Source: an uncultured Bacteroidales bacterium (GTDB lineage Bacteria > Bacteroidota > Bacteroidia > Bacteroidales > Muribaculaceae). Taken from it: a stretch of DNA of 64,000 nucleotides. A model generated the notes under the pieces. The model made no database searches and was not told the origin of the DNA. It saw only the letters and a program-made list of their open reading frames with translations. Below are positions 1 through 64,000 of this stretch, in pieces. How positions within the stretch are numbered: the stretch's first letter is position 1; every line of letters starts with the position of its first letter. The position numbers were made by a program, and so were the translations under genes. The stretch is from the NCBI GenBank assembly GCA_902776435.1, contig CACYQB010000017.1, positions 1 to 64,000 on the forward strand, in the 5' to 3' direction.

Positions 1-1068
1 CATTACCATCTCGACACCAGCGGGGAGCATGATCTCACCGGTTACATCCAGGGTACGGATGTAGAACTGGGGACGATAGTGGTTGTGGAACGGAGTGTGG
101 CGGCCGCCCTCTTCCTTCTTCAGGACGTAGATAGAAGCCTTGAAGTGGTCATGGGGTTTGATCACGCCCGGGTGGCAGATTACCATACCGCGCTTGATGG
201 TCTTGTAGTCGATACCGCGGAGCAGCAGACCTACGTTGTCACCAGCCTCACCCTCGTCGAGGATCTTGCGGAACATCTCAACACCAGTAACTACCGACTT
301 CATCTCGGCACCCAGACCCATGATCTGAACCTCGTCGCTGACCTTAACGACACCAGTCTCGATACGACCAGTAGCAACAGTACCACGGCCAGTGATTGAG
401 AAGACGTCCTCGATGGGCATCAGGAAGGGTTTGTCACGATCACGCGGGGGCAGGGGGATCCATTCGTCAACAGCGTTCATGAGCTCACGAACGGTATCTT
501 CCCACTTGGGATCACCCTGGAGGGCACCCAGTGCAGAACCGCGGATGATGGGGGTGTTCTCACCATCGAACTCATACTCAGAGAGCAGGTCGCGAACGTC
601 CATCTCTACGAGCTCGATCATCTCCTCATCAACATCGGGGGAGTCGCACTTGTTCAAGAAGATCACCAGACGGGGAACGTTCACCTGACGGGCGAGCAGG
701 ATGTGCTCGCGGGTCTGCGGCATAACGCCGTCGGTAGCAGCAACAACAACGATAGCACCGTCCATCTGAGCGGCACCAGTAACCATGTTCTTTACATAGT
801 CAGCGTGGCCCGGGCAGTCAACGTGAGCATAGTGACGATTCTTGGTCTCATACTCAACGTGAGCGGTGTTGATAGTAATACCGCGCTCCTTCTCCTCGGG
901 TGCGTTGTCGATCGAATCAAACGAACGAACGCTATCGCCAGCGATGTCACCGTCCTTAGCAAGCACGGTGGTGATAGCTGCGGTCAGGGTAGTTTTACCG
1001 TGGTCAACGTGACCAATAGTACCGATGTTAACATGCGGTTTTGTTCTTTCAAAATGCTCTTTTGCCAT
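1..1068 (-). CDS. tuf: Elongation factor Tu (3' end outside window)
   Basis: Translation GTPase that delivers aminoacyl-tRNA to the ribosomal A site. The product starts [17 protein letters not shown] and carries the usual G1 loop (GHVDHGKTT), DCPGH and NKxD GTPase motifs in order. The window ends at an EMVM stretch of domain 3, so 356 codons are present and about 40 C-terminal residues lie outside. It is the last visible gene of a leftward tRNA-Thr/Tyr/Gly/Thr-tuf transcription unit, the same order as E. coli thrU-tyrU-glyT-thrT-tufB. There is a leader of about 125 nt between the last tRNA and the ATG with no promoter box of its own that I could see. Confidence 0.98.
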
Positions 1069-1192
1069 AACTTTAAGTTGTTATTGTGAAATTTGAATGA
1101 TAATATTACTCTACTTTATTGCGTAATACGCTCCACCTCCAGTGATAACTTTAACCTGCAATCAGTGAGAGGCGAAGCATTTTACATCGTTG

Positions 1193-1264
<72 letters not shown>

Positions 1265-1283
1265 AATATTCGTTTGTTTCTTG

Positions 1284-1356
1284 AGCGGAAGACGGGGCTC
1301 AAACCCGCGGCCCTCAGCTTGGAAGGCTGATGCTCTATCAACTGAGCTACTTCCGC
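1284..1356 (-). tRNA. tRNA-Gly(TCC)
   Basis: Minus-strand cloverleaf with acceptor GCGGAAG/CTTCCGC, anticodon stem TCAGC/GCTGA and loop CTTCCAA (anticodon TCC). The T stem contains one G-U pair. CCA is not encoded. Third tRNA of the four-tRNA operon. Confidence 0.95.
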
Positions 1357-1364
1357 AAAACATG

Positions 1365-1447
1365 TGGGTAGAGATGGATTCGAACCACCGAAGCGATGAC
1401 GCAGCAGATTTACAGTCTGCCCCATTTGGCCACTCTGGAATCTACCC
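1365..1447 (-). tRNA. tRNA-Tyr(GTA)
   Basis: Minus-strand class II tRNA with a long variable arm. Acceptor GGGTAGA/TCTACCC plus discriminator A, anticodon loop CTGTAAA (GTA). About 83 nt, normal for bacterial tRNA-Tyr. Second in the operon. Confidence 0.95.
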
Positions 1448-1465
1448 ATTGTGTTATGTTCTTTG

Positions 1466-1539
1466 AGCCTCTTGTCGGATTCGAACCAACGACCCCGAGA
1501 TTACAAATCACGTGCTCTGGCCAACTGAGCTAAAGAGGC
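1466..1539 (-). tRNA. tRNA-Thr(TGT)
   Basis: Minus-strand cloverleaf with acceptor GCCTCTT/AAGAGGC, anticodon loop TTTGTAA (TGT) and T loop TTCGAAT. First gene of the tRNA-tuf operon, about 40 nt downstream of the predicted transcription start. Confidence 0.95.
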
Positions 1540-1585
1540 ATCTATCGTTGTGCAATGAGATGCGGGGCGTTCTCGATTGCGGATG

Positions 1586-1616
1586 CAAAGGTACTGCCTT
1601 TTTCCAAACTGACAAA
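1586..1616 (-). promoter_or_regulatory. Promoter of tRNA-tuf operon
   Basis: Reading leftward: -33 box TTTG (1613-1616), 19-nt spacer, -7 box TACCTTTG (1586-1593). This is a full match to the Bacteroidetes consensus TTTG-N19-21-TAnnTTTG, with the first tRNA starting about 40 nt further on. Confidence 0.85.
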
Positions 1617-2014
1617 CTTTTTTCAACTTTTTTTTCAAAAAACTTTTCAACTATTGCTGCAACTATTCTTTAATATGTTGTTATACAGATAATTACACCA
1701 ACAAGAACAATGTGCAGATTTCTGAACCAGACTGTACGCCCCTCCAGCACGGCCACACCATCACACATTATATAATAATAAAATACCTGCGGCACGGACA
1801 TGGTTCATGACACAGCCACATGGGGCGACAATGCCATTATGAAAGAAAGCGTCTCGCGTATCATCAACGCCCCTGCCCACTCCCCCTCCTCCGGCACTTC
1901 GTGCCACCTCCCCCCAGGCGGGGGAGGAGTTCCCCTCTAGTCTTAGAGGGGCAGTTGCGAATGCGCCGATTATCCGCGAGCGATTTCGTCGAATTCACGT
2001 TATTCACTAAAGGC
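1617..2014. other. Intergenic region without a gene
   Basis: AT-rich to about 1690, then mixed. I see no coding signal on either strand. The only structure is the palindromic repeat at 1880-1962, listed separately. A rightward open frame starting at 1820 runs antisense through hpf and has no family resemblance. Confidence 0.6.
1880..1962. repeat. REP-like palindromic element
   Basis: Three nested or adjacent hairpins in about 80 bp: GGCAC-ttc-GTGCC, CCTCCCCC-caggc-GGGGGAGG and CCCCTCT-agtctt-AGAGGGG. The CTCC/GGAG-rich palindromes resemble extragenic repeat elements. No transposase is nearby. Confidence 0.5.
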
Positions 2015-2020
2015 AAAAAA

Positions 2021-2056
2021 CGCCCTCCACCGATGACAACTGTCAGGCAGAGGGCG
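2021..2056 (-). terminator. Intrinsic terminator after hpf
   Basis: On the minus strand CGCCCTC pairs with GAGGGCG and is followed by TTTTTT (2015-2020). It lies 36 nt past the hpf stop codon. Confidence 0.75.
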
Positions 2057-2092
2057 CGATATGTCTTTAATAATTATGTCTGGGGACTCGTA

Positions 2093-2386
2093 TTACTTGT
2101 CGCGGCGGCCTTTTTCGATCTGGCGCTTGAGTGCGTCCACACAGTTGTCAATAGCTTCCTCGAAGGAGTCGGCCACCTTGCTGGCGAACAGGTCTTCACT
2201 GCGGGGAACCTTGAGCCTCACAGATGCTTCCTTATTCATTGCAGTCTCGGGCTTAACGACCTTCAGGATAATCTCGGCTGTGGAGACGAGCTCGTTCTGC
2301 TTAGCCAATTTCTCGACCTTCTTGTTGATGAAGTCATTCAGTTTCTCGGTTGCTTCGAAGTGGATGGCATTAACTTTAATTTCCAT
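2093..2386 (-). CDS. hpf: Ribosome hibernation-promoting factor, short HPF/RaiA family
   Basis: A 97-aa protein beginning MEIKVNAIHFEATEKLNDFI. The beta-alpha-beta-beta-beta-alpha fold with a basic C-terminus (RQIEKGRRDK) is typical of the short HPF/YfiA family, which binds the 30S decoding region and stabilises inactive ribosomes in stationary phase. I chose the ATG at 2386, not an upstream ATG at 2446, because family similarity begins here and AAAGGAGG sits 6 nt before it. That Shine-Dalgarno is formed by the last codons of the upstream recombinase gene, whose TAA stop (2388-2390) is one base away, so the two are probably translationally coupled. The long-HPF dimerisation domain is absent. 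Confidence 0.9.
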   Translation of the reverse strand: MEIKVNAIHFEATEKLNDFINKKVEKLAKQNELVSTAEIILKVVKPETAMNKEASVRLKVPRSEDLFASKVADSFEEAIDNCVDALKRQIEKGRRDK

Positions 2387-2387
2387 A

Positions 2388-3293
2388 TTAACCTCCTTTT
2401 TTAAGTGCCCGTGGATGGGCGAGTTCATAATTATGTTGAAGTTCACTCAATGTCACATGGGTGTATACCTGAGTAGCAGCGAGGCTCTCGTGCCCCAGCA
2501 ACTCCTTGACGCTGTTGAGCTGCGCTCCGCGGTTGAGCATCACGCTGGCGAAGGTGTGTCGCAGCACGTGTGGACTGAGTTTGCCCGTTCCGCCGGCCTG
2601 AGCGAGTCCGTCATGGACGACATGATAGACGAGCGAGGGATACAGCGGCTTACCCTTTGCCGTGACCAGCAGGTTGCCGCATTCAGGCCTAACGCCATCG
2701 CGCAGGGTGCGGTAACAGCCAATCCAGCGCGCCAACTCGGAGCCAAAGGGGACAAGGCGGTCCTTGTCACGCTTACCGTGCACCTTGAGCTCACACGTGA
2801 CGGTATCGACCGCCGCATCCTGTAAACCGATGAGCTCACTCAAGCGGATGCCGGTCTCGTAGAACAGCATCACGATGAGCCTGTCGCGCACCTGGGTGAA
2901 GTCGCTTTCATCGACCTCGGCATCCAGCAGTGCATCGACAGTCTTCTCGCGAACGAGTTTGGGCAATGGCTTGGGCAGCTTGGCCAGCTCGACTTGAGCG
3001 GCAGGATTAGTGGAAACAAGGTTTTTCTTGAGCAAATAACGGTAAAGGGCTCTGAGGGCTTGCACCCTGCGGCGCAGGGTAGCGGAGCAGTCGCCTTGAG
3101 ACGCGCGTTCCATGATCCACGTGCGGATGTCACTCGGCGTGACCGTCAACAGGTCGAGCGGATGTCCTCCGGCAGTCCAATACGCCTCCCACTGGAGGAG
3201 ATCACGCTGGTAGGTGTCCACCGTTCTCCAGGACAGGTTGCGCTCGTGTCGCAGGTATTGCAGGAAGCGTTCAATGGTTGCGTTCATAGGCAT
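2388..3293 (-). CDS. xerC: Tyrosine recombinase, XerC/XerD type
   Basis: A 301-aa site-specific recombinase, probably of the chromosome-dimer resolution type acting at dif. The N-terminal SAM-like core-binding domain covers about residues 5-90 and the catalytic domain about 110-290. The full catalytic set is visible: R150 (TGIRLSEL), K174 (HGKRDK), H242 and R245 (HVLRHTFAS), H268 (LLGHES) and the Tyr nucleophile Y277 (QVYTHV). Length and motifs fit cellular Xer proteins rather than phage integrases, and there is no tRNA attachment site or element beside it. It is followed with 1 bp spacing by hpf, a common Bacteroidales pairing. A promoter with TTTG and TAACTTTA boxes lies about 65-95 bp upstream. 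Confidence 0.9.
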   Translation of the reverse strand: MPMNATIERFLQYLRHERNLSWRTVDTYQRDLLQWEAYWTAGGHPLDLLTVTPSDIRTWIMERASQGDCSATLRRRVQALRALYRYLLKKNLVSTNPAAQVELAKLPKPLPKLVREKTVDALLDAEVDESDFTQVRDRLIVMLFYETGIRLSELIGLQDAAVDTVTCELKVHGKRDKDRLVPFGSELARWIGCYRTLRDGVRPECGNLLVTAKGKPLYPSLVYHVVHDGLAQAGGTGKLSPHVLRHTFASVMLNRGAQLNSVKELLGHESLAATQVYTHVTLSELQHNYELAHPRALKKGG

Positions 3294-3357
3294 ACATTCC
3301 AGTGTGTGACAAGCAACTGGCGGGCGACACTTGGCCCGACGAGTTGCTTTGCGGTGC

Positions 3358-3389
3358 TAAAGTTAGCAACTATTTTTATCAGATGCAAA
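3358..3389 (-). promoter_or_regulatory. Promoter of xerC-hpf
   Basis: Leftward -33 TTTG (3386-3389), 20-nt spacer, -7 TAACTTTA (3358-3365), which departs from consensus only at the last base. Confidence 0.6.
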
Positions 3390-3515
3390 TTTTATACCAA
3401 AAAAATGTTCAAAAGCCGAAAATCTCACACAAAAGGCGACTTTTGTGACAATCTGACACAACCCACAGGACACACCAAAGCGCCACCATGCCAGAACGTC
3501 ACGCCCACGAACAGT

Positions 3516-3547
3516 GACGGGAGCCACCCTGCTGGGCGACTCCCGTC
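3516..3547 (-). terminator. Hairpin downstream of rpsU
   Basis: Eight-bp perfect stem GACGGGAG/CTCCCGTC with a 16-nt loop, 26 nt past the rpsU stop. There is no clear U tract, so termination is only likely. Confidence 0.5.
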
Positions 3548-3572
3548 GTGTATCTGTTAGCTGACAGCGGTA

Positions 3573-3764
3573 TTACTCCTCACGAGCACGCAACTGCTGT
3601 ACATATTCAGCCTTCATCATCTTCTTGCGGTTGGTGATTGAGGGCTTCTCAAAAGCCTGACGGCCACGGAGCTCCTTAATAATACCGGTCTTTTCAGTTT
3701 TACGCTTAAATTTCTTGAGGGCGCGTTCGATGTTGTCGCCTTCCTTCACGGGAACAATAATCAT
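3573..3764 (-). CDS. rpsU: 30S ribosomal protein bS21
   Basis: A 63-aa basic protein starting MIIVPVKEGDNIERALKKFK, the typical bS21 N-terminus, with a Lys/Arg-rich second half (FKRKTEKTG, RKKMMKAEYVQQLRAREE). It sits on the 30S platform near the anti-Shine-Dalgarno. The ATG at 3764 is chosen by family alignment; the 19 extra codons upstream are AT-rich leader. There is no Shine-Dalgarno immediately before the ATG. The gene is monocistronic, with its promoter about 190 nt upstream and a long leader that contains a strong AAAGGAGG and a short ORF, described separately. Confidence 0.95.
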   Translation of the reverse strand: MIIVPVKEGDNIERALKKFKRKTEKTGIIKELRGRQAFEKPSITNRKKMMKAEYVQQLRAREE

Positions 3765-3833
3765 AATGAGTTTGTTTTGTTTTAATGTTTTGTATTTGTA
3801 ATTTATAGTTGAATTTCTCAATTGTTTGCGGCT

Positions 3834-3941
3834 CTATATTGATGCCACACCGCCGGCGAGCCACGTGCCGAGCGATGCAGGAAAGGGTCGATATGTATTG
3901 ATTTTCAATCTCTTAAAGCAGGCTAACCAACCTCCTTTCAT
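3834..3941 (-). CDS. Possible 35-codon leader ORF of rpsU
   Basis: Starts MKGGWLACFKRLKINTYRP and ends at a TAG about 70 nt before the rpsU ATG. It begins 13 nt after the predicted -7 box, so its transcript would be nearly leaderless. Codons 2-4 spell AAAGGAGG, a perfect anti-Shine-Dalgarno complement. I do not recognise the peptide. It may be a regulatory leader peptide, or simply chance in a structured leader whose real signal is the internal Shine-Dalgarno. Confidence 0.3.
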   Translation of the reverse strand: MKGGWLACFKRLKINTYRPFPASLGTWLAGGVASI

Positions 3942-3953
3942 TTTTTAGCGCCG

Positions 3954-3985
3954 CAAAGTTACATAATTCTTCCACAACCCACAAG
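3954..3985 (-). promoter_or_regulatory. Promoter of rpsU
   Basis: Leftward -33 CTTG (3982-3985), 20-nt spacer, -7 TAACTTTG (3954-3961). Confidence 0.7.
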
Positions 3986-4027
3986 CATTTCATGAAAAAT
4001 ATTTTTCAGGCGCCGTGCCTAAAAAGT

Positions 4028-4062
4028 CATTGCATGAGCCCTACAGCAGGACTCATGCAATG
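4028..4062 (-). terminator. Intrinsic terminator of the T9SS operon
   Basis: Eleven-bp perfect stem CATTGCATGAG/CTCATGCAATG with a 13-nt loop, followed on the minus strand by ACTTTTTAGG. It lies just past the gldN stop. Confidence 0.85.
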
Positions 4063-4087
4063 GCATTGACCAAAAATATATTTTGTT

Positions 4088-5365
4088 TTATTTCTTGCGG
4101 TTGCGGACCGAGCGCACGCCGGTATTGACGGTCTGGGTGCTGCTCTTGGGCTTGCGCTCCTTGATCTTGGCCTTTTTCTCCTTGGCCTTAGCCTTAGCAG
4201 CCTTTTTGGTGTCCTTAGCCTTAGCAGAAGACTTACTGCCACGCTTGGTGGTACGGGTGACGGTCTTTTCCTCAGCACCTTCGGCAGCCGCTTCGCCCTC
4301 TACCTGCTCAGCGTCTTCCTCGCCTTCAACGAGTTCACCCTCGGCTTCGGCACGGGCTTTCTCTTCGGCCTCGGCACGGGCTTGGAGCACTTCCAGAGGA
4401 GGTATCCACAGGTCCTGGTTGAAGCTGCGCAGGCGCTGCTCGATGCTGTCCTGGGCATGCTTGTAGGCTTCATCCTCGGGATAAAGCTGACGCAGAGACT
4501 GGTTGCGCAGGTTCTTGGTCTTATAGATCTCGCCAGTGTACATGTTCAACTTGAAGAAGTCGTCGATGCTGTAACGAGGCAGGTTGTTGTCATCGTCGGT
4601 GAAGACATACTGCTGTGCCATGTAGGGGCGAATGTCATTGAGCTTGACCCAGAACATGGGGTAGCGAACGGCTTCCCCACCCCACTCGTCCATGCGGTGG
4701 AGCACGGGGCACAAGGCCTCGACACGGGCCTTCATCTGGTTGCTGCGCGTGTCAAACTCCCACTTCTCGATGATGTAGTAGCTGAGCACCTCGTTGCTGG
4801 GGATGTCGGCATTCTCAAACTCGTAGATGGGATTCTTGGCCGAGCTGCCCTTGGCCTCGGTATAATAGATGTGGAAACGGTCTAACATCTCATCGACCTT
4901 GATCTTGAACTCGTCGGTGAACATCTCGCGTCCATCCAGATACTCATAAGCCGTAATCTGGTTCTTGGCCAGCAGGCGCATGATGATGAAAAACAGGTTC
5001 TCACCGTCGGCATTGGGCTCCTCGGGATAGTAGAGAGCGGGGTTTTTGCCCTTGGTCAAGTCGATAGAGCGGTAGATGACCTTCATCCACTGCAAGTCGG
5101 CATCGCTCGGCTCGCGCACCTCGTAGAAGGACTGCTGGCGGTCGGTAATCAAGGCATTGCCGTCCTTCTTGTCCTTCTTGCCACGGTCGTTGCCCGAGCG
5201 TCTGGACACTTGAGGAGTGGACGAGTTGGACCCTGACCTTGAACCGCGAGTCACTCCAGTGGAGCCGGCCTTGGAATCGCCACCGGTGTTGTTGGCGTCC
5301 TGGGCATAGGCACCGACAGTCAATCCAATTAGCAGTACTGCTATAATCAATCTAAGACTTTTCAT
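4088..5365 (-). CDS. gldN: T9SS/gliding protein GldN (PorN)
   Basis: A 425-aa periplasmic component that, with GldK, forms the ring-shaped T9SS structure under the outer membrane. Signal peptide MKSLRLIIAVLLIGLTVGAYAQ, then a Ser/Thr/Gly linker, then the conserved GldN domain (about residues 75-320; YRSIDL, NLFFIIMRLL, EKWEFD). The C-terminal 110 residues are low complexity: Glu/Ala-rich, then a Lys/Ala-rich tail rather than a fold. I prefer the ATG at 5365 over a TTG five codons upstream. It is last in the operon PorT-like, PorP, gldK, gldL, gldM, gldN, followed by a strong terminator. Confidence 0.93.
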   Translation of the reverse strand: MKSLRLIIAVLLIGLTVGAYAQDANNTGGDSKAGSTGVTRGSRSGSNSSTPQVSRRSGNDRGKKDKKDGNALITDRQQSFYEVREPSDADLQWMKVIYRSIDLTKGKNPALYYPEEPNADGENLFFIIMRLLAKNQITAYEYLDGREMFTDEFKIKVDEMLDRFHIYYTEAKGSSAKNPIYEFENADIPSNEVLSYYIIEKWEFDTRSNQMKARVEALCPVLHRMDEWGGEAVRYPMFWVKLNDIRPYMAQQYVFTDDDNNLPRYSIDDFFKLNMYTGEIYKTKNLRNQSLRQLYPEDEAYKHAQDSIEQRLRSFNQDLWIPPLEVLQARAEAEEKARAEAEGELVEGEEDAEQVEGEAAAEGAEEKTVTRTTKRGSKSSAKAKDTKKAAKAKAKEKKAKIKERKPKSSTQTVNTGVRSVRNRKK

Positions 5366-5396
5366 ATTCTTGTCGTTCAATTCATTTCAATGATGT

Positions 5397-6989
5397 TTAG
5401 TTGACGATCACCTCGATGGTGGAGATGTCACGGGTGATGCCGTCAGGACCGGTGGCCTTGACATGGGAGATATAGAAGCGCTTGCCGTGCTGCAGGCGGC
5501 GCATAGCGGTCTTCTGGCGCTCGGAGAATTGCGAGCCGTTAGAAACCTCGGGGATAGCGTTACCCATCGAATCAAAGAATACGGTCTCGAACGAGACGAC
5601 CTTGTAGTCGATGTTCAGGATCTCGTCGTCGATGGCGGCATCCAGTCCGGGGGCTGCCATGAGCAAGTTCTTGGGGAAAGGCTTGCCACCCTTGTAGCGG
5701 TTGACCTGGCCGTTGGCGTCCTTATAAGTAATGAAGGGCGTCGGGTCGGGCAACTTGCGTACCCTGAAGGTGGTACTGCCCACGTTGGTGCGCTGGCCGT
5801 CCATCTCGGCAGTAACCGAGATGACACACTCGGCACCCACCTTGGTGGGATGCGCTACCCAACCGTCTCCGCTCTTGGTGAGCGTGCCGTTGGTCATGGT
5901 GGCGCTGATGCTACCCTGGGGCACACCAGGCACAGCAATGCTGATGGGGTTGTTGATACCGGCATAGAGCACATTCATCATCGTGGCGCTGATTGTTGCC
6001 AGCGGGTCGATAACGGTGTAACTCGACTTGAAGTCGCGGCGGGTCACTGTACCATCGCGGCCCAGCACCTCAATCCAACCCGAGTAGTCATAGGTACCAG
6101 CCTTGCTGGTTCCCACCTCATAGATTCCATTGCTGTTGCCCAGGCGACCGCCGTTGACATAGACGACAGGGCGCTGGGTAGTGTCGATAGCGGCCAATAC
6201 AATCTGTGCGCTGTACTTGGTGCCGCGCATCACGATACGCGAGTCGGGCACCACAAAGGCGTTGACCAGGTTCACACGCAGGTCACCCAGATCGACATTG
6301 GTCAGGAACTGGTTCAAGACCTCACCCTCGGCATAACGCACATCGTTCTGCAGCTTGGTCAACAGCGTCACGGCGGCGATACAGGGCATATTGTCAAACA
6401 TGTATTCTTCCCATGTTTTCTTGGTCATCTCCTCACCACGCTCCTTGGGAACGGCAGTCGAGAGCACGGTTTCCAGGTTCTTGCGCTTCTCGGGGTCATC
6501 GAGGAAAGAGGTGACAAACTGGCGATACTGTTCGATGCGCGTTCTCAGCATCTTACCGTTGCCAGGCCTGCCTGATCCTTGCGGTGGCAGCATGACGATG
6601 CTTGCCGCTTCGGTATTGTCACGGTTGCGGATGTTGCTCATATCAGCATCCTCGCCGTCGGCAGTCTTCACGATCTCGAATTTCAACGAGTCGATAAAGT
6701 TATAGAGTTTGTCAGTCTCCCCCACTACCTGCGTACCCTTGTCGAGCCACATCTTGCCCTTCTCAGGATTCTTCTCGTTGAAAGCCTGGAGTTGGCCATA
6801 GAGTGACTGGTTACGAGCAGTGATGGTTCGGTTGGAGCGTGCAAGACCGTCCTGCACCTGGCTGAATCCATTGAGCACGTCGCTGGAGACATTCAGTGCA
6901 AGCATGGCCGTCAAGACGATGTACATGAGGTTAATCATCTTCTCTCGCGGCGACATGCGGTTGACGCTCTTATTTTTTGAGGTTGCCAT
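5397..6989 (-). CDS. gldM: T9SS/gliding motor protein GldM (PorM)
   Basis: A 530-aa inner-membrane protein with one N-terminal transmembrane helix (about residues 18-37, MINLMYIVLTAMLALNVSSD) and a long periplasmic part made of a helical domain and several Ig-like domains. With GldL it forms the proton-driven rotary motor that energises T9SS export and contacts the GldK/N ring. The N-terminal MSPREKMINLMYIVLTAMLALN signature is diagnostic. It lies 67 bp after gldL and 31 bp before gldN in the same leftward operon. Length is normal for the family. Confidence 0.96.
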   Translation of the reverse strand: MATSKNKSVNRMSPREKMINLMYIVLTAMLALNVSSDVLNGFSQVQDGLARSNRTITARNQSLYGQLQAFNEKNPEKGKMWLDKGTQVVGETDKLYNFIDSLKFEIVKTADGEDADMSNIRNRDNTEAASIVMLPPQGSGRPGNGKMLRTRIEQYRQFVTSFLDDPEKRKNLETVLSTAVPKERGEEMTKKTWEEYMFDNMPCIAAVTLLTKLQNDVRYAEGEVLNQFLTNVDLGDLRVNLVNAFVVPDSRIVMRGTKYSAQIVLAAIDTTQRPVVYVNGGRLGNSNGIYEVGTSKAGTYDYSGWIEVLGRDGTVTRRDFKSSYTVIDPLATISATMMNVLYAGINNPISIAVPGVPQGSISATMTNGTLTKSGDGWVAHPTKVGAECVISVTAEMDGQRTNVGSTTFRVRKLPDPTPFITYKDANGQVNRYKGGKPFPKNLLMAAPGLDAAIDDEILNIDYKVVSFETVFFDSMGNAIPEVSNGSQFSERQKTAMRRLQHGKRFYISHVKATGPDGITRDISTIEVIVN

Positions 6990-7056
6990 CTATCTGTTTA
7001 TCTCTATCGGTTAGAATAGGAATGATGTCGTTAGTTTAATCCTTGTGAAAACGCCA

Positions 7057-8031
7057 TTACGCGTCCTGATCGTTGTCGGGCTCGATGCCGGGCATGCCGG
7101 GCATGGGACGGTACATGTTGACAGTCATCGCCTTGATCATCTTCTCATAGACGCTGTTCAACTGCTTCATGTAGCGGGCCATCTTCTCGGTCTCATCACA
7201 GTAGTGGGCACTCTCGGCTGCGCTCTTCTCATACATGTCGCGGATGTCCTTGAGGCCGCGGTTCACGCGGTCGATGTTCTCGAGCTGTGACGAGATGCTC
7301 TTGAGCTGGATTTCATAGATGGTGTTCAGGCCACTGATGTTGTGGTTGAGGGCCTGCATCTGGTCCACATAGCCCGTCGAGCTTTCGGTGATGTTCTGGC
7401 TGTTGTCGGTGATGGCACGGTAACTGCCGAGCAGGGTCTGGCTCACCTCGTTCAAGGCGGTCGTCGTAGCCTGCAACTTCTGCATCTGCTCGCTGATGCC
7501 GGCCATCTGGCTCAGATACTGCTGGGTGGCATCGGTCAATTCGGCCATGCGGGAAAGCTGGTCACTGGCAGCAGCCATCTTAGCGATGCTCTCGCTCAGC
7601 GACAGGGTGTCTTCCTCGCTCAGGTTCACACCCTGGGGCAAGCCCACGGCATTCTTGGCATCCGAGACGCTGACGTTGATGTCGCCACCTTCATATCCCT
7701 CGCCGCCACCGGCACCGCCGATGAAAATGCCACCGCCCGTGTTGAAGTCGGGACGGTCCTCGGGGTTCTGGCTAGCAAGAACGGGGAACACTTCTTCCCA
7801 GTGATATTCCTTTTCGGGTTTATCGAAAGCCGTGAGGACGAACATGAGTACCTCGGTTCCCATGCCGACACTAAGCAAGACATTACCCAGCGGCATGTGC
7901 AGAATCTTGAACAAGGCACCCAAGATCACGATAGCGGCACCGATACTATAGGCAAAGTTGAAAAACCGCTGGCCACTGTCACTCTTCAGGAAACGGCCTG
8001 CTTTCTTTTTATATCTCTTGATTTTACCCAT
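7057..8031 (-). CDS. gldL: T9SS/gliding motor protein GldL (PorL)
   Basis: A 324-aa inner-membrane partner of GldM. Two transmembrane helices close to the N-terminus (about residues 24-45 and 50-70) contain the conserved acidic residue in GMGTEVLMFVLTAF used by the motor. The rest is cytoplasmic: a Gly-rich linker (GGGIFIGGAGGGEG) and a long helical, probably coiled-coil region (residues 130-300) that repeatedly reads like QLSRMAELT and LNTIYEIQLKSIS. It lies between gldK (64 bp) and gldM (67 bp). Confidence 0.95.
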   Translation of the reverse strand: MGKIKRYKKKAGRFLKSDSGQRFFNFAYSIGAAIVILGALFKILHMPLGNVLLSVGMGTEVLMFVLTAFDKPEKEYHWEEVFPVLASQNPEDRPDFNTGGGIFIGGAGGGEGYEGGDINVSVSDAKNAVGLPQGVNLSEEDTLSLSESIAKMAAASDQLSRMAELTDATQQYLSQMAGISEQMQKLQATTTALNEVSQTLLGSYRAITDNSQNITESSTGYVDQMQALNHNISGLNTIYEIQLKSISSQLENIDRVNRGLKDIRDMYEKSAAESAHYCDETEKMARYMKQLNSVYEKMIKAMTVNMYRPMPGMPGIEPDNDQDA

Positions 8032-8095
8032 TGTTGCTTGAACTTAAATAATGAGTGTTATGATATTTTGTTCTTTTTGATAATTAATGTGCTGG

Positions 8096-9538
8096 TTAGT
8101 CCTTGCAGCAGTTTTTGCGCTTGCCCTTGACGATACCCACCTTGGAACGGACACAACGGAAACCAATGTAGCTCCTCTGCTCGTTCTGGTATTCCCACAT
8201 GCGCAGGTCGGAGCGCAGGTTGTGCACCACATCCTTCCATGAGCCACCGCGGACAATCTTGCGGGACATCTTGTAGGGGTCCTCCTGGGCTACATAGTAG
8301 CGGTACTCGGGGTTGATGTCGTCGGTCATGCGGTCAATGCTCTCGGTGTAGGCGGTAGAAGTCCACTCGCTCACGTTACCGGCCATGTCGTAGAGGCCAT
8401 AATCGTTGGGCTCATAGGTACCCACGGGCGACGAAATGATGTAGCCGTCCTTGACGTAGTTACCCTCGTCGGGCTTGAAGTTGGCATAGAAGCAGCCCTC
8501 GTCTACGGTAAGGGGCAGGTCGCCATCCCACGGATACTTATTCTTGTTCTGGCCCGCACGGGCAGCGAACTCCCACTCGGCCTCGGTGGGCAAGCGGAAA
8601 GGCTCCACATAGATGCCCTGGTTGCCCAGCGACTTCTTCAAGAACTCAGTGCGCCAGTGGCAGAAGGCGTTAGCCTGCTCCCAGCTCACACCCACAACGG
8701 GATAGTTGTTGTAATTGCCGTTAGCAAAATACATGCGCACGTAAGGCTCCTGGTAAGCGTTCTCAAAGTCGTTGACCCAGCAAGTGGTATCAGGATATAT
8801 ATTAACAATGTAAGTGTTCAGGAAGTCGTAGTCGCTCTGCAGCGCGCGGGTAATGGTCTGACGCACGATGCGGCCCTCGTCATCCATGAAGGCAGTGTCC
8901 TTGCTGATGGTGGGCGCGGTGAAATCCACCTCGTGGTCAGTGTTATAGTCACGGCGGGTGGCGTCGAAGCGGTGCTTACGCTTAGCAGCCTCCGTCAGGT
9001 TATAAATCTCGAAGCGGTAGTTCATCTGGGCCGCATCAAGTTCTTTCACTCCCGTGATGGGGTTGATGCGATAGACGCTCTCGATAGCGCGCTCCTCGTC
9101 CTCGCTGGGGTTCTTCCAGGGGATAGCCTTGTTCCAGTTGAGGTGCGGAGTGATGGGGTTACCCTCCTTGTCCTCCTCGATCTTGAACTCCTCGTTGCCG
9201 CCATAGGCAGGGTCGGCCAGGCGTTCACGAATAATCGAGTCACGCACCCAGTAAACAAACTGTTTGTACTTGGAATTGCTCACCTCCATCTCATCCATCC
9301 AGAAAGCATCGACCGAGATGCCATGGGCTGTCGAGTCAATTCCCCAAACCGAGTCACGCTCGTTGGGGCCCTCACGCATCGAACCCACGTCCACCAGTAC
9401 CATGCCGTAGGGGGTGGTCTCGTTAAACGCGGCAGCTCCAACGCCGGTCACTTCACCGCCGCCGGATCCACCCTTGCGGACTGAGCTGCATGAAACGGTC
9501 GCCACAGCGACCAACAGTATCAGAAATAGTTGTTTCAT
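8096..9538 (-). CDS. gldK: T9SS/gliding lipoprotein GldK (PorK)
   Basis: A 480-aa outer-membrane lipoprotein with lipobox TVSC (Cys17). It belongs to the formylglycine-generating-enzyme/sulfatase-modifying fold (about residues 45-470; PVVGVSWEQANAFCHWR, RLPTEAEWEFAARAG, MAGNVSEW, RGGSW, GFRCVR). In T9SS it is structural rather than enzymatic and forms the periplasmic ring with GldN. The sequence shows a longer middle insertion (about residues 135-260) than plain FGE proteins, normal for GldK. It follows PorP by 4 bp. Confidence 0.95.
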   Translation of the reverse strand: MKQLFLILLVAVATVSCSSVRKGGSGGGEVTGVGAAAFNETTPYGMVLVDVGSMREGPNERDSVWGIDSTAHGISVDAFWMDEMEVSNSKYKQFVYWVRDSIIRERLADPAYGGNEEFKIEEDKEGNPITPHLNWNKAIPWKNPSEDEERAIESVYRINPITGVKELDAAQMNYRFEIYNLTEAAKRKHRFDATRRDYNTDHEVDFTAPTISKDTAFMDDEGRIVRQTITRALQSDYDFLNTYIVNIYPDTTCWVNDFENAYQEPYVRMYFANGNYNNYPVVGVSWEQANAFCHWRTEFLKKSLGNQGIYVEPFRLPTEAEWEFAARAGQNKNKYPWDGDLPLTVDEGCFYANFKPDEGNYVKDGYIISSPVGTYEPNDYGLYDMAGNVSEWTSTAYTESIDRMTDDINPEYRYYVAQEDPYKMSRKIVRGGSWKDVVHNLRSDLRMWEYQNEQRSYIGFRCVRSKVGIVKGKRKNCCKD

Positions 9539-9542
9539 ATTC

Positions 9543-10526
9543 TTACATTAAGCGTACGCTTTTTTGTTTATTCTTGTTCTTCTCGCGGTTATCCAGCTTG
9601 ACATTGTAAGTGACAAACACCTCATGACTACCGAAGGTTGCCTTGCTGATGGCTGACACCGGGTAATCATAGGAATAACCGATATAGGCATCCTTGAGGT
9701 TCACACCGATGAAGGCAGTCACGGCATCCTTCCAGCGGTAACCGGCGCCAATGTTGAGCATGCGGTTATAGCGCATGAGGGCGGCCACCTGAGCGGTCCA
9801 TGCCTTCGTGTCGGTAACGAACATCGCGGATGGTTGTATTTCAAATAACGTATTATTGATAGGAATATTGCCGCCACCCATAAAATAATAGGTGCGGCTG
9901 ACGTTGAACTCGTAGTAGTCGATAGCGTCACGCGAGGTCTTCAACTCAATCTTAGGCGAAGTGACGTGAGTCATCGAGAAACCCGCCCAATAATGCGGAG
10001 CAGAGAAGTAAACGCCCACATTGGCGTCGAACGATGTGCCCGACACGTCCTGCTTGGGGATGGCCTCGTCATTGCCCTGGTGCGCGTCGTCCTCGGGCAT
10101 TATAACCTCACGGCCACGGAAAGTCTGGGAATAAATACCCGGCTGGACGCCAACGCTCAACGTCTTGCGGCCAAAGCGCTTTTTCCAGGCGATCTGGGCG
10201 CCGATGCGCGTGTTGGTATATAGACCGATGCGTTCAAACTCTGCCTTCACGCCCAGGCCCAAACGCTGTTCGAGCAGTTTATAGGGCATATCGACGGTCA
10301 GGAAGAAGGTCATGGGAGCATGCTTGAAGTCCACCCACTGCATGCGGCTGCCCAGGTTCATGTGAATGACATTCTCGTCACCGGCAACCGCAGGGTTATA
10401 ATAGGACTTGCCCACCCAGAAGTGAGACATCGCAGCATCGGCCTGTGCCAATGCACTGAGCGTCACAACGACACCCAGTGTCATTGTGACCAGCAATCGT
10501 TTTATGTCATGCAACTTTATTGTCAT
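9543..10526 (-). CDS. porP: PorP/SprF family outer-membrane protein
   Basis: A 327-aa predicted outer-membrane barrel of the PorP/SprF family. It has a signal peptide ending near LSALAQA, then the family signature in which the mature protein opens with HFWVGKSYYNPAVAGDENVIHMN and continues with NLGSRMQWVDF and PMTFFLTVDMPY. In T9SS, PorP binds the PorK/N ring or acts as an attachment factor for secreted adhesins. The ATG at 10526 is preferred because AAAGGAG lies about 9 nt before it; a TTG eight codons further upstream would overlap the previous gene. Confidence 0.9.
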   Translation of the reverse strand: MTIKLHDIKRLLVTMTLGVVVTLSALAQADAAMSHFWVGKSYYNPAVAGDENVIHMNLGSRMQWVDFKHAPMTFFLTVDMPYKLLEQRLGLGVKAEFERIGLYTNTRIGAQIAWKKRFGRKTLSVGVQPGIYSQTFRGREVIMPEDDAHQGNDEAIPKQDVSGTSFDANVGVYFSAPHYWAGFSMTHVTSPKIELKTSRDAIDYYEFNVSRTYYFMGGGNIPINNTLFEIQPSAMFVTDTKAWTAQVAALMRYNRMLNIGAGYRWKDAVTAFIGVNLKDAYIGYSYDYPVSAISKATFGSHEVFVTYNVKLDNREKNKNKQKSVRLM

Positions 10527-10542
10527 CAACTGTTGCTCCTTT

Positions 10543-11289
10543 TCATTCAAAGAAGAAGGTGACCACCACCATGTTGTTCTTGACCTTGTTCACGCTTTGA
10601 GTGAAACGGTACATCTCCTCGTTGTTCTCGAGATCGGGACGGTTGCGTTCCAAGATGTTTTTCAAGCCGAAACAGAACTTGATTTCAGGACAAAACTTGA
10701 AGAACGGCATATAGAAATCACAACCCATGCCCACGGTGAGCATCACGTCACTGTGCTTGAGACGCAACTGGTCGCTATGATCCTTAGCCAAGTCAAACAT
10801 ATACATCGCGCCTCCTGTGAAGTAAGGGCGCATGTTGTGATAACGCTTAGCACTCATCTTCAAGTCGACGGGCACCACAATGTAAGTGGACTTGATATTC
10901 TGACTCTGCTTGTAATGCGTCTGATCGGCCCATTCAGGGTTACCCCTGTAGTTGAGGTACCGCACTACCTTGTTGCCAAAGTATAAGCCAGGAGACACCC
11001 TCAGGTTGAAGTGCTCATGCAGACGGAGGTCGGCCAGCACGTTCACACTGAAGCCCGGTGAATGAGCGGGCACGTCGGCATACCACTCCTCACCGTCACT
11101 GGTAACAAAGCCGTTGTTGGTAATGGCAATATTCTGAAAGTTCATGCCCACCGAGAAGCCTAAATGCACCCGCTTGACGTCGGCATAAGGACGGTTCAGA
11201 ATCATGTCATTGTCCTGGGCATGCACGCTCGCGCACCCCAGCAGCAACAGCAATATTAATGCAATATGTCTAAGCTTAGTCAGGTCCAT
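10543..11289 (-). CDS. porT: PorT-family outer-membrane beta-barrel protein
   Basis: A 248-aa protein with a signal peptide (LILLLLLGCASVHA-Q) and an eight-strand barrel pattern of alternating hydrophobic strands ending in the C-terminal aromatic motif NMVVVTFFFE. The early GFSVGMNFQNIAI and the TYIVVPVDLK segments match PorT, which is needed for T9SS function and interacts with the Sov translocon. It is first in the T9SS operon and 16 bp upstream of PorP. I found no convincing promoter box immediately upstream. It could be a more distant outer-membrane-barrel family member, but the context supports PorT. Confidence 0.82.
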   Translation of the reverse strand: MDLTKLRHIALILLLLLGCASVHAQDNDMILNRPYADVKRVHLGFSVGMNFQNIAITNNGFVTSDGEEWYADVPAHSPGFSVNVLADLRLHEHFNLRVSPGLYFGNKVVRYLNYRGNPEWADQTHYKQSQNIKSTYIVVPVDLKMSAKRYHNMRPYFTGGAMYMFDLAKDHSDQLRLKHSDVMLTVGMGCDFYMPFFKFCPEIKFCFGLKNILERNRPDLENNEEMYRFTQSVNKVKNNMVVVTFFFE

Positions 11290-11416
11290 TTATCCATAAT
11301 AACGCAGATTTTCCCCCGATATTGCTCAAATTGTAAAAAACTGTTACAAAACGCACGGGAGAGAACAGCGTTATCATCAAGAATACATCATTATATAAAG
11401 GAGTATAAGGGACTTT

Positions 11417-12451
11417 TCATCGGTTGAAAAGCCTGGATAAAGGACGGGTAAAATAATGGTTCACCAGCCAGGATAAAGGCAACAAGAGCGGGAAGACGAA
11501 CCACGCCAACTTGTCATAGATGTTGATACCGTAATGGCCAGCGAATGGGGCAACCCAGTAATTGAATAGCATGAAGGCCACAAATTGCAGCACATAGACC
11601 TCAAAACTCACTTTGCCCAACCACTGCAACGGCTTGCTTAACAGCAGACGCCCTACCGCGCCCTCCTGCCCGTTGAGCAACGCCAATGACAGCAAAACCG
11701 TCCCCTGAGGCAAGAACCAGATGATGACATCTTCCCAGGGCTTGAGCCACGTGGTTGTCACATTGATGGTTATCACCAGAGCCAGCAGCAATATGGCCCC
11801 GACCTCGATGAGCGTTGCCGTGCGGTAACTCACCACGGGATAGCGGTCACGCAGGACGTGATACAGATGCAGGAGCATCAAGCCCACAGTCACGTCAACC
11901 ACATGAGCTAACGGATTGACAAACACCGCTTCACGCCCTGGAATATCAAGTGGAACTAGAATAAAGCCCAAGACAAGCGTCAATCCCGCCGCCAACAGCA
12001 GTTTGTTGCGCCAGCGCCAACGGCCGAAACAACGGGCAATCAACGGATAAGCGAGGTAGCACAACACCAGCGCGCTCATGTACCACGCGACAGGGTTAAG
12101 GCCGTAATGCACATCATGGACGGGTGACCACGACTGCAGCAGCAAGGCACTCAACGCCGTAGCGCCCCAGTCAATGACAGAGGGATTGTAAACCAAGGCA
12201 ATCAAGATAAGCGCCGCCAGGCCTAACCAATGAAGCGGATAGATGTGCATGGCGTGACGGGCGACAAAACTGCGGTAGTCCCGCCAAGAGAGGCTGTCAA
12301 ACGGATGCTTCATCGCCAGCAGGAAGGCACTGGAAAGGAAGAAAAACGTCACACCCGTCACTGCGATGTTCCATATCCAGTCGAGACCGGCATGATAGAG
12401 CACCACAGTCACAGCCATGAGTCCTCGCCACGAGTTGATTGTCTTTATCAT
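11417..12451 (-). CDS. Acyltransferase 3 family membrane protein
   Basis: A 344-aa integral membrane O-acyltransferase of the OafA/NodX type with about ten transmembrane helices. The N-terminal NSWRGLMAVTVVLYHAG carries the family RGxxAxxVxxxH pattern, and RHAMHIYPLHWLGL carries the Arg/Tyr-Pro motif. Such enzymes acetylate or succinylate sugars of surface polysaccharides. It is divergent from the flippase gene that opens the polysaccharide locus, so it probably decorates that polymer. A weak -7-like TAATTTCG lies at 12495-12502. Confidence 0.85.
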   Translation of the reverse strand: MIKTINSWRGLMAVTVVLYHAGLDWIWNIAVTGVTFFFLSSAFLLAMKHPFDSLSWRDYRSFVARHAMHIYPLHWLGLAALILIALVYNPSVIDWGATALSALLLQSWSPVHDVHYGLNPVAWYMSALVLCYLAYPLIARCFGRWRWRNKLLLAAGLTLVLGFILVPLDIPGREAVFVNPLAHVVDVTVGLMLLHLYHVLRDRYPVVSYRTATLIEVGAILLLALVITINVTTTWLKPWEDVIIWFLPQGTVLLSLALLNGQEGAVGRLLLSKPLQWLGKVSFEVYVLQFVAFMLFNYWVAPFAGHYGINIYDKLAWFVFPLLLPLSWLVNHYFTRPLSRLFNR

Positions 12452-12544
12452 TGAAAAGCGATGATTGGTAACACCGCATTTGCGGTTAGTGGTGCGAAAT
12501 TACAAACAATTAACGAAAGAAGGTGTAAAAACTCAATTATTTTG

Positions 12545-12552
12545 TAACTTTG
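12545..12552 (+). promoter_or_regulatory. -7 box for the polysaccharide operon
   Basis: TAACTTTG 11 bp before the flippase ATG; no clear -33 TTTG at the expected distance. It would give a very short or leaderless mRNA. Confidence 0.5.
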
Positions 12553-12563
12553 CAGCCGCAAAA

Positions 12564-14018
12564 ATGACCCAAACAGACGACTTGACAAATAATAGGGCAA
12601 AAAGCCGCAGTTCTAAGTTCCTGAAGGACATCGGCATATATGCCATCGGTAACATCGGCTCAAAGATCATCACATTCATGATGGTGCCGATGTATACCTA
12701 TTTTGTACATGACACGTCCGACTTTGGGTACTATGATTTGTGCCTGACCGTTTGCCTGCTGCTCATGCCCTTTGTCACGGTGCAGCTGCGTGACGGCGCC
12801 TTCAGGTTCCTGCTTGACTGTGATGACGAGACGCAGCGTCAGCGCATCGTCACCTTTGTGTCCCACACGATGCTGACGACCATTGCCGTGTCGGGCATCA
12901 TTGCCGCAGTGCTGGCAGCATTCACCAACATCCATTATCTGGGCTATGCCCTCGGGTTGCTCATCGCCATGTCCCTTCAGGAAGTTTACTCACAGGTATT
13001 CAGGGGATTAGGCAACAACCGCGCCTTTGTTACCGTGGGCATCCTGTCGGCCCTGGGCATCGGCCTGTTCAGCATCCTGTTCGTCGCTGGACTGGGTTGG
13101 GGCATCAAGGGCATTTTCATGGCCAACATCATCGCCCGCGTGCTCGCTCTGGTGCTGGTCGAAGCCCGCGTGCGCCTCATCACGCGTCACACGCGTTGGA
13201 GCCTGAATGCCGGCCAAGTGGGCCGCGACATCCTGCGCTACACGCTGCCCTTGCTGCCAGGCTCGTTGTGCTGGTGGCTCACAGGTAGCAGCGACCGCCT
13301 GTTCATCACCAAGTTCCTGGGTTTGGACATCAACGGCGTGTATGCTGTCGCCATCCGATTCACAGGCATTATCAACACGCTGGCCATCATCTTCTACCAG
13401 GCATGGCAGGAGACCGCTATCCTGCAATATGAAAGCCCTGACCGCGACCGATTCTTCTCCAAACTGTTCAACAGCTACATCTTCCTGCTGGCGCTCATTC
13501 TGGTGAGTTACGTGTTCATGCTCAAGGTCAATTACGGCTGGCTGGTTGCCGATGAGTATAGCGAGAGCCTCAATTTCATCTACCCCTTGGGACTGTCGGC
13601 TGTGGTATTTGCGTTAGCGGCCTTCTTCGACATGGGCTACCAGTGCGCCAAGGACACCCCACGCACCCTGCCCGCCATCATCCTCGCGGCTATCGTCAAC
13701 GTGGCGCTCAACTTCGCCCTAATCAAGCCGCTGGGCGTGTATGGCGTGATCGTGACCCAGTTGGTGACCTATCTGGTGCTGTTCACCTACCGCTGGCATG
13801 ACATGAAACGCTATTTCGCCCTCAGAATTGACAAGCGCACATCGGTGCCCATCCTTGTAGCGCTGTTGAGCATTGTGCCCTTCTATTTCAGCCCCAATAT
13901 CGTGGTGGATATCGCCTTCATGATAGCCGCTATTGCAGTGATGGCATGGGTATGCCGCCATGAACTGCGTGAGCAGATACTGGCAAAATTCACTAAAACT
14001 GCACGCTCGACAAAATAA
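12564..14018 (+). CDS. wzx: Polysaccharide flippase, Wzx/MATE-like
   Basis: A 484-aa protein with 12-14 predicted transmembrane helices and the polysaccharide-biosynthesis/flippase N-terminus KFLKDIGIYAIGNIGSKIITFMMVP. It would flip undecaprenyl-diphosphate-linked repeat units across the inner membrane. A longer reading frame opens at 12465, but the -7 box TAACTTTG lies inside it and family similarity starts at MTQTDD, so the ATG at 12564 is used. First gene of a rightward run wzx, wza, wzc, wzy, glycosyltransferase. Confidence 0.9.
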   Translation: MTQTDDLTNNRAKSRSSKFLKDIGIYAIGNIGSKIITFMMVPMYTYFVHDTSDFGYYDLCLTVCLLLMPFVTVQLRDGAFRFLLDCDDETQRQRIVTFVSHTMLTTIAVSGIIAAVLAAFTNIHYLGYALGLLIAMSLQEVYSQVFRGLGNNRAFVTVGILSALGIGLFSILFVAGLGWGIKGIFMANIIARVLALVLVEARVRLITRHTRWSLNAGQVGRDILRYTLPLLPGSLCWWLTGSSDRLFITKFLGLDINGVYAVAIRFTGIINTLAIIFYQAWQETAILQYESPDRDRFFSKLFNSYIFLLALILVSYVFMLKVNYGWLVADEYSESLNFIYPLGLSAVVFALAAFFDMGYQCAKDTPRTLPAIILAAIVNVALNFALIKPLGVYGVIVTQLVTYLVLFTYRWHDMKRYFALRIDKRTSVPILVALLSIVPFYFSPNIVVDIAFMIAAIAVMAWVCRHELREQILAKFTKTARSTK

Positions 14019-14072
14019 TTGGGCGTTATCCTCGTTTTGATAGTAAATAAATACTATTCAATTTACAACCGT

Positions 14073-14879
14073 ATGAAATCAAGATTACTTATAATGCTGA
14101 TTGCAGCGGCGTCGCTGTTGTCGTGTACATCATCCAGAAACAACACCTTGGCTTACTTTAAAGACCTGGAAGCCAGCACCAATGGCAACCTGCCCAATCC
14201 GCAAGGCATCTATCCTATCCGCATTCAGCCCGATGACGAGTTGGTCATCGTGGTGACGTCGGCCGTTCCCGAAGCCACCGCAGCCTATAACCTGCCGATG
14301 GACAACCCCGCCACCCGCGGCAACCTGCGCCAGACGACACAGCCCCGTTCCCAGACTTATATCGTCGATGATCTGGGCTACATTATGATGCCCGTGCTGG
14401 GCCGCATCTACGTCAACGGCAAGACGCTGAACGAGATTTCCAAGGACATCACCGCCATGGTCGCCAAGGACGTCAGGGACCCCTACGTCCGCGTTGACAT
14501 CGTGAACTTCTCGGTCGATGTCATGGGCGAGGTCAAGAATCCGCAGCGCGTGTATTCAGGTCATGAGCATTTCACCATCCTCGACGCCCTGTCACAGTGT
14601 GGCGACCTCACCGAGTATGGCAAACGCGACCACGTGTACGTCATCCGCACCGAGGAGGGCAAGCGCGCCTACCACCGCCTGGACCTCACCAACAGCGATG
14701 TGTTCAACTCGCCTTACTTCTACCTCAAGCAGAACGACGTCGTGTATGTGGAGCCCAACCAGATCCGCATCGACAATTCCAAGTATAACCAGAATAACGC
14801 CTTTAAACTGTCGGTTATCTCGACCGTCGTGAGCAGTGTGTCAGTCATTGCATCGCTCATCATCGCACTTACCCGATAA
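14073..14879 (+). CDS. wza: Polysaccharide export lipoprotein, Wza family
   Basis: A 268-aa outer-membrane export component. It has a lipoprotein signal MKSRLLIMLIAAASLLSC with lipobox LLSC (Cys18), a poly-export (PES) domain (about 45-145; IQPDDELVIVVTS, YIVDDLGYIMMPVLGRI), then an SLBB domain (VDVMGEVKNPQRVYSG). A C-terminal hydrophobic helix (FKLSVISTVVSSVSVIASLIIAL) replaces the amphipathic helix that forms the E. coli Wza exit, as is usual in Bacteroidetes. The ATG at 14073 is chosen by the signal peptide. It lies 18 bp upstream of the Wzc-like kinase, its normal partner. Confidence 0.92.
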   Translation: MKSRLLIMLIAAASLLSCTSSRNNTLAYFKDLEASTNGNLPNPQGIYPIRIQPDDELVIVVTSAVPEATAAYNLPMDNPATRGNLRQTTQPRSQTYIVDDLGYIMMPVLGRIYVNGKTLNEISKDITAMVAKDVRDPYVRVDIVNFSVDVMGEVKNPQRVYSGHEHFTILDALSQCGDLTEYGKRDHVYVIRTEEGKRAYHRLDLTNSDVFNSPYFYLKQNDVVYVEPNQIRIDNSKYNQNNAFKLSVISTVVSSVSVIASLIIALTR

Positions 14880-14897
14880 TCACAATCCTAGAACATC

Positions 14898-17225
14898 ATG
14901 GCAAAATTAAATACACCTCCCACCGCTCAACAAGAGGAGCAGATTGTGGACTTCAGCGCATTTATCCGCAAGTACAGGCGCTATTGGTGGCTTTTCCTGT
15001 TGTCATTATTGGCCTGCATGGCGCTGGCATTTGCTTATCTCAAGTATGCCAAGCGCATCTATAACGTCAAGGCTGTCGTGCTCGTTGCCCAGGAGGACAA
15101 TGGCGCCGGTGCCGGAGCCAACCTGCTCAAGAGCATGAAACTTATGGGCCAGGGCAGCAAGGTCGATGACGAGATGCTCGTCTTCTCGTCACAGGAATTG
15201 TGCACCCAGGTCGTCAAGCAGTTAGGCATCAATCACAACTACCTGGAGGACAAGGGATGGTACAAGCCCGAGAAAGACCATTACAACACCTCGCCCATCG
15301 AGGTCATCGCCCCCGAGGAGATGTTTGACACCCTGTCGAGCGTCAAGTTCAAGATTGACCTGGACAAGACTGGCAAGGCTGACATCAAGGCCACCAGCGG
15401 CAAGGAGAAGTTGGCCAATGTCAAGGGCGTCACCCTGCCCACGACACTCAAGACCACCTATGGCACCTTTGCCATCAAGACCACCGACCGCTACAAGCAA
15501 GGGAAACCGTGCCACATCACCGCACGCTTGACCGGCAACCAGATGCTCGGCGAACGCCTCAACAAACGCATCAAGGTCAAACTGGCCTCGAAGAAGTCTA
15601 ACGGCATTAACCTGAACATCGCCGAGAGCAACAAGTCGCGCGGCAAGGACATCCTGAACAAACTCATTGAACTGTATAACGAGCGCGGCCAGCACGAAAA
15701 GGACGAGCAGGCCATCAATACCGCCAAATTTATCGACGAGCGACTGGCGCTCATCTACAAAGGTCTGACCAGCAGTGAGGCCGATATCGAGTCCTACAAG
15801 CGTGCCCACAAGATTGTGGATCCCGAGTTGCAGGTCAAGTCGGCCGTCGCCAAGCAGGAAATTACCGACCGTGCCATCGTCAAACTCGAGACCAACAAGC
15901 AACTCCTCGGCATGGTCAAGGACTTTGTGAGCAATCCCGCCAACAAGCATAGTTACATCCCCTTTGAAGTGGACTCCAGTGCCGCTTCAGGGTCCATCAG
16001 GGCCTATAACAACCTGCTGACCAAGCGTCAAGAGTTAGCTCAGTCGGCCAAGGGCGACAACCTTGCCCTCAAGCAGATCGACGAACAGATCGAGACCATG
16101 CACCACAACGTGCTGCAGGGACTGAACAGCTCTATCAAGGGGGTTGACCTGCAACTGAACAAGGTGCGCGGCCAGGCCAACGCCACAGCTGGCGACTTGG
16201 GCCAGGTGCCTACCCAGGAACGAGAGGCGCGTGAACTGATGCGCCAACAGGGTATCCAAAACACCCTGTACACCTTCCTGCTCGAGAAGCGTGAGGAGAA
16301 TGCCCTCGTGCTTGCGGCCACGACTCCTAAGGGTAAGATCGTGGACCACGCCTACTCCGAGAGCACGCCCATCAGCCCCAACAAGATGATCACTCTGGCG
16401 ATGGCCCTGTTGGCAGGCTTGATGCTGCCCATGCTGCTCGTGTACATGAAGGACCTGTTTACCACCAAGTTCTCCAACCAGGAGGAACTCGAGGAGATCT
16501 CCCAGGTGCCCTTTATCGGCCACATCCACCACAACCGCCACAACACCCCGCTCGTGGTCAAGGACGGCAAGACCTCGTCGATTGTGGAGTTGTTCCGCTA
16601 TGTGCGCAACAACCTGCAATTCCTGCTCAACAAGGAGGACGACAAGGTCATTCTGGTCACCAGCAGTGTCAGTGGCGAGGGCAAGTCGTTTATCAGTACC
16701 AACATCGCCTCGTCGTTTGCCCTGCTAGGCAAGCGCGTGGCACTGGTGGGCATGGACATCCGTTCGCCCAAGTTGGCCTCGATGCTCGACCTCAACGAGA
16801 TGCCGGGTGTAACCAGTTACTTGTCACGTGGCGATGTATCATTGGACCAGATTGCACAGCCCTGCAAGGAAGTCAAAGGTCTGGACGTCTTCGTTGGCGG
16901 CGCTATCCCGCCCAACCCGTCGGAGCTGCTGTTGAGCGACCGCGTGAAGGACTTCTTCAACGACCTGCGTGAGCACTATGACGTGATTATCGTGGATTCG
17001 GCTCCCGTGGCCCAGGTGAGCGACAGCTTTGCCCTGGACAAGTACAGCAATGCCACCGTATATGTGACACGTGCCAACTACACGCGCCGCAACCTCATCA
17101 AGTTCATGAACCGCATCGCTGCCAACAAGCAGTTAAAGAACATGTGCGTTGTGCTCAACGATACCAAGCCCAGCAACGACAATACCTACGGCTACGGCAT
17201 CGGCAACACCAAGGACGAGGATTAA
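14898..17225 (+). CDS. wzc: Polysaccharide co-polymerase / BY-kinase, Wzc type
   Basis: A 775-aa inner-membrane chain-length regulator fused to a cytoplasmic tyrosine kinase. Wzz domain with transmembrane helices at about 29-50 and 496-516, a periplasmic coiled-coil stretch (about 260-470), and a kinase domain. Walker A is SVSGEGKS (about 590-597), Walker A' is LVGMDIRSPKL (about 616-626, with Gly-Met where Ile-Asp is common), and Walker B is VIIVDSAP (about 696-703). The autophosphorylated C-terminal cluster is minimal: only two Tyr in TYGYGIG. It sits between wza and wzy, as expected for a Wzy-dependent pathway. Confidence 0.93.
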   Translation: MAKLNTPPTAQQEEQIVDFSAFIRKYRRYWWLFLLSLLACMALAFAYLKYAKRIYNVKAVVLVAQEDNGAGAGANLLKSMKLMGQGSKVDDEMLVFSSQELCTQVVKQLGINHNYLEDKGWYKPEKDHYNTSPIEVIAPEEMFDTLSSVKFKIDLDKTGKADIKATSGKEKLANVKGVTLPTTLKTTYGTFAIKTTDRYKQGKPCHITARLTGNQMLGERLNKRIKVKLASKKSNGINLNIAESNKSRGKDILNKLIELYNERGQHEKDEQAINTAKFIDERLALIYKGLTSSEADIESYKRAHKIVDPELQVKSAVAKQEITDRAIVKLETNKQLLGMVKDFVSNPANKHSYIPFEVDSSAASGSIRAYNNLLTKRQELAQSAKGDNLALKQIDEQIETMHHNVLQGLNSSIKGVDLQLNKVRGQANATAGDLGQVPTQEREARELMRQQGIQNTLYTFLLEKREENALVLAATTPKGKIVDHAYSESTPISPNKMITLAMALLAGLMLPMLLVYMKDLFTTKFSNQEELEEISQVPFIGHIHHNRHNTPLVVKDGKTSSIVELFRYVRNNLQFLLNKEDDKVILVTSSVSGEGKSFISTNIASSFALLGKRVALVGMDIRSPKLASMLDLNEMPGVTSYLSRGDVSLDQIAQPCKEVKGLDVFVGGAIPPNPSELLLSDRVKDFFNDLREHYDVIIVDSAPVAQVSDSFALDKYSNATVYVTRANYTRRNLIKFMNRIAANKQLKNMCVVLNDTKPSNDNTYGYGIGNTKDED

Positions 17226-17246
17226 CCCCCACACGTCATCTGGTAG

Positions 17247-18731
17247 ATGGATAGAGCGCTCATATTCGTGACGTTGGCCTTCGCGCTGGTGTTTTTCATC
17301 GCACGCGAAGGCAATCGCTTGACACGTGAGCGCCTGTTCGAAATCATCATTGCGATTTACACATTCTCGTGCTGCTTTGCACGCCTGTTCCTGCCGGTGC
17401 TCAAGGGAGATGCCGACTCGACAGGCTCCTTTGGCAACAGCCTCTCGATTTGGCCGTTCTATGCCATGGGGCTCTTGCTGATATGGATCGTTGCGCGCCA
17501 GAAACAGTGGCGCATCCGGCGGCCCAAACTATGGCTGTTTTTCCTCTTCTTGGGTTACGCGGGCTACACCCTGCTCAATCCCTACAACCTGGCGCGCCGC
17601 GAGACACTGGTCGAGGTGTTCTACTTGTTGTCGTTTGCCGTGTTCATGTACCTGTTCACCAACAGTTTCTCGGTCAAGAACGTGGTTCGTGGCATCTACA
17701 TGGGTCTAGCGGCAACGGTCATTTTACACTTCCTGCTGGCCATCTGTTACCCTGCCCTGGGCATGGAATCGGCCGTCAAGATCTTTGACAGCAAAGCGGC
17801 AACGCGCAACGAGGAGCGTATCGGTGCCGTGGGCACTATGGGCCACCCCAACGTATTAGGCACCTACGTGTCCTACTACTTCGGCTTCTTTGCGGCCTGC
17901 TTTGTCACGGCCTACAAGCGCCGTGAGAGTGCCCTGTTTGCCGCCATGGCCTTTATCGTAATTATCCTGAGCGCCAGCCGCAGCGCCCTGTTGGCATCGG
18001 TTGTCTCCCTGTTAGGCGTTGTAGTGTTCTATGTCTATCGCCGCTACAAGCTATTGAGTTTCCAGAGCATCTTGAAGGGTATCATCCCGCTGGGCATCCT
18101 CATTGCCTTGTTGCTCACAGGCCCGTTGAGCTTCATGTTCAGCGATATCGAGGACCTGGACGAGATGACGACCTCCCGCCTGATGCACTACTATTGCGGC
18201 TATGAGATTTTCCAGGACCATCCCGTCATCGGGGTGGGACTGAATTCCCACCTCGTTTATCTGGTGGAGAACAGTTCGGCGGTCATGTTTGAACAGGTGT
18301 TTGATGCCGCTGACATCTGGCAACCCGAAGAGTTTATGTTCTCCAACCCCATCCACAACATCTGGATTATCCTGATTGTGGAATTGGGTCTTTTAGGTTT
18401 CCTGCCCATACTGGCATTTATCATCTGGTATATCGCGACCTTCAAGCGACGAACGCGCCAGTCTCAGAACCGCTACTACAACATTCTGAACATCTCAGGG
18501 CTTGGTGTCATTTTCTGTTGGCTCACACAGGGTAACAGTGATTGGGCACCCCTCACACCACAAGTGCTCAGCCTGTCGCTCATGTTCCTCGCCCTGTCCC
18601 TTAACACCCACTATGCTGCCGAGGTGCATCCCGAATTTGAGACTGTCGAGGCATCCAGACGCCGCCTTGCCCAAGAAAGTCAGGAAGAAGCAGAAAGCGA
18701 AGAGGTACCCCTTAAGCCCCAACTCGCATGA
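17247..18731 (+). CDS. wzy: O-antigen ligase/polymerase family protein (Wzy-like)
   Basis: A 494-aa membrane protein with about ten or more transmembrane helices. A large loop with the Wzy_C/O-antigen-ligase signature covers about 290-400 (LMHYYCGYEIFQDHPVIGVGLNSH, then HNIWIILIVELGLLGFLP). It probably polymerises flipped repeat units in the periplasm; ligase activity is the alternative, but the neighbouring wzx/wza/wzc favour polymerase. The last 35 residues are charged and cytoplasmic. The stop overlaps the next ATG by 4 bp (ATGA), so the downstream glycosyltransferase is translationally coupled. Confidence 0.87.
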   Translation: MDRALIFVTLAFALVFFIAREGNRLTRERLFEIIIAIYTFSCCFARLFLPVLKGDADSTGSFGNSLSIWPFYAMGLLLIWIVARQKQWRIRRPKLWLFFLFLGYAGYTLLNPYNLARRETLVEVFYLLSFAVFMYLFTNSFSVKNVVRGIYMGLAATVILHFLLAICYPALGMESAVKIFDSKAATRNEERIGAVGTMGHPNVLGTYVSYYFGFFAACFVTAYKRRESALFAAMAFIVIILSASRSALLASVVSLLGVVVFYVYRRYKLLSFQSILKGIIPLGILIALLLTGPLSFMFSDIEDLDEMTTSRLMHYYCGYEIFQDHPVIGVGLNSHLVYLVENSSAVMFEQVFDAADIWQPEEFMFSNPIHNIWIILIVELGLLGFLPILAFIIWYIATFKRRTRQSQNRYYNILNISGLGVIFCWLTQGNSDWAPLTPQVLSLSLMFLALSLNTHYAAEVHPEFETVEASRRRLAQESQEEAESEEVPLKPQLA

Positions 18732-19849
18732 GACAAGAATGGCAGCATATATTGTTTCTCGCCACTGAGTATGCGGCAGGTATGAGGCCCTATGCCAACG
18801 CCATCATCCACACCCTGTGGCAACCTGGCGACCATGTTCTGATCGTTGCCAAGGATGATCGCGTCAAGCACGACTTTGACGACCTGCCCACCGATGCCGT
18901 CACTTGGATTGATTATCCGACCTCAAAACTCAACAAATTGGTTTACCGGTTCAAACCAACTCGTCTGGTTCAGGAAATTGAGCGTCTCGTAACCGACCAC
19001 GAGCTCCAACTCATCTATTGCCTCACTGGGGAACTCGTCCTGTCAAGGACAGTCAAGCGTCTGCAACGCTTAGCCCGACTGCTCTATACTGTGCACGATG
19101 CAGTGGGGCATGACTCCAAGTTTGAGAGTTGGGCATCATGGCTCAAGCACAGAATCCTTGTTCAAGGTCCTCAACAAAGTATCATTAGGCGCACGCAGTG
19201 CCAAATCACCAACAGCAAGGAGCAGTTGCGGCAGATCAAGGAGCGGTATCCTTATCACAAAGTCTATTACGCCCCATTTCCCTCTCTCGTGCCCGATGAC
19301 ATAGCCAACGGCAACGCGTCATCACCCGAACTGAAGGACGTGAACGGAGAGTACATCCTATTCTTTGGAAACGTGCAATTATACAAAGGGGTTCATGTGC
19401 TCTACGAAGCCTATCTCTCCCACTCCGAGCTTCAAAATATGCCCCTGGTTATCGCTGGGGCTGGCTACATCTATTTCAAGCGGCAGAAAAAGGATAATGG
19501 CAATATCATCTTTATTAACCGCTTCATTGATGACAGCGAGGTCAAAGACCTCTTTTCGCGTGCCGCTGTTGTCGTTTACCCCTACATCTCGGCCACCCAG
19601 AGCGGCGTGACCAGTATCGCCAGCTACTTCGGCAAACCGATGGTGCTGAGCGACCTGCCCTTCTTCAAGCAAACCTGTGAAGGCTACCAGGGCATCGAGT
19701 TCTTCCCCACTGGTGACAGTGAGGCACTCGCGACCGCGATTCAGCGCTCACTGCAAGCACCCCAAGCCAGCACCCGCCCCCTCTACGACAGCCAGTACGC
19801 CACCGAAGCCCTCCGCACCTCCCTCACCACCATTATCAAACAACTATAA
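18728..19849 (+). CDS. Glycosyltransferase, GT-B fold (GT4-like)
   Basis: A 373-aa cytosolic enzyme. The N-terminal Rossmann half lacks a signal peptide; the C-terminal GT1/GT4 domain (about 205-370) has ILFFGNVQLYKGVHVLYEAY and PYISATQSGVTSIASYFGKPMV. The donor-binding region uses Q-SGV where many GT4 enzymes have the E-x7-E motif, a known variant. Donor and acceptor cannot be told from sequence. The start overlaps the polymerase stop by 4 bp. Confidence 0.85.
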   Translation: MRQEWQHILFLATEYAAGMRPYANAIIHTLWQPGDHVLIVAKDDRVKHDFDDLPTDAVTWIDYPTSKLNKLVYRFKPTRLVQEIERLVTDHELQLIYCLTGELVLSRTVKRLQRLARLLYTVHDAVGHDSKFESWASWLKHRILVQGPQQSIIRRTQCQITNSKEQLRQIKERYPYHKVYYAPFPSLVPDDIANGNASSPELKDVNGEYILFFGNVQLYKGVHVLYEAYLSHSELQNMPLVIAGAGYIYFKRQKKDNGNIIFINRFIDDSEVKDLFSRAAVVVYPYISATQSGVTSIASYFGKPMVLSDLPFFKQTCEGYQGIEFFPTGDSEALATAIQRSLQAPQASTRPLYDSQYATEALRTSLTTIIKQL

Positions 19850-20089
19850 CAACAATCTGAACAACATAAACAACATTGATAGGGGCACTTCATAATAAGC
19901 CTCTAGGTTTTCAATCGGCCTAACGGCCGAGAAATTTAACAAAATTATAAATAAAATTAAAATAAAAATTTATTTTGTTTCATTTTGATACAAATTTTCG
20001 TTTAATTTCTCCGTGCGCAGCACGGACATAATAACAAGCTAGAGTTAAGACACAACCTCCCATTGATGCCTCTTTAATAGGTGACAAGA
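19850..20089. other. AT-rich intergenic region
   Basis: No gene seen. It holds a small hairpin TCGGCC-taac-GGCCGA (19915-19930), then about 80 bp of A/T-only-like sequence, and a short CCGTG/CACGG stem (20011-20025). It separates the wzx-wzc-wzy unit from an independently promoted beta-helix gene. Confidence 0.5.
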
Positions 20090-20121
20090 TTTGTGGGATT
20101 GGGAAATAAACATTATCTTTG
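20090..20121 (+). promoter_or_regulatory. Promoter of the beta-helix gene
   Basis: -33 TTTG (20090-20093), 20-nt spacer, -7 TATCTTTG (20114-20121): a consensus Bacteroidetes promoter. The transcript starts about 30 nt before the coding start and includes AAAGGAGG at 20146-20152. Confidence 0.85.
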
Positions 20122-20159
20122 CGTTTCAGTCTAATGGATTAAACAAAGGAGGAATGGCT

Positions 20160-21845
20160 ATGAAACAGTTATTGAAATACAGTGGTCTTGTCGTTCTCAT
20201 GTGCTTGACGGCACTTATGGGACAAGCCCGTACTCGCACCATTCACGCCGATGACGTGAAGAAGGATCTGACGCAGTATCTGCGTCAAGTGGGCGAAACT
20301 TGCAATAGAAACGACTCTGTTGTACTTATCTTTGGCTCGGGCAGTTATACCATCGATGGCTCTATCGTCTTCAAGAGCCACCTGACTATCAAGGGCGAAG
20401 GTGCACAGCGTTCAACAGTTATCTTTGACAAGGGCAACGATAGGCCTGGTTTTAAGGCCTTTACCGCTGATTGCTTCATCGACGTGTTTGGCACGCCGGC
20501 CCAACAATTATCGTTAAGTATTAGCGATATCTCGTTCCGTGTAAAGGAACATAAGGGCATCTGGTGGGATGAGAAGAGCAATTACCTGTTTAAAATCCGC
20601 CACTGCAACAGCGTGAACATCCATCATATAAAAAGCTACAACTACAACGCCAGTCTCACCAACTTTGACTTGCAGGTGTGCTCCAATGTCAACATCACCG
20701 ACTGCGACATCACCAACTACAACAACAGCCACAATGGCGGTTGCCTGTGGTTGCGAGGCGAGATGCATAACGTCAACATCAAGCGCAATAAGATTGTCAA
20801 ATACGGTAAAGACGAGGCCGTAGCCATTTTTGATCGACTGGTGGACCATTCCAAGAAATACATTCGCGGCAAGGTCAATCGTACCGACATTTTTATTGAG
20901 GACAACGAGTTCTACTATGGATGGGATGAGAAAGACAAGAAAAAAGAGCCATTGTGTGATATGATCGTCTCCCTTTTCACTGACCATCGTGCAAGCGAAG
21001 ACCGTTGCATGACCAGCAATTTCCACCTGCGCGGCAACACGTTCCACATCAACGACATCTGCACCCGCTGCATCTACGTCGGCTTTGATCCTGCTGATGA
21101 CCATCGCGATATCTATATAGAGAACAACGAGATCATCCACAGTCCACTGAGCAGTAACGACCCCTTTTATTACAGTGATATTGAAATCCATGACCAGAGT
21201 GCGTCAACCGATGTCATCCATATCAACGGCAACAGTCTGAAAAACGACAACGCCATCGTGAACAAATTTGGCACAACGGGATTTGCCTTCATTGTCATGC
21301 GAGGCGGACAAGTGAGCATGGCAGATAACAGAGTGGTTAACAACGTGACCAGGAATCCCCAAACGGGTAAGCCTTATGGCATCGAACTCGTGTGGTGCAA
21401 ATCCGACGCCAACTCCATAGTTTCAATGACAGGCAACGTGTGCAAGGGTTTGGACTGTGTTGCTCACTTCGGTGCATGGGAATTTGCCGACGCATTTTCT
21501 CTTCATGCCAGCAACAACTACTTTGCCGGCAACACGAGAATTCTCTGTGAAACCGTCAGGAAACTGGACTTGGACTTCAAGGGGAACACGTTCAGCAGCC
21601 AAGTTGATGAGTTCTTCCTGGATGGTTTTGCCCAAAATGGGACCGTCATGTTCAAGAATAATGATGTCACCGTAAACACAGGAAACGGGCAATTCATGAC
21701 CCGCAAGCAGAAATCACAAAACCGCATTGACAAATTGGAAATCAAGAATAATGTCTTCAAGGGCGTCAAAAGCGAGAGCGACATGCTCAAGAACGCCACT
21801 AATGTCAGGAAACGGAAAATCAGCAACAACAGCATCTCAAGGTAA
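20160..21845 (+). CDS. Secreted right-handed beta-helix protein
   Basis: A 561-aa protein with signal peptide MKQLLKYSGLVVLMCLTALMGQA. The body shows pectate-lyase-like parallel beta-helix rungs: repeated NxxN/hydrophobic units such as VNIHHIKSYNYNASLTN, VNITDCDITNYNNS and IFIEDNEFYYGWDEK. It could be a polysaccharide lyase or hydrolase or a structural carbohydrate-binding helix; I see no diagnostic catalytic set. Start: AAAGGAGG lies 7 nt before the ATG at 20160 but only 1 nt before the ATG at 20154, so 20160 is used. It sits inside the polysaccharide locus, 23 bp before a glycosyltransferase, so it may trim or modify the exported polymer. Confidence 0.75.
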   Translation: MKQLLKYSGLVVLMCLTALMGQARTRTIHADDVKKDLTQYLRQVGETCNRNDSVVLIFGSGSYTIDGSIVFKSHLTIKGEGAQRSTVIFDKGNDRPGFKAFTADCFIDVFGTPAQQLSLSISDISFRVKEHKGIWWDEKSNYLFKIRHCNSVNIHHIKSYNYNASLTNFDLQVCSNVNITDCDITNYNNSHNGGCLWLRGEMHNVNIKRNKIVKYGKDEAVAIFDRLVDHSKKYIRGKVNRTDIFIEDNEFYYGWDEKDKKKEPLCDMIVSLFTDHRASEDRCMTSNFHLRGNTFHINDICTRCIYVGFDPADDHRDIYIENNEIIHSPLSSNDPFYYSDIEIHDQSASTDVIHINGNSLKNDNAIVNKFGTTGFAFIVMRGGQVSMADNRVVNNVTRNPQTGKPYGIELVWCKSDANSIVSMTGNVCKGLDCVAHFGAWEFADAFSLHASNNYFAGNTRILCETVRKLDLDFKGNTFSSQVDEFFLDGFAQNGTVMFKNNDVTVNTGNGQFMTRKQKSQNRIDKLEIKNNVFKGVKSESDMLKNATNVRKRKISNNSISR

Positions 21846-21868
21846 CATCTTGACCAGCTACTTTTAGC

Positions 21869-22987
21869 ATGAAGATACTGATCATCAACTGCATTCTCTC
21901 GACAGCCGAGCATGGCATCATCAAGCGCAAGGAGTCCATCAGCGATTGCATGATCAGTAACTTTGCGCGCGGTTTCATCGAGTTGGGACACCAGGTGACG
22001 CTACTGGCGTCTGTCGAGTTCATGCCCACCGGCAAAGACGAGCAGTTGCCGTTTGAGGTCATCTATTTCCCTTCACGGCTGCCCCAGGTGTTCAAGCCCT
22101 CGCTGCTGCCGTGGCCTCGCGGGATGCGCCAGTGGCTCAAGCAGCATGCGGGAGGTTATGACCTGGTTATCACCAGCGAAGCCTTTCAGATTCCTTCACT
22201 CATCGCCTCGCGGGTGTGCCCCTCGCGCCTGATCATCTGGCAGGAGATGGATCGTCACCAGCGGCTCTTGTTCAAGTTGCCATCCAAGTTATGGCATAAC
22301 ACAATAGTGCCACTATTCATGCGTCATGTGACAGTGGTGCCTCGCAGTCAGCCAGCCAAGCACTTTATAAGCCAGTACAGTACCAACTTGAGCGACGTCA
22401 TTGTGGACCACGGAACCGATGCCCATACCCTCTACCCCAGCGACGAACACGATAACGCTTTTATTGTGGTATCACAATTGGTTGAGCGCAAGCGCGTTGA
22501 CCGGATCATAACTAAATTTGCTAAACTTGTCGGCAATGATTCCTATCGTCATTACCGCTTGGACATCATCGGTGACGGAGACCAGCGACAGGAACTGGAA
22601 CGTTTAGTGGCCACATTAGGCATTGGGGACAAGGTCGTTTTCCATGGCTTCTTGCCCCATGAGCAACTAGCGTCCCCACTGAGGCGTTCACTTGCCCTGC
22701 TCGTGGACACCAGTAACGACCTCAACATGGTCACCATTGCCGAGTCCATCACCAGCGGCACACCTGTGGTAACTAACACAAAACCTTCCACCGCTTCATT
22801 TATCGCTGCCAACGGGCTAGGTGTCGTGCGTGACGACTGGGACGAGAACGACCTGATTGAAGTCATCAATAATTATGACAAGATGCATAAGGCTTGTGTC
22901 AGGGAAGGCAAAGAACTAACTAACGTAGCCTGTGCCCGCAAGATGATCTCGATTAACCCGCCTCTTGTAAAGCAGAAAATGCACTAA
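21869..22987 (+). CDS. Glycosyltransferase family 4 (GT1-like domain)
   Basis: A 372-aa cytosolic GT-B enzyme. The N-terminal acceptor half contains SDCMISNFARGFIELGHQVTLLAS. The C-terminal donor half runs FIVVSQLVERKRVDRIITKF, LDIIGDGDQRQELERLV, VVFHGFLPHEQL and a DTSNDLNMVTIAESITSGTPVV segment, the place of the E-x7-E motif (only the second Glu is kept). It follows the beta-helix gene by 23 bp and is probably co-transcribed. Confidence 0.85.
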   Translation: MKILIINCILSTAEHGIIKRKESISDCMISNFARGFIELGHQVTLLASVEFMPTGKDEQLPFEVIYFPSRLPQVFKPSLLPWPRGMRQWLKQHAGGYDLVITSEAFQIPSLIASRVCPSRLIIWQEMDRHQRLLFKLPSKLWHNTIVPLFMRHVTVVPRSQPAKHFISQYSTNLSDVIVDHGTDAHTLYPSDEHDNAFIVVSQLVERKRVDRIITKFAKLVGNDSYRHYRLDIIGDGDQRQELERLVATLGIGDKVVFHGFLPHEQLASPLRRSLALLVDTSNDLNMVTIAESITSGTPVVTNTKPSTASFIAANGLGVVRDDWDENDLIEVINNYDKMHKACVREGKELTNVACARKMISINPPLVKQKMH

Positions 22988-23017
22988 GTAATTTAGATTC
23001 ATTTTCCCGAATATTGT

Positions 23018-23051
23018 GTGATTATTGGTGCAATAAACACATGCTAATCAC
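23018..23051 (+). terminator. Probable terminator after the GT4 gene
   Basis: Stem GTGATTA/TAATCAC with a 20-nt loop followed by GTTTTTATT. Confidence 0.5.
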
Positions 23052-23083
23052 GTTTTTATTATGTCTAACCTTAAATAACCCAA

Positions 23084-24592
23084 ATGATGAAAATACGACT
23101 GATCATATTTCTCATGGCCATTATGCTATCTAGCATTACGATGAGTGGTCAGGGCGGTTTGCGTCCGCGTGGGGATGTGAATTGCGATTGGGAAGTGACC
23201 ATCGCCGATGTCAATATATTGCTGGACTCGGTGATGAGTGGAGCAAAGTATCACAGCTATTACACCTATGCCCTTGACGTCAACGGCGACAGGGAAATCA
23301 CCATCGCCGACATCAACCTGCTCATCGATGCCATATTGAGTGGCGAACTGCCTCCCATGCCTTCTTACTCGGGCACCCTACCCGTCCTCTTTATCAACAC
23401 CGAGGGTCATCGCGACATAGTCAGCAAGGAGGACTACCTTCATGCCGACTGGTGGCTCGACAACATGGGCAATGACGAGTATGAGTCCATCGGATCTCCC
23501 GAATACCCTTTAGGTATGAAAATCAGAGGACGCGGCAATTATACCTGGACAAACCACGAAAAAAAGCCTTTCAGGCTCAAGTTAGATTATCCTCTCTCCA
23601 TACTGGGAATGCCGTCAAGCCATCATTGGGTGTTACTCAGCGGAGCTGATTACTGGATTGGGCAAATCAATGACATGCTGCCATTTGAAATCGGGCGCCA
23701 GATGGGTATGGCTTGGAATCCGCGCCAAGTGCCTATCGAGGTAGTACTTAACGGGCAATACATCGGATTGTATCACTTGACTGAGAAGATTCACGTCGAT
23801 GTAAACCGCGTAAATATTGTCAAGCAGAAAGACAATGAAACCGATTCCACCCTAGTAACGGGCGGTTGGCTTATGGAAATTGACAACTATTATGAACCTA
23901 ATCAGATTGCGTTTACCGAGGGCAACGGTTGGCCTTTCTGGGCCACACCTCATTCTCCCGAAGAATTGAGCAGCGTGCAACGGGCCTATATAACAGATTT
24001 CCTCATGCAAGCCGACAGCGCTATCTATTGTGAGGACAAAAGCAATATGGAGTGGGAGCATTACGTTGACATTGACTCGCTGGCCGTCTTCTATATCATT
24101 CAGGAAATCATGGACAATGCTGAGGGCTTTCATGGCAGTTGCTATTTCCACAAACACCGAGGGGATAGCACTAAACTGATATTTGGCCCGCTTTGGGACT
24201 TCGGCAGTGCCTTTTCACGCTACACGGACACCTATGAATTCAATCATTTCATCTATGACAATGCCTCCTCAAACCTCCATTTGCGCTGGATTGCCGAAAT
24301 TGCCAAGTACCCAAGATTCCAACTATGCGTGCGTCAACATTGGCAGCGATTCTATCATGACATATATCCCCAATTAGACCAATTACTGGATGAGTATGGT
24401 GACAGAATCGAGGCAGCCTGCGACTGTGACTACAAACGCTGGCCCAAATCGGAATGCAACAATATCAAGAACAGAATCAATTTTACCCGCAATAACTGTC
24501 TGAACAAAAAAATCGCTTGGCTGCAATCCCAGTGGGGCTGGCCCGTTCCTGTTGACCCTGAAGGTCCACAGAGCAAGGATATCAATGAATAA
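23084..24592 (+). CDS. Dockerin-CotH kinase family secreted protein
   Basis: A 502-aa protein with a signal peptide (IIFLMAIMLSSITMSGQ), then an N-terminal type I dockerin at about 28-85. Its two Ca-binding loops are DVNCDWEVTIADVN and DVNGDREITIADIN, each followed by a helix xLLDxxxSG. A CotH domain fills the rest (about 97-490): VLFINTEGHRDIV, MKIRGRGNYTW, KKPFRLKL, YIGLYHLTEKIHVDVNRVNI and GPLWDFGSAFSR. CotH proteins are atypical secreted kinases in spore coats and are also recurrent dockerin-linked modules in cellulosomes. It stands at the end of the rightward polysaccharide run, facing a leftward glycosyltransferase 26 bp away. No T9SS sorting domain is visible, so surface attachment would rely on the dockerin. 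Confidence 0.85.
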   Translation: MMKIRLIIFLMAIMLSSITMSGQGGLRPRGDVNCDWEVTIADVNILLDSVMSGAKYHSYYTYALDVNGDREITIADINLLIDAILSGELPPMPSYSGTLPVLFINTEGHRDIVSKEDYLHADWWLDNMGNDEYESIGSPEYPLGMKIRGRGNYTWTNHEKKPFRLKLDYPLSILGMPSSHHWVLLSGADYWIGQINDMLPFEIGRQMGMAWNPRQVPIEVVLNGQYIGLYHLTEKIHVDVNRVNIVKQKDNETDSTLVTGGWLMEIDNYYEPNQIAFTEGNGWPFWATPHSPEELSSVQRAYITDFLMQADSAIYCEDKSNMEWEHYVDIDSLAVFYIIQEIMDNAEGFHGSCYFHKHRGDSTKLIFGPLWDFGSAFSRYTDTYEFNHFIYDNASSNLHLRWIAEIAKYPRFQLCVRQHWQRFYHDIYPQLDQLLDEYGDRIEAACDCDYKRWPKSECNNIKNRINFTRNNCLNKKIAWLQSQWGWPVPVDPEGPQSKDINE

Positions 24593-24618
24593 AAACCAAA
24601 GGGGGAAGTCACAACGCC

Positions 24619-25692
24619 TTAGCGTATCGCCAAATCGTACTGTTGCTGAACTTGGCTTGCAATGGATTGCCAGTTGTAGTGCTGCAGGTCATAGTGTTGG
24701 GGCTCGTTAGGGGTATTGAGCAGACGAGTGATAGCGGCGCACAGGGAATCGACGTCCCTAACGGTGAAGTAGTCTTGCTCGGGCAAATCAACCTGACGGG
24801 TGCCGGGGATATCGCTGCACAGGATGGGCAAGCCGTAGGCCATGGCTTCGAGCAAGACCATCGGGAAACCCTCGTTGACCGACGGCAGGACAAAGGCACG
24901 GGCGTGGCTATAGAGTTGGCGCAAGTCCTCGCCACTGGTGAATCCCGTGAAAATGACTTTCTTATTCACATCCAATCGTTCCAACGACTGACGATAAGCG
25001 CTGTCGTGGTCGCTGGCACCAGCAATGAGCAATTGGTTGACCTGCGGCAGACGATTGGCCGCCTCGACAAGGTATTCCAAGCCCTTCTCGGGCGTGAGAC
25101 GACCCACAGCGAGCAGATAGCCGCCTGAGGTGATGCCGTGCTTGTCGAGAAACGAAGTCGAATTGCTGCGGGTTACGGGATCGATGCCATTGGGGATAAA
25201 AACGCTCTTCTCGAGGGCTCCGCATTTCTCCATCTGATACTTGTTGACAAAGATGACGCGATTGCTGGAGCGGAGCGAAATTTTCTCACACTGGCGCAAC
25301 AGCCAACGGGCGGGCGCGCTCCACTTGCTGTGCTCATAGTTGGGGCTGTGGTAGGTCAGCACCACGGGCAGTCCCATCAAGCGAATGAGCGGGGCAAACA
25401 TGCCGGGCCCGATGTTGTGGATGTGGACCACATCGGGACGGTGAAACATGATATGCAATACACTTAACAAGGTATGCCAAACAGCCTCAAAGCCCTTGAT
25501 ACGTGTTGAGGGCAGGTCGATGTACTCGATGTTGGGGAAAGTTTGGGCAGACTGTTCAGTCAAGTAGGCGCGACGACGATAGAGACGCACACGGACATCC
25601 TGCATGTGGGTATAGAGGTGACAGCTGTGAGCCTCGACACCGCCCTGAATGCCAGGGAAACCGCGCGTGCCGATGACCGCTATCGTTCTCAT
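24619..25692 (-). CDS. Glycosyltransferase family 4, DUF1972-type
   Basis: A 357-aa cytosolic GT-B enzyme. The N-terminal IAVIGTRGFPGIQGGVEAH is the DUF1972/rhamnosyltransferase-like signature, followed by DVVHIHNIGPG and VLTYHSPNYEH. The donor domain has LLAVGRLTPEKGLEYLVEAA and PSVNEGFPMVLLEAMAYGLPI with a complete E-x7-E motif. Likely a rhamnosyl- or related transferase; the donor is not certain. It is last in a leftward group with the radical SAM gene and another GT4. Confidence 0.9.
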   Translation of the reverse strand: MRTIAVIGTRGFPGIQGGVEAHSCHLYTHMQDVRVRLYRRRAYLTEQSAQTFPNIEYIDLPSTRIKGFEAVWHTLLSVLHIMFHRPDVVHIHNIGPGMFAPLIRLMGLPVVLTYHSPNYEHSKWSAPARWLLRQCEKISLRSSNRVIFVNKYQMEKCGALEKSVFIPNGIDPVTRSNSTSFLDKHGITSGGYLLAVGRLTPEKGLEYLVEAANRLPQVNQLLIAGASDHDSAYRQSLERLDVNKKVIFTGFTSGEDLRQLYSHARAFVLPSVNEGFPMVLLEAMAYGLPILCSDIPGTRQVDLPEQDYFTVRDVDSLCAAITRLLNTPNEPQHYDLQHYNWQSIASQVQQQYDLAIR

Positions 25693-25693
25693 G

Positions 25694-25781
25694 AGTTTTT
25701 AGTTGAGAGTTGAGAGTTTTAAGTTGTAAGTTTTAAGTAATAATACTAACGCCTAATGCCTAAAACCTAATACCTAAAGCT
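25694..25781. repeat. Short degenerate intergenic repeats
   Basis: A run of GAGTTTT/GTTGAGA-type words followed by GCCTAATGCCTAAAACCTAATACCTAAAG-like heptamers (consensus CCTAAWR; TTTAGG on the other strand). The same TTTAGGC heptamer recurs at 28086-28120. Confidence 0.6.
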
Positions 25782-26789
25782 TTAGTCCCAGCAGAGGTCT
25801 TGACCCTTGCGGATGCGCCACTTGTTCTTGAGGATCCACATGATGGGCACCCATGGACGGCGCACCATGTCGTGACGCTCGGTGACGATGAAGGTGCAGT
25901 TGCGCTTACAGTTGCGAACTTTCTCCATAGCCTCACGAGCCTTGTCGCTGGCCAGGATGTTCTCGAGCGTGTCCTCCTTGATATTACCTAATTTCCACTC
26001 CTCACCACTGCCGTTACACGGGGTGACGTTGCCCCAGGGATCGATGAAGAAGAAGTCGCTGAGCGCGCCGCAAGGCGGACGATACTCGTCGGTATCACCA
26101 CGCAGGCGACGGTGGATGGAGCGGTTGAAGTAGGCACGGCCGTAGTCCTTGAGGCGATCCTTGAGGTGGCGGCGCTTGCTGGTGAGCAGGGCCTTAACAA
26201 ACTTCTCGTGCTGCTCAAGGGCTTTCTCGCTCTCAATCTGGTTGTCCTCCTTGTGGAAATACCATGAGTTGTGCACCGCGCTGTTGCCCAACTCCACGTC
26301 GAGTGCCACGCACAGGTCGTAGAGATAGAGCAAATCCTCGTAATTGTCGGGCGAAATGACCACCGAGAAGCCAATGTTCTTGCACTTGGTCTTCTTCAGT
26401 TCCAGCATGGTACGCAGGGCGTGGTCAAATCCGTCCTTGATGCCGCGCTTGGCGTCGTTGATCTTGGGCAGACCTTCGACACTTACACGGATAAGGATAT
26501 TGGGATATTTGTTGGCAAGTTCAACGATTTTGGCAGTATTGTAACCGTTGGTGCTCAACTCTAAAAGACGTGATTTCGGGTATAGGATTTCAAAAATCTT
26601 ATCGATGTCACGACGCAATGTGGGCTCACCACCCGTGATGTTGATGCGCAACCCCGCAGGCAGTTTCTCATAAAAGGAGGCGTCTATTTCTTCGTTAGGG
26701 TTAGTCTGAAACTTCCAGATATTGCACATGTTACACTGTGCATTGCACCTGAAAGTAGTGATCAAACTGCCCTGAATCACATTCTTCAT
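25782..26789 (-). CDS. Radical SAM/SPASM-like protein
   Basis: A 335-aa cytosolic enzyme with the radical SAM 4Fe-4S motif C15-x3-C19-x2-C22 (RCNAQCNMC), the glycine motif NITGGEPTLRRD, and a C-terminal Cys-rich region (YRPPCGAL, NVTPCNGSGEEWKLGNI, CKRNCTF) typical of SPASM/twitch domains. The ATG at 26789 is preferred over a TTG four codons upstream. Its place between two glycosyltransferases suggests a sugar or lipid modification in the polysaccharide pathway, but the substrate cannot be read from sequence. The last residues (GQDLCWD) hold one more Cys. Confidence 0.85.
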   Translation of the reverse strand: MKNVIQGSLITTFRCNAQCNMCNIWKFQTNPNEEIDASFYEKLPAGLRINITGGEPTLRRDIDKIFEILYPKSRLLELSTNGYNTAKIVELANKYPNILIRVSVEGLPKINDAKRGIKDGFDHALRTMLELKKTKCKNIGFSVVISPDNYEDLLYLYDLCVALDVELGNSAVHNSWYFHKEDNQIESEKALEQHEKFVKALLTSKRRHLKDRLKDYGRAYFNRSIHRRLRGDTDEYRPPCGALSDFFFIDPWGNVTPCNGSGEEWKLGNIKEDTLENILASDKAREAMEKVRNCKRNCTFIVTERHDMVRRPWVPIMWILKNKWRIRKGQDLCWD

Positions 26790-26846
26790 CGCTATCGTCA
26801 ATAAGCTTTTACACTTATTTAACTATTATAGTCGCAAAATATTGTG

Positions 26847-26854
26847 CAAAGTTA
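26847..26854 (-). promoter_or_regulatory. -7 box for the radical SAM-GT4 unit
   Basis: TAACTTTG about 58 bp upstream of the radical SAM start codon; the -33 TTTG is poorly conserved or too far away (23 bp). Confidence 0.5.
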
Positions 26855-26876
26855 ATAAAAAAACATAAATAGGATA

Positions 26877-28082
26877 TCAAAAACCGTAAATATCCTTTAA
26901 CAAGGTGCGCAGATGGGCCTTGGCACCGAAACGTTCGAGTGCCTGACGGGCAATCTGGCTGTGGTTCCAGCGGCGCGCCATCGACATGGTGATGGCTGTG
27001 GCCATGGCCTCCTGATCGAAAGCCTGGAACACTACCCCATTCTCGCTGCCGATGAGTTCGGGAATGCCACCCATCTGCGAGCCTGCGACAGGCGTGCCGG
27101 CACACAGCGACTCGACAACGCTCAGAGGGTTGTTCTCGTACCACTGCGAGGGAATCACGCTCAAGCGGGCTCCGGTGAGCACCTTGACGACGCCCGAGGC
27201 ATCGAGCATCCCCAGGAACTCGATATTGTCGCACGAGGAATACTTATCCCTCAACTCAGCCTCGAGAGGGCCACCACCGGCCACCTTGAAGCGGTAAGGC
27301 AGACGCGATGCCACGGCAAGCAGGTCAGCAACGCCCTTCTCGGGCGAGAGACGGCCCACAAAGCAGTAGTAATCCTCACGCGGGACGGTGTTGTCGATTG
27401 CCTGATACTGTGCAAACTTGACCGGGTCGAGGAAGTTGTTCAGCACCTTGACCTTAGCGGAGTCAAATCCTCCAGCGCGCATCTTATCGGCCATGAACTC
27501 GCTCGGGCAGACGAACAGGTCGGTATTGGCCTCCAACCTGCGTCGATTCCACTTCAAGGCCTCAAACCACGCCACCGCACTTGCAGGCAGCGAGCCCTTC
27601 ATGCAACGGTGAGTGAGCACGGCAGACTTACCGCCCTTGTGGCAACGCTCACAGGGTTTGCCGTCGAGCAGGCAGTCATAGCGGGGGCACAACAGTTTAT
27701 AGTCATGCAGGGTCCACACCACACGGATGCCACGCTGATGAGCCAGCTCGCCCACGACGGGCGAGAGGTAACTGTGGACGTTGTGCAGGTGCACCACATC
27801 GGGGCGGTACTCATCGAGCACGGCCTCAAAATTGGAGCGCACGTCACCCAAACCCAAAGTGCGTTTCATAGCCCTAACCATGTTGCCCATGCCACCGCCA
27901 AAGTTCACCTCGCTGGCAAACATGGACTGATAACGGGCCATCAGGTTCTGTGGATACTTCATGGCATAGACCTCGGCCTCCACCCCGTTGTCACGGAGCA
28001 GCGCCTCGGTATTCAAGACAACGATGCAATCGCCGCCTCGAGGATAGTAAAACTTATTGACCAGTAGTACCCGTTGGGACAT
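26877..28082 (-). CDS. Glycosyltransferase family 4
   Basis: A 401-aa cytosolic GT-B enzyme: VLLVNKFYYPRGGDCIVVLNTEALL at the N-terminus, PDVVHLHNVHSYLSP and VWTLHDYKLLCPRYDCL in the acceptor half, CFVGRLSPEKGVADLLAVA and PSQWYENNPLSVVESLCAGTPVAGS in the donor half (E-x7-E present). The four-Cys stretch CPRYDCLLDGKPCERCHKGG looks like a small metal site and is common in this GT4 subfamily. The radical SAM gene follows downstream with its own promoter. Confidence 0.9.
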   Translation of the reverse strand: MSQRVLLVNKFYYPRGGDCIVVLNTEALLRDNGVEAEVYAMKYPQNLMARYQSMFASEVNFGGGMGNMVRAMKRTLGLGDVRSNFEAVLDEYRPDVVHLHNVHSYLSPVVGELAHQRGIRVVWTLHDYKLLCPRYDCLLDGKPCERCHKGGKSAVLTHRCMKGSLPASAVAWFEALKWNRRRLEANTDLFVCPSEFMADKMRAGGFDSAKVKVLNNFLDPVKFAQYQAIDNTVPREDYYCFVGRLSPEKGVADLLAVASRLPYRFKVAGGGPLEAELRDKYSSCDNIEFLGMLDASGVVKVLTGARLSVIPSQWYENNPLSVVESLCAGTPVAGSQMGGIPELIGSENGVVFQAFDQEAMATAITMSMARRWNHSQIARQALERFGAKAHLRTLLKDIYGF

Positions 28083-28085
28083 ACG

Positions 28086-28120
28086 TTTTAGGCTTTAGGC
28101 TTTAGGTTTTAGGCTTTAGG
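28086..28120. repeat. TTTAGGC heptamer tandem repeat
   Basis: About five copies of TTTAGGC/TTTAGGT in tandem between ychF and the GT4 start codon. The repeat could change copy number by slippage. Confidence 0.75.
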
Positions 28121-28126
28121 GGAGCG

Positions 28127-29230
28127 TCACACGTTGAAGCGGAAGACAACGATGTCGCCGTCCTGCATGACGTATTCCTTACCCTCGATGTGAAGCTTGC
28201 CGGCTTCCTTGACAGCGGCTTCGCTGCCGTAGTGGATATAGTCGTCGTACTTGATGATTTCAGCACGGATGAAGCCACGCTCAAAGTCGCTGTGGATCAC
28301 ACCAGCGCACTGCGGAGCCTTGCTGCCGCGACGGAAAGTCCACGCGCGCACCTCCTTGGGACCAGCGGTGAGGAAGGTCTCGAGGTTCAACAAGGCGTAG
28401 GCCGACTTGATAATTCGGTTCACACCGCTTTCCTCCAATCCGATTTCAGCCAGGAACATCTGGCGCTCCTCGTAGTCCTCGAGTTCAGCAATTTCGCTCT
28501 CGGTCTGGGCTGCGACCACCAGAATCTGGGCATCCTCGTCCTTGACGGCCTCGCGCACCGCGTCCACATAGGCGTTGCCGTTGACAACGCTCTTATCGTC
28601 CACGTTGCAGACATACATCACGGGCTTGTTGGTCAGCAGGAACAACTCATGAGCAATCTTTTCCTCATCCTTGTTGAGCAATTCCACGGTGCGGGCGCTA
28701 CGACCCTGCTCCAGCGCTTCCTTGTAACGCTTCAGGACCTCATACTGCGCCTTGGCCTCACGGTCGCCACCGGTCTGAGCCTGTTTCTGCACACGGTTGA
28801 TGCGGCTCTCGATGGTCTCCAGGTCACGCAACTGCAATTCCAGGTCGATTACTTCCTTGTCGCGGACGGGGTCCACGGTGCCATCGACATGAGTCACATT
28901 ATCGTCGTCAAAGCAGCGCAACACGTGAATGATGGCATCGGTCTCACGGATATTGCCCAGGAACTTGTTGCCCAGACCTTCGCCACGGCTAGCGCCCTTC
29001 ACCAGTCCAGCGATATCGACAATCTCGACCGTGGTGGGCACGATGCGGGCCGGATTCACCAGTTTGGCAAGCTCATTGAGACGCTCGTCGGGCACCGTGA
29101 TGACACCCACGTTAGGCTCGATGGTGCAGAAAGGAAAGTTAGCCGATTGCGCCTTGGCATTCGACAGACAATTGAACAGGGTTGATTTCCCGACATTGGG
29201 CAACCCTACGATTCCACATTGTAATGACAT
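28127..29230 (-). CDS. ychF: Redox-regulated ATPase YchF (Obg-family)
   Basis: A 367-aa conserved TRAFAC ATPase that binds ribosomes and affects translation and stress responses. G1 GLPNVGKST (residues 8-16), DIAGLVKGASRGEGLGN (G3 and switch II), a helical coiled-coil insertion (about 130-200), and a C-terminal TGS domain ending YVMQDGDIVVFRFNV. Length and start are standard. Two consensus promoters in tandem lie upstream. Confidence 0.97.
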   Translation of the reverse strand: MSLQCGIVGLPNVGKSTLFNCLSNAKAQSANFPFCTIEPNVGVITVPDERLNELAKLVNPARIVPTTVEIVDIAGLVKGASRGEGLGNKFLGNIRETDAIIHVLRCFDDDNVTHVDGTVDPVRDKEVIDLELQLRDLETIESRINRVQKQAQTGGDREAKAQYEVLKRYKEALEQGRSARTVELLNKDEEKIAHELFLLTNKPVMYVCNVDDKSVVNGNAYVDAVREAVKDEDAQILVVAAQTESEIAELEDYEERQMFLAEIGLEESGVNRIIKSAYALLNLETFLTAGPKEVRAWTFRRGSKAPQCAGVIHSDFERGFIRAEIIKYDDYIHYGSEAAVKEAGKLHIEGKEYVMQDGDIVVFRFNV

Positions 29231-29264
29231 AGTCTATATCTTGTTTTTATTATATTCCAGCCTG

Positions 29265-29295
29265 CAAAGGTACTGCAAGCCGAGCGGAGAACAAA
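29265..29295 (-). promoter_or_regulatory. Proximal ychF promoter
   Basis: Leftward -33 TTTG (29292-29295), 19-nt spacer, -7 TACCTTTG (29265-29272). Confidence 0.8.
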
Positions 29296-29343
29296 AGAAT
29301 TTATACTTTTTTTTCCCGAGGCGCAGCCCATCTTCGCCGAAGG

Positions 29344-29375
29344 CAAAGGTACACAATTCCCCGCATTCCACCAAA
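29344..29375 (-). promoter_or_regulatory. Distal ychF promoter
   Basis: Leftward -33 TTTG (29372-29375), 20-nt spacer, -7 TACCTTTG (29344-29351), about 80 bp upstream of the proximal one. Confidence 0.65.
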
Positions 29376-29388
29376 CAAGACGCGTTAG

Positions 29389-29402
29389 TGCAATCGGTTG
29401 CA
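29389..29402. promoter_or_regulatory. LacI-type operator upstream of the transporter-malQ-pulA operon
   Basis: TGCAATCGGTTGCA, a near-perfect palindrome around a central CG. It differs by one base from the copies at 55252 and 63080. It ends 55 bp before the -7 box of the downstream promoter, almost the same distance as at the other two sites. Confidence 0.7.
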
Positions 29403-29457
29403 TTATTTTTTTAGGCACGAGCCACATTATTTATAATCAAAATCTAGGACAATCCGT

Positions 29458-29465
29458 TATATTTG
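29458..29465 (+). promoter_or_regulatory. -7 box of the transporter-malQ-pulA operon
   Basis: TATATTTG; the -33 position has no TTTG, as expected for an activator-dependent promoter. Confidence 0.65.
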
Positions 29466-29524
29466 TAGGTGAATAACAATTATACCTTAGAAATTATCAC
29501 TAATCACTAATAAACATCAAAATT

Positions 29525-30850
29525 ATGAAGACTAAACCTGATCTGAAATTCAACCAACTGTGGAACATCAGCTTTGGTTTCTTTGGGGTGCAGATTGCCT
29601 ATGCACTGCAGAGCGCAAACATCAGCCGCATCTTTGCGACCCTGGGCGCCGACCCCCACAACCTGAGTTATTTCTGGATTCTGCCGCCGTTGATGGGAAT
29701 GGTAGTGCAACCGTTAGTGGGCTACTTCAGCGATAAGACGTGGCTGGGTCGTTGGGGCCGCCGCATCCCTTACCTGCTGATTGGCGCCGCAGCCGCTGTC
29801 ATCGTGATGTGCCTGCTGCCCAATGCGGGTTCGTTTGGCCTGACCATCGCCGGCGCGATGATTTTCGGCTTGATTGCCCTGATGTTCCTTGACACGAGTA
29901 TCAACATGGCCATGCAGCCCTTCAAGATGATGGTGGGTGACATGGTCAACGAGAAACAGAAAGCCAAGGCCTACTCTATCCAGTCGTTCCTGTGCAACGC
30001 AGGTTCGTTGGTGGGCTACATCTTCCCGTTCCTGTTTACAGCCATCGGTATTGCCAATGTGGCTCCCGAGGGTGTTGTGCCCGACAGCGTGAAGTGGTCC
30101 TTCTATGTGGGTGCCGCAATTCTCATCCTGTGTGTCATCTACACGATTAGCCATGTGAAGGAATACACCCCTGCTGAAATGGCTGAATTTAACGCTGCAG
30201 CCAATGCCGAGGGGCAGGGTGAACAGGCTGCAACCGAAATGAGCCCGGCTCAGAAGAAGCACGCTTACAAGGTATTCTTCGAGGTGGGCCTGGTACAGTT
30301 CTTCTGCTGGGCCGCATTCATGTACATGTGGACCTATACCAACGGCACCATTGCCGACACCGTTTGGAACACCACCGACACTGCCAGCGAAGGTTATCAG
30401 ACCGCTGGTAACTGGGTAGGCATCCTGTTTGCCGTGCAGGCTATCGGCAGCGTGCTGTGGGCAGTGGTATTGCCTCAGTTCAAGAACATCAAGGTGGCCT
30501 ATGCACTGAGTCTTGTCATCGGCGGCATCGGCTTTGCCATGGTTCCCTACATTCACAACCAATACATGCTGTTTGTGCCCTACTTCCTCATCGGCTTCGC
30601 ATGGGCTGCTATGCTCGCTATGCCGTTCACGATGGTGACCAACGCCTTTGAGGGCAGCAGTCGCATGGGTACCGCACTGGGTCTGTTCAACTGCACCATC
30701 TGCATCCCGCAGATTGTTGCCGCCGCCCTGGGTGGCGTGCTGCTGGCTGCCATGGGTAGCGTACAGGGCAACATGCTCTTGCTGGCCGGCATCCTGCTCG
30801 TTGTTGGAGCCGTGTGTGTATTCATCATCGAGGACAAGAAACATAAATAA
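29525..30850 (+). CDS. MFS sugar transporter, SLC45/maltose type
   Basis: A 441-aa inner-membrane transporter with 12 predicted helices. The N-terminus NQLWNISFGFFGVQIAYALQSANISRIF and the loop GYFSDKTWLGRWGRRIPYLLIGA (RWGRRxP motif) match the sucrose/maltose-type MFS group found beside starch genes in Bacteroidetes. It probably brings maltose or maltodextrin into the cytoplasm after SusC/D uptake. It is first in a rightward operon with malQ (35 bp) and pulA, and lies downstream of a LacI-type operator. Confidence 0.88.
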   Translation: MKTKPDLKFNQLWNISFGFFGVQIAYALQSANISRIFATLGADPHNLSYFWILPPLMGMVVQPLVGYFSDKTWLGRWGRRIPYLLIGAAAAVIVMCLLPNAGSFGLTIAGAMIFGLIALMFLDTSINMAMQPFKMMVGDMVNEKQKAKAYSIQSFLCNAGSLVGYIFPFLFTAIGIANVAPEGVVPDSVKWSFYVGAAILILCVIYTISHVKEYTPAEMAEFNAAANAEGQGEQAATEMSPAQKKHAYKVFFEVGLVQFFCWAAFMYMWTYTNGTIADTVWNTTDTASEGYQTAGNWVGILFAVQAIGSVLWAVVLPQFKNIKVAYALSLVIGGIGFAMVPYIHNQYMLFVPYFLIGFAWAAMLAMPFTMVTNAFEGSSRMGTALGLFNCTICIPQIVAAALGGVLLAAMGSVQGNMLLLAGILLVVGAVCVFIIEDKKHK

Positions 30851-30885
30851 CCGACTAACGTCTAAAATCTTAAAACACCACTAAT

Positions 30886-33566
30886 ATGAAAGTAAGATTC
30901 AATATCGACTATAGCACCGTTTACGGTGAGAACCTGGTGCTCAATATCGTGGACAATGCGGATGCCGAGAAGATTTCGCGGCACGTCATGAAGTCAGCAA
31001 GCGACAGGGCATGGAAGTGTGACCTGGACCTTCCCGCCAAGGCAGGACAAATCAATTACTACTATAGCGTGGAGCGCGACGGCAAGGAAGTGCGCCACGA
31101 GTGGACGGTGATTACCCATCGCCTGGACCTGAACGCTGCCAAAGCCACAAGATACACCACCTATGACCACTGGAACGACATGCCTGACGACAGTTACCTG
31201 TACAGTTCGGCATTCACCGACTGTGTGGCACTGCGCAAACAGCAGTCCCTCGCCAAGAGCAAATTCAGCACCATCATTCAGTTGAAGGTGCGCGCCCCGC
31301 AACTGCGTACAGGCGAAGTGCTTGGCGTTGTGGGCAACGAACCCACGTTGGGCGACTGGAACGAGTCCAAAGCCTTGAAGATGACCGAACACAACTACAA
31401 TGAGTGGGTCATCGCCATCGATGGTTCGGCCTTCAAGAAAGCCTTTGTAGAGTTCAAGTTCGTCATCATGGGCGGCAAGGGCAAGCCCACCATCTGGGAG
31501 ACCGGCGACAACCGCACCGTGCTGTTGCCCGTCCTCAAGGAGGGTGAACATATCGTCTATGAACTGCAACAAGCCTATTTCCCGCTCTACCCCGTCAAGT
31601 TGGCCGGCACGGTGGTGCCCATCTTCTCGCTGCGCAGCGAGGGCAGCTTCGGTGTGGGTGACTTTGGCGACCTCAAGATGATGGTGGACTGGGTGGCCAG
31701 CACGGGACAACGCGCCTTGCAGGTACTTCCCATCAACGACACCACCATCACCCATACGTGGAGCGACAGCTATCCCTATAACAGCATCAGCATCTATGCC
31801 CTGCACCCGCAGTATATGGACCTGCGCCAGTTGCCCAAACTCGCCGACAAGAAACGTGCCGCCGAGTTCGAGAAACTGCGCAAGGAACTGAACGTTCTGC
31901 CCCAGATTGACTATGAGCGCGTGAACAAGGCCAAGCTGGAATACATGACCCTGCTGTTTGAGCAGGAAGGTGCCGAGGTGCTCAAGAGCAACGAATTCAA
32001 GTTGTTCTTTGTGGCCAACGAGGATTGGCTTGTACCCTATGCCGCCTTCTGCCATTACCGCGATAAATACGGCACATCTTCCTTCTCCAAATGGCCGTCG
32101 AACCACACCTTCGGTGACGAGGAGCGCGCAGCGATGTCCAATCCCCGCACCAAGGCCTTCAAGGAAGTGGCCCTGTGGTACTATATCCAGTACTATCTGG
32201 ACAAGCAGATGCATGCAGCACATGAATATGCCCAGAGCAAGCACGTTGTGCTCAAGGGTGACATTCCCATCGGTATCAGCCGCGACAGCGTGGAGGCCTG
32301 GGTTGAACCCAAGTACTTCAACCTCAACGGCCAGGCCGGTGCGCCGCCCGATGCATTCTCGACCAACGGCCAGAATTGGGGCTTCCCGACCTACAACTGG
32401 GACGTGATGCTCGCCGACGGCTGCAAGTGGTGGGTAAAACGCTTCCGCAAGATGGCACAGTACTTCGACGCTTACCGCATCGACCACGTGCTGGGATTCT
32501 TCCGCATCTGGGAAATCCCCATCAATGCTGTTCACGGACTGCTGGGCCAGTTCTCGCCCTCACTGGGCATGAGTGCCGATGAAATCCGCAGCTACGGCCT
32601 CAACTTCCAGGAGAAGCTGATGACCGAGCCGTTTATCGCCGACTGGGTGCTGGACCGCGTCTTTGGCAAGTTGGCCAATATCGTGCGCGAGAAGTATGTT
32701 GAGCGCGTACACGACGATATCTATCGCATGAAGCCCGAGTATGACACCCAGCGTAAGGTTGAGGCCGCATTCCAGGGCAAGACCAGCGAGGAGGACATCT
32801 GGCTGCGTGACGGCCTGTATGCCCTCATCAGCGATGTGCTGTTTGTGCGCGACCGCAAGAATCCCGCCCTGTACCATCCGCGCATCTCTGTGCAGTTCGA
32901 CTTCATCTACGAGGCGCTCTACGACAACGACAAGGCCGCCTTCAACAAGCTGTATAACGAGTACTACTACCACCGCAACAACGACTTCTGGTACCACGAG
33001 GCCATGAAGAAGTTGCCCAAGCTGGTGCAAGCTACCCGCATGCTCGTATGCGCCGAGGACCTGGGCATGGTGCCCGATTGCGTGGCATGGGTAATGAACG
33101 AGTTGCGCATCCTGAGCCTCGAAATCCAGTCGATGCCCAAGGACAACCACATCAAGTTCGGCAACCTGAGCACCAATCCCTATCGCAGCGTGGCCACCAT
33201 CTCGACCCACGACATGCCCACGATGAGGCAATGGTGGGACGAAGACTGGGACCGCACCCAGGAGTATTACAACACCGCCCTGTGGCGTGGTGATGCCGCT
33301 CCTCATCCCCTGCCCGGATGGCTCGCCGACGACATCGTGCGCTCCCACCTCGCCAGCCCGTCCATGTTGTGCCTGCTCTCGTTGCAGGATTGGCTCGCTA
33401 TCGACGAGAACATGCGCCTGGCCGATGCTGATGCCGAGCGCATCAATATCCCCGCCAATCCCCGCCACTACTGGCGCTACCGCATGCACATGACCATTGA
33501 GCAACTGATGAAGGCTCATGAGTTTAACAGCCATGTGAAGGATATCATCACCCAAAACGGACGATA

Positions 33567-33567
<1 letters not shown>
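30886..33567 (+). CDS. malQ: 4-alpha-glucanotransferase with tandem CBM20 (GH77)
   Basis: An 893-aa cytosolic amylomaltase that transfers alpha-1,4-glucan segments between maltodextrins and releases glucose. Two N-terminal starch-binding CBM20 domains (about 1-105 and 125-235; the second has GVVGNEPTLGDWNESKAL) precede the GH77 domain. Motifs: SDSYPYNSISIYALHP, nucleophile D533 in AYRIDHVLGFFR, acid/base E724 in CAEDLGMVPDC, D776 in STHDMPTMRQWW. The double-CBM20 form is the DPE2-like type common in Bacteroides. No signal peptide. The stop codon overlaps the pulA start by one base (TAATG). Confidence 0.95.
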
Positions 33568-35492
<1,925 letters not shown>

Positions 35493-35497
35493 CCTCA

Positions 35498-35520
35498 CGC
35501 TAAGGCGCTAAGGCGCTAAG
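35498..35520. repeat. CGCTAAGG short tandem repeat
   Basis: Two full copies and part of a third of CGCTAAGG just after the pulA stop. Confidence 0.6.
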
Positions 35521-35535
35521 TTTTATCAAATTAAA

Positions 35536-35567
35536 CCGCCACGAGGAAATATCCATCCCCGTGGCGG
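35536..35567. terminator. Bidirectional terminator between pulA and the cohesin-dockerin gene
   Basis: Perfect 8-bp stem CCGCCACG/CGTGGCGG flanked by TTAAA and TTTAA, placed between two convergent genes. Confidence 0.8.
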
Positions 35568-35588
35568 CATTTAATGTATCTAAGCTAA

Positions 35589-36248
35589 TCAATTACTCAA
35601 CAGCAAGTCAATTAAGGCTGTAACGTCAGCAATAGTCACATTTCCATCATCGTTCAGGTCGGCATTCTCAGTGTGAAACGAGGATTGGCAACCAGCCAAC
35701 AAGTAGTCGATGAGATAGGTCACATCCTTAATACTCACGATTCCATCACCATTTACATCACCCCTTAACAGTTGTGGAAGTAATTGCACGTCACAACTCT
35801 CCCCTTGCAGAATGAATTCCACGCCATCCACAGTCGTACATATTGAATTTTTCAACCTAATCGTAGCAGGTCCAACAAAATCATCATCAGCAGTAAGGTT
35901 GATGGCCACAAGTGCGCCTGTGGTGCCAGAATAAGGTTTAACGCCAATAGAAAATGATACCATTCTCACACTGCTATCAGGTCTAAGTTTACTGATAATC
36001 GAGTGGTCATTAGCATTCCGCTGACCAAGGTCTAACAAGTACTCACCATCGTCTTGAACTACACTGAGACCCTGCGGCAAAACCAAATCCGTTTGGAATG
36101 CCGTGAACAGCTCATCATTATCCAGAATTATCGCTACCTGCATGGTCTCGCCAGGGCAGATTACGAAATCCGGTGTGTATAATCGGTTAATAGCAGCACC
36201 ACTCAATGCTGTCGCAGCAACCATCAATAATGCCAAAACCTTCTTCAT
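35589..36248 (-). CDS. Small secreted cohesin-like/dockerin protein
   Basis: A 219-aa protein with signal peptide MKKVLALLMVAATALSGAA. Residues about 24-150 form a cohesin-like beta-sandwich (CPGETMQVAIILDN, FTAFQTDLVLPQGL, YSGTTGALVAINL). Residues 155-219 are a type I dockerin with loops DVNGDGIVSIKDVTYLIDYLL and DLNDDGNVTIADVTALIDLLL, ending right at the C-terminus. GGAGG sits about 9 nt before the ATG at 36248, which decides against the ATG at 36263. It follows the BspA-like gene by 25 bp in one operon. Close relative of the protein at 45347. No sorting domain. Confidence 0.85.
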   Translation of the reverse strand: MKKVLALLMVAATALSGAAINRLYTPDFVICPGETMQVAIILDNDELFTAFQTDLVLPQGLSVVQDDGEYLLDLGQRNANDHSIISKLRPDSSVRMVSFSIGVKPYSGTTGALVAINLTADDDFVGPATIRLKNSICTTVDGVEFILQGESCDVQLLPQLLRGDVNGDGIVSIKDVTYLIDYLLAGCQSSFHTENADLNDDGNVTIADVTALIDLLLSN

Positions 36249-36273
36249 AGTTTTATCCTCCATTATTCAATTA

Positions 36274-37743
36274 TCAATCTTGCCGTTTTGCCGCTGGCAA
36301 TGACAATCCATTCACCCTTACCTTATTATTCTCAATAGTGACTTCGCTTGCATTATCACTGATTGTAGCCTTATCGCCTATTCGTTCTTTAATCATATTA
36401 AGAGTGGGTTCCATCGGCTCATCATAATTCTGATCGAGAACTAAGTTAGCAATCTTTACCACATCGGTAATGGTAATCTTGCCATCACCATTCATATCAG
36501 CTGCCTCAAGATTAAACGGATCTGGATTTTGGAATAAGATATACTTTGCTGCCACCACAACATCGGTAACAGTTACATCTCCACTATTATTCGCATCACC
36601 TTTGATGAAAGGCGAAACAGTCACATTACAGAAGACATCAGGCGAAAGGACTTCATCCTCATCAAGAGTTGTTAAGCGCGTATTCTTTAATACGATTGGA
36701 TATACGCCATCACCGTCTTCTGGCACTTTTACTGTAATATAAAAGAGTTCTCCATCATTTTCCTTGAATGTTTTCATAGTGGATGAGTAACTCATAACCC
36801 GCACGGCACCATCGGGCGCATCATTTGCCATTATCAGATGGTCACGACCCTTGCGATCAGAAAGTGACACTTGATACTCACCATTTTTCTTGACCAATTC
36901 AAAACCCTCAACAAGGTAGATATCAGTCTGAAACGCCGTTATCTCATTCTCATTTTGCATCGATACAGGAACAATAATTGTATCCCCATGCATGGTGGAA
37001 ACATCGTCCAATGAAAAGAAATTTGGCTTAAAATCAGTAATAATTTTAAAATTCTTCCAAACATTAGCTGATTGATATGCCTCAATTGAATTTGCTGGGA
37101 CGTAAAGTGTCGTGTTCGCATAGGAACTAAAGTATGTATTACTACTATTCAAACTTGGAGGTGTTTCAGCCAAGCATGTGATGTATGCAAGGGGGCAACC
37201 GTAGAATGCTTTAGTACCTATATTAGTTACAGAATTACCAATAAAAACATTTGTCATTTTCGTGCATCCCTCAAATGCACCCAGTCCTATTTCAACCACC
37301 GAATTTGGAATATAAATGCTTGACAATTTCTTACAATAATAGAATGCTTGTGTATTAATGATAGTTACAGTGTTTGGGATAACAGCATGTGCCAAGTTAG
37401 TACAGTTTGCGAATGCGTTTGGCCCTATTGACGTAATTGTTTTTGGAATTGATATGCTTGTTAAATTCGAACAATTAAAAAACGCACACGAATTGATTTC
37501 TGTTACAGTATAAACCAAACCATTATATGTGACTCTCTCTGGAATGGCGACATGGCCACTATAATTACTATAGCAAGTCCCAGAGCTACTATTATAGGAC
37601 ATATAAGTAACAGATGCTTCATTGCCGTTAATGTTGTAATAGATACCATCTACTAACATGTCGTAGGCGAGAGCGGTGTTGACGGTGCAGACGAGGGCAA
37701 GAATCAGCAGGATGGTACGTAAGGTTAAGTTTAGTGTTTTCAT
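36274..37743 (-). CDS. BspA-like LRR protein with cohesin-like and dockerin modules; damaged sorting domain
   Basis: A 489-aa protein with a signal peptide (LNLTLRTILLILALVCTVNTALA). LRR_5/BspA repeats span about 75-220 (SIPKTITSIGPNAFANCTNL type), a cohesin-like domain about 240-370 (GDTIIVPVSMQNENEITAFQTD), and a dockerin about 381-440 (loops DANNSGDVTVTD and DMNGDGKITITD). The protein ends LPAAKRQD, but the other frame from about 36313 to 36263 encodes GEWIVIASGKTARLIIE and a stop. That tail aligns with the T9SS sorting-domain end of the 1187-aa protein at 41613. So the C-terminal sorting domain looks deleted and frameshifted. The alternative stop overlaps an ATG (TAATG), as an intact operon would have. 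Confidence 0.85.
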   Translation of the reverse strand: MKTLNLTLRTILLILALVCTVNTALAYDMLVDGIYYNINGNEASVTYMSYNSSSGTCYSNYSGHVAIPERVTYNGLVYTVTEINSCAFFNCSNLTSISIPKTITSIGPNAFANCTNLAHAVIPNTVTIINTQAFYYCKKLSSIYIPNSVVEIGLGAFEGCTKMTNVFIGNSVTNIGTKAFYGCPLAYITCLAETPPSLNSSNTYFSSYANTTLYVPANSIEAYQSANVWKNFKIITDFKPNFFSLDDVSTMHGDTIIVPVSMQNENEITAFQTDIYLVEGFELVKKNGEYQVSLSDRKGRDHLIMANDAPDGAVRVMSYSSTMKTFKENDGELFYITVKVPEDGDGVYPIVLKNTRLTTLDEDEVLSPDVFCNVTVSPFIKGDANNSGDVTVTDVVVAAKYILFQNPDPFNLEAADMNGDGKITITDVVKIANLVLDQNYDEPMEPTLNMIKERIGDKATISDNASEVTIENNKVRVNGLSLPAAKRQD

Positions 37744-37792
37744 TTTTAATTTGTCTCCTATTGCCGGTGCAGTTCTCACGAGCGGTTTTAAG

Positions 37793-38000
37793 GGAATAAA
37801 AGAAGCGTGAACTGAATCGCCACACCTCTAGAAGATGGTCGTAGGATACCATTAAAGGAAGATATGGGAATTGCAGCCCACGCCGTAGCGCGGAAGCCGC
37901 ATTACCATACTTGCCTTTAAAGAAAATTTCCTACGTTTTCTTCTACAAGTAAAAGCAATACGCTTCTTTTTTCATCGATGTCTAGCAATCTCTAAATTGC
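37793..38000 (-). ncRNA. Rod-like structured RNA, 6S RNA-like candidate
   Basis: About 200 nt that folds on itself end to end. Outer stem AAAAGAAGCGT/ACGCTTCTTTT, then ATTGC/GCGAT, an asymmetric bubble, TAGAAGA/TCTTCTA, CGTAGGA/TCCTACG, TTAAAGG/CCTTTAA, TATGG/CCATA and a GC-rich head. A consensus promoter (38007-38039) points into it, and the 3' stem is followed by CTTCTTTTATT. Size, rod shape and internal bubble are like 6S RNA. The other reading is a 5' leader of the BspA-like gene, which starts only about 50 nt downstream and shows no promoter of its own. Confidence 0.5.
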
Positions 38001-38006
38001 TGGATG

Positions 38007-38039
38007 CAAATTTAGTATAATTTCGCGAGAGTAGGCAAG
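38007..38039 (-). promoter_or_regulatory. Promoter of the structured RNA
   Basis: Leftward -33 CTTG (38036-38039), 21-nt spacer, -7 TAAATTTG (38007-38014). Confidence 0.65.
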
Positions 38040-38059
38040 GATTAGTCAGGAATTTTTAT

Positions 38060-38067
38060 TACATTTG
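38060..38067 (+). promoter_or_regulatory. -7 box of the four-helix-bundle gene
   Basis: TACATTTG 8 bp before the ATG; the mRNA would be leaderless. It is divergent from the structured-RNA promoter. Confidence 0.55.
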
Positions 38068-38075
38068 CAGGTTAG

Positions 38076-38831
38076 ATGACGGATAAGACGGAATTAACGG
38101 AGATTACTGTAGGAACGGATACGGAGGGAACGGATATGGAAGAGGAGAAGAAAAAGAAGCCGAATGTTCATCATTATGAGGATGGGACAGCGAGCTCGCT
38201 ACGCAGGAGGACGATGTACACTGAGCTGCGTTTCTATCAGCGTAGCGATGTGCTGTATCAGTTGACTCAGGTGTTTGTTCATCGCTTCTTGAAACCTTAT
38301 GGTGACAGAACTGTGGACCAAATGGTGCAAGCGGCACGCAGCTGCAAACAGAATATCGTGGAGGGTAGCAGCGATGGGGAGATTTCACTGGAGAGTGAGT
38401 TGAAATTACTGGGTTTTGCACGTGGCAGCAATAAGGAATTGCTGGAAGATTATTTGGATTATATCAAGCGCAAAGGCTACACTGAGTGGTATGGCACCCA
38501 TCCCCGATTTAAGGCCCTGCATGACTTTTGCAGCAAACACTACATGTTTGAGGACTACAAGGATCTTCTGCCCATGATGAGCGATGAAGAAATGGCGAAC
38601 GTGGCCATCTGCCTGTGCCACCAAGTGGATGCGGCAATGAACAAGTACATCGAGAGGAAAGACCGTGAATTCACAACCGAGGGCGGCGTGCGCGAACGCA
38701 TGACTGCCGCACGACTGGATCAACGCGGGACCCAAAAGGAAATAATCGAGCGTCAAGCCCAGGAAATCGCTGCCCTCAAGCAGGAAATCGCAAGGCTAAA
38801 TGCCTTGCTTGAACAGAAAGGACGGACTTGA
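38076..38831 (+). CDS. Four-helix-bundle (S23/Avd-like) protein with repeat-coded N-terminus
   Basis: A 251-aa cytosolic protein. Residues 1-22 are Thr-Asp/Glu-x repeats (MTDKTELTEITVGTDTEGTD) coded by 9-bp ACGGANNNN units. Residues about 45-140 form the four-helix bundle of the S23/ribosomal intervening-sequence protein family (LRFYQRSDVLYQLTQVF, DQMVQAARSCKQNIVEGSSD, LLGFARGSNKELLEDYLDY). A further helical suffix and a C-terminal coiled coil (AQEIAALKQEIARLNALLEQ) follow. The bundle is related to the Avd protein of diversity-generating retroelements, but no reverse transcriptase is nearby. The same 9-bp repeats resume at its stop codon. Function unknown. Confidence 0.8.
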   Translation: MTDKTELTEITVGTDTEGTDMEEEKKKKPNVHHYEDGTASSLRRRTMYTELRFYQRSDVLYQLTQVFVHRFLKPYGDRTVDQMVQAARSCKQNIVEGSSDGEISLESELKLLGFARGSNKELLEDYLDYIKRKGYTEWYGTHPRFKALHDFCSKHYMFEDYKDLLPMMSDEEMANVAICLCHQVDAAMNKYIERKDREFTTEGGVRERMTAARLDQRGTQKEIIERQAQEIAALKQEIARLNALLEQKGRT

Positions 38832-38990
38832 CGGAGATAACGGATTTTACGGAGGTAACGGATTTCACGGAAAATACGGAGAGAACGGACTTTACGGATT
38901 TAACGGAAGAAACGGAGGGACGGGTGATGCCGTTTCCTCCGTTTTATCTGTTATTTCCGTTTTATCTGTTATTTCCGTTTTATCCGTTAG
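38822..38990. repeat. Inverted arrays of 9-bp ACGGANNNN repeats
   Basis: About ten tandem ACGGANNNN units (38822 to about 38924) followed by about six units of the complementary TCCGTNNNN type (about 38934-38990), able to fold into a long hairpin between convergent genes. The array overlaps the last codons of both the four-helix-bundle gene and ddl. Confidence 0.85.
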
Positions 38991-39988
38991 AACTGGTTCT
39001 CGACGATGTCGGTGAGGACGTCGGTGAGGGAGAGGCCGGCGGCGCGGACTTGCTGGGGGATGAAACTGGTGGCGGTCATGCCGGGGGTGGTGTTGATTTC
39101 CAGCAGGTTGATGTGGTCAGTGCCGTCAGGATTCTTGGTGATAATGAAGTCGATGCGGATGATGCCGTTGCAGTGCAAGATGTCGTAGATGCGCGATGTT
39201 TCGGCCTGCAGGGCGGCGGTCAATTCGTCGCTGATACGGGCAGGGGTGATTTCCTCCACCTGGCCGTTGTACTTGGCGTCATAGTCAAAGAATTCGTTAT
39301 CGGTAACCACCTCGGTCACGGGGAAGACCACTGACTTCTCCTTGGTCTTGTAGCAGCCCACGGTTACCTCGGTGCCGTCCAGGAAACGCTCGATCATCAC
39401 GTTGTCGCACTGCTTGAAGGCAAACTCCATGGCCTCGTCCAGCTGATCACAGCTTTTCACCTTGGTCACGCCGAAACTTGAACCGTCGGCTGTGGGCTTA
39501 ACAAAGCAGGGCATGCCCAGATAGTCCTTGACCTTCTCGGCTGTCCAGCCGTGAGGCACGCCGCGGCGCACCTGGATGCTGTCAGGGACCGAGCAGCCGA
39601 AAGCCTTCAGGTAGTTGTTCAGTGCAAACTTGTGGAAGGTGAGTGCCTCGACCAGCACGTTGCAGGTCGAGTAAGGCAAGTCAATCATGTCAAAATAACC
39701 CTGCAACACGCCATTCTCTCCTGGTGTGCCATGGATGGTGATATAGGCATAGTCAAAACGGATTTTCTCGCTGTCCTTCATGAACGAGAAGTCGTTTTTG
39801 TCGATAACAGGCTGGCGGCCGTCAGGCAGGTTGACATGCCAGTCATTCTTCCTGATCATGACGATATAGACGTTGTAACGCTCATGGTCAAAGGCCGAGT
39901 CAATACCCTGTGCCGAGCGCAGGGAAACCTCATATTCTGAGGAGTCGCCACCACAAACGATGGCTATAGTTCTCTTAGGTGAATTCAT
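38987..39988 (-). CDS. ddl: D-alanine--D-alanine ligase
   Basis: A 333-aa cytosolic ATP-grasp enzyme that makes D-Ala-D-Ala for peptidoglycan. N-terminal AIVCGGDSSEYEVSLRSA, the HGTPGENGVLQGYFDMIDLPYS segment, ATP-grasp MPCFVKPTADGSSFGV, and the C-terminal LLEINTTPGMTATSFIP with metal-binding Glu and Asn. The ATG at 39988 fits family starts; five extra upstream codons are possible. It is divergent from murF, the enzyme that uses its product. The 3' end runs into the TCCGT repeat array. Confidence 0.95.
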   Translation of the reverse strand: MNSPKRTIAIVCGGDSSEYEVSLRSAQGIDSAFDHERYNVYIVMIRKNDWHVNLPDGRQPVIDKNDFSFMKDSEKIRFDYAYITIHGTPGENGVLQGYFDMIDLPYSTCNVLVEALTFHKFALNNYLKAFGCSVPDSIQVRRGVPHGWTAEKVKDYLGMPCFVKPTADGSSFGVTKVKSCDQLDEAMEFAFKQCDNVMIERFLDGTEVTVGCYKTKEKSVVFPVTEVVTDNEFFDYDAKYNGQVEEITPARISDELTAALQAETSRIYDILHCNGIIRIDFIITKNPDGTDHINLLEINTTPGMTATSFIPQQVRAAGLSLTDVLTDIVENQF

Positions 39989-40016
39989 TTTTTGCGCACA
40001 CATTAAAATACGGGTA

Positions 40017-40024
40017 CAAAATTA
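40017..40024 (-). promoter_or_regulatory. -7 box of ddl
   Basis: TAATTTTG on the minus strand, 29 bp before the ATG; no clear -33 TTTG. Confidence 0.55.
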
Positions 40025-40046
40025 CATAAAAAATCCGCTTTTTTTG

Positions 40047-40054
40047 TACTTTTG
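40047..40054 (+). promoter_or_regulatory. -7 box of murF
   Basis: TACTTTTG 11 bp before the ATG; back-to-back with the ddl box 23 bp away. Confidence 0.55.
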
Positions 40055-40064
40055 TCGAAAATAA

Positions 40065-41390
40065 ATGAATCACAACATGGACAGCAAAGAACTTTACGCA
40101 ATCTACGAGCAACATCCTGTCATCACGACCGACAGCCGCGACTGCCCCAAGGGCAGCATCTTCATCGCCTTGAAGGGCGAAACATTTGACGGCAACCAGT
40201 TTGCCGCACAGGCCCTTGAAAAGGGATGCGCCATCGCCGTCGTTGATGACGAGCAGGTCTATAACAGTTACCAAGGAGCAGGGAAGATGATACTTGTGCC
40301 CGACTCACTCCAGGCTTACAAGGACCTGGCCCGCGAGCATCGTCGCCGCTTCGATATCCCCGTCATCGGCATCACAGGCACTAACGGCAAGACGACGACC
40401 AAGGAACTCGTGAATGCCGTCCTCACCGAGCGCTATGACGGAATGGCCACCGAGGGTAACTTCAACAACGACGTGGGTGTGCCCAAGACGCTGCTCCGCT
40501 TGAGCGTCATGGACGAGATCGCCGTCATTGAGATGGGCGCCAGTCACCCAGGTGACATCAAGACGCTTGCCGAGACCGCCGAGCCGACCTGCGGCCTGAT
40601 CACCAACGTGGGCAAGGCACACTTGCAGGGCTTCGGTTCACTGGAGGGTGTCATCCACACCAAGGGGGAGTTGTATGATTTTCTGGCAACCCAAGAGGAC
40701 AGTGTCATCTTTATCAACGCCGATAATGAGCACCTGATGAGTATTCTGCCCAAGAACGTCAAGGCCGAGTACTATACCCGCGACGAAAGCAAGCCTGGAG
40801 CATCGGTTTACGGCCAAATCATAGCCTGTGACCCGTTCTTGCGCCTGAAATGGCGCCAAGGCGACGGCGAGTGGCACGAGGTAACGACGCACCTCGTGGG
40901 CAGTTATAATCTGGACAACGCTCTTGCAGCGGTTACTGTAGGTCTTCACTTTGACGTGACACCTGAACAGATTTGCCATGCGATAGAGAACTACGTGCCC
41001 TCCAACAACCGTTCCCAACTCACTGAGACACCCCACAACCACCTGATTGTGGATGCCTATAACGCCAACCCCACCTCGATGGCCGCTGCACTGGACAACT
41101 TCAGTCTGATGGAAGTGAGTCCCAAGATGGCTATCCTGGGCGAGATGCGCGAATTGGGCGACAGCAGCCGCGAGGAGCACGAGCGCATTGTCGAGAAGTT
41201 GAAGGGTTGCCCATTTGACGAAGTTTGGCTCGTGGGCCAGGAGTTCAGGGATATCGACTGTCCGTTCCGCAAATTTGATGACGTGGAGCAGGTCAAGGCC
41301 GCCATTGCCGCCAACCGCCCCGAAGGCCGTTACATCCTCATCAAGGGCTCCAACGGCACCCGCCTGTTCCAACTCCCTGAATTACTATAA
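40065..41390 (+). CDS. murF: UDP-MurNAc-tripeptide--D-Ala-D-Ala ligase
   Basis: A 441-aa cytosolic Mur ligase that adds D-Ala-D-Ala to UDP-MurNAc-tripeptide. N-terminal substrate domain (TTDSRDCPKGSIFIALKG), P-loop GITGTNGKTTTKE at about 102-114, central motifs FNNDVGVPKT, EMGASHPGDI and ITNVGKAHL, and the C-terminal domain with VDAYNANPTSM and GEMRELGDSSREEH. Start at the first ATG, 11 bp after the -7 box; the ATG at 40077 is an alternative. Divergent from ddl, which makes its substrate, and followed by a strong terminator. Confidence 0.96.
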   Translation: MNHNMDSKELYAIYEQHPVITTDSRDCPKGSIFIALKGETFDGNQFAAQALEKGCAIAVVDDEQVYNSYQGAGKMILVPDSLQAYKDLAREHRRRFDIPVIGITGTNGKTTTKELVNAVLTERYDGMATEGNFNNDVGVPKTLLRLSVMDEIAVIEMGASHPGDIKTLAETAEPTCGLITNVGKAHLQGFGSLEGVIHTKGELYDFLATQEDSVIFINADNEHLMSILPKNVKAEYYTRDESKPGASVYGQIIACDPFLRLKWRQGDGEWHEVTTHLVGSYNLDNALAAVTVGLHFDVTPEQICHAIENYVPSNNRSQLTETPHNHLIVDAYNANPTSMAAALDNFSLMEVSPKMAILGEMRELGDSSREEHERIVEKLKGCPFDEVWLVGQEFRDIDCPFRKFDDVEQVKAAIAANRPEGRYILIKGSNGTRLFQLPELL

Positions 41391-41412
41391 TTCAGCAGAT
41401 ATTATCACCATG

Positions 41413-41455
41413 CTGCCCCGATCGACTCAAAAACGATTGGGGCAGTTGTTGTTTT
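41413..41455 (+). terminator. Intrinsic terminator of murF
   Basis: Stem CTGCCCCGATCG/CGATTGGGGCAG (one G-U pair) followed by TTGTTGTTTT. Confidence 0.88.
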
Positions 41456-41526
41456 CTGCGGTCTTCACCAGGATAGACAAACAGCGCTCATTTTCAGCAT
41501 CACGCGCTTGCAAAACACAACTTATT

Positions 41527-41558
41527 GTTGCAATTAAGTTTTATTTTGTGTATATTTG
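41527..41558 (+). promoter_or_regulatory. Promoter of the 1187-aa scaffold-like gene
   Basis: -33 GTTG (41527-41530), 20-nt spacer, -7 TATATTTG (41551-41558), 54 bp before the ATG. Confidence 0.7.
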
Positions 41559-41612
41559 CACCCATCTAGCAAAATATTCCACTCAAATAATAACTTAAAA
41601 ACCTAGCCGACA

Positions 41613-44600
41613 ATGAAGAATTATTACCTACCCGTCGTACTATTGCTCCTGGCACTGATGATGCCAGTCACAGCAAGCGCCTACGACTTTGAAGTCGATG
41701 GCATCTATTACAACAAGAACGGGACTGAAGCGACCGTGACCTACAAAGAATTAAAGTACCTTTCTTATAGAGACACGGTCATCATTCCCTCAACAGTCAC
41801 CTATCTAGACACAACCTATACGGTTACGGCAATTGGCAACAACGCCTTTGAGAATTGCTCTACCCTGCGTAAAGTGACTATCCCTAATACGGTCAAAGAC
41901 ATTCAAGAAAGGGCTTTCATGGGTTGTTCCCTGCTTTCCAGTGTCTTTTTACCATCGTCTATCAGAACAATCGGACCTCGTGCATTCCAAAATTGCACCC
42001 GCATGGATAACCCTCATTTAACTAATGTCACATCCATCGGTAATATGGCGTTTTACAATTCCAACATACGGGGAGTCTATGTACCAAAGACCCTCACTTC
42101 GATAGGAAACGAGGCGTTCGGTCATTGTGAAATCTATTGGATTGAAGTCTATGAAGGGAATCCGGTATATGATTCAAGAGAAGATTGCAATGCCATCATT
42201 GAGACAGCGACTAACACGATTGTTGTAGGATGCGAAAGCACCACCGTTCCCAATACGGTCACAACAATCGGTGAACGTTCATTCTCAGGCTGTGAAGGCT
42301 TGACCGAATTAGTCCTTCCCAATTCAGTGACTACCATCGGCAGTTGGGCTTTCTATGAATGCTCCAATTTTAGGACAATCAACTTGCCCAATTCGTTGAC
42401 AACCATCAAGAATTCTGCCTTCTGTTATTGCCGTTCACTTGATAACATTGTCATCCCATTCTCTGTCACCGAGTTGGGTGTAGGCGCGTTCTTTGGCTGC
42501 AGCGCGTTAAACAAAATCACTATCCCCTATTCCATTACCAAGATTGGGGACGCCGTTTTTCAGGACTGTTCTGGGCTCACCAGTGTCACCATTCCTAATT
42601 CTGTAACATATATTGATTCACGAGCTTTTCAGAACTGTATCAGCCTCACCCATATCGAAATTCCCAACACAGTAACTTATTTGGGAGAATATGCTTTCAG
42701 TGGGTGTTACAAGCTGGAAGAGGTCGTTGTGCCCAATTCTGTCACTGCTATCGGGGAATGTGTTTTCAGTCAATGCAGATCATTGAAGCACATCACCTTG
42801 CCCGAACACATCACAGTGATCCCGCGCTGGACATTCAATAGCTGCTACTCTCTTGCCAGCATTAATCTACATGAGGGTTTAACAACCATCGGTTATGGCG
42901 CTTTCAGCCAATGTGAATCATTAACCAATCTGACCATACCCAGCACAGTGAATTCTATTGACGGCTGGGCTTTCAGTCAGTGCTCCAGCTTGAAATCCTT
43001 TATTTATAATGCCGTTAATTGCCCCACCATCGGACAAAGCGCCATGTACCATACCATGGACGAGTTCATCATCGGTGATGGTGTAGAGTGTATTCCGGCA
43101 GGCTTGTACTCGTTTGACCTCGGGGACAGGATTTTGCATTTACCCAATAGTGTGAAGGTGATTCAAGCCGGGGCCCTGAAAGGCAAAGCAGCAGCCGTTG
43201 TTATCGGGAACAACATCGAGGAAATCGGTGTAGGCGCATTTTCCAAGGACATCCCCGACGCCTATGCCACCAGCCCCACTCCCCTTCCCTGTTCGGCTGG
43301 CGCATTTATCAACCCGCAAGTGCTTTATGTGCCCGTCGGCAGCAGGAACCTATACCTTGAAGCCGAAGGCTGGAATGAATTTCCTACCATTATCGAGCAA
43401 GACTACATCCGTGCAACCGATCTCAATCTGGATGCAAGCCAGATCACCTTACAGAAAGGGACCACGCACATACTCCATGCCACCACACAACCCGCTGATG
43501 CAATCACACAGACCTTTTCCTGGATAAGCCTGGACGAGAGTATTGCCACCGTCGATGACTTGGGCCTTGTCACTGCAATAGGTCCTGGAGAAACGGATAT
43601 CCTCGTTTATTTTGACAACCTCAAGGCTGTCTGCCATGTGGTCGTACCCGCTACGCTTGGCGAAAGCATCTCCTTCAACCATGACCACCTGTCGATGACC
43701 ATCGGTGAAACCGCAAGCCTCATCGCTACGATTCTGCCCGAGAGCACAGACAATCAGCGCGTCGAGTGGATTATTCCCCAGAATGAGATTCTCATGACGC
43801 AAGAGACCAACGACAACACCCTCGACATTGCCGCATTGCACAAGGGACGCGTCGTTATTACCGCACGCACGACAGACAGCAGCAATCTGAGCGCATCCTG
43901 CGAAGTCAGAGTGCTGGATGCCGGAGGAGAAGATGCGTTCTACATACATGACATGTCGGCATTGCACGGCGATACCATTATCGTACCCGTTGCCATGTCA
44001 TCGACCGAACCCATCTTTGCCTTCCAAACCGACATTTATCTGCCCAATGGCTTTACCATCGTGACTGACGAGGATGACGAGTATGTCATCACTCCTTCAG
44101 GACGTCTGACCAGCGACCATGTCCTCATGACCGACAATATGGGTGATGGCGCTGTGCGTGTGATTTGTTACTCTTCCAACGAGAGGGTTATCGGCGGCGA
44201 CAATGGTGAAGACCTGTTCTATATCACGGTAGCCGTTCCTGATAACGCTGTCGGGAACTATGACCTCAACTTGAGAAATTCTTTATTGACGACCAACCTG
44301 TTCCAGGAATTGAGCATTCCTGATGTGACTGCCACCATCCAAGTCAAGGCCTTCCTGCCTGGTGATGCCAACGATAGCCGAGCCGTCTCGGTATCCGACA
44401 TCGTCACCACAGCCCAATACATGCTTGACAGGAATCCCAGTCCGTTCATCTTTGAGGCCGCCGACATGAACGGCGATGGCAATATAACCGTGACGGACAT
44501 CATGATGATTGCCCACATCATCCTCTATCCCAATATGGATGCACCCAGACATGCGCCTGCTCTCATGGACAATAGCGACTGCATGAGTGGTGAAGCCCTC

Positions 44601-45176
44601 ACGCTCAAGCCGGGTGATGCCCGCACGGTGAGCATTGCACTCGACAACGAGATGACCTACTGTGCATTCCAGCTCGACCTGCAACTGCCCGACGGGCTGA
44701 CGGCAAGCAATTTTGCATTGACCGACCGCGCTGGCAACCACGCCTTCGATATGGACAACATCGGTAACGGCAAGATTCGCGTCCTGTGCTACTCCATCCA
44801 GTTCGAGCCCATCAGTGGCAATAGCGGGGCACTGCTGACCTTTGATGTAACGGCCAATAATGACGTCACGGGAGACATTACCGTGGACAATATCGAACTC
44901 GTCACCACCACTTGCCAGACCGCCCTGCTGGATGGATTTGCCATCGGTGTGAACAAGTCCAGTGCCGTCAACGAGATAACTGCCAACGTGAAGATCTATA
45001 GCGACGGGCACAATATCATCATCGAGACACCCGTAGCAACGACGGCAACAGTCAGCGACATTGCCGGACACACAAGCAGCATCGAACTGACTGCCGGCCG
45101 CAACACTATCCCCACCAACGGCGGATTCCACTTCGTTACCGTCAATGGCCAGTCCGCGAAACTGTTGACAAAATAA
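41613..45176 (+). CDS. Scaffold-like surface protein: BspA LRR, Ig-like, cohesin-like, dockerin, cohesin-like, T9SS sorting domain
   Basis: An 1187-aa secreted protein. Signal peptide (YYLPVVLLLLALMMPVTASA), BspA/LRR_5 repeats of about 23 residues from about 55 to 530 (unit like VTIPNSVTYIDSRAFQNC), two Ig-like/BIG2 domains (about 600-770), cohesin-like domain 1 (about 775-910, GDTIIVPVAMSSTEPIFAFQTD), dockerin (about 916-975; loops DANDSRAVSVSD and DMNGDGNITVTD), cohesin-like domain 2 (about 990-1110, GDARTVSIALDNEMTYCAFQLD), and a T9SS type A-like sorting domain (about 1118-1187) ending GFHFVTVNGQSAKLLTK. It would be exported by the T9SS and anchored at the surface, able to offer two cohesin-like sites. 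The first dockerin loop has Ser/Arg where Asp/Gly are usual, so Ca binding there may be weak. Confidence 0.87.
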   Translation: MKNYYLPVVLLLLALMMPVTASAYDFEVDGIYYNKNGTEATVTYKELKYLSYRDTVIIPSTVTYLDTTYTVTAIGNNAFENCSTLRKVTIPNTVKDIQERAFMGCSLLSSVFLPSSIRTIGPRAFQNCTRMDNPHLTNVTSIGNMAFYNSNIRGVYVPKTLTSIGNEAFGHCEIYWIEVYEGNPVYDSREDCNAIIETATNTIVVGCESTTVPNTVTTIGERSFSGCEGLTELVLPNSVTTIGSWAFYECSNFRTINLPNSLTTIKNSAFCYCRSLDNIVIPFSVTELGVGAFFGCSALNKITIPYSITKIGDAVFQDCSGLTSVTIPNSVTYIDSRAFQNCISLTHIEIPNTVTYLGEYAFSGCYKLEEVVVPNSVTAIGECVFSQCRSLKHITLPEHITVIPRWTFNSCYSLASINLHEGLTTIGYGAFSQCESLTNLTIPSTVNSIDGWAFSQCSSLKSFIYNAVNCPTIGQSAMYHTMDEFIIGDGVECIPAGLYSFDLGDRILHLPNSVKVIQAGALKGKAAAVVIGNNIEEIGVGAFSKDIPDAYATSPTPLPCSAGAFINPQVLYVPVGSRNLYLEAEGWNEFPTIIEQDYIRATDLNLDASQITLQKGTTHILHATTQPADAITQTFSWISLDESIATVDDLGLVTAIGPGETDILVYFDNLKAVCHVVVPATLGESISFNHDHLSMTIGETASLIATILPESTDNQRVEWIIPQNEILMTQETNDNTLDIAALHKGRVVITARTTDSSNLSASCEVRVLDAGGEDAFYIHDMSALHGDTIIVPVAMSSTEPIFAFQTDIYLPNGFTIVTDEDDEYVITPSGRLTSDHVLMTDNMGDGAVRVICYSSNERVIGGDNGEDLFYITVAVPDNAVGNYDLNLRNSLLTTNLFQELSIPDVTATIQVKAFLPGDANDSRAVSVSDIVTTAQYMLDRNPSPFIFEAADMNGDGNITVTDIMMIAHIILYPNMDAPRHAPALMDNSDCMSGEALTLKPGDARTVSIALDNEMTYCAFQLDLQLPDGLTASNFALTDRAGNHAFDMDNIGNGKIRVLCYSIQFEPISGNSGALLTFDVTANNDVTGDITVDNIELVTTTCQTALLDGFAIGVNKSSAVNEITANVKIYSDGHNIIIETPVATTATVSDIAGHTSSIELTAGRNTIPTNGGFHFVTVNGQSAKLLTK

Positions 45177-45200
45177 CGAGGCATCAGGTATTCAATCATG

Positions 45201-45311
45201 TAATGTGAGTTCGATGAAGATATTTACGATGATTCAAAGCGGCAATTACTCCCCTCTCACCCTAGAAAGGGATTTGAGTGCCAGCACATTGTTTTCATCG
45301 AACTCACATTA
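45201..45311. repeat. 111-bp inverted-repeat element (MITE- or inverton-like)
   Basis: Perfect 18-bp inverted repeats TAATGTGAGTTCGATGAA at 45201-45218 and 45294-45311 enclose 75 bp that also contain a small CCCT/AGGG fold. The ends read TA...TA, compatible with a TA target duplication. No promoter box is visible inside. Confidence 0.7.
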
Positions 45312-45346
45312 TTAATTATTAATTTATTAAAAGATGATTTAGGAAA

Positions 45347-45997
45347 ATGAAAAGATTATTGTTATTGAGCATGATGTTTAGGGTAGCACTGTGGGGTGCA
45401 GCTACCGACCGTTTTTATATAGAAGATTTCTCCATTTCCCCTGGTGAGACGCGCACGGTGAGTATCCTGCTGGACAACGAGGCGGAATATACCGCCTTCC
45501 AGTGTGACGTCTGCCTGCCCGAGGGATTGACAGCGAGCAATTTCGCGTTGACCAACCGCAAAGCCTCCAATCACACCTTCTCGACAAGTGTACTCGGTGA
45601 AGGGAGTGCCTACAGGCTCCTCTCCTACTCACTCAACCTCAAGCCCTACAGCGGCAACAGCGGTGCACTCGTGACCTTTGACATCACAGCGGGAGAAGAT
45701 TTCGTTGAAAGCGCAACGATTAGATTGCGTAACGTGGAGTTCACCACAACGGCAGGTGCCGAAATCCCTTTTAGCAATGAGCAGTGCACGGTGACGTATG
45801 TTGCTGCAAGCAAAAAAGGAGATGTGAACAATGACGGCAAAGTCACCATCAGTGATGTGACCGCGCTCATCGACTATCTGCTGGGTGGTGATGAGAGCCA
45901 GATTAACCTGGGCAATGCGGATGTAAACGATAGCCAGGGCATCACCATCGCCGACGTCACCGCACTCATTGACTTGCTGCTCTCCAACGGCGCATAA
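45347..45997 (+). CDS. Small secreted cohesin-like/dockerin protein
   Basis: A 216-aa paralogue of the protein at 35589. Signal peptide-like start MKRLLLLSMMFRVALWGAA, cohesin-like domain about 24-150 (SPGETRTVSILLDN, YTAFQCDVCLPEGL, YSGNSGALVTFDI), and a C-terminal dockerin about 158-214 with loops DVNNDGKVTISD and DVNDSQGITIAD. The second loop has an extra residue (Ser-Gln) that may disturb one Ca site. Its cohesin-like domain is most like the second cohesin-like domain of the large protein just upstream, as if derived by duplication. It is separated from that gene by the 111-bp inverted-repeat element. Confidence 0.83.
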   Translation: MKRLLLLSMMFRVALWGAATDRFYIEDFSISPGETRTVSILLDNEAEYTAFQCDVCLPEGLTASNFALTNRKASNHTFSTSVLGEGSAYRLLSYSLNLKPYSGNSGALVTFDITAGEDFVESATIRLRNVEFTTTAGAEIPFSNEQCTVTYVAASKKGDVNNDGKVTISDVTALIDYLLGGDESQINLGNADVNDSQGITIADVTALIDLLLSNGA

Positions 45998-46063
45998 CAA
46001 GTTAGCTTGCAAGGGACAACTCTAGAACAAGGATTGCTTGTTTGAGTATTTAGTCTGCTGACT

Positions 46064-46095
46064 CTTGGTAAAAAGATGGAAAGTTGCTACATTTG
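46064..46095 (+). promoter_or_regulatory. Promoter of the GT2-SusA-like unit
   Basis: -33 CTTG (46064-46067), 20-nt spacer, -7 TACATTTG (46088-46095). Confidence 0.7.
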
Positions 46096-46128
46096 CGGAT
46101 AGAAAAGAAAAAACAGGTAACTTAATCC

Positions 46129-47076
46129 ATGATGAAGAAAATATCCATTCTGATTCCTTGCTATAATGAGGAGCAATCATTGCCACTATTGTATCCTGAG
46201 TTAAAAAAACTCATGGAATCAAATAGCGGCTATGAGTGGGAACTCATGTTTGTCAATGACGGCAGCAAAGATAATACCCTTGAGGAACTGAAAGAATTAA
46301 GAGAGACAGACACCAGGGTAAACTATATCGATTTGTCACGCAACTTCGGCAAAGAAACGGCCATGTTGGCTGGTTTTGACTATGTAACAGGAGATTGCAC
46401 GGTCATCATCGATGCCGACCTGCAGCATCCCCCTACGTTGATTCCCGATATGATCAAACTGTGGGAAGAAGGATATGAGGATGTGTATGCCAAGCGCAAG
46501 TCAAGGGGCAAGGAGAGCTGGCTGCGCAAGCGTCTGTCACTGCAGTTCTATAAGTTGCTGCAGAGTTCATCACGATTTGACGTACTGCAGAACGTGGGCG
46601 ATTTCCGGCTCTTGGACCGCAAGTGCATCAAAGCGCTGAAGAAGCTGCGCGAAAGTGAACGATACACCAAGGGCATGTATTGCTGGATCGGATTCAAGAA
46701 GAAAGAGATTGAATTTGACCAGGGCGACCGGGTTGCAGGTGAATCATCCTGGAATTATCACCAACTGTTCTCGCTGGCGATTGACGGCATCACATCATTC
46801 ACCAATGTTCCGTTGCGCATTTCAACCATCACGGGCATCATCGTCTCGATGCTGGCCTTCCTATACATGGCTTGGGTTTTCATCAATGCCCTCATTTGGG
46901 GAGATCCCGTGCAGGGCTACCCCACCCTTGTGACACTCATCCTGTTCCTGGGTGGAGTTCAACTGTTATCGCTAGGCATCATCGGCGAATACATTGGCCG
47001 CATCTATAACGAGACCAAAAACCGGCCTAACTACCTGGTCCGTGATTTTAACGGCAACACTGATATCGATCCGTAA
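46129..47076 (+). CDS. Polyprenyl-phosphate glycosyltransferase, GT2 (GtrB/DPM1-like)
   Basis: A 315-aa membrane-anchored GT-A enzyme. Cytosolic GT2 domain (KISILIPCYNEEQSLPLLYPEL, FVNDGSKDNTLEEL, DADLQHPP with the DxD motif, RVAGESSWN) followed by two C-terminal transmembrane helices (about 235-260 and 275-300). It probably moves glucose or another sugar from a nucleotide donor to undecaprenyl phosphate for later surface glycan modification. SusA-like GH13 follows 21 bp downstream, likely in the same transcript. Confidence 0.92.
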   Translation: MMKKISILIPCYNEEQSLPLLYPELKKLMESNSGYEWELMFVNDGSKDNTLEELKELRETDTRVNYIDLSRNFGKETAMLAGFDYVTGDCTVIIDADLQHPPTLIPDMIKLWEEGYEDVYAKRKSRGKESWLRKRLSLQFYKLLQSSSRFDVLQNVGDFRLLDRKCIKALKKLRESERYTKGMYCWIGFKKKEIEFDQGDRVAGESSWNYHQLFSLAIDGITSFTNVPLRISTITGIIVSMLAFLYMAWVFINALIWGDPVQGYPTLVTLILFLGGVQLLSLGIIGEYIGRIYNETKNRPNYLVRDFNGNTDIDP

Positions 47077-47097
47077 AGTAATTCTATATAACCAAAA

Positions 47098-48957
47098 ATG
47101 AAAAGATTATTATTGTTGATGGCTGTGGCATTGGGAATGCTGACTGGCCATGCAGCGGTCAAGGTGGACCGCATCGAGCCCACTAACTGGTATGTGGGCA
47201 TGAAGAATCCCAGCGTTCAGCTCATGGTTTATGGCGAAGGCATCCGCGATGCCGAGGTGACCATCGACTATGCGGGCGTGGCGCTCGACAGCCTGGTAAG
47301 GCTGGATTCACCGAATTATCTGCTGATTTATCTGAATACCCGCGACGCCCAGCCTGGCACGATGGAAATGACCTTCAAGCAGGGGCGTAGCAAGAAGAAA
47401 GTGAAATACCAACTGCTCGCCCGCGAGATGAGCGGCGACAAGCGCAAGGGCTTCACCAATGCCGATGTGCTCTACATGCTGATGCCTGACCGCTTTGCCG
47501 ACGGCAATCCCGCCAACAACCAGATTGCAGGCATGGAGGCCTACAAGAACGACAGGACGCAGCCTAGCCTGCGCCATGGCGGTGATATCGAGGGCATCAG
47601 GCAGCATCTGGATTACTTCACCCAATTGGGCGTAACCGCCTTGTGGTTCACCCCCGTACTGGAAAACAATTCACCCGACGGCCACAATCACTCGACTTAC
47701 CACGGCTATGCCACGACCAACTACTACCGTGTGGATCCGCGCTTCGGCACCAACGAAGAGTACCGTCGCCTGTGTGACGAGGCCCACAGCCGTGGCCTCA
47801 AGGTGGTGATGGACATGATCTTCAACCATTGCGGCGATTACCACCCCTGGCTCAAGGATATGCCCAGCCATGACTGGTTCAACCAGCCCGACTACAAGAA
47901 CAACTACCTGCAGACGAGCTACAAGCTCACCCCCGTCATGGACCCCTATGCCAGCGAAATCGATCTCAAGGAGACCGTCGAGGGCTGGTTTGTGCGCTCC
48001 ATGCCCGACTTGAACCACCACAACGTGCATGTGATGAACTACCTGATCCAGAACAGCATCTGGTGGATTGAAACCGTTGGCATCGACGGCATCAGGATGG
48101 ACACCTACCCCTATGCCTACGCTGACGCGATGGCCCGATGGATGAAACGCCTCGACACTGAGTACCCCAACTTCAATACCGTGGGCGAGACCTGGGTTGA
48201 GAATCCGGCCTATACAGCAGCCTGGCAGAAAGGCAACAAGATGGGCAAGCCCGAGAGCTACCTCAAGACGGTGATGGACTTCTCCTTCTACGAGAAAGTT
48301 GACAGCGCGCGACACGAGGAGACCGATGGCTGGTGGCGTGGCTACAACCGCGTGTATAACAGCCTGTGCCTGGACTACCTCTATCCCAAGCCCGAAAACG
48401 TGATGGCCTTTATCGAGAATCATGATACCGACCGCTACCTGCACGACGGCCAAGACGTTGATGCGCTGAAACAGGCGTTGGCCCTCCTGCTCACCATCAA
48501 GCGCATCCCGCAATTGTACTACGGCACCGAAGTGCTCATGAACGGCACCAAACGAATCACCGACGGCAACGTGCGCAAGGACTTCCCCGGCGGTTTCCCT
48601 GGTGATGCACAGAACGCCTTTACCGCCGAGGGCCGCACCCCTGCCCAGAACGACATGTTCAACTGGCTGAGTGCCTTGCTGCATTGGCGCCAGGGCAACG
48701 ATGTCATCATCAAGGGCAAGATGACCCAGTTCATCCCCAAGGACGGCATCTATGTCGTTGCCCGCAGCTATCAGGGTCGCCATGCCGTGACGATCATCAA
48801 TGGGACAACCTCTCAGCGCCAGATGCAACTTGACCGCTATCAAGAAGTCTTCGGCAATGCCACCATGGCCCGCGACGTTCCCACCGGCAAGACCATCAAT
48901 CTCACTGATGGCGCTATCACCCTGCCCGCCCGCGGCACCCTCGTGCTCGAGTTCTAA
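47098..48957 (+). CDS. susA: SusA-like neopullulanase/cyclomaltodextrinase (GH13)
   Basis: A 619-aa secreted, probably periplasmic GH13 enzyme that degrades maltooligosaccharides, pullulan or cyclodextrins. Signal peptide MKRLLLLMAVALGMLTGHA, an N-terminal cyclomaltodextrinase-type beta domain (about 20-115, VDRIEPTNWYVGMKNPSVQLMV), the barrel, and a C-terminal beta domain. Catalytic D335 (GIRMDTYPY), E364 (VGETWVEN), D443 (FIENHDTDR). This domain set is that of B. thetaiotaomicron SusA. It is separated from susC-F by about 7 kb and sits behind a GT2 gene rather than the LacI operator. Confidence 0.92.
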   Translation: MKRLLLLMAVALGMLTGHAAVKVDRIEPTNWYVGMKNPSVQLMVYGEGIRDAEVTIDYAGVALDSLVRLDSPNYLLIYLNTRDAQPGTMEMTFKQGRSKKKVKYQLLAREMSGDKRKGFTNADVLYMLMPDRFADGNPANNQIAGMEAYKNDRTQPSLRHGGDIEGIRQHLDYFTQLGVTALWFTPVLENNSPDGHNHSTYHGYATTNYYRVDPRFGTNEEYRRLCDEAHSRGLKVVMDMIFNHCGDYHPWLKDMPSHDWFNQPDYKNNYLQTSYKLTPVMDPYASEIDLKETVEGWFVRSMPDLNHHNVHVMNYLIQNSIWWIETVGIDGIRMDTYPYAYADAMARWMKRLDTEYPNFNTVGETWVENPAYTAAWQKGNKMGKPESYLKTVMDFSFYEKVDSARHEETDGWWRGYNRVYNSLCLDYLYPKPENVMAFIENHDTDRYLHDGQDVDALKQALALLLTIKRIPQLYYGTEVLMNGTKRITDGNVRKDFPGGFPGDAQNAFTAEGRTPAQNDMFNWLSALLHWRQGNDVIIKGKMTQFIPKDGIYVVARSYQGRHAVTIINGTTSQRQMQLDRYQEVFGNATMARDVPTGKTINLTDGAITLPARGTLVLEF

Positions 48958-48991
48958 TCTGGATGCATTAGTCAATTAATCTCAATTAACT

Positions 48992-49023
48992 ATTGCATAG
49001 TAATATAATAATAGGTACTTTTG
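48992..49023 (+). promoter_or_regulatory. Promoter of the methyltransferase gene
   Basis: -33 ATTG (48992-48995), 20-nt spacer, -7 TACTTTTG (49016-49023), 25 bp before the ATG. Confidence 0.65.
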
Positions 49024-49048
49024 CAACAGATAATTCAATAAATCCAAG

Positions 49049-49675
49049 ATGGCCAAAATTCATCGATATTATAGACGAGGAGGTCACCCTAGAGGATTCT
49101 GGGGCAGACGGGCTCTTATGTCCATGAACGGCAAGAGCCACGAGGCATTGCCCAAATGGGTGTTTGACCAAATCAACTTGAATGACAACTTGCGTATCCT
49201 TGACATAGGTTGTGGAGGCGGAGGCAATGTCAGGCGCATGCATGAAATGTGCCCCAACGGCCACGTGACAGGGCTTGACATCTCAAGGATTGCGGTGGAG
49301 ATGACCACCGACGAGAACTACCCTGCCATCAAGGACGGTTTCTGCCTGGTCGTTGGCGGCAATGCGGTACAGATGCCGCTCGCCAAGGAGATTTTTGACC
49401 TGGTGACCGCCTTTGAAACCATTTACTACTGGTCCACGATTGACGGAGGATTTGCCGAGGCCTATCGAGTGCTCAAACCAGGAGGCATGTTTGTTGTCGC
49501 TAATGAGCTTGACGGCTTGGATCCCGAACACGAGATCCTGGCCCGCAGAGTGGGTCCCATGCGCGTTTATTCCCCCGATGAGATTAAGTTGAGCCTTTCA
49601 GAGGCTGGTTTTAAAGATATCACTGTCAACCATGACGAGCAGCGGGGCTTCTTGTGCGTCACAGCAAAAAAATAA
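49049..49675 (+). CDS. Class I SAM-dependent methyltransferase
   Basis: A 208-aa cytosolic methyltransferase of the Methyltransf_11/25 type. Motif I ILDIGCGGGGNVRRM (about 50-64), motif II GLDISRIAVEMT, motif IV FDLVTAFETIYYW and post-motif VLKPGGMFVVANE. The first 20 residues are basic (HRYYRRGGHPRGFWGRR). The substrate is not evident from sequence or neighbours. It has its own promoter and terminator. Confidence 0.87.
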   Translation: MAKIHRYYRRGGHPRGFWGRRALMSMNGKSHEALPKWVFDQINLNDNLRILDIGCGGGGNVRRMHEMCPNGHVTGLDISRIAVEMTTDENYPAIKDGFCLVVGGNAVQMPLAKEIFDLVTAFETIYYWSTIDGGFAEAYRVLKPGGMFVVANELDGLDPEHEILARRVGPMRVYSPDEIKLSLSEAGFKDITVNHDEQRGFLCVTAKK

Positions 49676-49717
49676 GCCTCCGCTCCATCCAATGATTGTC
49701 ACATTACATCTTTTCAA

Positions 49718-49750
49718 AAAAAACTGACTCCCATTTCGAGTCAGTTTTTT
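49718..49750 (+). terminator. Intrinsic terminator of the methyltransferase gene
   Basis: Perfect stem AAAAAACTGACTC/GAGTCAGTTTTTT with a 7-nt loop; A-run and T-run on the two sides, so it may work both ways. Confidence 0.92.
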
Positions 49751-49780
49751 GTGTCACCTCCATATTTCTTAGTAATTTTG
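49748..49780 (+). promoter_or_regulatory. Promoter of the deacetylase-GT87 unit
   Basis: -33 TTTG (49748-49751) built from the end of the terminator T-run, 21-nt spacer, -7 TAATTTTG (49773-49780), 9 bp before the ATG. Confidence 0.65.
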
Positions 49781-49789
49781 CGCCCTGTT

Positions 49790-50608
49790 ATGAGTAAAGC
49801 CAATTTGATATTATTGAGTTTTGACACCGAAGAGTTTGACTTGCCTCGGGAACAAGGTGTGGACATCGATTTTGAAAAAAGTATTGAGGTCTCGGCTGCA
49901 GGCTCCCGTCTCATCCTGGATACATTGAAGCAAAACCAGGTGAAGGCCACCTTCTTCTGCACCGCAAACTTTGCCCAGCATGCACCCGACATCATGCAGC
50001 GCATCATCAACGAGGGGCATGAGGTAGCATGTCACGGCGTGGATCATTTCCAGCCCAAAGAGAGTGACCCCAGACAATCCAAGGAGACCATCGAGCGTCT
50101 AACACAAGCCACTGCATACGGCTACCGCCAACCCCGCATGTTCGCTGTCGATGACGAGGAACTGGAGCGCATCGGCTACCTCTATAATTCATCCCTGCAT
50201 CCCGCTTTCATTCCTGGCAGATATATGCATCTGGACGTGCCACGCACCCCATTCTATAAGGGAAAGGTACTGCAGATTCCCGCATCGGTGACACCATGGC
50301 TGCGCCTGCCTGTATTCTGGCTGGCCTGCCACAACTACCCGATGTGGCTCTACAAGAAGTTAATACTCTGGACTCTGCGTCACGATGGCCAGTTTGTCAT
50401 CTACTTCCATCCCTGGGAATACTACCCACTGAAGGAACATCCCGAATGGAAGATACCTTATATCATCAAGCGTAACTCAGGAACCGCTGCCATCAACCGC
50501 TTGGACACCCTCATCAAGACCTTCAAACGGCACGGGGCACAATTTGTCACATATACAGAGTTTACACAGCATTTCAACAAAACCACCCACTCATCCTCAG
50601 CAAAATGA
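49790..50608 (+). CDS. Polysaccharide deacetylase family protein
   Basis: A 272-aa NodB-homology protein without a signal peptide. LLSFDTEEFDLP holds the first catalytic-type Asp, then KATFFCTANFAQHAPDI, VACHGVDHFQP (metal His motif, shorter than usual) and, late, YFHPWEYYP with the last His. The ATG at 49790 follows the -7 box closely; a longer frame from 49751 would start inside the promoter. It overlaps the GT87 gene by 4 bp (ATGA). It probably deacetylates a lipid-linked sugar or glycan in surface polysaccharide synthesis. Confidence 0.85.
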   Translation: MSKANLILLSFDTEEFDLPREQGVDIDFEKSIEVSAAGSRLILDTLKQNQVKATFFCTANFAQHAPDIMQRIINEGHEVACHGVDHFQPKESDPRQSKETIERLTQATAYGYRQPRMFAVDDEELERIGYLYNSSLHPAFIPGRYMHLDVPRTPFYKGKVLQIPASVTPWLRLPVFWLACHNYPMWLYKKLILWTLRHDGQFVIYFHPWEYYPLKEHPEWKIPYIIKRNSGTAAINRLDTLIKTFKRHGAQFVTYTEFTQHFNKTTHSSSAK

Positions 50609-51744
50609 CGCTAAAACTGAACGACAGCATCAAGCGAAACCCTAAGATCTCGGTTTACATCCTGGGACTCATCGTGGCTATCATCGCCACAGCGATTGAA
50701 ACCATCAGGTTGCGGTATGCCAACTACCTTGTATATACCGACTCGACACTGGATTTCTGGACTGGAGTCAATCCTTATACGATGGACTTTGTAGAGGCAC
50801 ACGGACGTTATTTCCTATATACACCGGTCTTCTCGGTGCTCTACTGGCCCATTGCCATGCTGCCCAAGTGGTTGGGACCGTTTGTCTGGAATCTAGGCAA
50901 CTACACCTTGTTTGCCCTGTCGATATTCACCCTTCCCAAGCGTTATGACGCCTACAAGGTGAAGATTTTCCTTTTTCTGCTGCTGGTGCTCGAGCAGAGC
51001 ATTTTCCCGTTCCAGTATAACATTGTAGTAGCCTATATCTTCCTGTTCTCGTTCAGTCTGCTGGAACGTGGCAAGGGGTTCTGGGCCGTGTTGCTGATCA
51101 TGATATCGGCAACGACCAAGGTGTATGGCATCGTGGAGTTACTGATCCTGTTCTGCTATCCTAAGCCTTTCCGTCGGCTCGCTCTTGCCGCACTCATCGG
51201 CATCCTGCTGCTCATCTCACCAGCCATCAAGGTGGGCATTGACGGTCTCATCCCCTGCTACATGAACTGGTGGAACATGCTGTCACAGCACCAGAGCAGC
51301 GACACCTTTGCGTCACTGCTTTATGCCTATCCGTTAAGATACATCCTGGACCATTACCGCATTGTGCAACTTGTGACTGTAGGCCTGATTATCGTCTTGT
51401 TCTTTGTGAAACACAATCGGTGGCACGAGTTTGAGTTCCGTGCCACAACGCTCGGCGTCCTCATGGGTTGGATCATTCTGTTTGGCGACTCATCTGAGGT
51501 TCACACCTATCTCATTGCCCTGTCGGGTTACATGCTGTGGTATTACCTGCAGAAGCATCACACCGTACTGGACAAAGTATTGTTCTGGGCACTGATCGTA
51601 TTTTTCGGGTGCATACCCACCGATGTACTGGTGCCGTCCAGTGTTCACAACTTCCTGAACGGCACCCTATACATTAATGTCTATCTCTACACCATCGTGT
51701 GGTGCAAGATGGTCTGGTCGATGCTTACTGAACGAAATTCTTGA
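50605..51744 (+). CDS. GT87-like polyprenol-dependent glycosyltransferase
   Basis: A 379-aa membrane protein with about ten transmembrane helices. LDFWTGVNPYTMDFVEAHGRYFLYTPVFSVLYWP contains the early acidic loop motif and FLYTPxF signature of the DUF2029/GT87 family (mannosyl- or arabinosyl-type GT-C enzymes). Translationally coupled to the deacetylase. Its 3' end overlaps the convergent GH53 gene by 20 bp. Confidence 0.82.
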   Translation: MTLKLNDSIKRNPKISVYILGLIVAIIATAIETIRLRYANYLVYTDSTLDFWTGVNPYTMDFVEAHGRYFLYTPVFSVLYWPIAMLPKWLGPFVWNLGNYTLFALSIFTLPKRYDAYKVKIFLFLLLVLEQSIFPFQYNIVVAYIFLFSFSLLERGKGFWAVLLIMISATTKVYGIVELLILFCYPKPFRRLALAALIGILLLISPAIKVGIDGLIPCYMNWWNMLSQHQSSDTFASLLYAYPLRYILDHYRIVQLVTVGLIIVLFFVKHNRWHEFEFRATTLGVLMGWIILFGDSSEVHTYLIALSGYMLWYYLQKHHTVLDKVLFWALIVFFGCIPTDVLVPSSVHNFLNGTLYINVYLYTIVWCKMVWSMLTERNS

Positions 51745-53083
51745 GTTCGTAGAGGGCTGGTGTAGCCTTACCCGTCTCGTGGTCCCACAAACCGGCATTG
51801 TACCAGTTGTCGTTTACGTGTAAGATATTCCACAAACTTCCACCCAAGCCATACTCATTGGCCTCGGGGAACCACCAGAACAAGCCCTTGACCTGGCGAT
51901 AAGGCTTGATGCGGGCAACCAGGTCGGCGGTATACTTCCGCTGTCCCTCATAGGTCAACGGCCACGTTGACGAGTAGTCCATGTCGCCCACCTTGTAGTG
52001 GTAACTGTATCCCGTCTCGACAATCATGATGTCCTTGTCAGGATAATTGTTGGCCACGTTGTTTAGCGCATTGGATATCACTGACAAAGCCCCATGGAAA
52101 TAAGGATAGTAGCTCAAGCCGATGATGTCATAGTCCACCTGCTTGTCACGCATCTGGTTATAGAAGTTGAGCATGATACTCGTTTTGGCGACACGCTCGG
52201 TGTGCAGGATAATCTTGGCGCGGGGGCATTCCTCGCGGCAGGCGCGGCCAGCAGCCTTGAGCAGATTGGTGAAGCGTTCCCAGTTGGTTTCATCACCACT
52301 ATAGCATTTTAAGAGTTTATCAGCGGGAGTGCCCACGGGTCCCCAGCACATGCCATAACTGATTTCATTTCCCGTCTGGATATAGTCGGGCATAGCGCCA
52401 GCGGCCTTGAGAGCCCTCAGGCAGTCACGGGTGTACTCATAGATCTTTTGGGTTAAAGCCTCGTCATCCAGGCCAGCCCACTCGGCAGGGGTAAACTGCT
52501 TGACAGGATCGGCCCAACTGTCACTATAGTGGAAATCGAGCATAAACTTCATGCCAGCCGCCTTGATGCGTTGTCCCAGCACCTTAACGGTGTCCAGGTT
52601 CTGAATGACACCTTGGCCCTTATCCTCAGCCGAGGCATTGGCGGGATTGACAAACAGACGCACACGGGCAGCATTCCAGCCCTGCTCCTTGAGCCAAGGA
52701 ATCACATCAGGGATAATCTGGCCGTTGATGTCATAGTAATGGGCATTGGTGACATTGTATTGCAGTGCCTTCTTCTGATGGGCCTCATACTTGGTCAACA
52801 TGGAGATATCCCCACCCACGACTGGGCCGTTATACTCCTGTTCCCCACCGTTCAGGATGATATCGATGACGGCATTCACATCAGCGATGCCCACCTCACC
52901 ATCACCATCCACGTCACCGCTAATCTCAACATTACCCGAGAGAATCATATCGATGACCGCATTCACATCGCTGATGGTCACCTCGCCGTCAGCGTTCACG
53001 TCCCCTTTCAGAACAGCATTGGCGTTGAATGCTATCAACGCCAGTGCCATTGTCAGGAATATGGTTCTAATCCTATTGTTCAT
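51725..53083 (-). CDS. Dockerin-bearing arabinogalactan endo-beta-1,4-galactanase (GH53)
   Basis: A 452-aa secreted enzyme that cuts beta-1,4-galactan side chains of pectin. Signal peptide (IFLTMALALIAFNANA), an N-terminal type I dockerin at 28-78 (loops DVNADGEVTISD and DVDGDGEVGIAD), then the GH53 barrel (about 92-450). Acid/base E240 in QTGNEISYGM and nucleophile E356 in IVETGYSY are present; the barrel opens with GGDISMLTKYE. It follows the amylase by 12 bp in one leftward operon, and the amylase's C-terminal dockerin is a near copy of this N-terminal one. No T9SS sorting domain. Confidence 0.93.
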   Translation of the reverse strand: MNNRIRTIFLTMALALIAFNANAVLKGDVNADGEVTISDVNAVIDMILSGNVEISGDVDGDGEVGIADVNAVIDIILNGGEQEYNGPVVGGDISMLTKYEAHQKKALQYNVTNAHYYDINGQIIPDVIPWLKEQGWNAARVRLFVNPANASAEDKGQGVIQNLDTVKVLGQRIKAAGMKFMLDFHYSDSWADPVKQFTPAEWAGLDDEALTQKIYEYTRDCLRALKAAGAMPDYIQTGNEISYGMCWGPVGTPADKLLKCYSGDETNWERFTNLLKAAGRACREECPRAKIILHTERVAKTSIMLNFYNQMRDKQVDYDIIGLSYYPYFHGALSVISNALNNVANNYPDKDIMIVETGYSYHYKVGDMDYSSTWPLTYEGQRKYTADLVARIKPYRQVKGLFWWFPEANEYGLGGSLWNILHVNDNWYNAGLWDHETGKATPALYELKNFVQ

Positions 53084-53095
53084 TGGTTCCCTATC

Positions 53096-55156
53096 TTATT
53101 GATTCAAAATGATGTCGATCACGGCATTGACATCGGAGATTCCGACTTCGCCATCACCATCAACATCGCCAATGATATCGAGATCGCCCGACAAGATCAT
53201 GTCGATCAGGGCGTTGACGTCAGCGATATTGACCTCACCATCACCATTCACGTCACCGGTAACACCATCAAGATAAGGCAGGTACTGGTCGGTCACATCC
53301 TTCACTTGATACTTGTTAGTCTGAGTCGTTACCTCAAAGAAGGAAGTCTTGTTCACATAGGTCACATCCTCGGTCTGAACATTGCTCGGACCCTGGTTGA
53401 AGACGAAGTTCATGTAATAGTCCTTGCCAGTAATCTGATAGCTCCTGTAGTAGAACTTGACGCCATTGACAATCTTAGTGTCGGTGATAGCCTGACCGGG
53501 CCAGTTACCATTGAACTGCTGGTTATTGCTGTCCCAAGTGTAATAGTTGACCACTCTCCAGTTGTTGGGAGCAACGGTAGGATCCTTGAGGTAAACCGTG
53601 ATCTCGTAAGGCTCAAATACCGAGTTGTCGATCGTGTAATGACGGGTAATCACACCACTCACAGCGCCGCCAATCAGCAGGCCGACTTTCAGGGTGGTGG
53701 TCTTATTGATATTCACACTGGAACCATTAGCGACCTTAGTGCCGTTGCTGGCGGTGGGCTCGCTACCATCGAGGGTATAGACGAGTTGTGCGCCATCGGT
53801 CTGGCTCACGGCCGTGAGCGACACGTCGAAGCCGCCATCATACTCGCCACTGGGCTTGCTGGCCCATGCGGTCTCGGTAGTCTTGCTCAAAGCCAAGCGA
53901 TAGTTGGGGCCACTGGTCACAACCACAAAGGTGGAGGGAATGTTGTAGGCCGTGCTACCCATAGCGGCAAGCACAGTGCCACGGGTACCGACGGTGCGCT
54001 GCACATAGTAGTTAGAGCCAGCATTCATGTCCACATTATAGGTATTGCTCGTGTTGGTTACACCAGCCAATTGACGTACATAAATCATCTGCTTGATGCT
54101 CTCCTTGTAAGCAATCCAGTGTTTGAGGAAGACGCAGGGAGTGCCCGGCATGGCAAGCATGTAGGCATTACCGGCCTCGATGTTGTTACGGATGGGATCC
54201 TGCTGCTCATTGGCACTGCGGTACTCGGTATCGTGGTTCTCGATGAAGGTAACCGCATAGCGGCGGTAATTGTTCTCCTGGCAGAGTCCCTTGTTGCTTG
54301 AGGTGCCCAGATTGGTCCAACGGTTATTGTTGACCGCATCGCGAATGACATAGCGGAAGGGGAAGTCAAATGCCGCACTCTGGACAATGCCATTCACCTT
54401 AGTACCATCGATCCAGTTCTTGACAGCACCCTGATTGCCGTCCCAGTACTCACCCACCGAGAACTCGGGCTGAGCATAGGAATTGTAAATACCCGTGTAC
54501 TGGGAAGCATATCCCTTCACCATATCATAGCGGTAGCCAGCATAGCCCAGGTCATCGAGCAGCATCTTGATGTAAGCCTTGACCGTGTTCTGCACATTCT
54601 CGCTACGGTGATCCAGGTCACGCATGCCGCCCCAGTCTTCGCCAGTGTCGATGTTGTTACTGAGTGACTTGCCATTTTGGTTTGCCCAGTTCAAGGTAGC
54701 ACCGCCATCATCATCCTTACAGATGTCGGTGGGCAGCAGTTTATAGGTAACACCCTTATAGACCTCGGTGGGGAAGGTTACCCAGTCGTTGATCGTGGCA
54801 CGGTGGTTGATGACAACGTCGGCGATAGTGCCGATGCCCTTGTTCTTGAACGTGTTGATCATCGAGCGCAACTGAGACTCGGAACCGAACGAGCAATTAT
54901 AGTTGGTGAACCAGTACAGGTCATCATAGCCCATCGAGGTGCTATTGCTGCACTGAGCACTCTGGGGAATCCACACGAGCTTAAAGAACTCGGCCAATTC
55001 ATCGGCCTGAGCCTCCAGCTTGGGCCACCGGGAGTCGGTAAAGGAATTCCAATAGAAACCCTGCAACATCACGCCATTGTACTTTGAAGGCCAACCCTGC
55101 GCCATCATCAGTAACGGCAACATCAATACAAGTGCTGTAGTAAAAATCTTTTTCAT
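53096..55156 (-). CDS. Dockerin-bearing alpha-amylase with starch-binding domain (GH13)
   Basis: A 686-aa secreted amylase. Signal peptide MKKIFTTALVLMLPLLMMAQ, GH13 barrel about 22-420 with D211 (GYRYDMVKGY), E236 (VGEYWDG) and FIENHDTEYR. A chitobiase-C-terminal-like domain (about 455-535, LVYTLDGSEPTASNGTK) and a CBM26-type starch-binding module (about 545-625, NYYTWDSNNQQFNGNWPG) follow. The last 55 residues are a type I dockerin with loops DVNGDGEVNIAD and DVDGDGEVGISD. Start at the ATG just before the signal peptide. The promoter has a -7 TATATTTG and a LacI-type operator 56 bp further upstream. Probably handed to the surface by a cohesin partner, since no sorting domain is present. Confidence 0.94.
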   Translation of the reverse strand: MKKIFTTALVLMLPLLMMAQGWPSKYNGVMLQGFYWNSFTDSRWPKLEAQADELAEFFKLVWIPQSAQCSNSTSMGYDDLYWFTNYNCSFGSESQLRSMINTFKNKGIGTIADVVINHRATINDWVTFPTEVYKGVTYKLLPTDICKDDDGGATLNWANQNGKSLSNNIDTGEDWGGMRDLDHRSENVQNTVKAYIKMLLDDLGYAGYRYDMVKGYASQYTGIYNSYAQPEFSVGEYWDGNQGAVKNWIDGTKVNGIVQSAAFDFPFRYVIRDAVNNNRWTNLGTSSNKGLCQENNYRRYAVTFIENHDTEYRSANEQQDPIRNNIEAGNAYMLAMPGTPCVFLKHWIAYKESIKQMIYVRQLAGVTNTSNTYNVDMNAGSNYYVQRTVGTRGTVLAAMGSTAYNIPSTFVVVTSGPNYRLALSKTTETAWASKPSGEYDGGFDVSLTAVSQTDGAQLVYTLDGSEPTASNGTKVANGSSVNINKTTTLKVGLLIGGAVSGVITRHYTIDNSVFEPYEITVYLKDPTVAPNNWRVVNYYTWDSNNQQFNGNWPGQAITDTKIVNGVKFYYRSYQITGKDYYMNFVFNQGPSNVQTEDVTYVNKTSFFEVTTQTNKYQVKDVTDQYLPYLDGVTGDVNGDGEVNIADVNALIDMILSGDLDIIGDVDGDGEVGISDVNAVIDIILNQ

Positions 55157-55187
55157 AGTCAGTATCGTTTTAAGTTGGTTATATGTG

Positions 55188-55217
55188 CAAATATAGCAAA
55201 TAATCCTTAATTCCAAG
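55188..55217 (-). promoter_or_regulatory. Promoter of the amylase-galactanase operon
   Basis: Leftward -33 CTTG (55214-55217), 18-nt spacer, -7 TATATTTG (55188-55195). Confidence 0.7.
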
Positions 55218-55251
55218 CCATTGGCATAAATATCTCTACAAAAAATCAATG

Positions 55252-55265
55252 TGCAATCGTTTGCA
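55252..55265. promoter_or_regulatory. LacI-type operator upstream of the amylase operon
   Basis: TGCAATCGTTTGCA, palindromic around CG, 56 bp upstream of the -7 box; identical over 13 of 14 bases to the site at 63080. Confidence 0.75.
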
Positions 55266-55299
55266 AGGGTATTCAAGCCACTTTTTCCTACTATAATCA

Positions 55300-55331
55300 G
55301 CGGGGACACACCATCAATGGCATGTCCCCGC
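55300..55331 (-). terminator. Hairpin terminator after susF
   Basis: Nine-bp perfect stem GCGGGGACA/TGTCCCCGC with a 14-nt loop, 27 nt past the susF stop. No strong U tract. Confidence 0.6.
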
Positions 55332-55358
55332 CGGGATAGTTATCGCTGTGGCAAGCGT

Positions 55359-56840
55359 TTACTTGGCGATGAAGTAGTACTCGCCCAGGATGTCGTTGAA
55401 GATAACGTCATAGGTGCCAGCCTCAACAGGAATGTTGGGACCGTTCTGCTCACCAATGCCCAAGGGGAAGGTGCCAGCACCCCAGTTGATGTCCCAGCTA
55501 CCGTTGGCAGCGAACTTCAATTCGGTGGCATCATAGGTAGCACCCTTGATGATCCAGTCATGGTTCTCGTGGGTGGTACTCATGGCGTTCATCAGGTTAC
55601 TACCGGGATCCCAGCCCTGATAACCGCCAGGCATACCGATCATGTCGTAAACACTGACTGTGCCAGCATACTTCATGATAGTCAGTGCATCGGCCTCCAT
55701 GTCGTAGGTAATCTCGTAATAACCGTCCTCGGGAACAGTGATATCACTGCTGCCGCCATCGTTCTTCACGAGGACGCCATCCTTCTGGCCCCACTGCTCG
55801 TCCCAGCTACCGGGAATGTGGATGAGCTTGAAGCCCTGTCCAGCGGGGAAGTAGCCCACGTAGGTGTTGATGGAATAGTTATCGGTCTTGGGGTACATGG
55901 GAATCAGAGCGATACCCACGTTGCCTGCCTCGTTGCCCCACGAACCGTTACCGATGCAGCTACCAACAAGGTACCACAGGTCGGGCTCACCAAGGTCGAT
56001 GAGAGGCTCGATGGTGAACGTGCGGTTGAACATATCGAAGGTCAAGCGATACTTGTCGGCCTCGATGTCGGCGGGAATCTTAAAGGCGAAAGCAATCACA
56101 TCGTTGGCACCTTCAACAAAAGTACCGCTCATCTCATTCTCGCCATTGACGGGATAACCGATGAAGTCTCCGCTCCAGAAGTTGTCAACACCCAGATCCA
56201 TCGTCTCTTGAGAGTAAATCTTGAACCAGTTGTCAGTGCGTGCGCCATTCGCGTCATAGACAGCAGGAACAACAACGCTGAAGACGGGGTTAGCATAGAC
56301 ATCACCACCGCCGTTGCTGAGCTGGTAAGAGGCGTCACATGCGGTCCAATCATTAGAAGTACCGATGTAATAATAAGCGCTAGAAATCGTGGGAGCATCG
56401 GGAATAACCCTAACATTGAACTCGTCGCTGACGATTGCCACTGCCGTTACGTCATTGTTCATGATACACTTCACCTGAGCAGTGAGGGTACGCACTACGG
56501 GTTCCTGGCCGTAGAGTATAACAACGTACTGCTCAAGATCCTTGGCATCCATCGTACCATCGGGTTCCAAGGGGAATTCCTCGCCGTTCAGAGTGATGGT
56601 ATATTCGGGAACATAGGTGGGGTCGCTCGAAGTGGCAGCATTGATCTCGCATACCTGCACCGTCTCGATGTCGTCGGAGAGCGCACCGAAATCAATCACA
56701 TCGACAGGAGTAATCGTGCCGTTACCGAAGGTCACCTTCTCGCCCTGAGTATTGCTCTGGGGTGTTGTCCAGTCCTTGAAATCCTCGGTACAGCTTGCCA
56801 GCAACATGGTCATTGCGGCAATATATAAAAACTTCTTCAT
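55359..56840 (-). CDS. susF: SusF-like outer-membrane starch-binding lipoprotein
   Basis: A 493-aa surface lipoprotein with lipobox LLASC (Cys17). N-terminal Ig-like region (about 30-150) and then tandem starch-binding SusE/F modules: one with YYYIGTSNDWTACD, a second with LWYLVGSCIGNGSWGNEAGNVGIALIPMYP, a third with MIGMPGGYQGWDPGSNLMNA. Aromatic pairs in these modules bind amylose helices. It holds starch near SusC/D and has no enzymatic motif. Last gene of the susC-D-E-F operon, separated from susE by a strong hairpin. Confidence 0.88.
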   Translation of the reverse strand: MKKFLYIAAMTMLLASCTEDFKDWTTPQSNTQGEKVTFGNGTITPVDVIDFGALSDDIETVQVCEINAATSSDPTYVPEYTITLNGEEFPLEPDGTMDAKDLEQYVVILYGQEPVVRTLTAQVKCIMNNDVTAVAIVSDEFNVRVIPDAPTISSAYYYIGTSNDWTACDASYQLSNGGGDVYANPVFSVVVPAVYDANGARTDNWFKIYSQETMDLGVDNFWSGDFIGYPVNGENEMSGTFVEGANDVIAFAFKIPADIEADKYRLTFDMFNRTFTIEPLIDLGEPDLWYLVGSCIGNGSWGNEAGNVGIALIPMYPKTDNYSINTYVGYFPAGQGFKLIHIPGSWDEQWGQKDGVLVKNDGGSSDITVPEDGYYEITYDMEADALTIMKYAGTVSVYDMIGMPGGYQGWDPGSNLMNAMSTTHENHDWIIKGATYDATELKFAANGSWDINWGAGTFPLGIGEQNGPNIPVEAGTYDVIFNDILGEYYFIAK

Positions 56841-56863
56841 AATAACTATGTATCGATATTATA

Positions 56864-56908
56864 TCTGACGGGGTGGGCCGTCGCACGGGCCGCGGCCCAT
56901 CCGTCAGA
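56864..56908. other. Strong intercistronic hairpin between susE and susF
   Basis: Stem TCTGACGG/CCGTCAGA with an inner GGGCCG/CGGCCC stem. No U tract, so it is more likely an mRNA stability or attenuation element than a full terminator. Confidence 0.65.
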
Positions 56909-56919
56909 ACTGTTATTAA

Positions 56920-58140
56920 TTACTTAATAAGGATAAAGTTATAAGTGCCCAAAATGTCGTTGAAGAACACATTATAGGTACCAGCAGTAACGGGAATGTT
57001 ATTGCCATCTTGTTCACCCTTACCATAGGGGAAGTTATCTCCACCCCAGTTTACAGTCCAAGCGTTGTCGGCAGCAAACTTGAGTTCAGTGTCCTCGGTA
57101 ATCTCCATCTTGCCTACATACCAGTCATGGTTCTCGGTAACAGTAGTCACTGCATTCATGAGATTACTGTTGGTATCCCATCCCTGGTATGCGCCAGGCA
57201 TTGCGATCTGAGTATAAACAGGATATTCCTCGAGTTTCTCCCAAGACATCTCGTGAGTCTTAGTATTTATCTCAATTCTGTACCATCCTGCCTCGGTGAT
57301 AGATATATTACCGGGATCGTCACCGCCATCACGGTAAACCTGACCACCATTCTCATCACCGCCACACATGCCGTAATTCCAGTTGCCCAATCCGGCCTTA
57401 GCAATAATCTTGAACTGGGCACCCTCGGGGAAGAAGCCAGCATACTCAATGACACCTTGACCAGTAACCTTATCATACTCCATGCCGGGGATGGGATACA
57501 TCGGAGTCATTTGAGTACCGACAGCATCTTCGTTATTGGTCCAAGAACCATCGGCAATGCAGTTACCAGTGAGGTACCACAACTCGATAGGAGCATCAGC
57601 CAACTCGATGTAATAGGGAACAGCCCTCATCTTGAGCACGTTGGAATAAACAGTGCCATACTCGTTGAATGAAGCGTCCTGTACGGCAGACTTCACACGG
57701 ATATAGACGGGTACTTCGTTGGGGATGATAGAATCCTCGGTCCATCCATACAGACGAACCAAGGCTTTGTCAATGCTCTCAGTTGACACGTCAACCTTGC
57801 AAGTGGTGAAGGTCTCGTCCAACGTCACAAAGTCGGCAGCAGAATTGTCCTCCTGACTAGCATCGTACTCGTTAGTGTAGTTGCCATTCTTAGAAACCTG
57901 GATAGAATAGGTAGCAATTACGGGAGCATTAAAGGTGGTGTACACGGGCTGTGACCATGACATGGCGATAGTCTTGCTCTCCTCGAGGTCAATCAGTGCA
58001 TTAGCATCAAGGGTGAGCTCATTGAGTTTAAACTCAGTGGGCTGAATGAGCGTCGGGTTAGAGTCATTATCGTCACTGCACGATGTGAATGCCATAGTGC
58101 AGGCCACCAACATCATTGCATAGAAAAATATCTTTTTCAT
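56920..58140 (-). CDS. susE: SusE-like outer-membrane starch-binding lipoprotein
   Basis: A 406-aa surface lipoprotein with lipobox FTSC (Cys21). The SusE N-terminal domain (about 35-175; IAMSWSQPVYTTFNAPVIATYSIQVS) is followed by two starch-binding modules (LWYLTGNCIADGSWTNNEDAVGTQ; IAMPGAYQGWDTNSNLMNA). One module shorter than SusF, the usual SusE/SusF difference. Each module type has a close match in SusF, indicating duplication. Lies 25 bp after susD. Confidence 0.9.
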   Translation of the reverse strand: MKKIFFYAMMLVACTMAFTSCSDDNDSNPTLIQPTEFKLNELTLDANALIDLEESKTIAMSWSQPVYTTFNAPVIATYSIQVSKNGNYTNEYDASQEDNSAADFVTLDETFTTCKVDVSTESIDKALVRLYGWTEDSIIPNEVPVYIRVKSAVQDASFNEYGTVYSNVLKMRAVPYYIELADAPIELWYLTGNCIADGSWTNNEDAVGTQMTPMYPIPGMEYDKVTGQGVIEYAGFFPEGAQFKIIAKAGLGNWNYGMCGGDENGGQVYRDGGDDPGNISITEAGWYRIEINTKTHEMSWEKLEEYPVYTQIAMPGAYQGWDTNSNLMNAVTTVTENHDWYVGKMEITEDTELKFAADNAWTVNWGGDNFPYGKGEQDGNNIPVTAGTYNVFFNDILGTYNFILIK

Positions 58141-58165
58141 ATTACTGTATTCTTAAGTGAGTGGA

Positions 58166-59872
58166 TTAATAACCTGGGTTCTGAACGAGCTTGGGATTGG
58201 CATTCACGTCCTCGGCAGGAATAGCAAAAAGGTTGCGGAAAGCGGGAATCGGGGCACCATTCTGGGCACCGCCTTTCCACTCCCACAGATAAGCACCGCT
58301 CCTGTCACCACCAAAGTATCCGTAACGGATAAGGTCGGTGCGGCGGAAGCCCTCGTAATACAACTCGCGTGAACGCTCGTCAAGAATCTGATCCAGTGAG
58401 TACTGGCTTACAGTCCAAGTGTTGGCGCGGTTGCGCAGTGCATTGATGTAACCTGCGCCCTCGGGAGTCGTCTGACCACCGTTGAGGCGGGCATCAGCCT
58501 CGGCAGCGATGAGGTAAGCCTCGGCCGAACGCATCAGGAAGTAGTCGGCATCAACAAATTGCGTACTGTGGGAATTTGCTCCTGTCGAATACGTATTGCG
58601 GTACTTACCAACAGCATAACCCGAGGTGTACTCACTGGGATTGTCCACATTGGCGGTGCGGCCCTTGCCGTAGAACAAAGCACGGTCATCGCCAGCAGCC
58701 TCGACCATTTGCTGGATATTCACACTGGGCACAGTACCACCAGGGAAGAATTTCTGAAGCAGTTGGAAACGTGCACGGTTACCAGCCCAGAACTCAGTGG
58801 TGCCATAAGCATAGCTGCGAATCAGAACGGTGTCAATGCCATCGTCGGGAACGTTATCCACGGTACCAGTGGGCAACCAGCCCTCATCACCGTTACCAAG
58901 GTCATAGAGGCTCTCATCCATGTCGCTCTTCCAGGTCGAAGCCATCAGGAACAGGGTAGTACCCCAGCTGGTGGTCTTCAAGCCATCTTGCAACAGGGGA
59001 AGGATTGCTTCCTGGGAAGCACCATTCTCGCCGTTGTCACCCATAAAGAGCATCTGGTAAGCGCTCCACTGGTCGGTGCCGTTGGTCCAGAGCTTGTGGG
59101 GACCATCGATGACCATCTTGGCATACTTCAGCGCGTCGGACCAACGGGCAGTGCCGGTATAGACCTCAGCGTTCAAGTACATACGGGCCAGCAACAGATT
59201 GGCAGCATCCTGGTCGGCGCGGCCATAACCATTGTCAGAACTCTTGCGAGCTGCGGGGGTCATCATATCATCCTTCACGGCCAGCAATTCCTCCTCAATC
59301 CACTTGAACAGGTCAGCACGCTGAATCTGCTCGGGGAGCAAGGTCATGAGGATTGTGGTGGCAAAAGGCACATTTCCGTAGCAATCCATCAAGTGATAGT
59401 AGTACAGGCAGCGCAAGAAGCGCACCTCGGCCTCTCGCGTCTTGTCAACGCCAGAGAACAACTCGAGATAGTGGTTGCAATAGGAAATACTCGAGTAGAG
59501 GCGGTTATAGAAACCCTCCAGCATGGGATGGGATGCATCCCACTGGTTATAGTTAAAACCGGGAATACCAGGGTCACCCCAAGCACAGATGGCCTCGTCT
59601 GTAGTCAACTCGTTGGCATTCCAAAGCTGGCGAACGAAACCTGTGGTACCGCCATCCAGACGGTCGATGTCGCAATCACCATTGGCACCAGTGTTACCTG
59701 CAAGGGCCATAGTGGCATAGCACTTGGTGAACAGAGCAACCTCGTTGGCCTCCATAGTAGTACTCGGGTCGATCGGAGTAACATCCAGGTCATTGACACA
59801 AGAACTCAATCCTGTAGCGAGCAGGCAGGTTGCGCCAAGCATTATCTTTTTGAAAAAACTTAAGTTCATCAT
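58166..59872 (-). CDS. susD: SusD-family starch-binding lipoprotein
   Basis: A 568-aa outer-membrane lipoprotein with lipobox LSSC (Cys25), the lid partner of the SusC porin. RagB/SusD tetratricopeptide core: EVRFLRCLYYYHLMDCYGNVPFA, ADQDAANLLLARMYLNAEVYTG, and the C-terminal ILDERSRELYYEGFRRTDLIRYGYFGG. The start may be the first or second ATG (59872 or 59869). Encoded 35 bp after susC. Confidence 0.95.
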   Translation of the reverse strand: MMNLSFFKKIMLGATCLLATGLSSCVNDLDVTPIDPSTTMEANEVALFTKCYATMALAGNTGANGDCDIDRLDGGTTGFVRQLWNANELTTDEAICAWGDPGIPGFNYNQWDASHPMLEGFYNRLYSSISYCNHYLELFSGVDKTREAEVRFLRCLYYYHLMDCYGNVPFATTILMTLLPEQIQRADLFKWIEEELLAVKDDMMTPAARKSSDNGYGRADQDAANLLLARMYLNAEVYTGTARWSDALKYAKMVIDGPHKLWTNGTDQWSAYQMLFMGDNGENGASQEAILPLLQDGLKTTSWGTTLFLMASTWKSDMDESLYDLGNGDEGWLPTGTVDNVPDDGIDTVLIRSYAYGTTEFWAGNRARFQLLQKFFPGGTVPSVNIQQMVEAAGDDRALFYGKGRTANVDNPSEYTSGYAVGKYRNTYSTGANSHSTQFVDADYFLMRSAEAYLIAAEADARLNGGQTTPEGAGYINALRNRANTWTVSQYSLDQILDERSRELYYEGFRRTDLIRYGYFGGDRSGAYLWEWKGGAQNGAPIPAFRNLFAIPAEDVNANPKLVQNPGY

Positions 59873-59907
59873 ATCTAAGAATATTGAAGTTCTATTGTCA
59901 TTAGTTA

Positions 59908-62889
59908 TCAGAAATTCAGGTTCAGACCGAGCTGAACTGTGAAGGGACGGGGATAAATGCCACCGTCAATACCACCGAAGACCTCAGGATCAAGGCCATC
60001 ATACTTGGTGATGGTGAACACGTTGGTAGCACTTACATAAACGCGGCCGTTCATACCCTGCCAGTTACCCCTGTGCAGGAGGTTGGCGAAGCTGTAACCC
60101 AGCGTGATGTTGTCACACTTGAGGAACGAAGCGTTGCGCACGAAGTAGTCGCTGACCACCTTGTCATAGGTCGTCCAACCGTTAGCAACAGCCTGGGGAA
60201 TCACGTTCTGGAGATAGCCGAATGAACTGTCATAACGCTTAGCGACGTTAGAGTAACCAGCGCCTCTATCCCAGTAAACATAGTTGTCGAAATTAGCACG
60301 CAGGTTGAAACCGAGGTCCCAATTCCTGTACTGGAGACGTGAGCTCAAGCCAGCAGTGTAAGGAGCTGCCGGGCTCTTGTAGAAATAGAGGTCGTCCTCC
60401 GAAATCTGGCCATCGGAGTTACGGTCAACAAAGACACCCTCCAGGGGTCGGCCGTCCTCGCCATAGACCTGCTGATAGACATAGAACGAGCTTGCAGGGT
60501 GACCAACAGCATGGGCCTGTACGGTGTTACCGGTACCAGCCGAGATACCACCCGTTCTAACGAGTGCTGACTCACCTGTCAACTCAGTGATCTTGTTCTT
60601 GTTATAGGTAAAGTTACCGGTGAGCTCCCACTGCCAGTCCTCGGTCGAGATGGGACGAACGGTAATCGAAGCCTCAAAACCGCGGTTCTCCAGTGAACCG
60701 ATATTCTGGGGCACCTGGTTGCGGAAGTTAGAACCTGCCGATACAGTAGCGGTATTGATCAGGTCGGTGGTCTTGCGGTAATAGTAATCGAAACTACCGC
60801 TCAAGCGGTTGTGGAAGAACATGAAATCAAGACCGGCATTGTAGGTCGTAGTGGTCTCCCACTTCAAATCCAAGTTGTAGGCATCGGGACGATAGAGGAG
60901 ACCTTCGTCGTTCAGGCCCACGAGAGGATAACGACCGTCGGAGTTGTTGGTGTTCACATTATAACTTGCAAAGTAGTTGTAGTTACCGATACCATCCTGC
61001 TGACCGGTCTTACCCCAACCCAGACGGAGCTTGAGTTCATCCATCCAGCCGAGGTCCTTCAAGAAGGATTCCTCGCTGATCTTCCAACCTAATGCTACCG
61101 AGGGGAATGTTGCCCAGTGCTGTTTGAAGCGGCTCGAACCGTCGCGACGAACAGTGAAGGTCAACAGATAGCGGTCCCAACCGATATAGTTGGCACGGCC
61201 ATAGAACGATACCAGGTAGTTCTCCTGCTTCCACTCGCCAATGCTGGGCTTATAGGACTTGCCTGCGGCGGGAGTACCATCGTCCAGTGTGGTCTCGTTA
61301 GTGGCAGGATACCAGCCAGTGTAGGAAGAGTTGCCCCAGTATTTATTGTGGCTCCACTCATAACCGCCCATGATGTCGAAGTGCTGGGTCTCGGTGAAGT
61401 CCTTGAAGTACTGAGCATAGGCTGAATAGGTCAAGTTGTACTTGTTCTCCTTGGTGAAGCCGTCATTGCTATAGTAGAAGTTTGTCGGGCCCCAGGGAGC
61501 GTAGTAGGTGTTCTGCTTACCGTTGCTCCAGTCACCGCTGAGGTTCATGTGCAAGCGCAGGTCCTCAAAGCCATGGATCTGATAGTCCACCTCGACATTA
61601 CCCATGTAGTCGTAGGAGTTGGCGCGGTCGTCCTTCTCGTTGAGCAGAGCGACAGGGTTCTTGGCCGTGTTACGGTTGGGAACCAGCGGGAAATTGGGAT
61701 CACCCAGATCACCCTTGTCGGTCCAAGTGAAGTAGCCACCGAATTTATCAAAGCCATCAGCCATAATGGGCTGGGTGGGATCCATGCGAACAGACTCGCC
61801 GATGGCGTCGCCATTGGCATAACGGTTCTTGGCGTACATGAATTTACCATTGATGTTGAAATTCAGATGGTCGTTCAGGAACGAGGGGTTCAATGTGGCG
61901 CTGACAGTGGCACGCTGGAAGTTGGAGGTTTTCAAGACACCATCCTGATAGGTATAACCAGCGCTCACGCGATAAGGCATATTGGCCAAGCCACCCGAAA
62001 CGGTCACGTTGTGGTCGGTAGTCATGGCATTGCGGTAAATCTCCTTCTGCCAGTCGGTGTTGGCGTTGCCAAGCAACTTAGCGGCATCGCTTTCCTCACC
62101 ATAATAGTTGTAGATGAAGTTGCGGTACTCGTCGGCATTGAGCACACCGAGCGTCTTCTTAACAGTCGAGAAGCCGACGCTACCATTGTAGCTCACGCGC
62201 GGAGCCTGACCCTTGCGACCCTTCTTGGTGGTGATGATAATGACACCGTTAGAACCACGGCTACCATAGATGGCGGTGGCCGAAGCGTCCTTCAAGACGG
62301 TGAAACTCTCGATGTCGGCAGGATTGACCATAGACAAGGGGTTAGCAACACCCTTAACACCCTGGCGGTCCAACGCCAGACCATCGATCACGATGAGGGG
62401 GTCGTTGGATGCGTTCAGTGACGAACCACCACGGATACGGATGGTTGGAGCGCCACCTGGCACACCGTCGCCGCTGGTCACGTTCACACCGGCAATCTTA
62501 CCCTGGATCATGTCCTGGGCGTTAACAACCAGACCGTGGTTCTTCTCATCGGGCTTGAGAGAAGCGACCGAACCAGTCAAGTCTTTTTTCTTAACGACAC
62601 CATAACCGATGACCACCAGATTTTGCAGCATCTGAGTGCTCTCGGCCAGGGTGATAACTAAGTCACTGGCTGCCGTCACCTCATGGGTGTCGTAGCCGAT
62701 AGACGAAATCTGGAGCTTGGCGCCCTGAGGCACACCTTCGAGGGTGAACAGACCGTCAAAGTCGGTCACTGTACCCTGCTGGGTGCCAACGACACGAACA
62801 CTCGCGCCGATGACAGGCTCGCCGGTAGCATCCTTCACAATGCCATTCACAGTAATCTGTGCATAGGCTCTGATGTTTACCTGCTTCAT
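59908..62889 (-). CDS. susC: SusC-family TonB-dependent transporter, apparently lacking a signal peptide core
   Basis: A 993-aa outer-membrane transporter for starch oligosaccharides. A carboxypeptidase-D-like N-terminal domain (VNGIVKDATGEPVIGASV...GTVTDFDG), plug (about 95-230; VIGYGVVKKKDLTGSVASL, RIRGGSSLNASNDPLIVIDG, ATAIYGSRGSNGVIIITTKKG) and a 22-strand barrel ending PFTVQLGLNLNF. The N-terminus is MKQVNIRAYAQITVNG: it keeps an AYA-Q cleavage-like site but has no hydrophobic stretch, and the upstream in-frame codons up to a TAA offer none. Either the signal core has been deleted or translation and export are unusual. First gene of the sus operon, divergent from lacI. Confidence 0.94.
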   Translation of the reverse strand: MKQVNIRAYAQITVNGIVKDATGEPVIGASVRVVGTQQGTVTDFDGLFTLEGVPQGAKLQISSIGYDTHEVTAASDLVITLAESTQMLQNLVVIGYGVVKKKDLTGSVASLKPDEKNHGLVVNAQDMIQGKIAGVNVTSGDGVPGGAPTIRIRGGSSLNASNDPLIVIDGLALDRQGVKGVANPLSMVNPADIESFTVLKDASATAIYGSRGSNGVIIITTKKGRKGQAPRVSYNGSVGFSTVKKTLGVLNADEYRNFIYNYYGEESDAAKLLGNANTDWQKEIYRNAMTTDHNVTVSGGLANMPYRVSAGYTYQDGVLKTSNFQRATVSATLNPSFLNDHLNFNINGKFMYAKNRYANGDAIGESVRMDPTQPIMADGFDKFGGYFTWTDKGDLGDPNFPLVPNRNTAKNPVALLNEKDDRANSYDYMGNVEVDYQIHGFEDLRLHMNLSGDWSNGKQNTYYAPWGPTNFYYSNDGFTKENKYNLTYSAYAQYFKDFTETQHFDIMGGYEWSHNKYWGNSSYTGWYPATNETTLDDGTPAAGKSYKPSIGEWKQENYLVSFYGRANYIGWDRYLLTFTVRRDGSSRFKQHWATFPSVALGWKISEESFLKDLGWMDELKLRLGWGKTGQQDGIGNYNYFASYNVNTNNSDGRYPLVGLNDEGLLYRPDAYNLDLKWETTTTYNAGLDFMFFHNRLSGSFDYYYRKTTDLINTATVSAGSNFRNQVPQNIGSLENRGFEASITVRPISTEDWQWELTGNFTYNKNKITELTGESALVRTGGISAGTGNTVQAHAVGHPASSFYVYQQVYGEDGRPLEGVFVDRNSDGQISEDDLYFYKSPAAPYTAGLSSRLQYRNWDLGFNLRANFDNYVYWDRGAGYSNVAKRYDSSFGYLQNVIPQAVANGWTTYDKVVSDYFVRNASFLKCDNITLGYSFANLLHRGNWQGMNGRVYVSATNVFTITKYDGLDPEVFGGIDGGIYPRPFTVQLGLNLNF

Positions 62890-63017
62890 TTTTAAATTTT
62901 TAAAGTTAATATTATGTTGGTAATCAATAATTTAGATTCAACACTTTAATTATTTGCACAGCACGGTTACGTTGCTGGCTGATTCTAAATGGCCGTTTTA
63001 AGGCGATTAAAACATGG

Positions 63018-63025
63018 CAAAAATA
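63018..63025 (-). promoter_or_regulatory. -7 box of the susC operon
   Basis: TATTTTTG on the minus strand, about 130 bp before the susC ATG; no -33 TTTG at the expected place. The LacI-type operator begins 54 bp upstream. Confidence 0.6.
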
Positions 63026-63079
63026 GGTCTTTTCAAATGATTTTTCTTTTTTATAATGTTAAATTTTTCACTAAATAAA

Positions 63080-63093
63080 TGCAATCGTTTGCG
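63080..63093. promoter_or_regulatory. Shared LacI-type operator between susC and lacI
   Basis: TGCAATCGTTTGCG. For susC it lies 54 bp upstream of the -7 box; for lacI it covers the -33 TTTG (63088-63091). This would allow activation one way and autorepression the other. Confidence 0.75.
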
Positions 63094-63119
63094 TTATCCA
63101 ATTATTCGTTGTATCTTCG
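63088..63119 (+). promoter_or_regulatory. Promoter of the lacI-family gene
   Basis: -33 TTTG (63088-63091) inside the operator, 20-nt spacer, -7 TATCTTCG (63112-63119). Confidence 0.65.
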
Positions 63120-63179
63120 CACCTGAATCTTGAGAGTTCTCATGTTTTCGTAGTATTAACCAACTCATGTAAGAAAAAG

Positions 63180-64000
63180 ATGAACGAGAATAGACATCTG
63201 ACGATGAAAGATATAGCCCGCGAGTTGGGCGTATCGGTAGCTACCGTCTCTAGAGCATTGAGTGATAGCCCAAGTATCTCGCGCGAGCGCCGCCTGGCTA
63301 TCCAGCAGTATGCCCGTGAACACAACTATTTTCCTAATATCATCGCCGAGCAACTGCGCCACAGCCGCCGCAATCCCTCCCACGCCATCGGTGTAATCGT
63401 GCCCGAACTGGTTCACTATTATTTCTCGTCAATCCTCGACGGCATCGAGGGCGAGGCCTCGGCCCGCGGCTACCAGATCATGGTGGCCAAGAGCAACGAG
63501 AGCTATGAGCGGGAAGTACAGATTTGTGAGGCAATGCTCAAGAACAAGGTGTGCGGCATCATCGTTTCTCAAGCCAAGGATACCGAGCAGTATGACCACT
63601 TTAAGCACTTGGAAGCCGCCGGGGTGCCTCTGGTGTTCTTTGACCGCATCTGCCCTGCGCTGAATGCCAGCCGCGTGGTTGTTGATGACTACATGGGTAC
63701 GCTCAATGCCGTTTCCTATCTGATTTCAACAGGTTGCAAGCGTGTCGCCTTCTATGGTGCGCCCATGAACATGATGATAGCCAAGAACCGGTACAATGGT
63801 TACCGCGACGCCTTGTACAAGAACGGGCTGGAAGTGGACGAGTCGCTGGTACGCATCTGTGACAACCGCGCCGATGCCGAGCGTATCACGCCTGCCATGA
63901 TGCGCATGGAGAACAGGCCCGATGCCTTCTTCGCCGTCAACGACGAGACGGCCATCGGCATCTTGACAGTGGTCAAGCGATTAGGGTTCTCGATTCCTGA
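63180..64000 (+). CDS. LacI-family transcriptional regulator (3' end outside window)
   Basis: At least 273 residues. N-terminal helix-turn-helix MKDIARELGVSVATVSRALSDSPSIS (about 9-34, with the hinge-helix segment after it), then the periplasmic-binding-protein-like effector domain (IGVIVPELVHYYFSSILDGIEGEA, GIIVSQAKDT, VFFDRICP, VVVDDYMGT, DAFFAVNDETAIGIL). The first ATG (63180) is used; the ATG at residue 9 is possible. It is divergent from susC and shares an operator with it. Likely the starch regulon controller, in place of the membrane-bound SusR used by B. thetaiotaomicron. The end of the effector domain is cut by the window edge. Confidence 0.95.
   Translation, partial: MNENRHLTMKDIARELGVSVATVSRALSDSPSISRERRLAIQQYAREHNYFPNIIAEQLRHSRRNPSHAIGVIVPELVHYYFSSILDGIEGEASARGYQIMVAKSNESYEREVQICEAMLKNKVCGIIVSQAKDTEQYDHFKHLEAAGVPLVFFDRICPALNASRVVVDDYMGTLNAVSYLISTGCKRVAFYGAPMNMMIAKNRYNGYRDALYKNGLEVDESLVRICDNRADAERITPAMMRMENRPDAFFAVNDETAIGILTVVKRLGFSIP

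What the first reader, a model, noticed from the sequence alone, without database searches (positions are those of the whole stretch)
23084..55156. Amylosome-like cohesin/dockerin system in a T9SS-bearing Bacteroidales
Seven genes in 32 kb encode type I dockerin repeats (23084, 35589, 36274, 41613, 45347, 51725, 53096). Four of them also carry cohesin-like beta-sandwich domains (35589, 36274, 41613 with two, 45347). Two dockerin proteins are glycosidases (GH13 amylase with CBM26; GH53 galactanase) and one is a CotH kinase protein. The dockerin enzymes have signal peptides but no T9SS sorting domain, while the largest cohesin-like protein does have one. It is known that cellulosomes and the Ruminococcus bromii amylosome work by cohesin-dockerin pairing; such assemblies are not a standard part of Bacteroidales starch systems. 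I infer that periplasm- or surface-exported enzymes dock on a T9SS-anchored scaffold.
Basis: partly seen in the sequence, partly recalled or inferred. Interest (0 to 1): 0.9.

Follow-up and report, generated by a model that had tools for sequence, protein, structure and literature searches.

The report
Cellulosome-like enzyme docking in rumen Bacteroidales
A gut bacterium, probably from the rumen and of a Gram-negative group not known to build cellulosomes, carries a large kit of snap-together protein domains that may gather well over a hundred secreted proteins, many of them proteases, on its cell surface.

Summary
All seven window ORFs have dockerins. For an AlphaFold model of the window's 198-aa cohesin-dockerin region, all 50 listed PDB matches are cohesin entries. 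Only 2 of about 18 cohesin domains in this genome reach Pfam's cut-off. The genome has at least 155-160 dockerin proteins, so the window is not a special cluster. All 62 genus genomes searched have cohesins and many dockerins; 56 other family genomes lack the expansion. Four genus mates carry a six-cohesin scaffoldin with one dockerin beside an anchor with a tail-like end. Related amylases and C10 peptidases outside the genus end in tail-like C-termini (28 of 28 complete); inside it, mostly in dockerins. Best reading: a cellulosome-like surface complex whose members traded their sorting tail for a dockerin that docks on tail-bearing anchors. Binding and export are inferred. 'Amylosome' is too narrow: LRR proteins and proteases are the largest recognised groups. 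Co-presence in Bacteroidetes was noted in print; my searches found no account of the scaffolds, the swap or a T9SS link.

The parts
23084..24592 (+). CotH-kinase protein with dockerin directly after the signal peptide; no sorting tail found
35589..36263 (-). signal peptide - cohesin - dockerin, 224 aa; one-cohesin mini-scaffoldin/adaptor, 10 nt downstream of 36274
36274..37779 (-). LRR_5 - cohesin - dockerin (scaffold class); no recognised tail
41613..45176 (+). LRR_5 - Big_2 - cohesin - dockerin (scaffold class) - cohesin - C-terminal tail: candidate anchoring scaffoldin
44973..45173 (+). C-terminal tail of 41613 (about aa 1121-1187): T9SS-tail-like by profile-profile only; sub-threshold DUF6383
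45347..45997 (+). signal peptide - cohesin - dockerin, 216 aa; second gene of the anchor/scaffoldin pair; cohesin fold shown by model
51725..53083 (-). GH53 with N-terminal dockerin after the signal peptide; no sorting tail found
53096..55309 (-). GH13 amylase - CBM26 - C-terminal dockerin, in the place of SusG beside a susCDEF-like locus; no lipobox by eye
55359..62889 (-). Sus-like locus: SusC (59908-62889), SusD (58166-59872), SusE/SusF-like (56920-58140, 55359-56840)
5397..9538 (-). T9SS core: GldM (5397-6989), GldL (7057-8031), FGE-domain GldK-like (8096-9538)
   Evidence: the name GldK is inferred from position and domain

Best explanation
A cellulosome-like, genome-wide multi-enzyme system in a (probably ruminant-gut) Bacteroidales genus, perhaps Sodaliphilus of the Muribaculaceae (inferred). 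About 150 secreted proteins or more, among which LRR proteins and proteases are the largest recognised groups, carry a dockerin; in the two enzyme families examined it sits in the slot where relatives in sister genera carry a T9SS-type tail. They dock on cohesins of two-gene scaffold units: an anchor (LRR - cohesin - distinct dockerin - cohesin - tail) and a scaffoldin with 1, 2, 3 or 6 cohesins and usually an enzyme-class dockerin. The scaffoldin's dockerin plugs into an anchor or another scaffoldin, and the anchor's tail brings the assembly to the surface through T9SS. Shown: cohesin fold, dockerins, architectures, conserved gene pair, genus-wide co-occurrence, C-terminal swap. Inferred: binding, partner order, calcium dependence, export and surface location.
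For: Fold: all 50 listed Foldseek hits are cohesins or cohesin-bearing entries, best E 6.2e-9 (model pLDDT 90). Six-cohesin genus-mate protein: PF00963 57.3 bits, E 2.6e-15. Genus: cohesins in 62 of 62 genomes, dockerin first-look candidates median 201 (51-322); 56 genomes elsewhere in the family: cohesins in 16, candidates median 11 (3-44). Conserved pair: in 18 of 19 loci an anchor-type cohesin gene is followed on the same strand by a second cohesin gene; second gene with 1, 2, 3 or 6 cohesins. Swap: outside the genus 8 of 8 amylase and 20 of 20 C10 complete C-termini lack a dockerin and look tail-like; in the genus 6 of 7 complete amylases end in a dockerin, and 20 dockerin proteins are C10 against 24 C10 matches in the own genome. 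Tails are concentrated on cohesin proteins: 3 of 12 against 1 of 148 by an independent profile, p 0.0013. Adaptor dockerins share the enzyme class, 19 anchor dockerins form another; the helix-pair variant matches between scaffoldin and enzymes in 11 of 14 genomes or loci.
Against: No binding or localisation data. The own genome has at most two cohesins per protein and about 18 cohesins for at least 155-160 dockerin proteins. Sixteen family genomes have cohesins without dockerin expansion, and G001 has 44 dockerin candidates with no cohesin found. TIGR04183 tails are not clearly depleted in the genus (7, 15, 11; the 23 others 4 to 63). The window anchor's tail is not matched by curated models, and 36274 has none. 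Two own dockerin-cohesin-tail proteins (L057, L058) carry enzyme-class, not anchor-class, dockerins. One genus amylase (L169) keeps a tail and one cohesin-less dockerin protein (L096) has one. Relative placement of cohesin and dockerin in the models is uncertain (pTM 0.69 and 0.61). The co-occurrence and concordance statistics are not corrected for shared ancestry.
Confidence: 0.72

Rival explanations
1. Anchoring without a complex: each enzyme docks singly on a tail-bearing cohesin protein, as proposed for Ruminococcus albus, with no multi-enzyme assembly.
For: In the own genome no protein found has more than two cohesins; a 206-aa one-cohesin protein without dockerin lies next to dockerin proteins (L059). 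PMC6118326 (passages) describes likely single-cohesin anchoring in R. albus.
Against: Six-cohesin scaffoldins in four genus mates and the 1-2-3-6 series in the same gene slot; most of those scaffoldins carry a dockerin themselves.
Confidence: 0.15
2. The dockerin itself acts as an export or sorting signal that replaces the T9SS tail, without binding cohesins.
For: 127 of 160 dockerins lie within 8 residues of the C-terminus, and they occupy the tail's place in relatives.
Against: Dockerins right after the signal peptide in proteins with no recognised C-terminal tail (GH53 and CotH; five more read to their ends): a C-terminal signal could not work there. Cohesins occur in all 62 genus genomes searched.
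Confidence: 0.06
3. The cohesin next to each dockerin is only a structural neighbour (like an X module) or binds its own dockerin; the enzyme dockerins bind something else, such as cohesins of other rumen species.
For: Cohesin and dockerin are joined by only a few residues in the adaptors and the first anchor module. Genomes with cohesins but few dockerins exist.
Against: Tandem cohesins without an adjacent dockerin and second anchor cohesins; genus-wide co-occurrence and variant concordance.
Confidence: 0.07

Closest known systems
Cellulosomes of Clostridia and Ruminococcus flavefaciens
   Same: Cohesin fold, duplicated-loop dockerins, scaffoldins, separate dockerin classes for enzymes and anchors, small cohesin-dockerin adaptors (features of the known systems recalled, in part seen in PMC12484212 and PMC7480376 passages)
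   Different: Gram-negative host with T9SS; anchors carry LRR, Big_2 and a tail, with no CBM recognised; LRR proteins and proteases are the largest cargo groups; cohesins mostly missed by PF00963
Amylosome of Ruminococcus bromii
   Same: A dockerin-bearing GH13 with CBM26 is present
   Different: Only 5 or 6 of 160 dockerin proteins are GH13; the window amylase sits beside a susCDEF-like locus
Sus starch system of Bacteroides
   Same: SusC, SusD and SusE/F-like genes followed by a GH13 gene
   Different: The enzyme in the SusG place has a dockerin and no lipobox by eye
T9SS-secreted enzymes of Bacteroidota
   Same: Same enzyme families (amylase, C10); some anchors carry tail-like C-termini; SprA and Gld genes present
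   Different: A dockerin in the tail's place on most of the amylases and C10 peptidases examined in the genus
Mucinolysome of Limousia (PMC12997984, passages)
   Same: Cellulosome-like assembly with a non-cellulosic substrate
   Different: Gram-positive; [quoted passage not shown]

Membership tests
Cellulosome-type complex | Cohesin modules | tested here: met
   Fold of 45347; PF00963 57.3 bits in a genus mate
Cellulosome-type complex | Dockerins with two calcium-type loops on many secreted proteins | tested here: met
Cellulosome-type complex | Scaffoldin with several cohesins | tested here: met
   Six cohesins in G102, G099, G069, G088; own genome at most two per protein
Cellulosome-type complex | Cohesin-dockerin binding | not testable with these tools
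   Two-chain prediction and binding assays not available
Cellulosome-type complex | Carbohydrate-binding module on the scaffoldin | tested here: not met
   LRR_5 and Big_2, no CBM in the window scaffolds or in the nine proteins
Cellulosome-type complex | Cellulases as cargo | tested here: inconclusive
   None among the 25 commonest Pfam families per set; rarer families were not listed
Amylosome | Dockerin enzymes mainly starch-active | tested here: not met
   5 or 6 of 160 GH13; 20 C10, 42 LRR_5
T9SS-anchored proteins | T9SS machinery in the genome | tested here: met
   SprA 2663 bits; GldL, GldM
T9SS-anchored proteins | C-terminal sorting tail on the anchor | tested here: inconclusive
   TIGR04183 not met for 41613; sister-genus tail profile matches 4 of 8 own and 14 of 18 related cohesin-protein tails, not 41613; 84.9% profile-profile

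The most novel reading that the evidence does not exclude
The first Gram-negative cellulosome-like system, a protease-rich 'proteolysome', in which tail-less dockerin enzymes are carried out of the cell as docked passengers of tail-bearing cohesin anchors through the type IX secretion system.
Probability: 0.3. Interest if true: 0.95.

Novelty: new variant of a known kind. Interest (0 to 1): 0.85.

Why it matters
PMC12997984 (passages) says cohesin-dockerin co-presence in Bacteroidetes needs investigation because no cellulosome is described outside Firmicutes; PMC7480376 (passages) says the role of dockerins in rumen Bacteroidetes PULs is undefined; PMC9863278 (passages) reports both domains in Prevotella but found dockerin- and GH13-bearing Muribaculaceae C941 without cohesins and inferred a non-amylosomal route. 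Here cohesins are found in a dockerin-rich genus that may be related to or the same as those, a likely reason for missing them is plain (2 of about 18 reach the Pfam cut-off in this genome), and specific protein pairs can be tested. If true, a rumen genus assembles proteases and other enzymes on its surface by a route thought to be Gram-positive, and T9SS may export passengers.

Tried and rejected
'Amylosome' rejected as the name. A window-specific cluster rejected. 'Dockerin as a T9SS signal' made unlikely by N-terminal dockerins. Wholesale loss of T9SS tails in the genus not seen with TIGR04183. PDB sequence searches gave no significant cohesin hit (weak cohesins at E 0.35-0.96 among other chance hits; none). 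NCBIfam on 13 scaffold halves showed no sorting-tail model. The two scaffold tail types are not alike by profile comparison (0.5%). Promoter and terminator scan uninformative. Fold search of the second model could not be run.

Limits: the 160 dockerin proteins come from stretches round the 150 scored hits, so more exist; some are cut by stretch ends, and two are fragments under 70 residues. Pfam tallies list only the 25 commonest families of each set. The 20 loci were chosen for several cohesins and are no random sample. Tail-likeness was judged by eye and then used to build the profile; TIGR04183 matches in the same frames are visible for at least 5 of those 28 proteins in the truncated list. 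Truncated C-termini were left out (outside the genus 3 amylases and 7 C10; in the genus L182, L187, L201, L204), as were L188 and L189, which match only the C-terminal part of the amylase. The second tail profile was trained on four of the proteins it finds, so the 7-of-12 count there is partly circular. The 20-of-24 C10 figure joins two thresholds. In one search the class is the repeat-2 helix pair, chosen after seeing the alignment; left out were G099 and loci with no enzyme dockerin sampled, L162 (weak second-gene dockerin) and L161 (same anchor and adaptor as G112).
Full report
WHAT IS THERE. Five cohesin-like domains lie in four window proteins: 35589, 36274, 41613 (two) and 45347. PF00963 recognises only 36274 in the window and 2 over-cut-off places in the genome, with a third below it. 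A profile of 17 own-genome domains finds 18 strong ones in 13 proteins plus one weak partial. An AlphaFold model of the 198-residue region of 45347 without its signal peptide, built on 14 sequences, has mean pLDDT 90, and all 50 Foldseek hits listed (of 126 with E up to 0.001) are cohesins or cohesin-bearing entries, best E 6.2e-9. PDB searches by sequence were not significant.

SCALE. The window is part of a 3.45-Mb, 95% complete genome with 150 PF00404 hits among 150 scored of 281 candidates. I fetched stretches round all 150 and found 160 distinct dockerin ORFs, 155 of them matched by Dockerin_1: 127 with the dockerin within 8 residues of the C-terminus, 7 right after the signal peptide, 26 internal (some cut by the stretch); a crude lipobox pattern flags 10 of 160. 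Pfam over all 160 (the 25 commonest families per set): LRR_5 42, Peptidase_C10 20, DUF285 14, CotH 9, Peptidase_S8 6, Endonuclease_1 4, GH13 4 plus the window amylase, GH53 2. This is not a starch machine.

DISTRIBUTION. Over 59 genomes of the family, cohesins occur in 19, including all 3 of the own genus. First-look dockerin candidates are 281, 215 and 126 in the genus and 3 to 44 in the other 56. Spearman within the genus is 0.57 (n 62), 0.45 in the 32 genomes at least 90% complete, and 0.19 (not significant) outside; none is corrected for ancestry. Against a simple pairing story: 16 of 56 outside genomes have cohesins without expansion, and G001 has 44 candidates but no cohesin. Of 19 loci from titled contigs, 4 titles name buffalo, sheep or water-deer gut sites, 13 bear RUG isolate names (rumen uncultured genomes, recalled), 2 do not tell; their labels are Muribaculaceae, Prevotellaceae, Prevotella, Bacteroidaceae or Bacteroidales. 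PMC10872696 (passages) gives 63 to 107 dockerins for Sodaliphilus MAGs; that this genus is Sodaliphilus is my inference, untested.

ARCHITECTURE. In 18 of 19 loci an anchor-type cohesin gene (in two of them cut or split) is followed on the same strand by a second cohesin gene; L167 lacks the second. The window has two such pairs (41613 with 45347, and 36274 with 35589). The second gene holds one cohesin in the window, two in G061, G085, G068 and one locus of G099, three in G062, and six plus a C-terminal dockerin in G102, G099, G069 and G088; beside these six-cohesin genes lies a dockerin - cohesin - tail gene (loci picked for several cohesins). PF00963 scores 57.3 (G102) and 52.8 bits (G099) in six-cohesin proteins and 47.3 in a three-cohesin protein of a sister genus (G042); it misses the other 6 of 9 proteins scanned, including the six-cohesin protein of G088. 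Cohesins fall into positional classes: all 18 first anchor cohesins form one clade (support 0.91), 15 of 17 second anchor cohesins another (0.995), 15 of 16 adaptor cohesins a weak one (0.53). Dockerins of 148 cohesin-less proteins and 16 adaptors share one consensus; 19 anchor dockerins have another, but those of two own dockerin-cohesin-tail proteins (L057, L058) look enzyme-class. The helix-pair variant of the scaffoldin dockerin equals that of the same genome's sampled enzyme dockerins in 11 of 14 genomes or loci, exceptions L149, L154, L155 (permutation 4e-5, not corrected for ancestry). Within-genome homogenisation could also cause this; in L155 the two dockerins are nearly identical.

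THE C-TERMINAL SWAP. Relatives of the window amylase outside the genus with complete C-termini (8 of 8) and C10 peptidases (20 of 20) have no dockerin and end in tail-like sequences; in the genus 6 of 7 complete amylases end in a dockerin (one, L169, in a tail). Twenty of the 160 own dockerin proteins are C10, against 24 C10 matches in the genome. A profile of those 28 outside tails matches 14 of 18 related and 4 of 8 own cohesin-protein tails at E up to 0.01, and 0 of 127 dockerin enzymes in either stretch tested and 0 of 300 shuffles. In the 160 full proteins it matches 3 of 12 cohesin-bearing and 1 of 148 others. The window anchor 41613 has the other tail type, linked to T9SS-type tails only by profile-profile comparison (84.9%, controls 0.1 to 0.4%) and modelled as a beta-rich domain. 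Dockerins right after the signal peptide in proteins with no recognised tail (GH53, CotH, and five others read to their ends) argue that the dockerin is a docking tag, not a C-terminal export signal.

MECHANISM. Enzymes enter the periplasm by signal peptide, dock through an enzyme-class dockerin on a scaffoldin or anchor cohesin, and the tail-bearing anchor reaches the surface through T9SS (SprA; GldL and GldM). Whether the enzymes ride out docked, or leave by another route and dock outside, is open. In the window, the amylase in the SusG place of a susCDEF-like locus carries a dockerin and, by eye, no lipobox, so starch degradation appears wired into the same system.

WHAT IS KNOWN. Searches. 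Papers were seen as listings and passages only. PMC12997984 notes 78 Bacteroidetes MAGs with both domains and calls for study; PMC6071333 reports dockerin-rich Bacteroidetes bins and cohesins in certain Bacteroidetes; PMC7480376 and PMC10872696 report dockerins in rumen Bacteroidetes; PMC9863278 reports both domains in Prevotella but no cohesins in Muribaculaceae C941; PMC5830445 lists 15 multi-cohesin rumen MAGs, 9 near R. flavefaciens; PMC9763041 counts 200 dockerins and 18 cohesins in 25 rumen MAGs; PMC9177762 found cohesins only in Firmicutes_A; PMC5831590 says Bacteroidetes lack both; PMC8810776 found none tied to cellulases in capybara; PMC6118326 and PMC12484212 describe known systems; PMC11177756, PMC11356848 and PMC7738495 (on C941, Muribaculaceae and Sodaliphilus) do not mention dockerins. 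In these passages I saw no description of Bacteroidota scaffoldins, the swap, or T9SS-linked docking; subscription papers on rumen cohesins (recalled, not held) may touch on the distribution.

Noticed in passing
window 45202-45310: A perfect 17-bp inverted repeat (45202-45218 +, 45294-45310 -) lies between the anchor gene 41613 and the scaffoldin gene 45347; chance expectation 0.03 in the window, and exact copies in the 268 fetched loci only in three that overlap this same place. It could be an invertible promoter or a small mobile element.
   Followed up: partly
window 2388-3293: A tyrosine-type phage integrase family protein (XerC/D type by domain), which could be ordinary chromosome-dimer resolution or could act on invertible sites.
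   Followed up: no
L053:7297-8697: Own-genome protein with cohesin, dockerin and a further 250 residues that look like a sulfatase-modifying-factor (FGE) domain by eye; FGE matches occur in 5 of the 160 dockerin proteins at least.
   Followed up: no
L059:4444-5064: A 206-aa secreted protein with one diverged cohesin and no dockerin, next to two dockerin proteins.
   Followed up: partly
G001: A sister-genus genome with 44 dockerin candidates and no cohesin found; MAG 85% complete.
   Followed up: no
window 12465-22987: Capsule or exopolysaccharide locus (polysaccharide synthase, Wzz/kinase, O-antigen ligase, glycosyltransferases).
   Followed up: no
window 29525-35492 and 47098-48957: Starch and glycogen genes outside the dockerin set: MFS transporter-like (by eye), GH77 with CBM20, pullulanase-like, cyclomaltodextrinase.
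   Followed up: no
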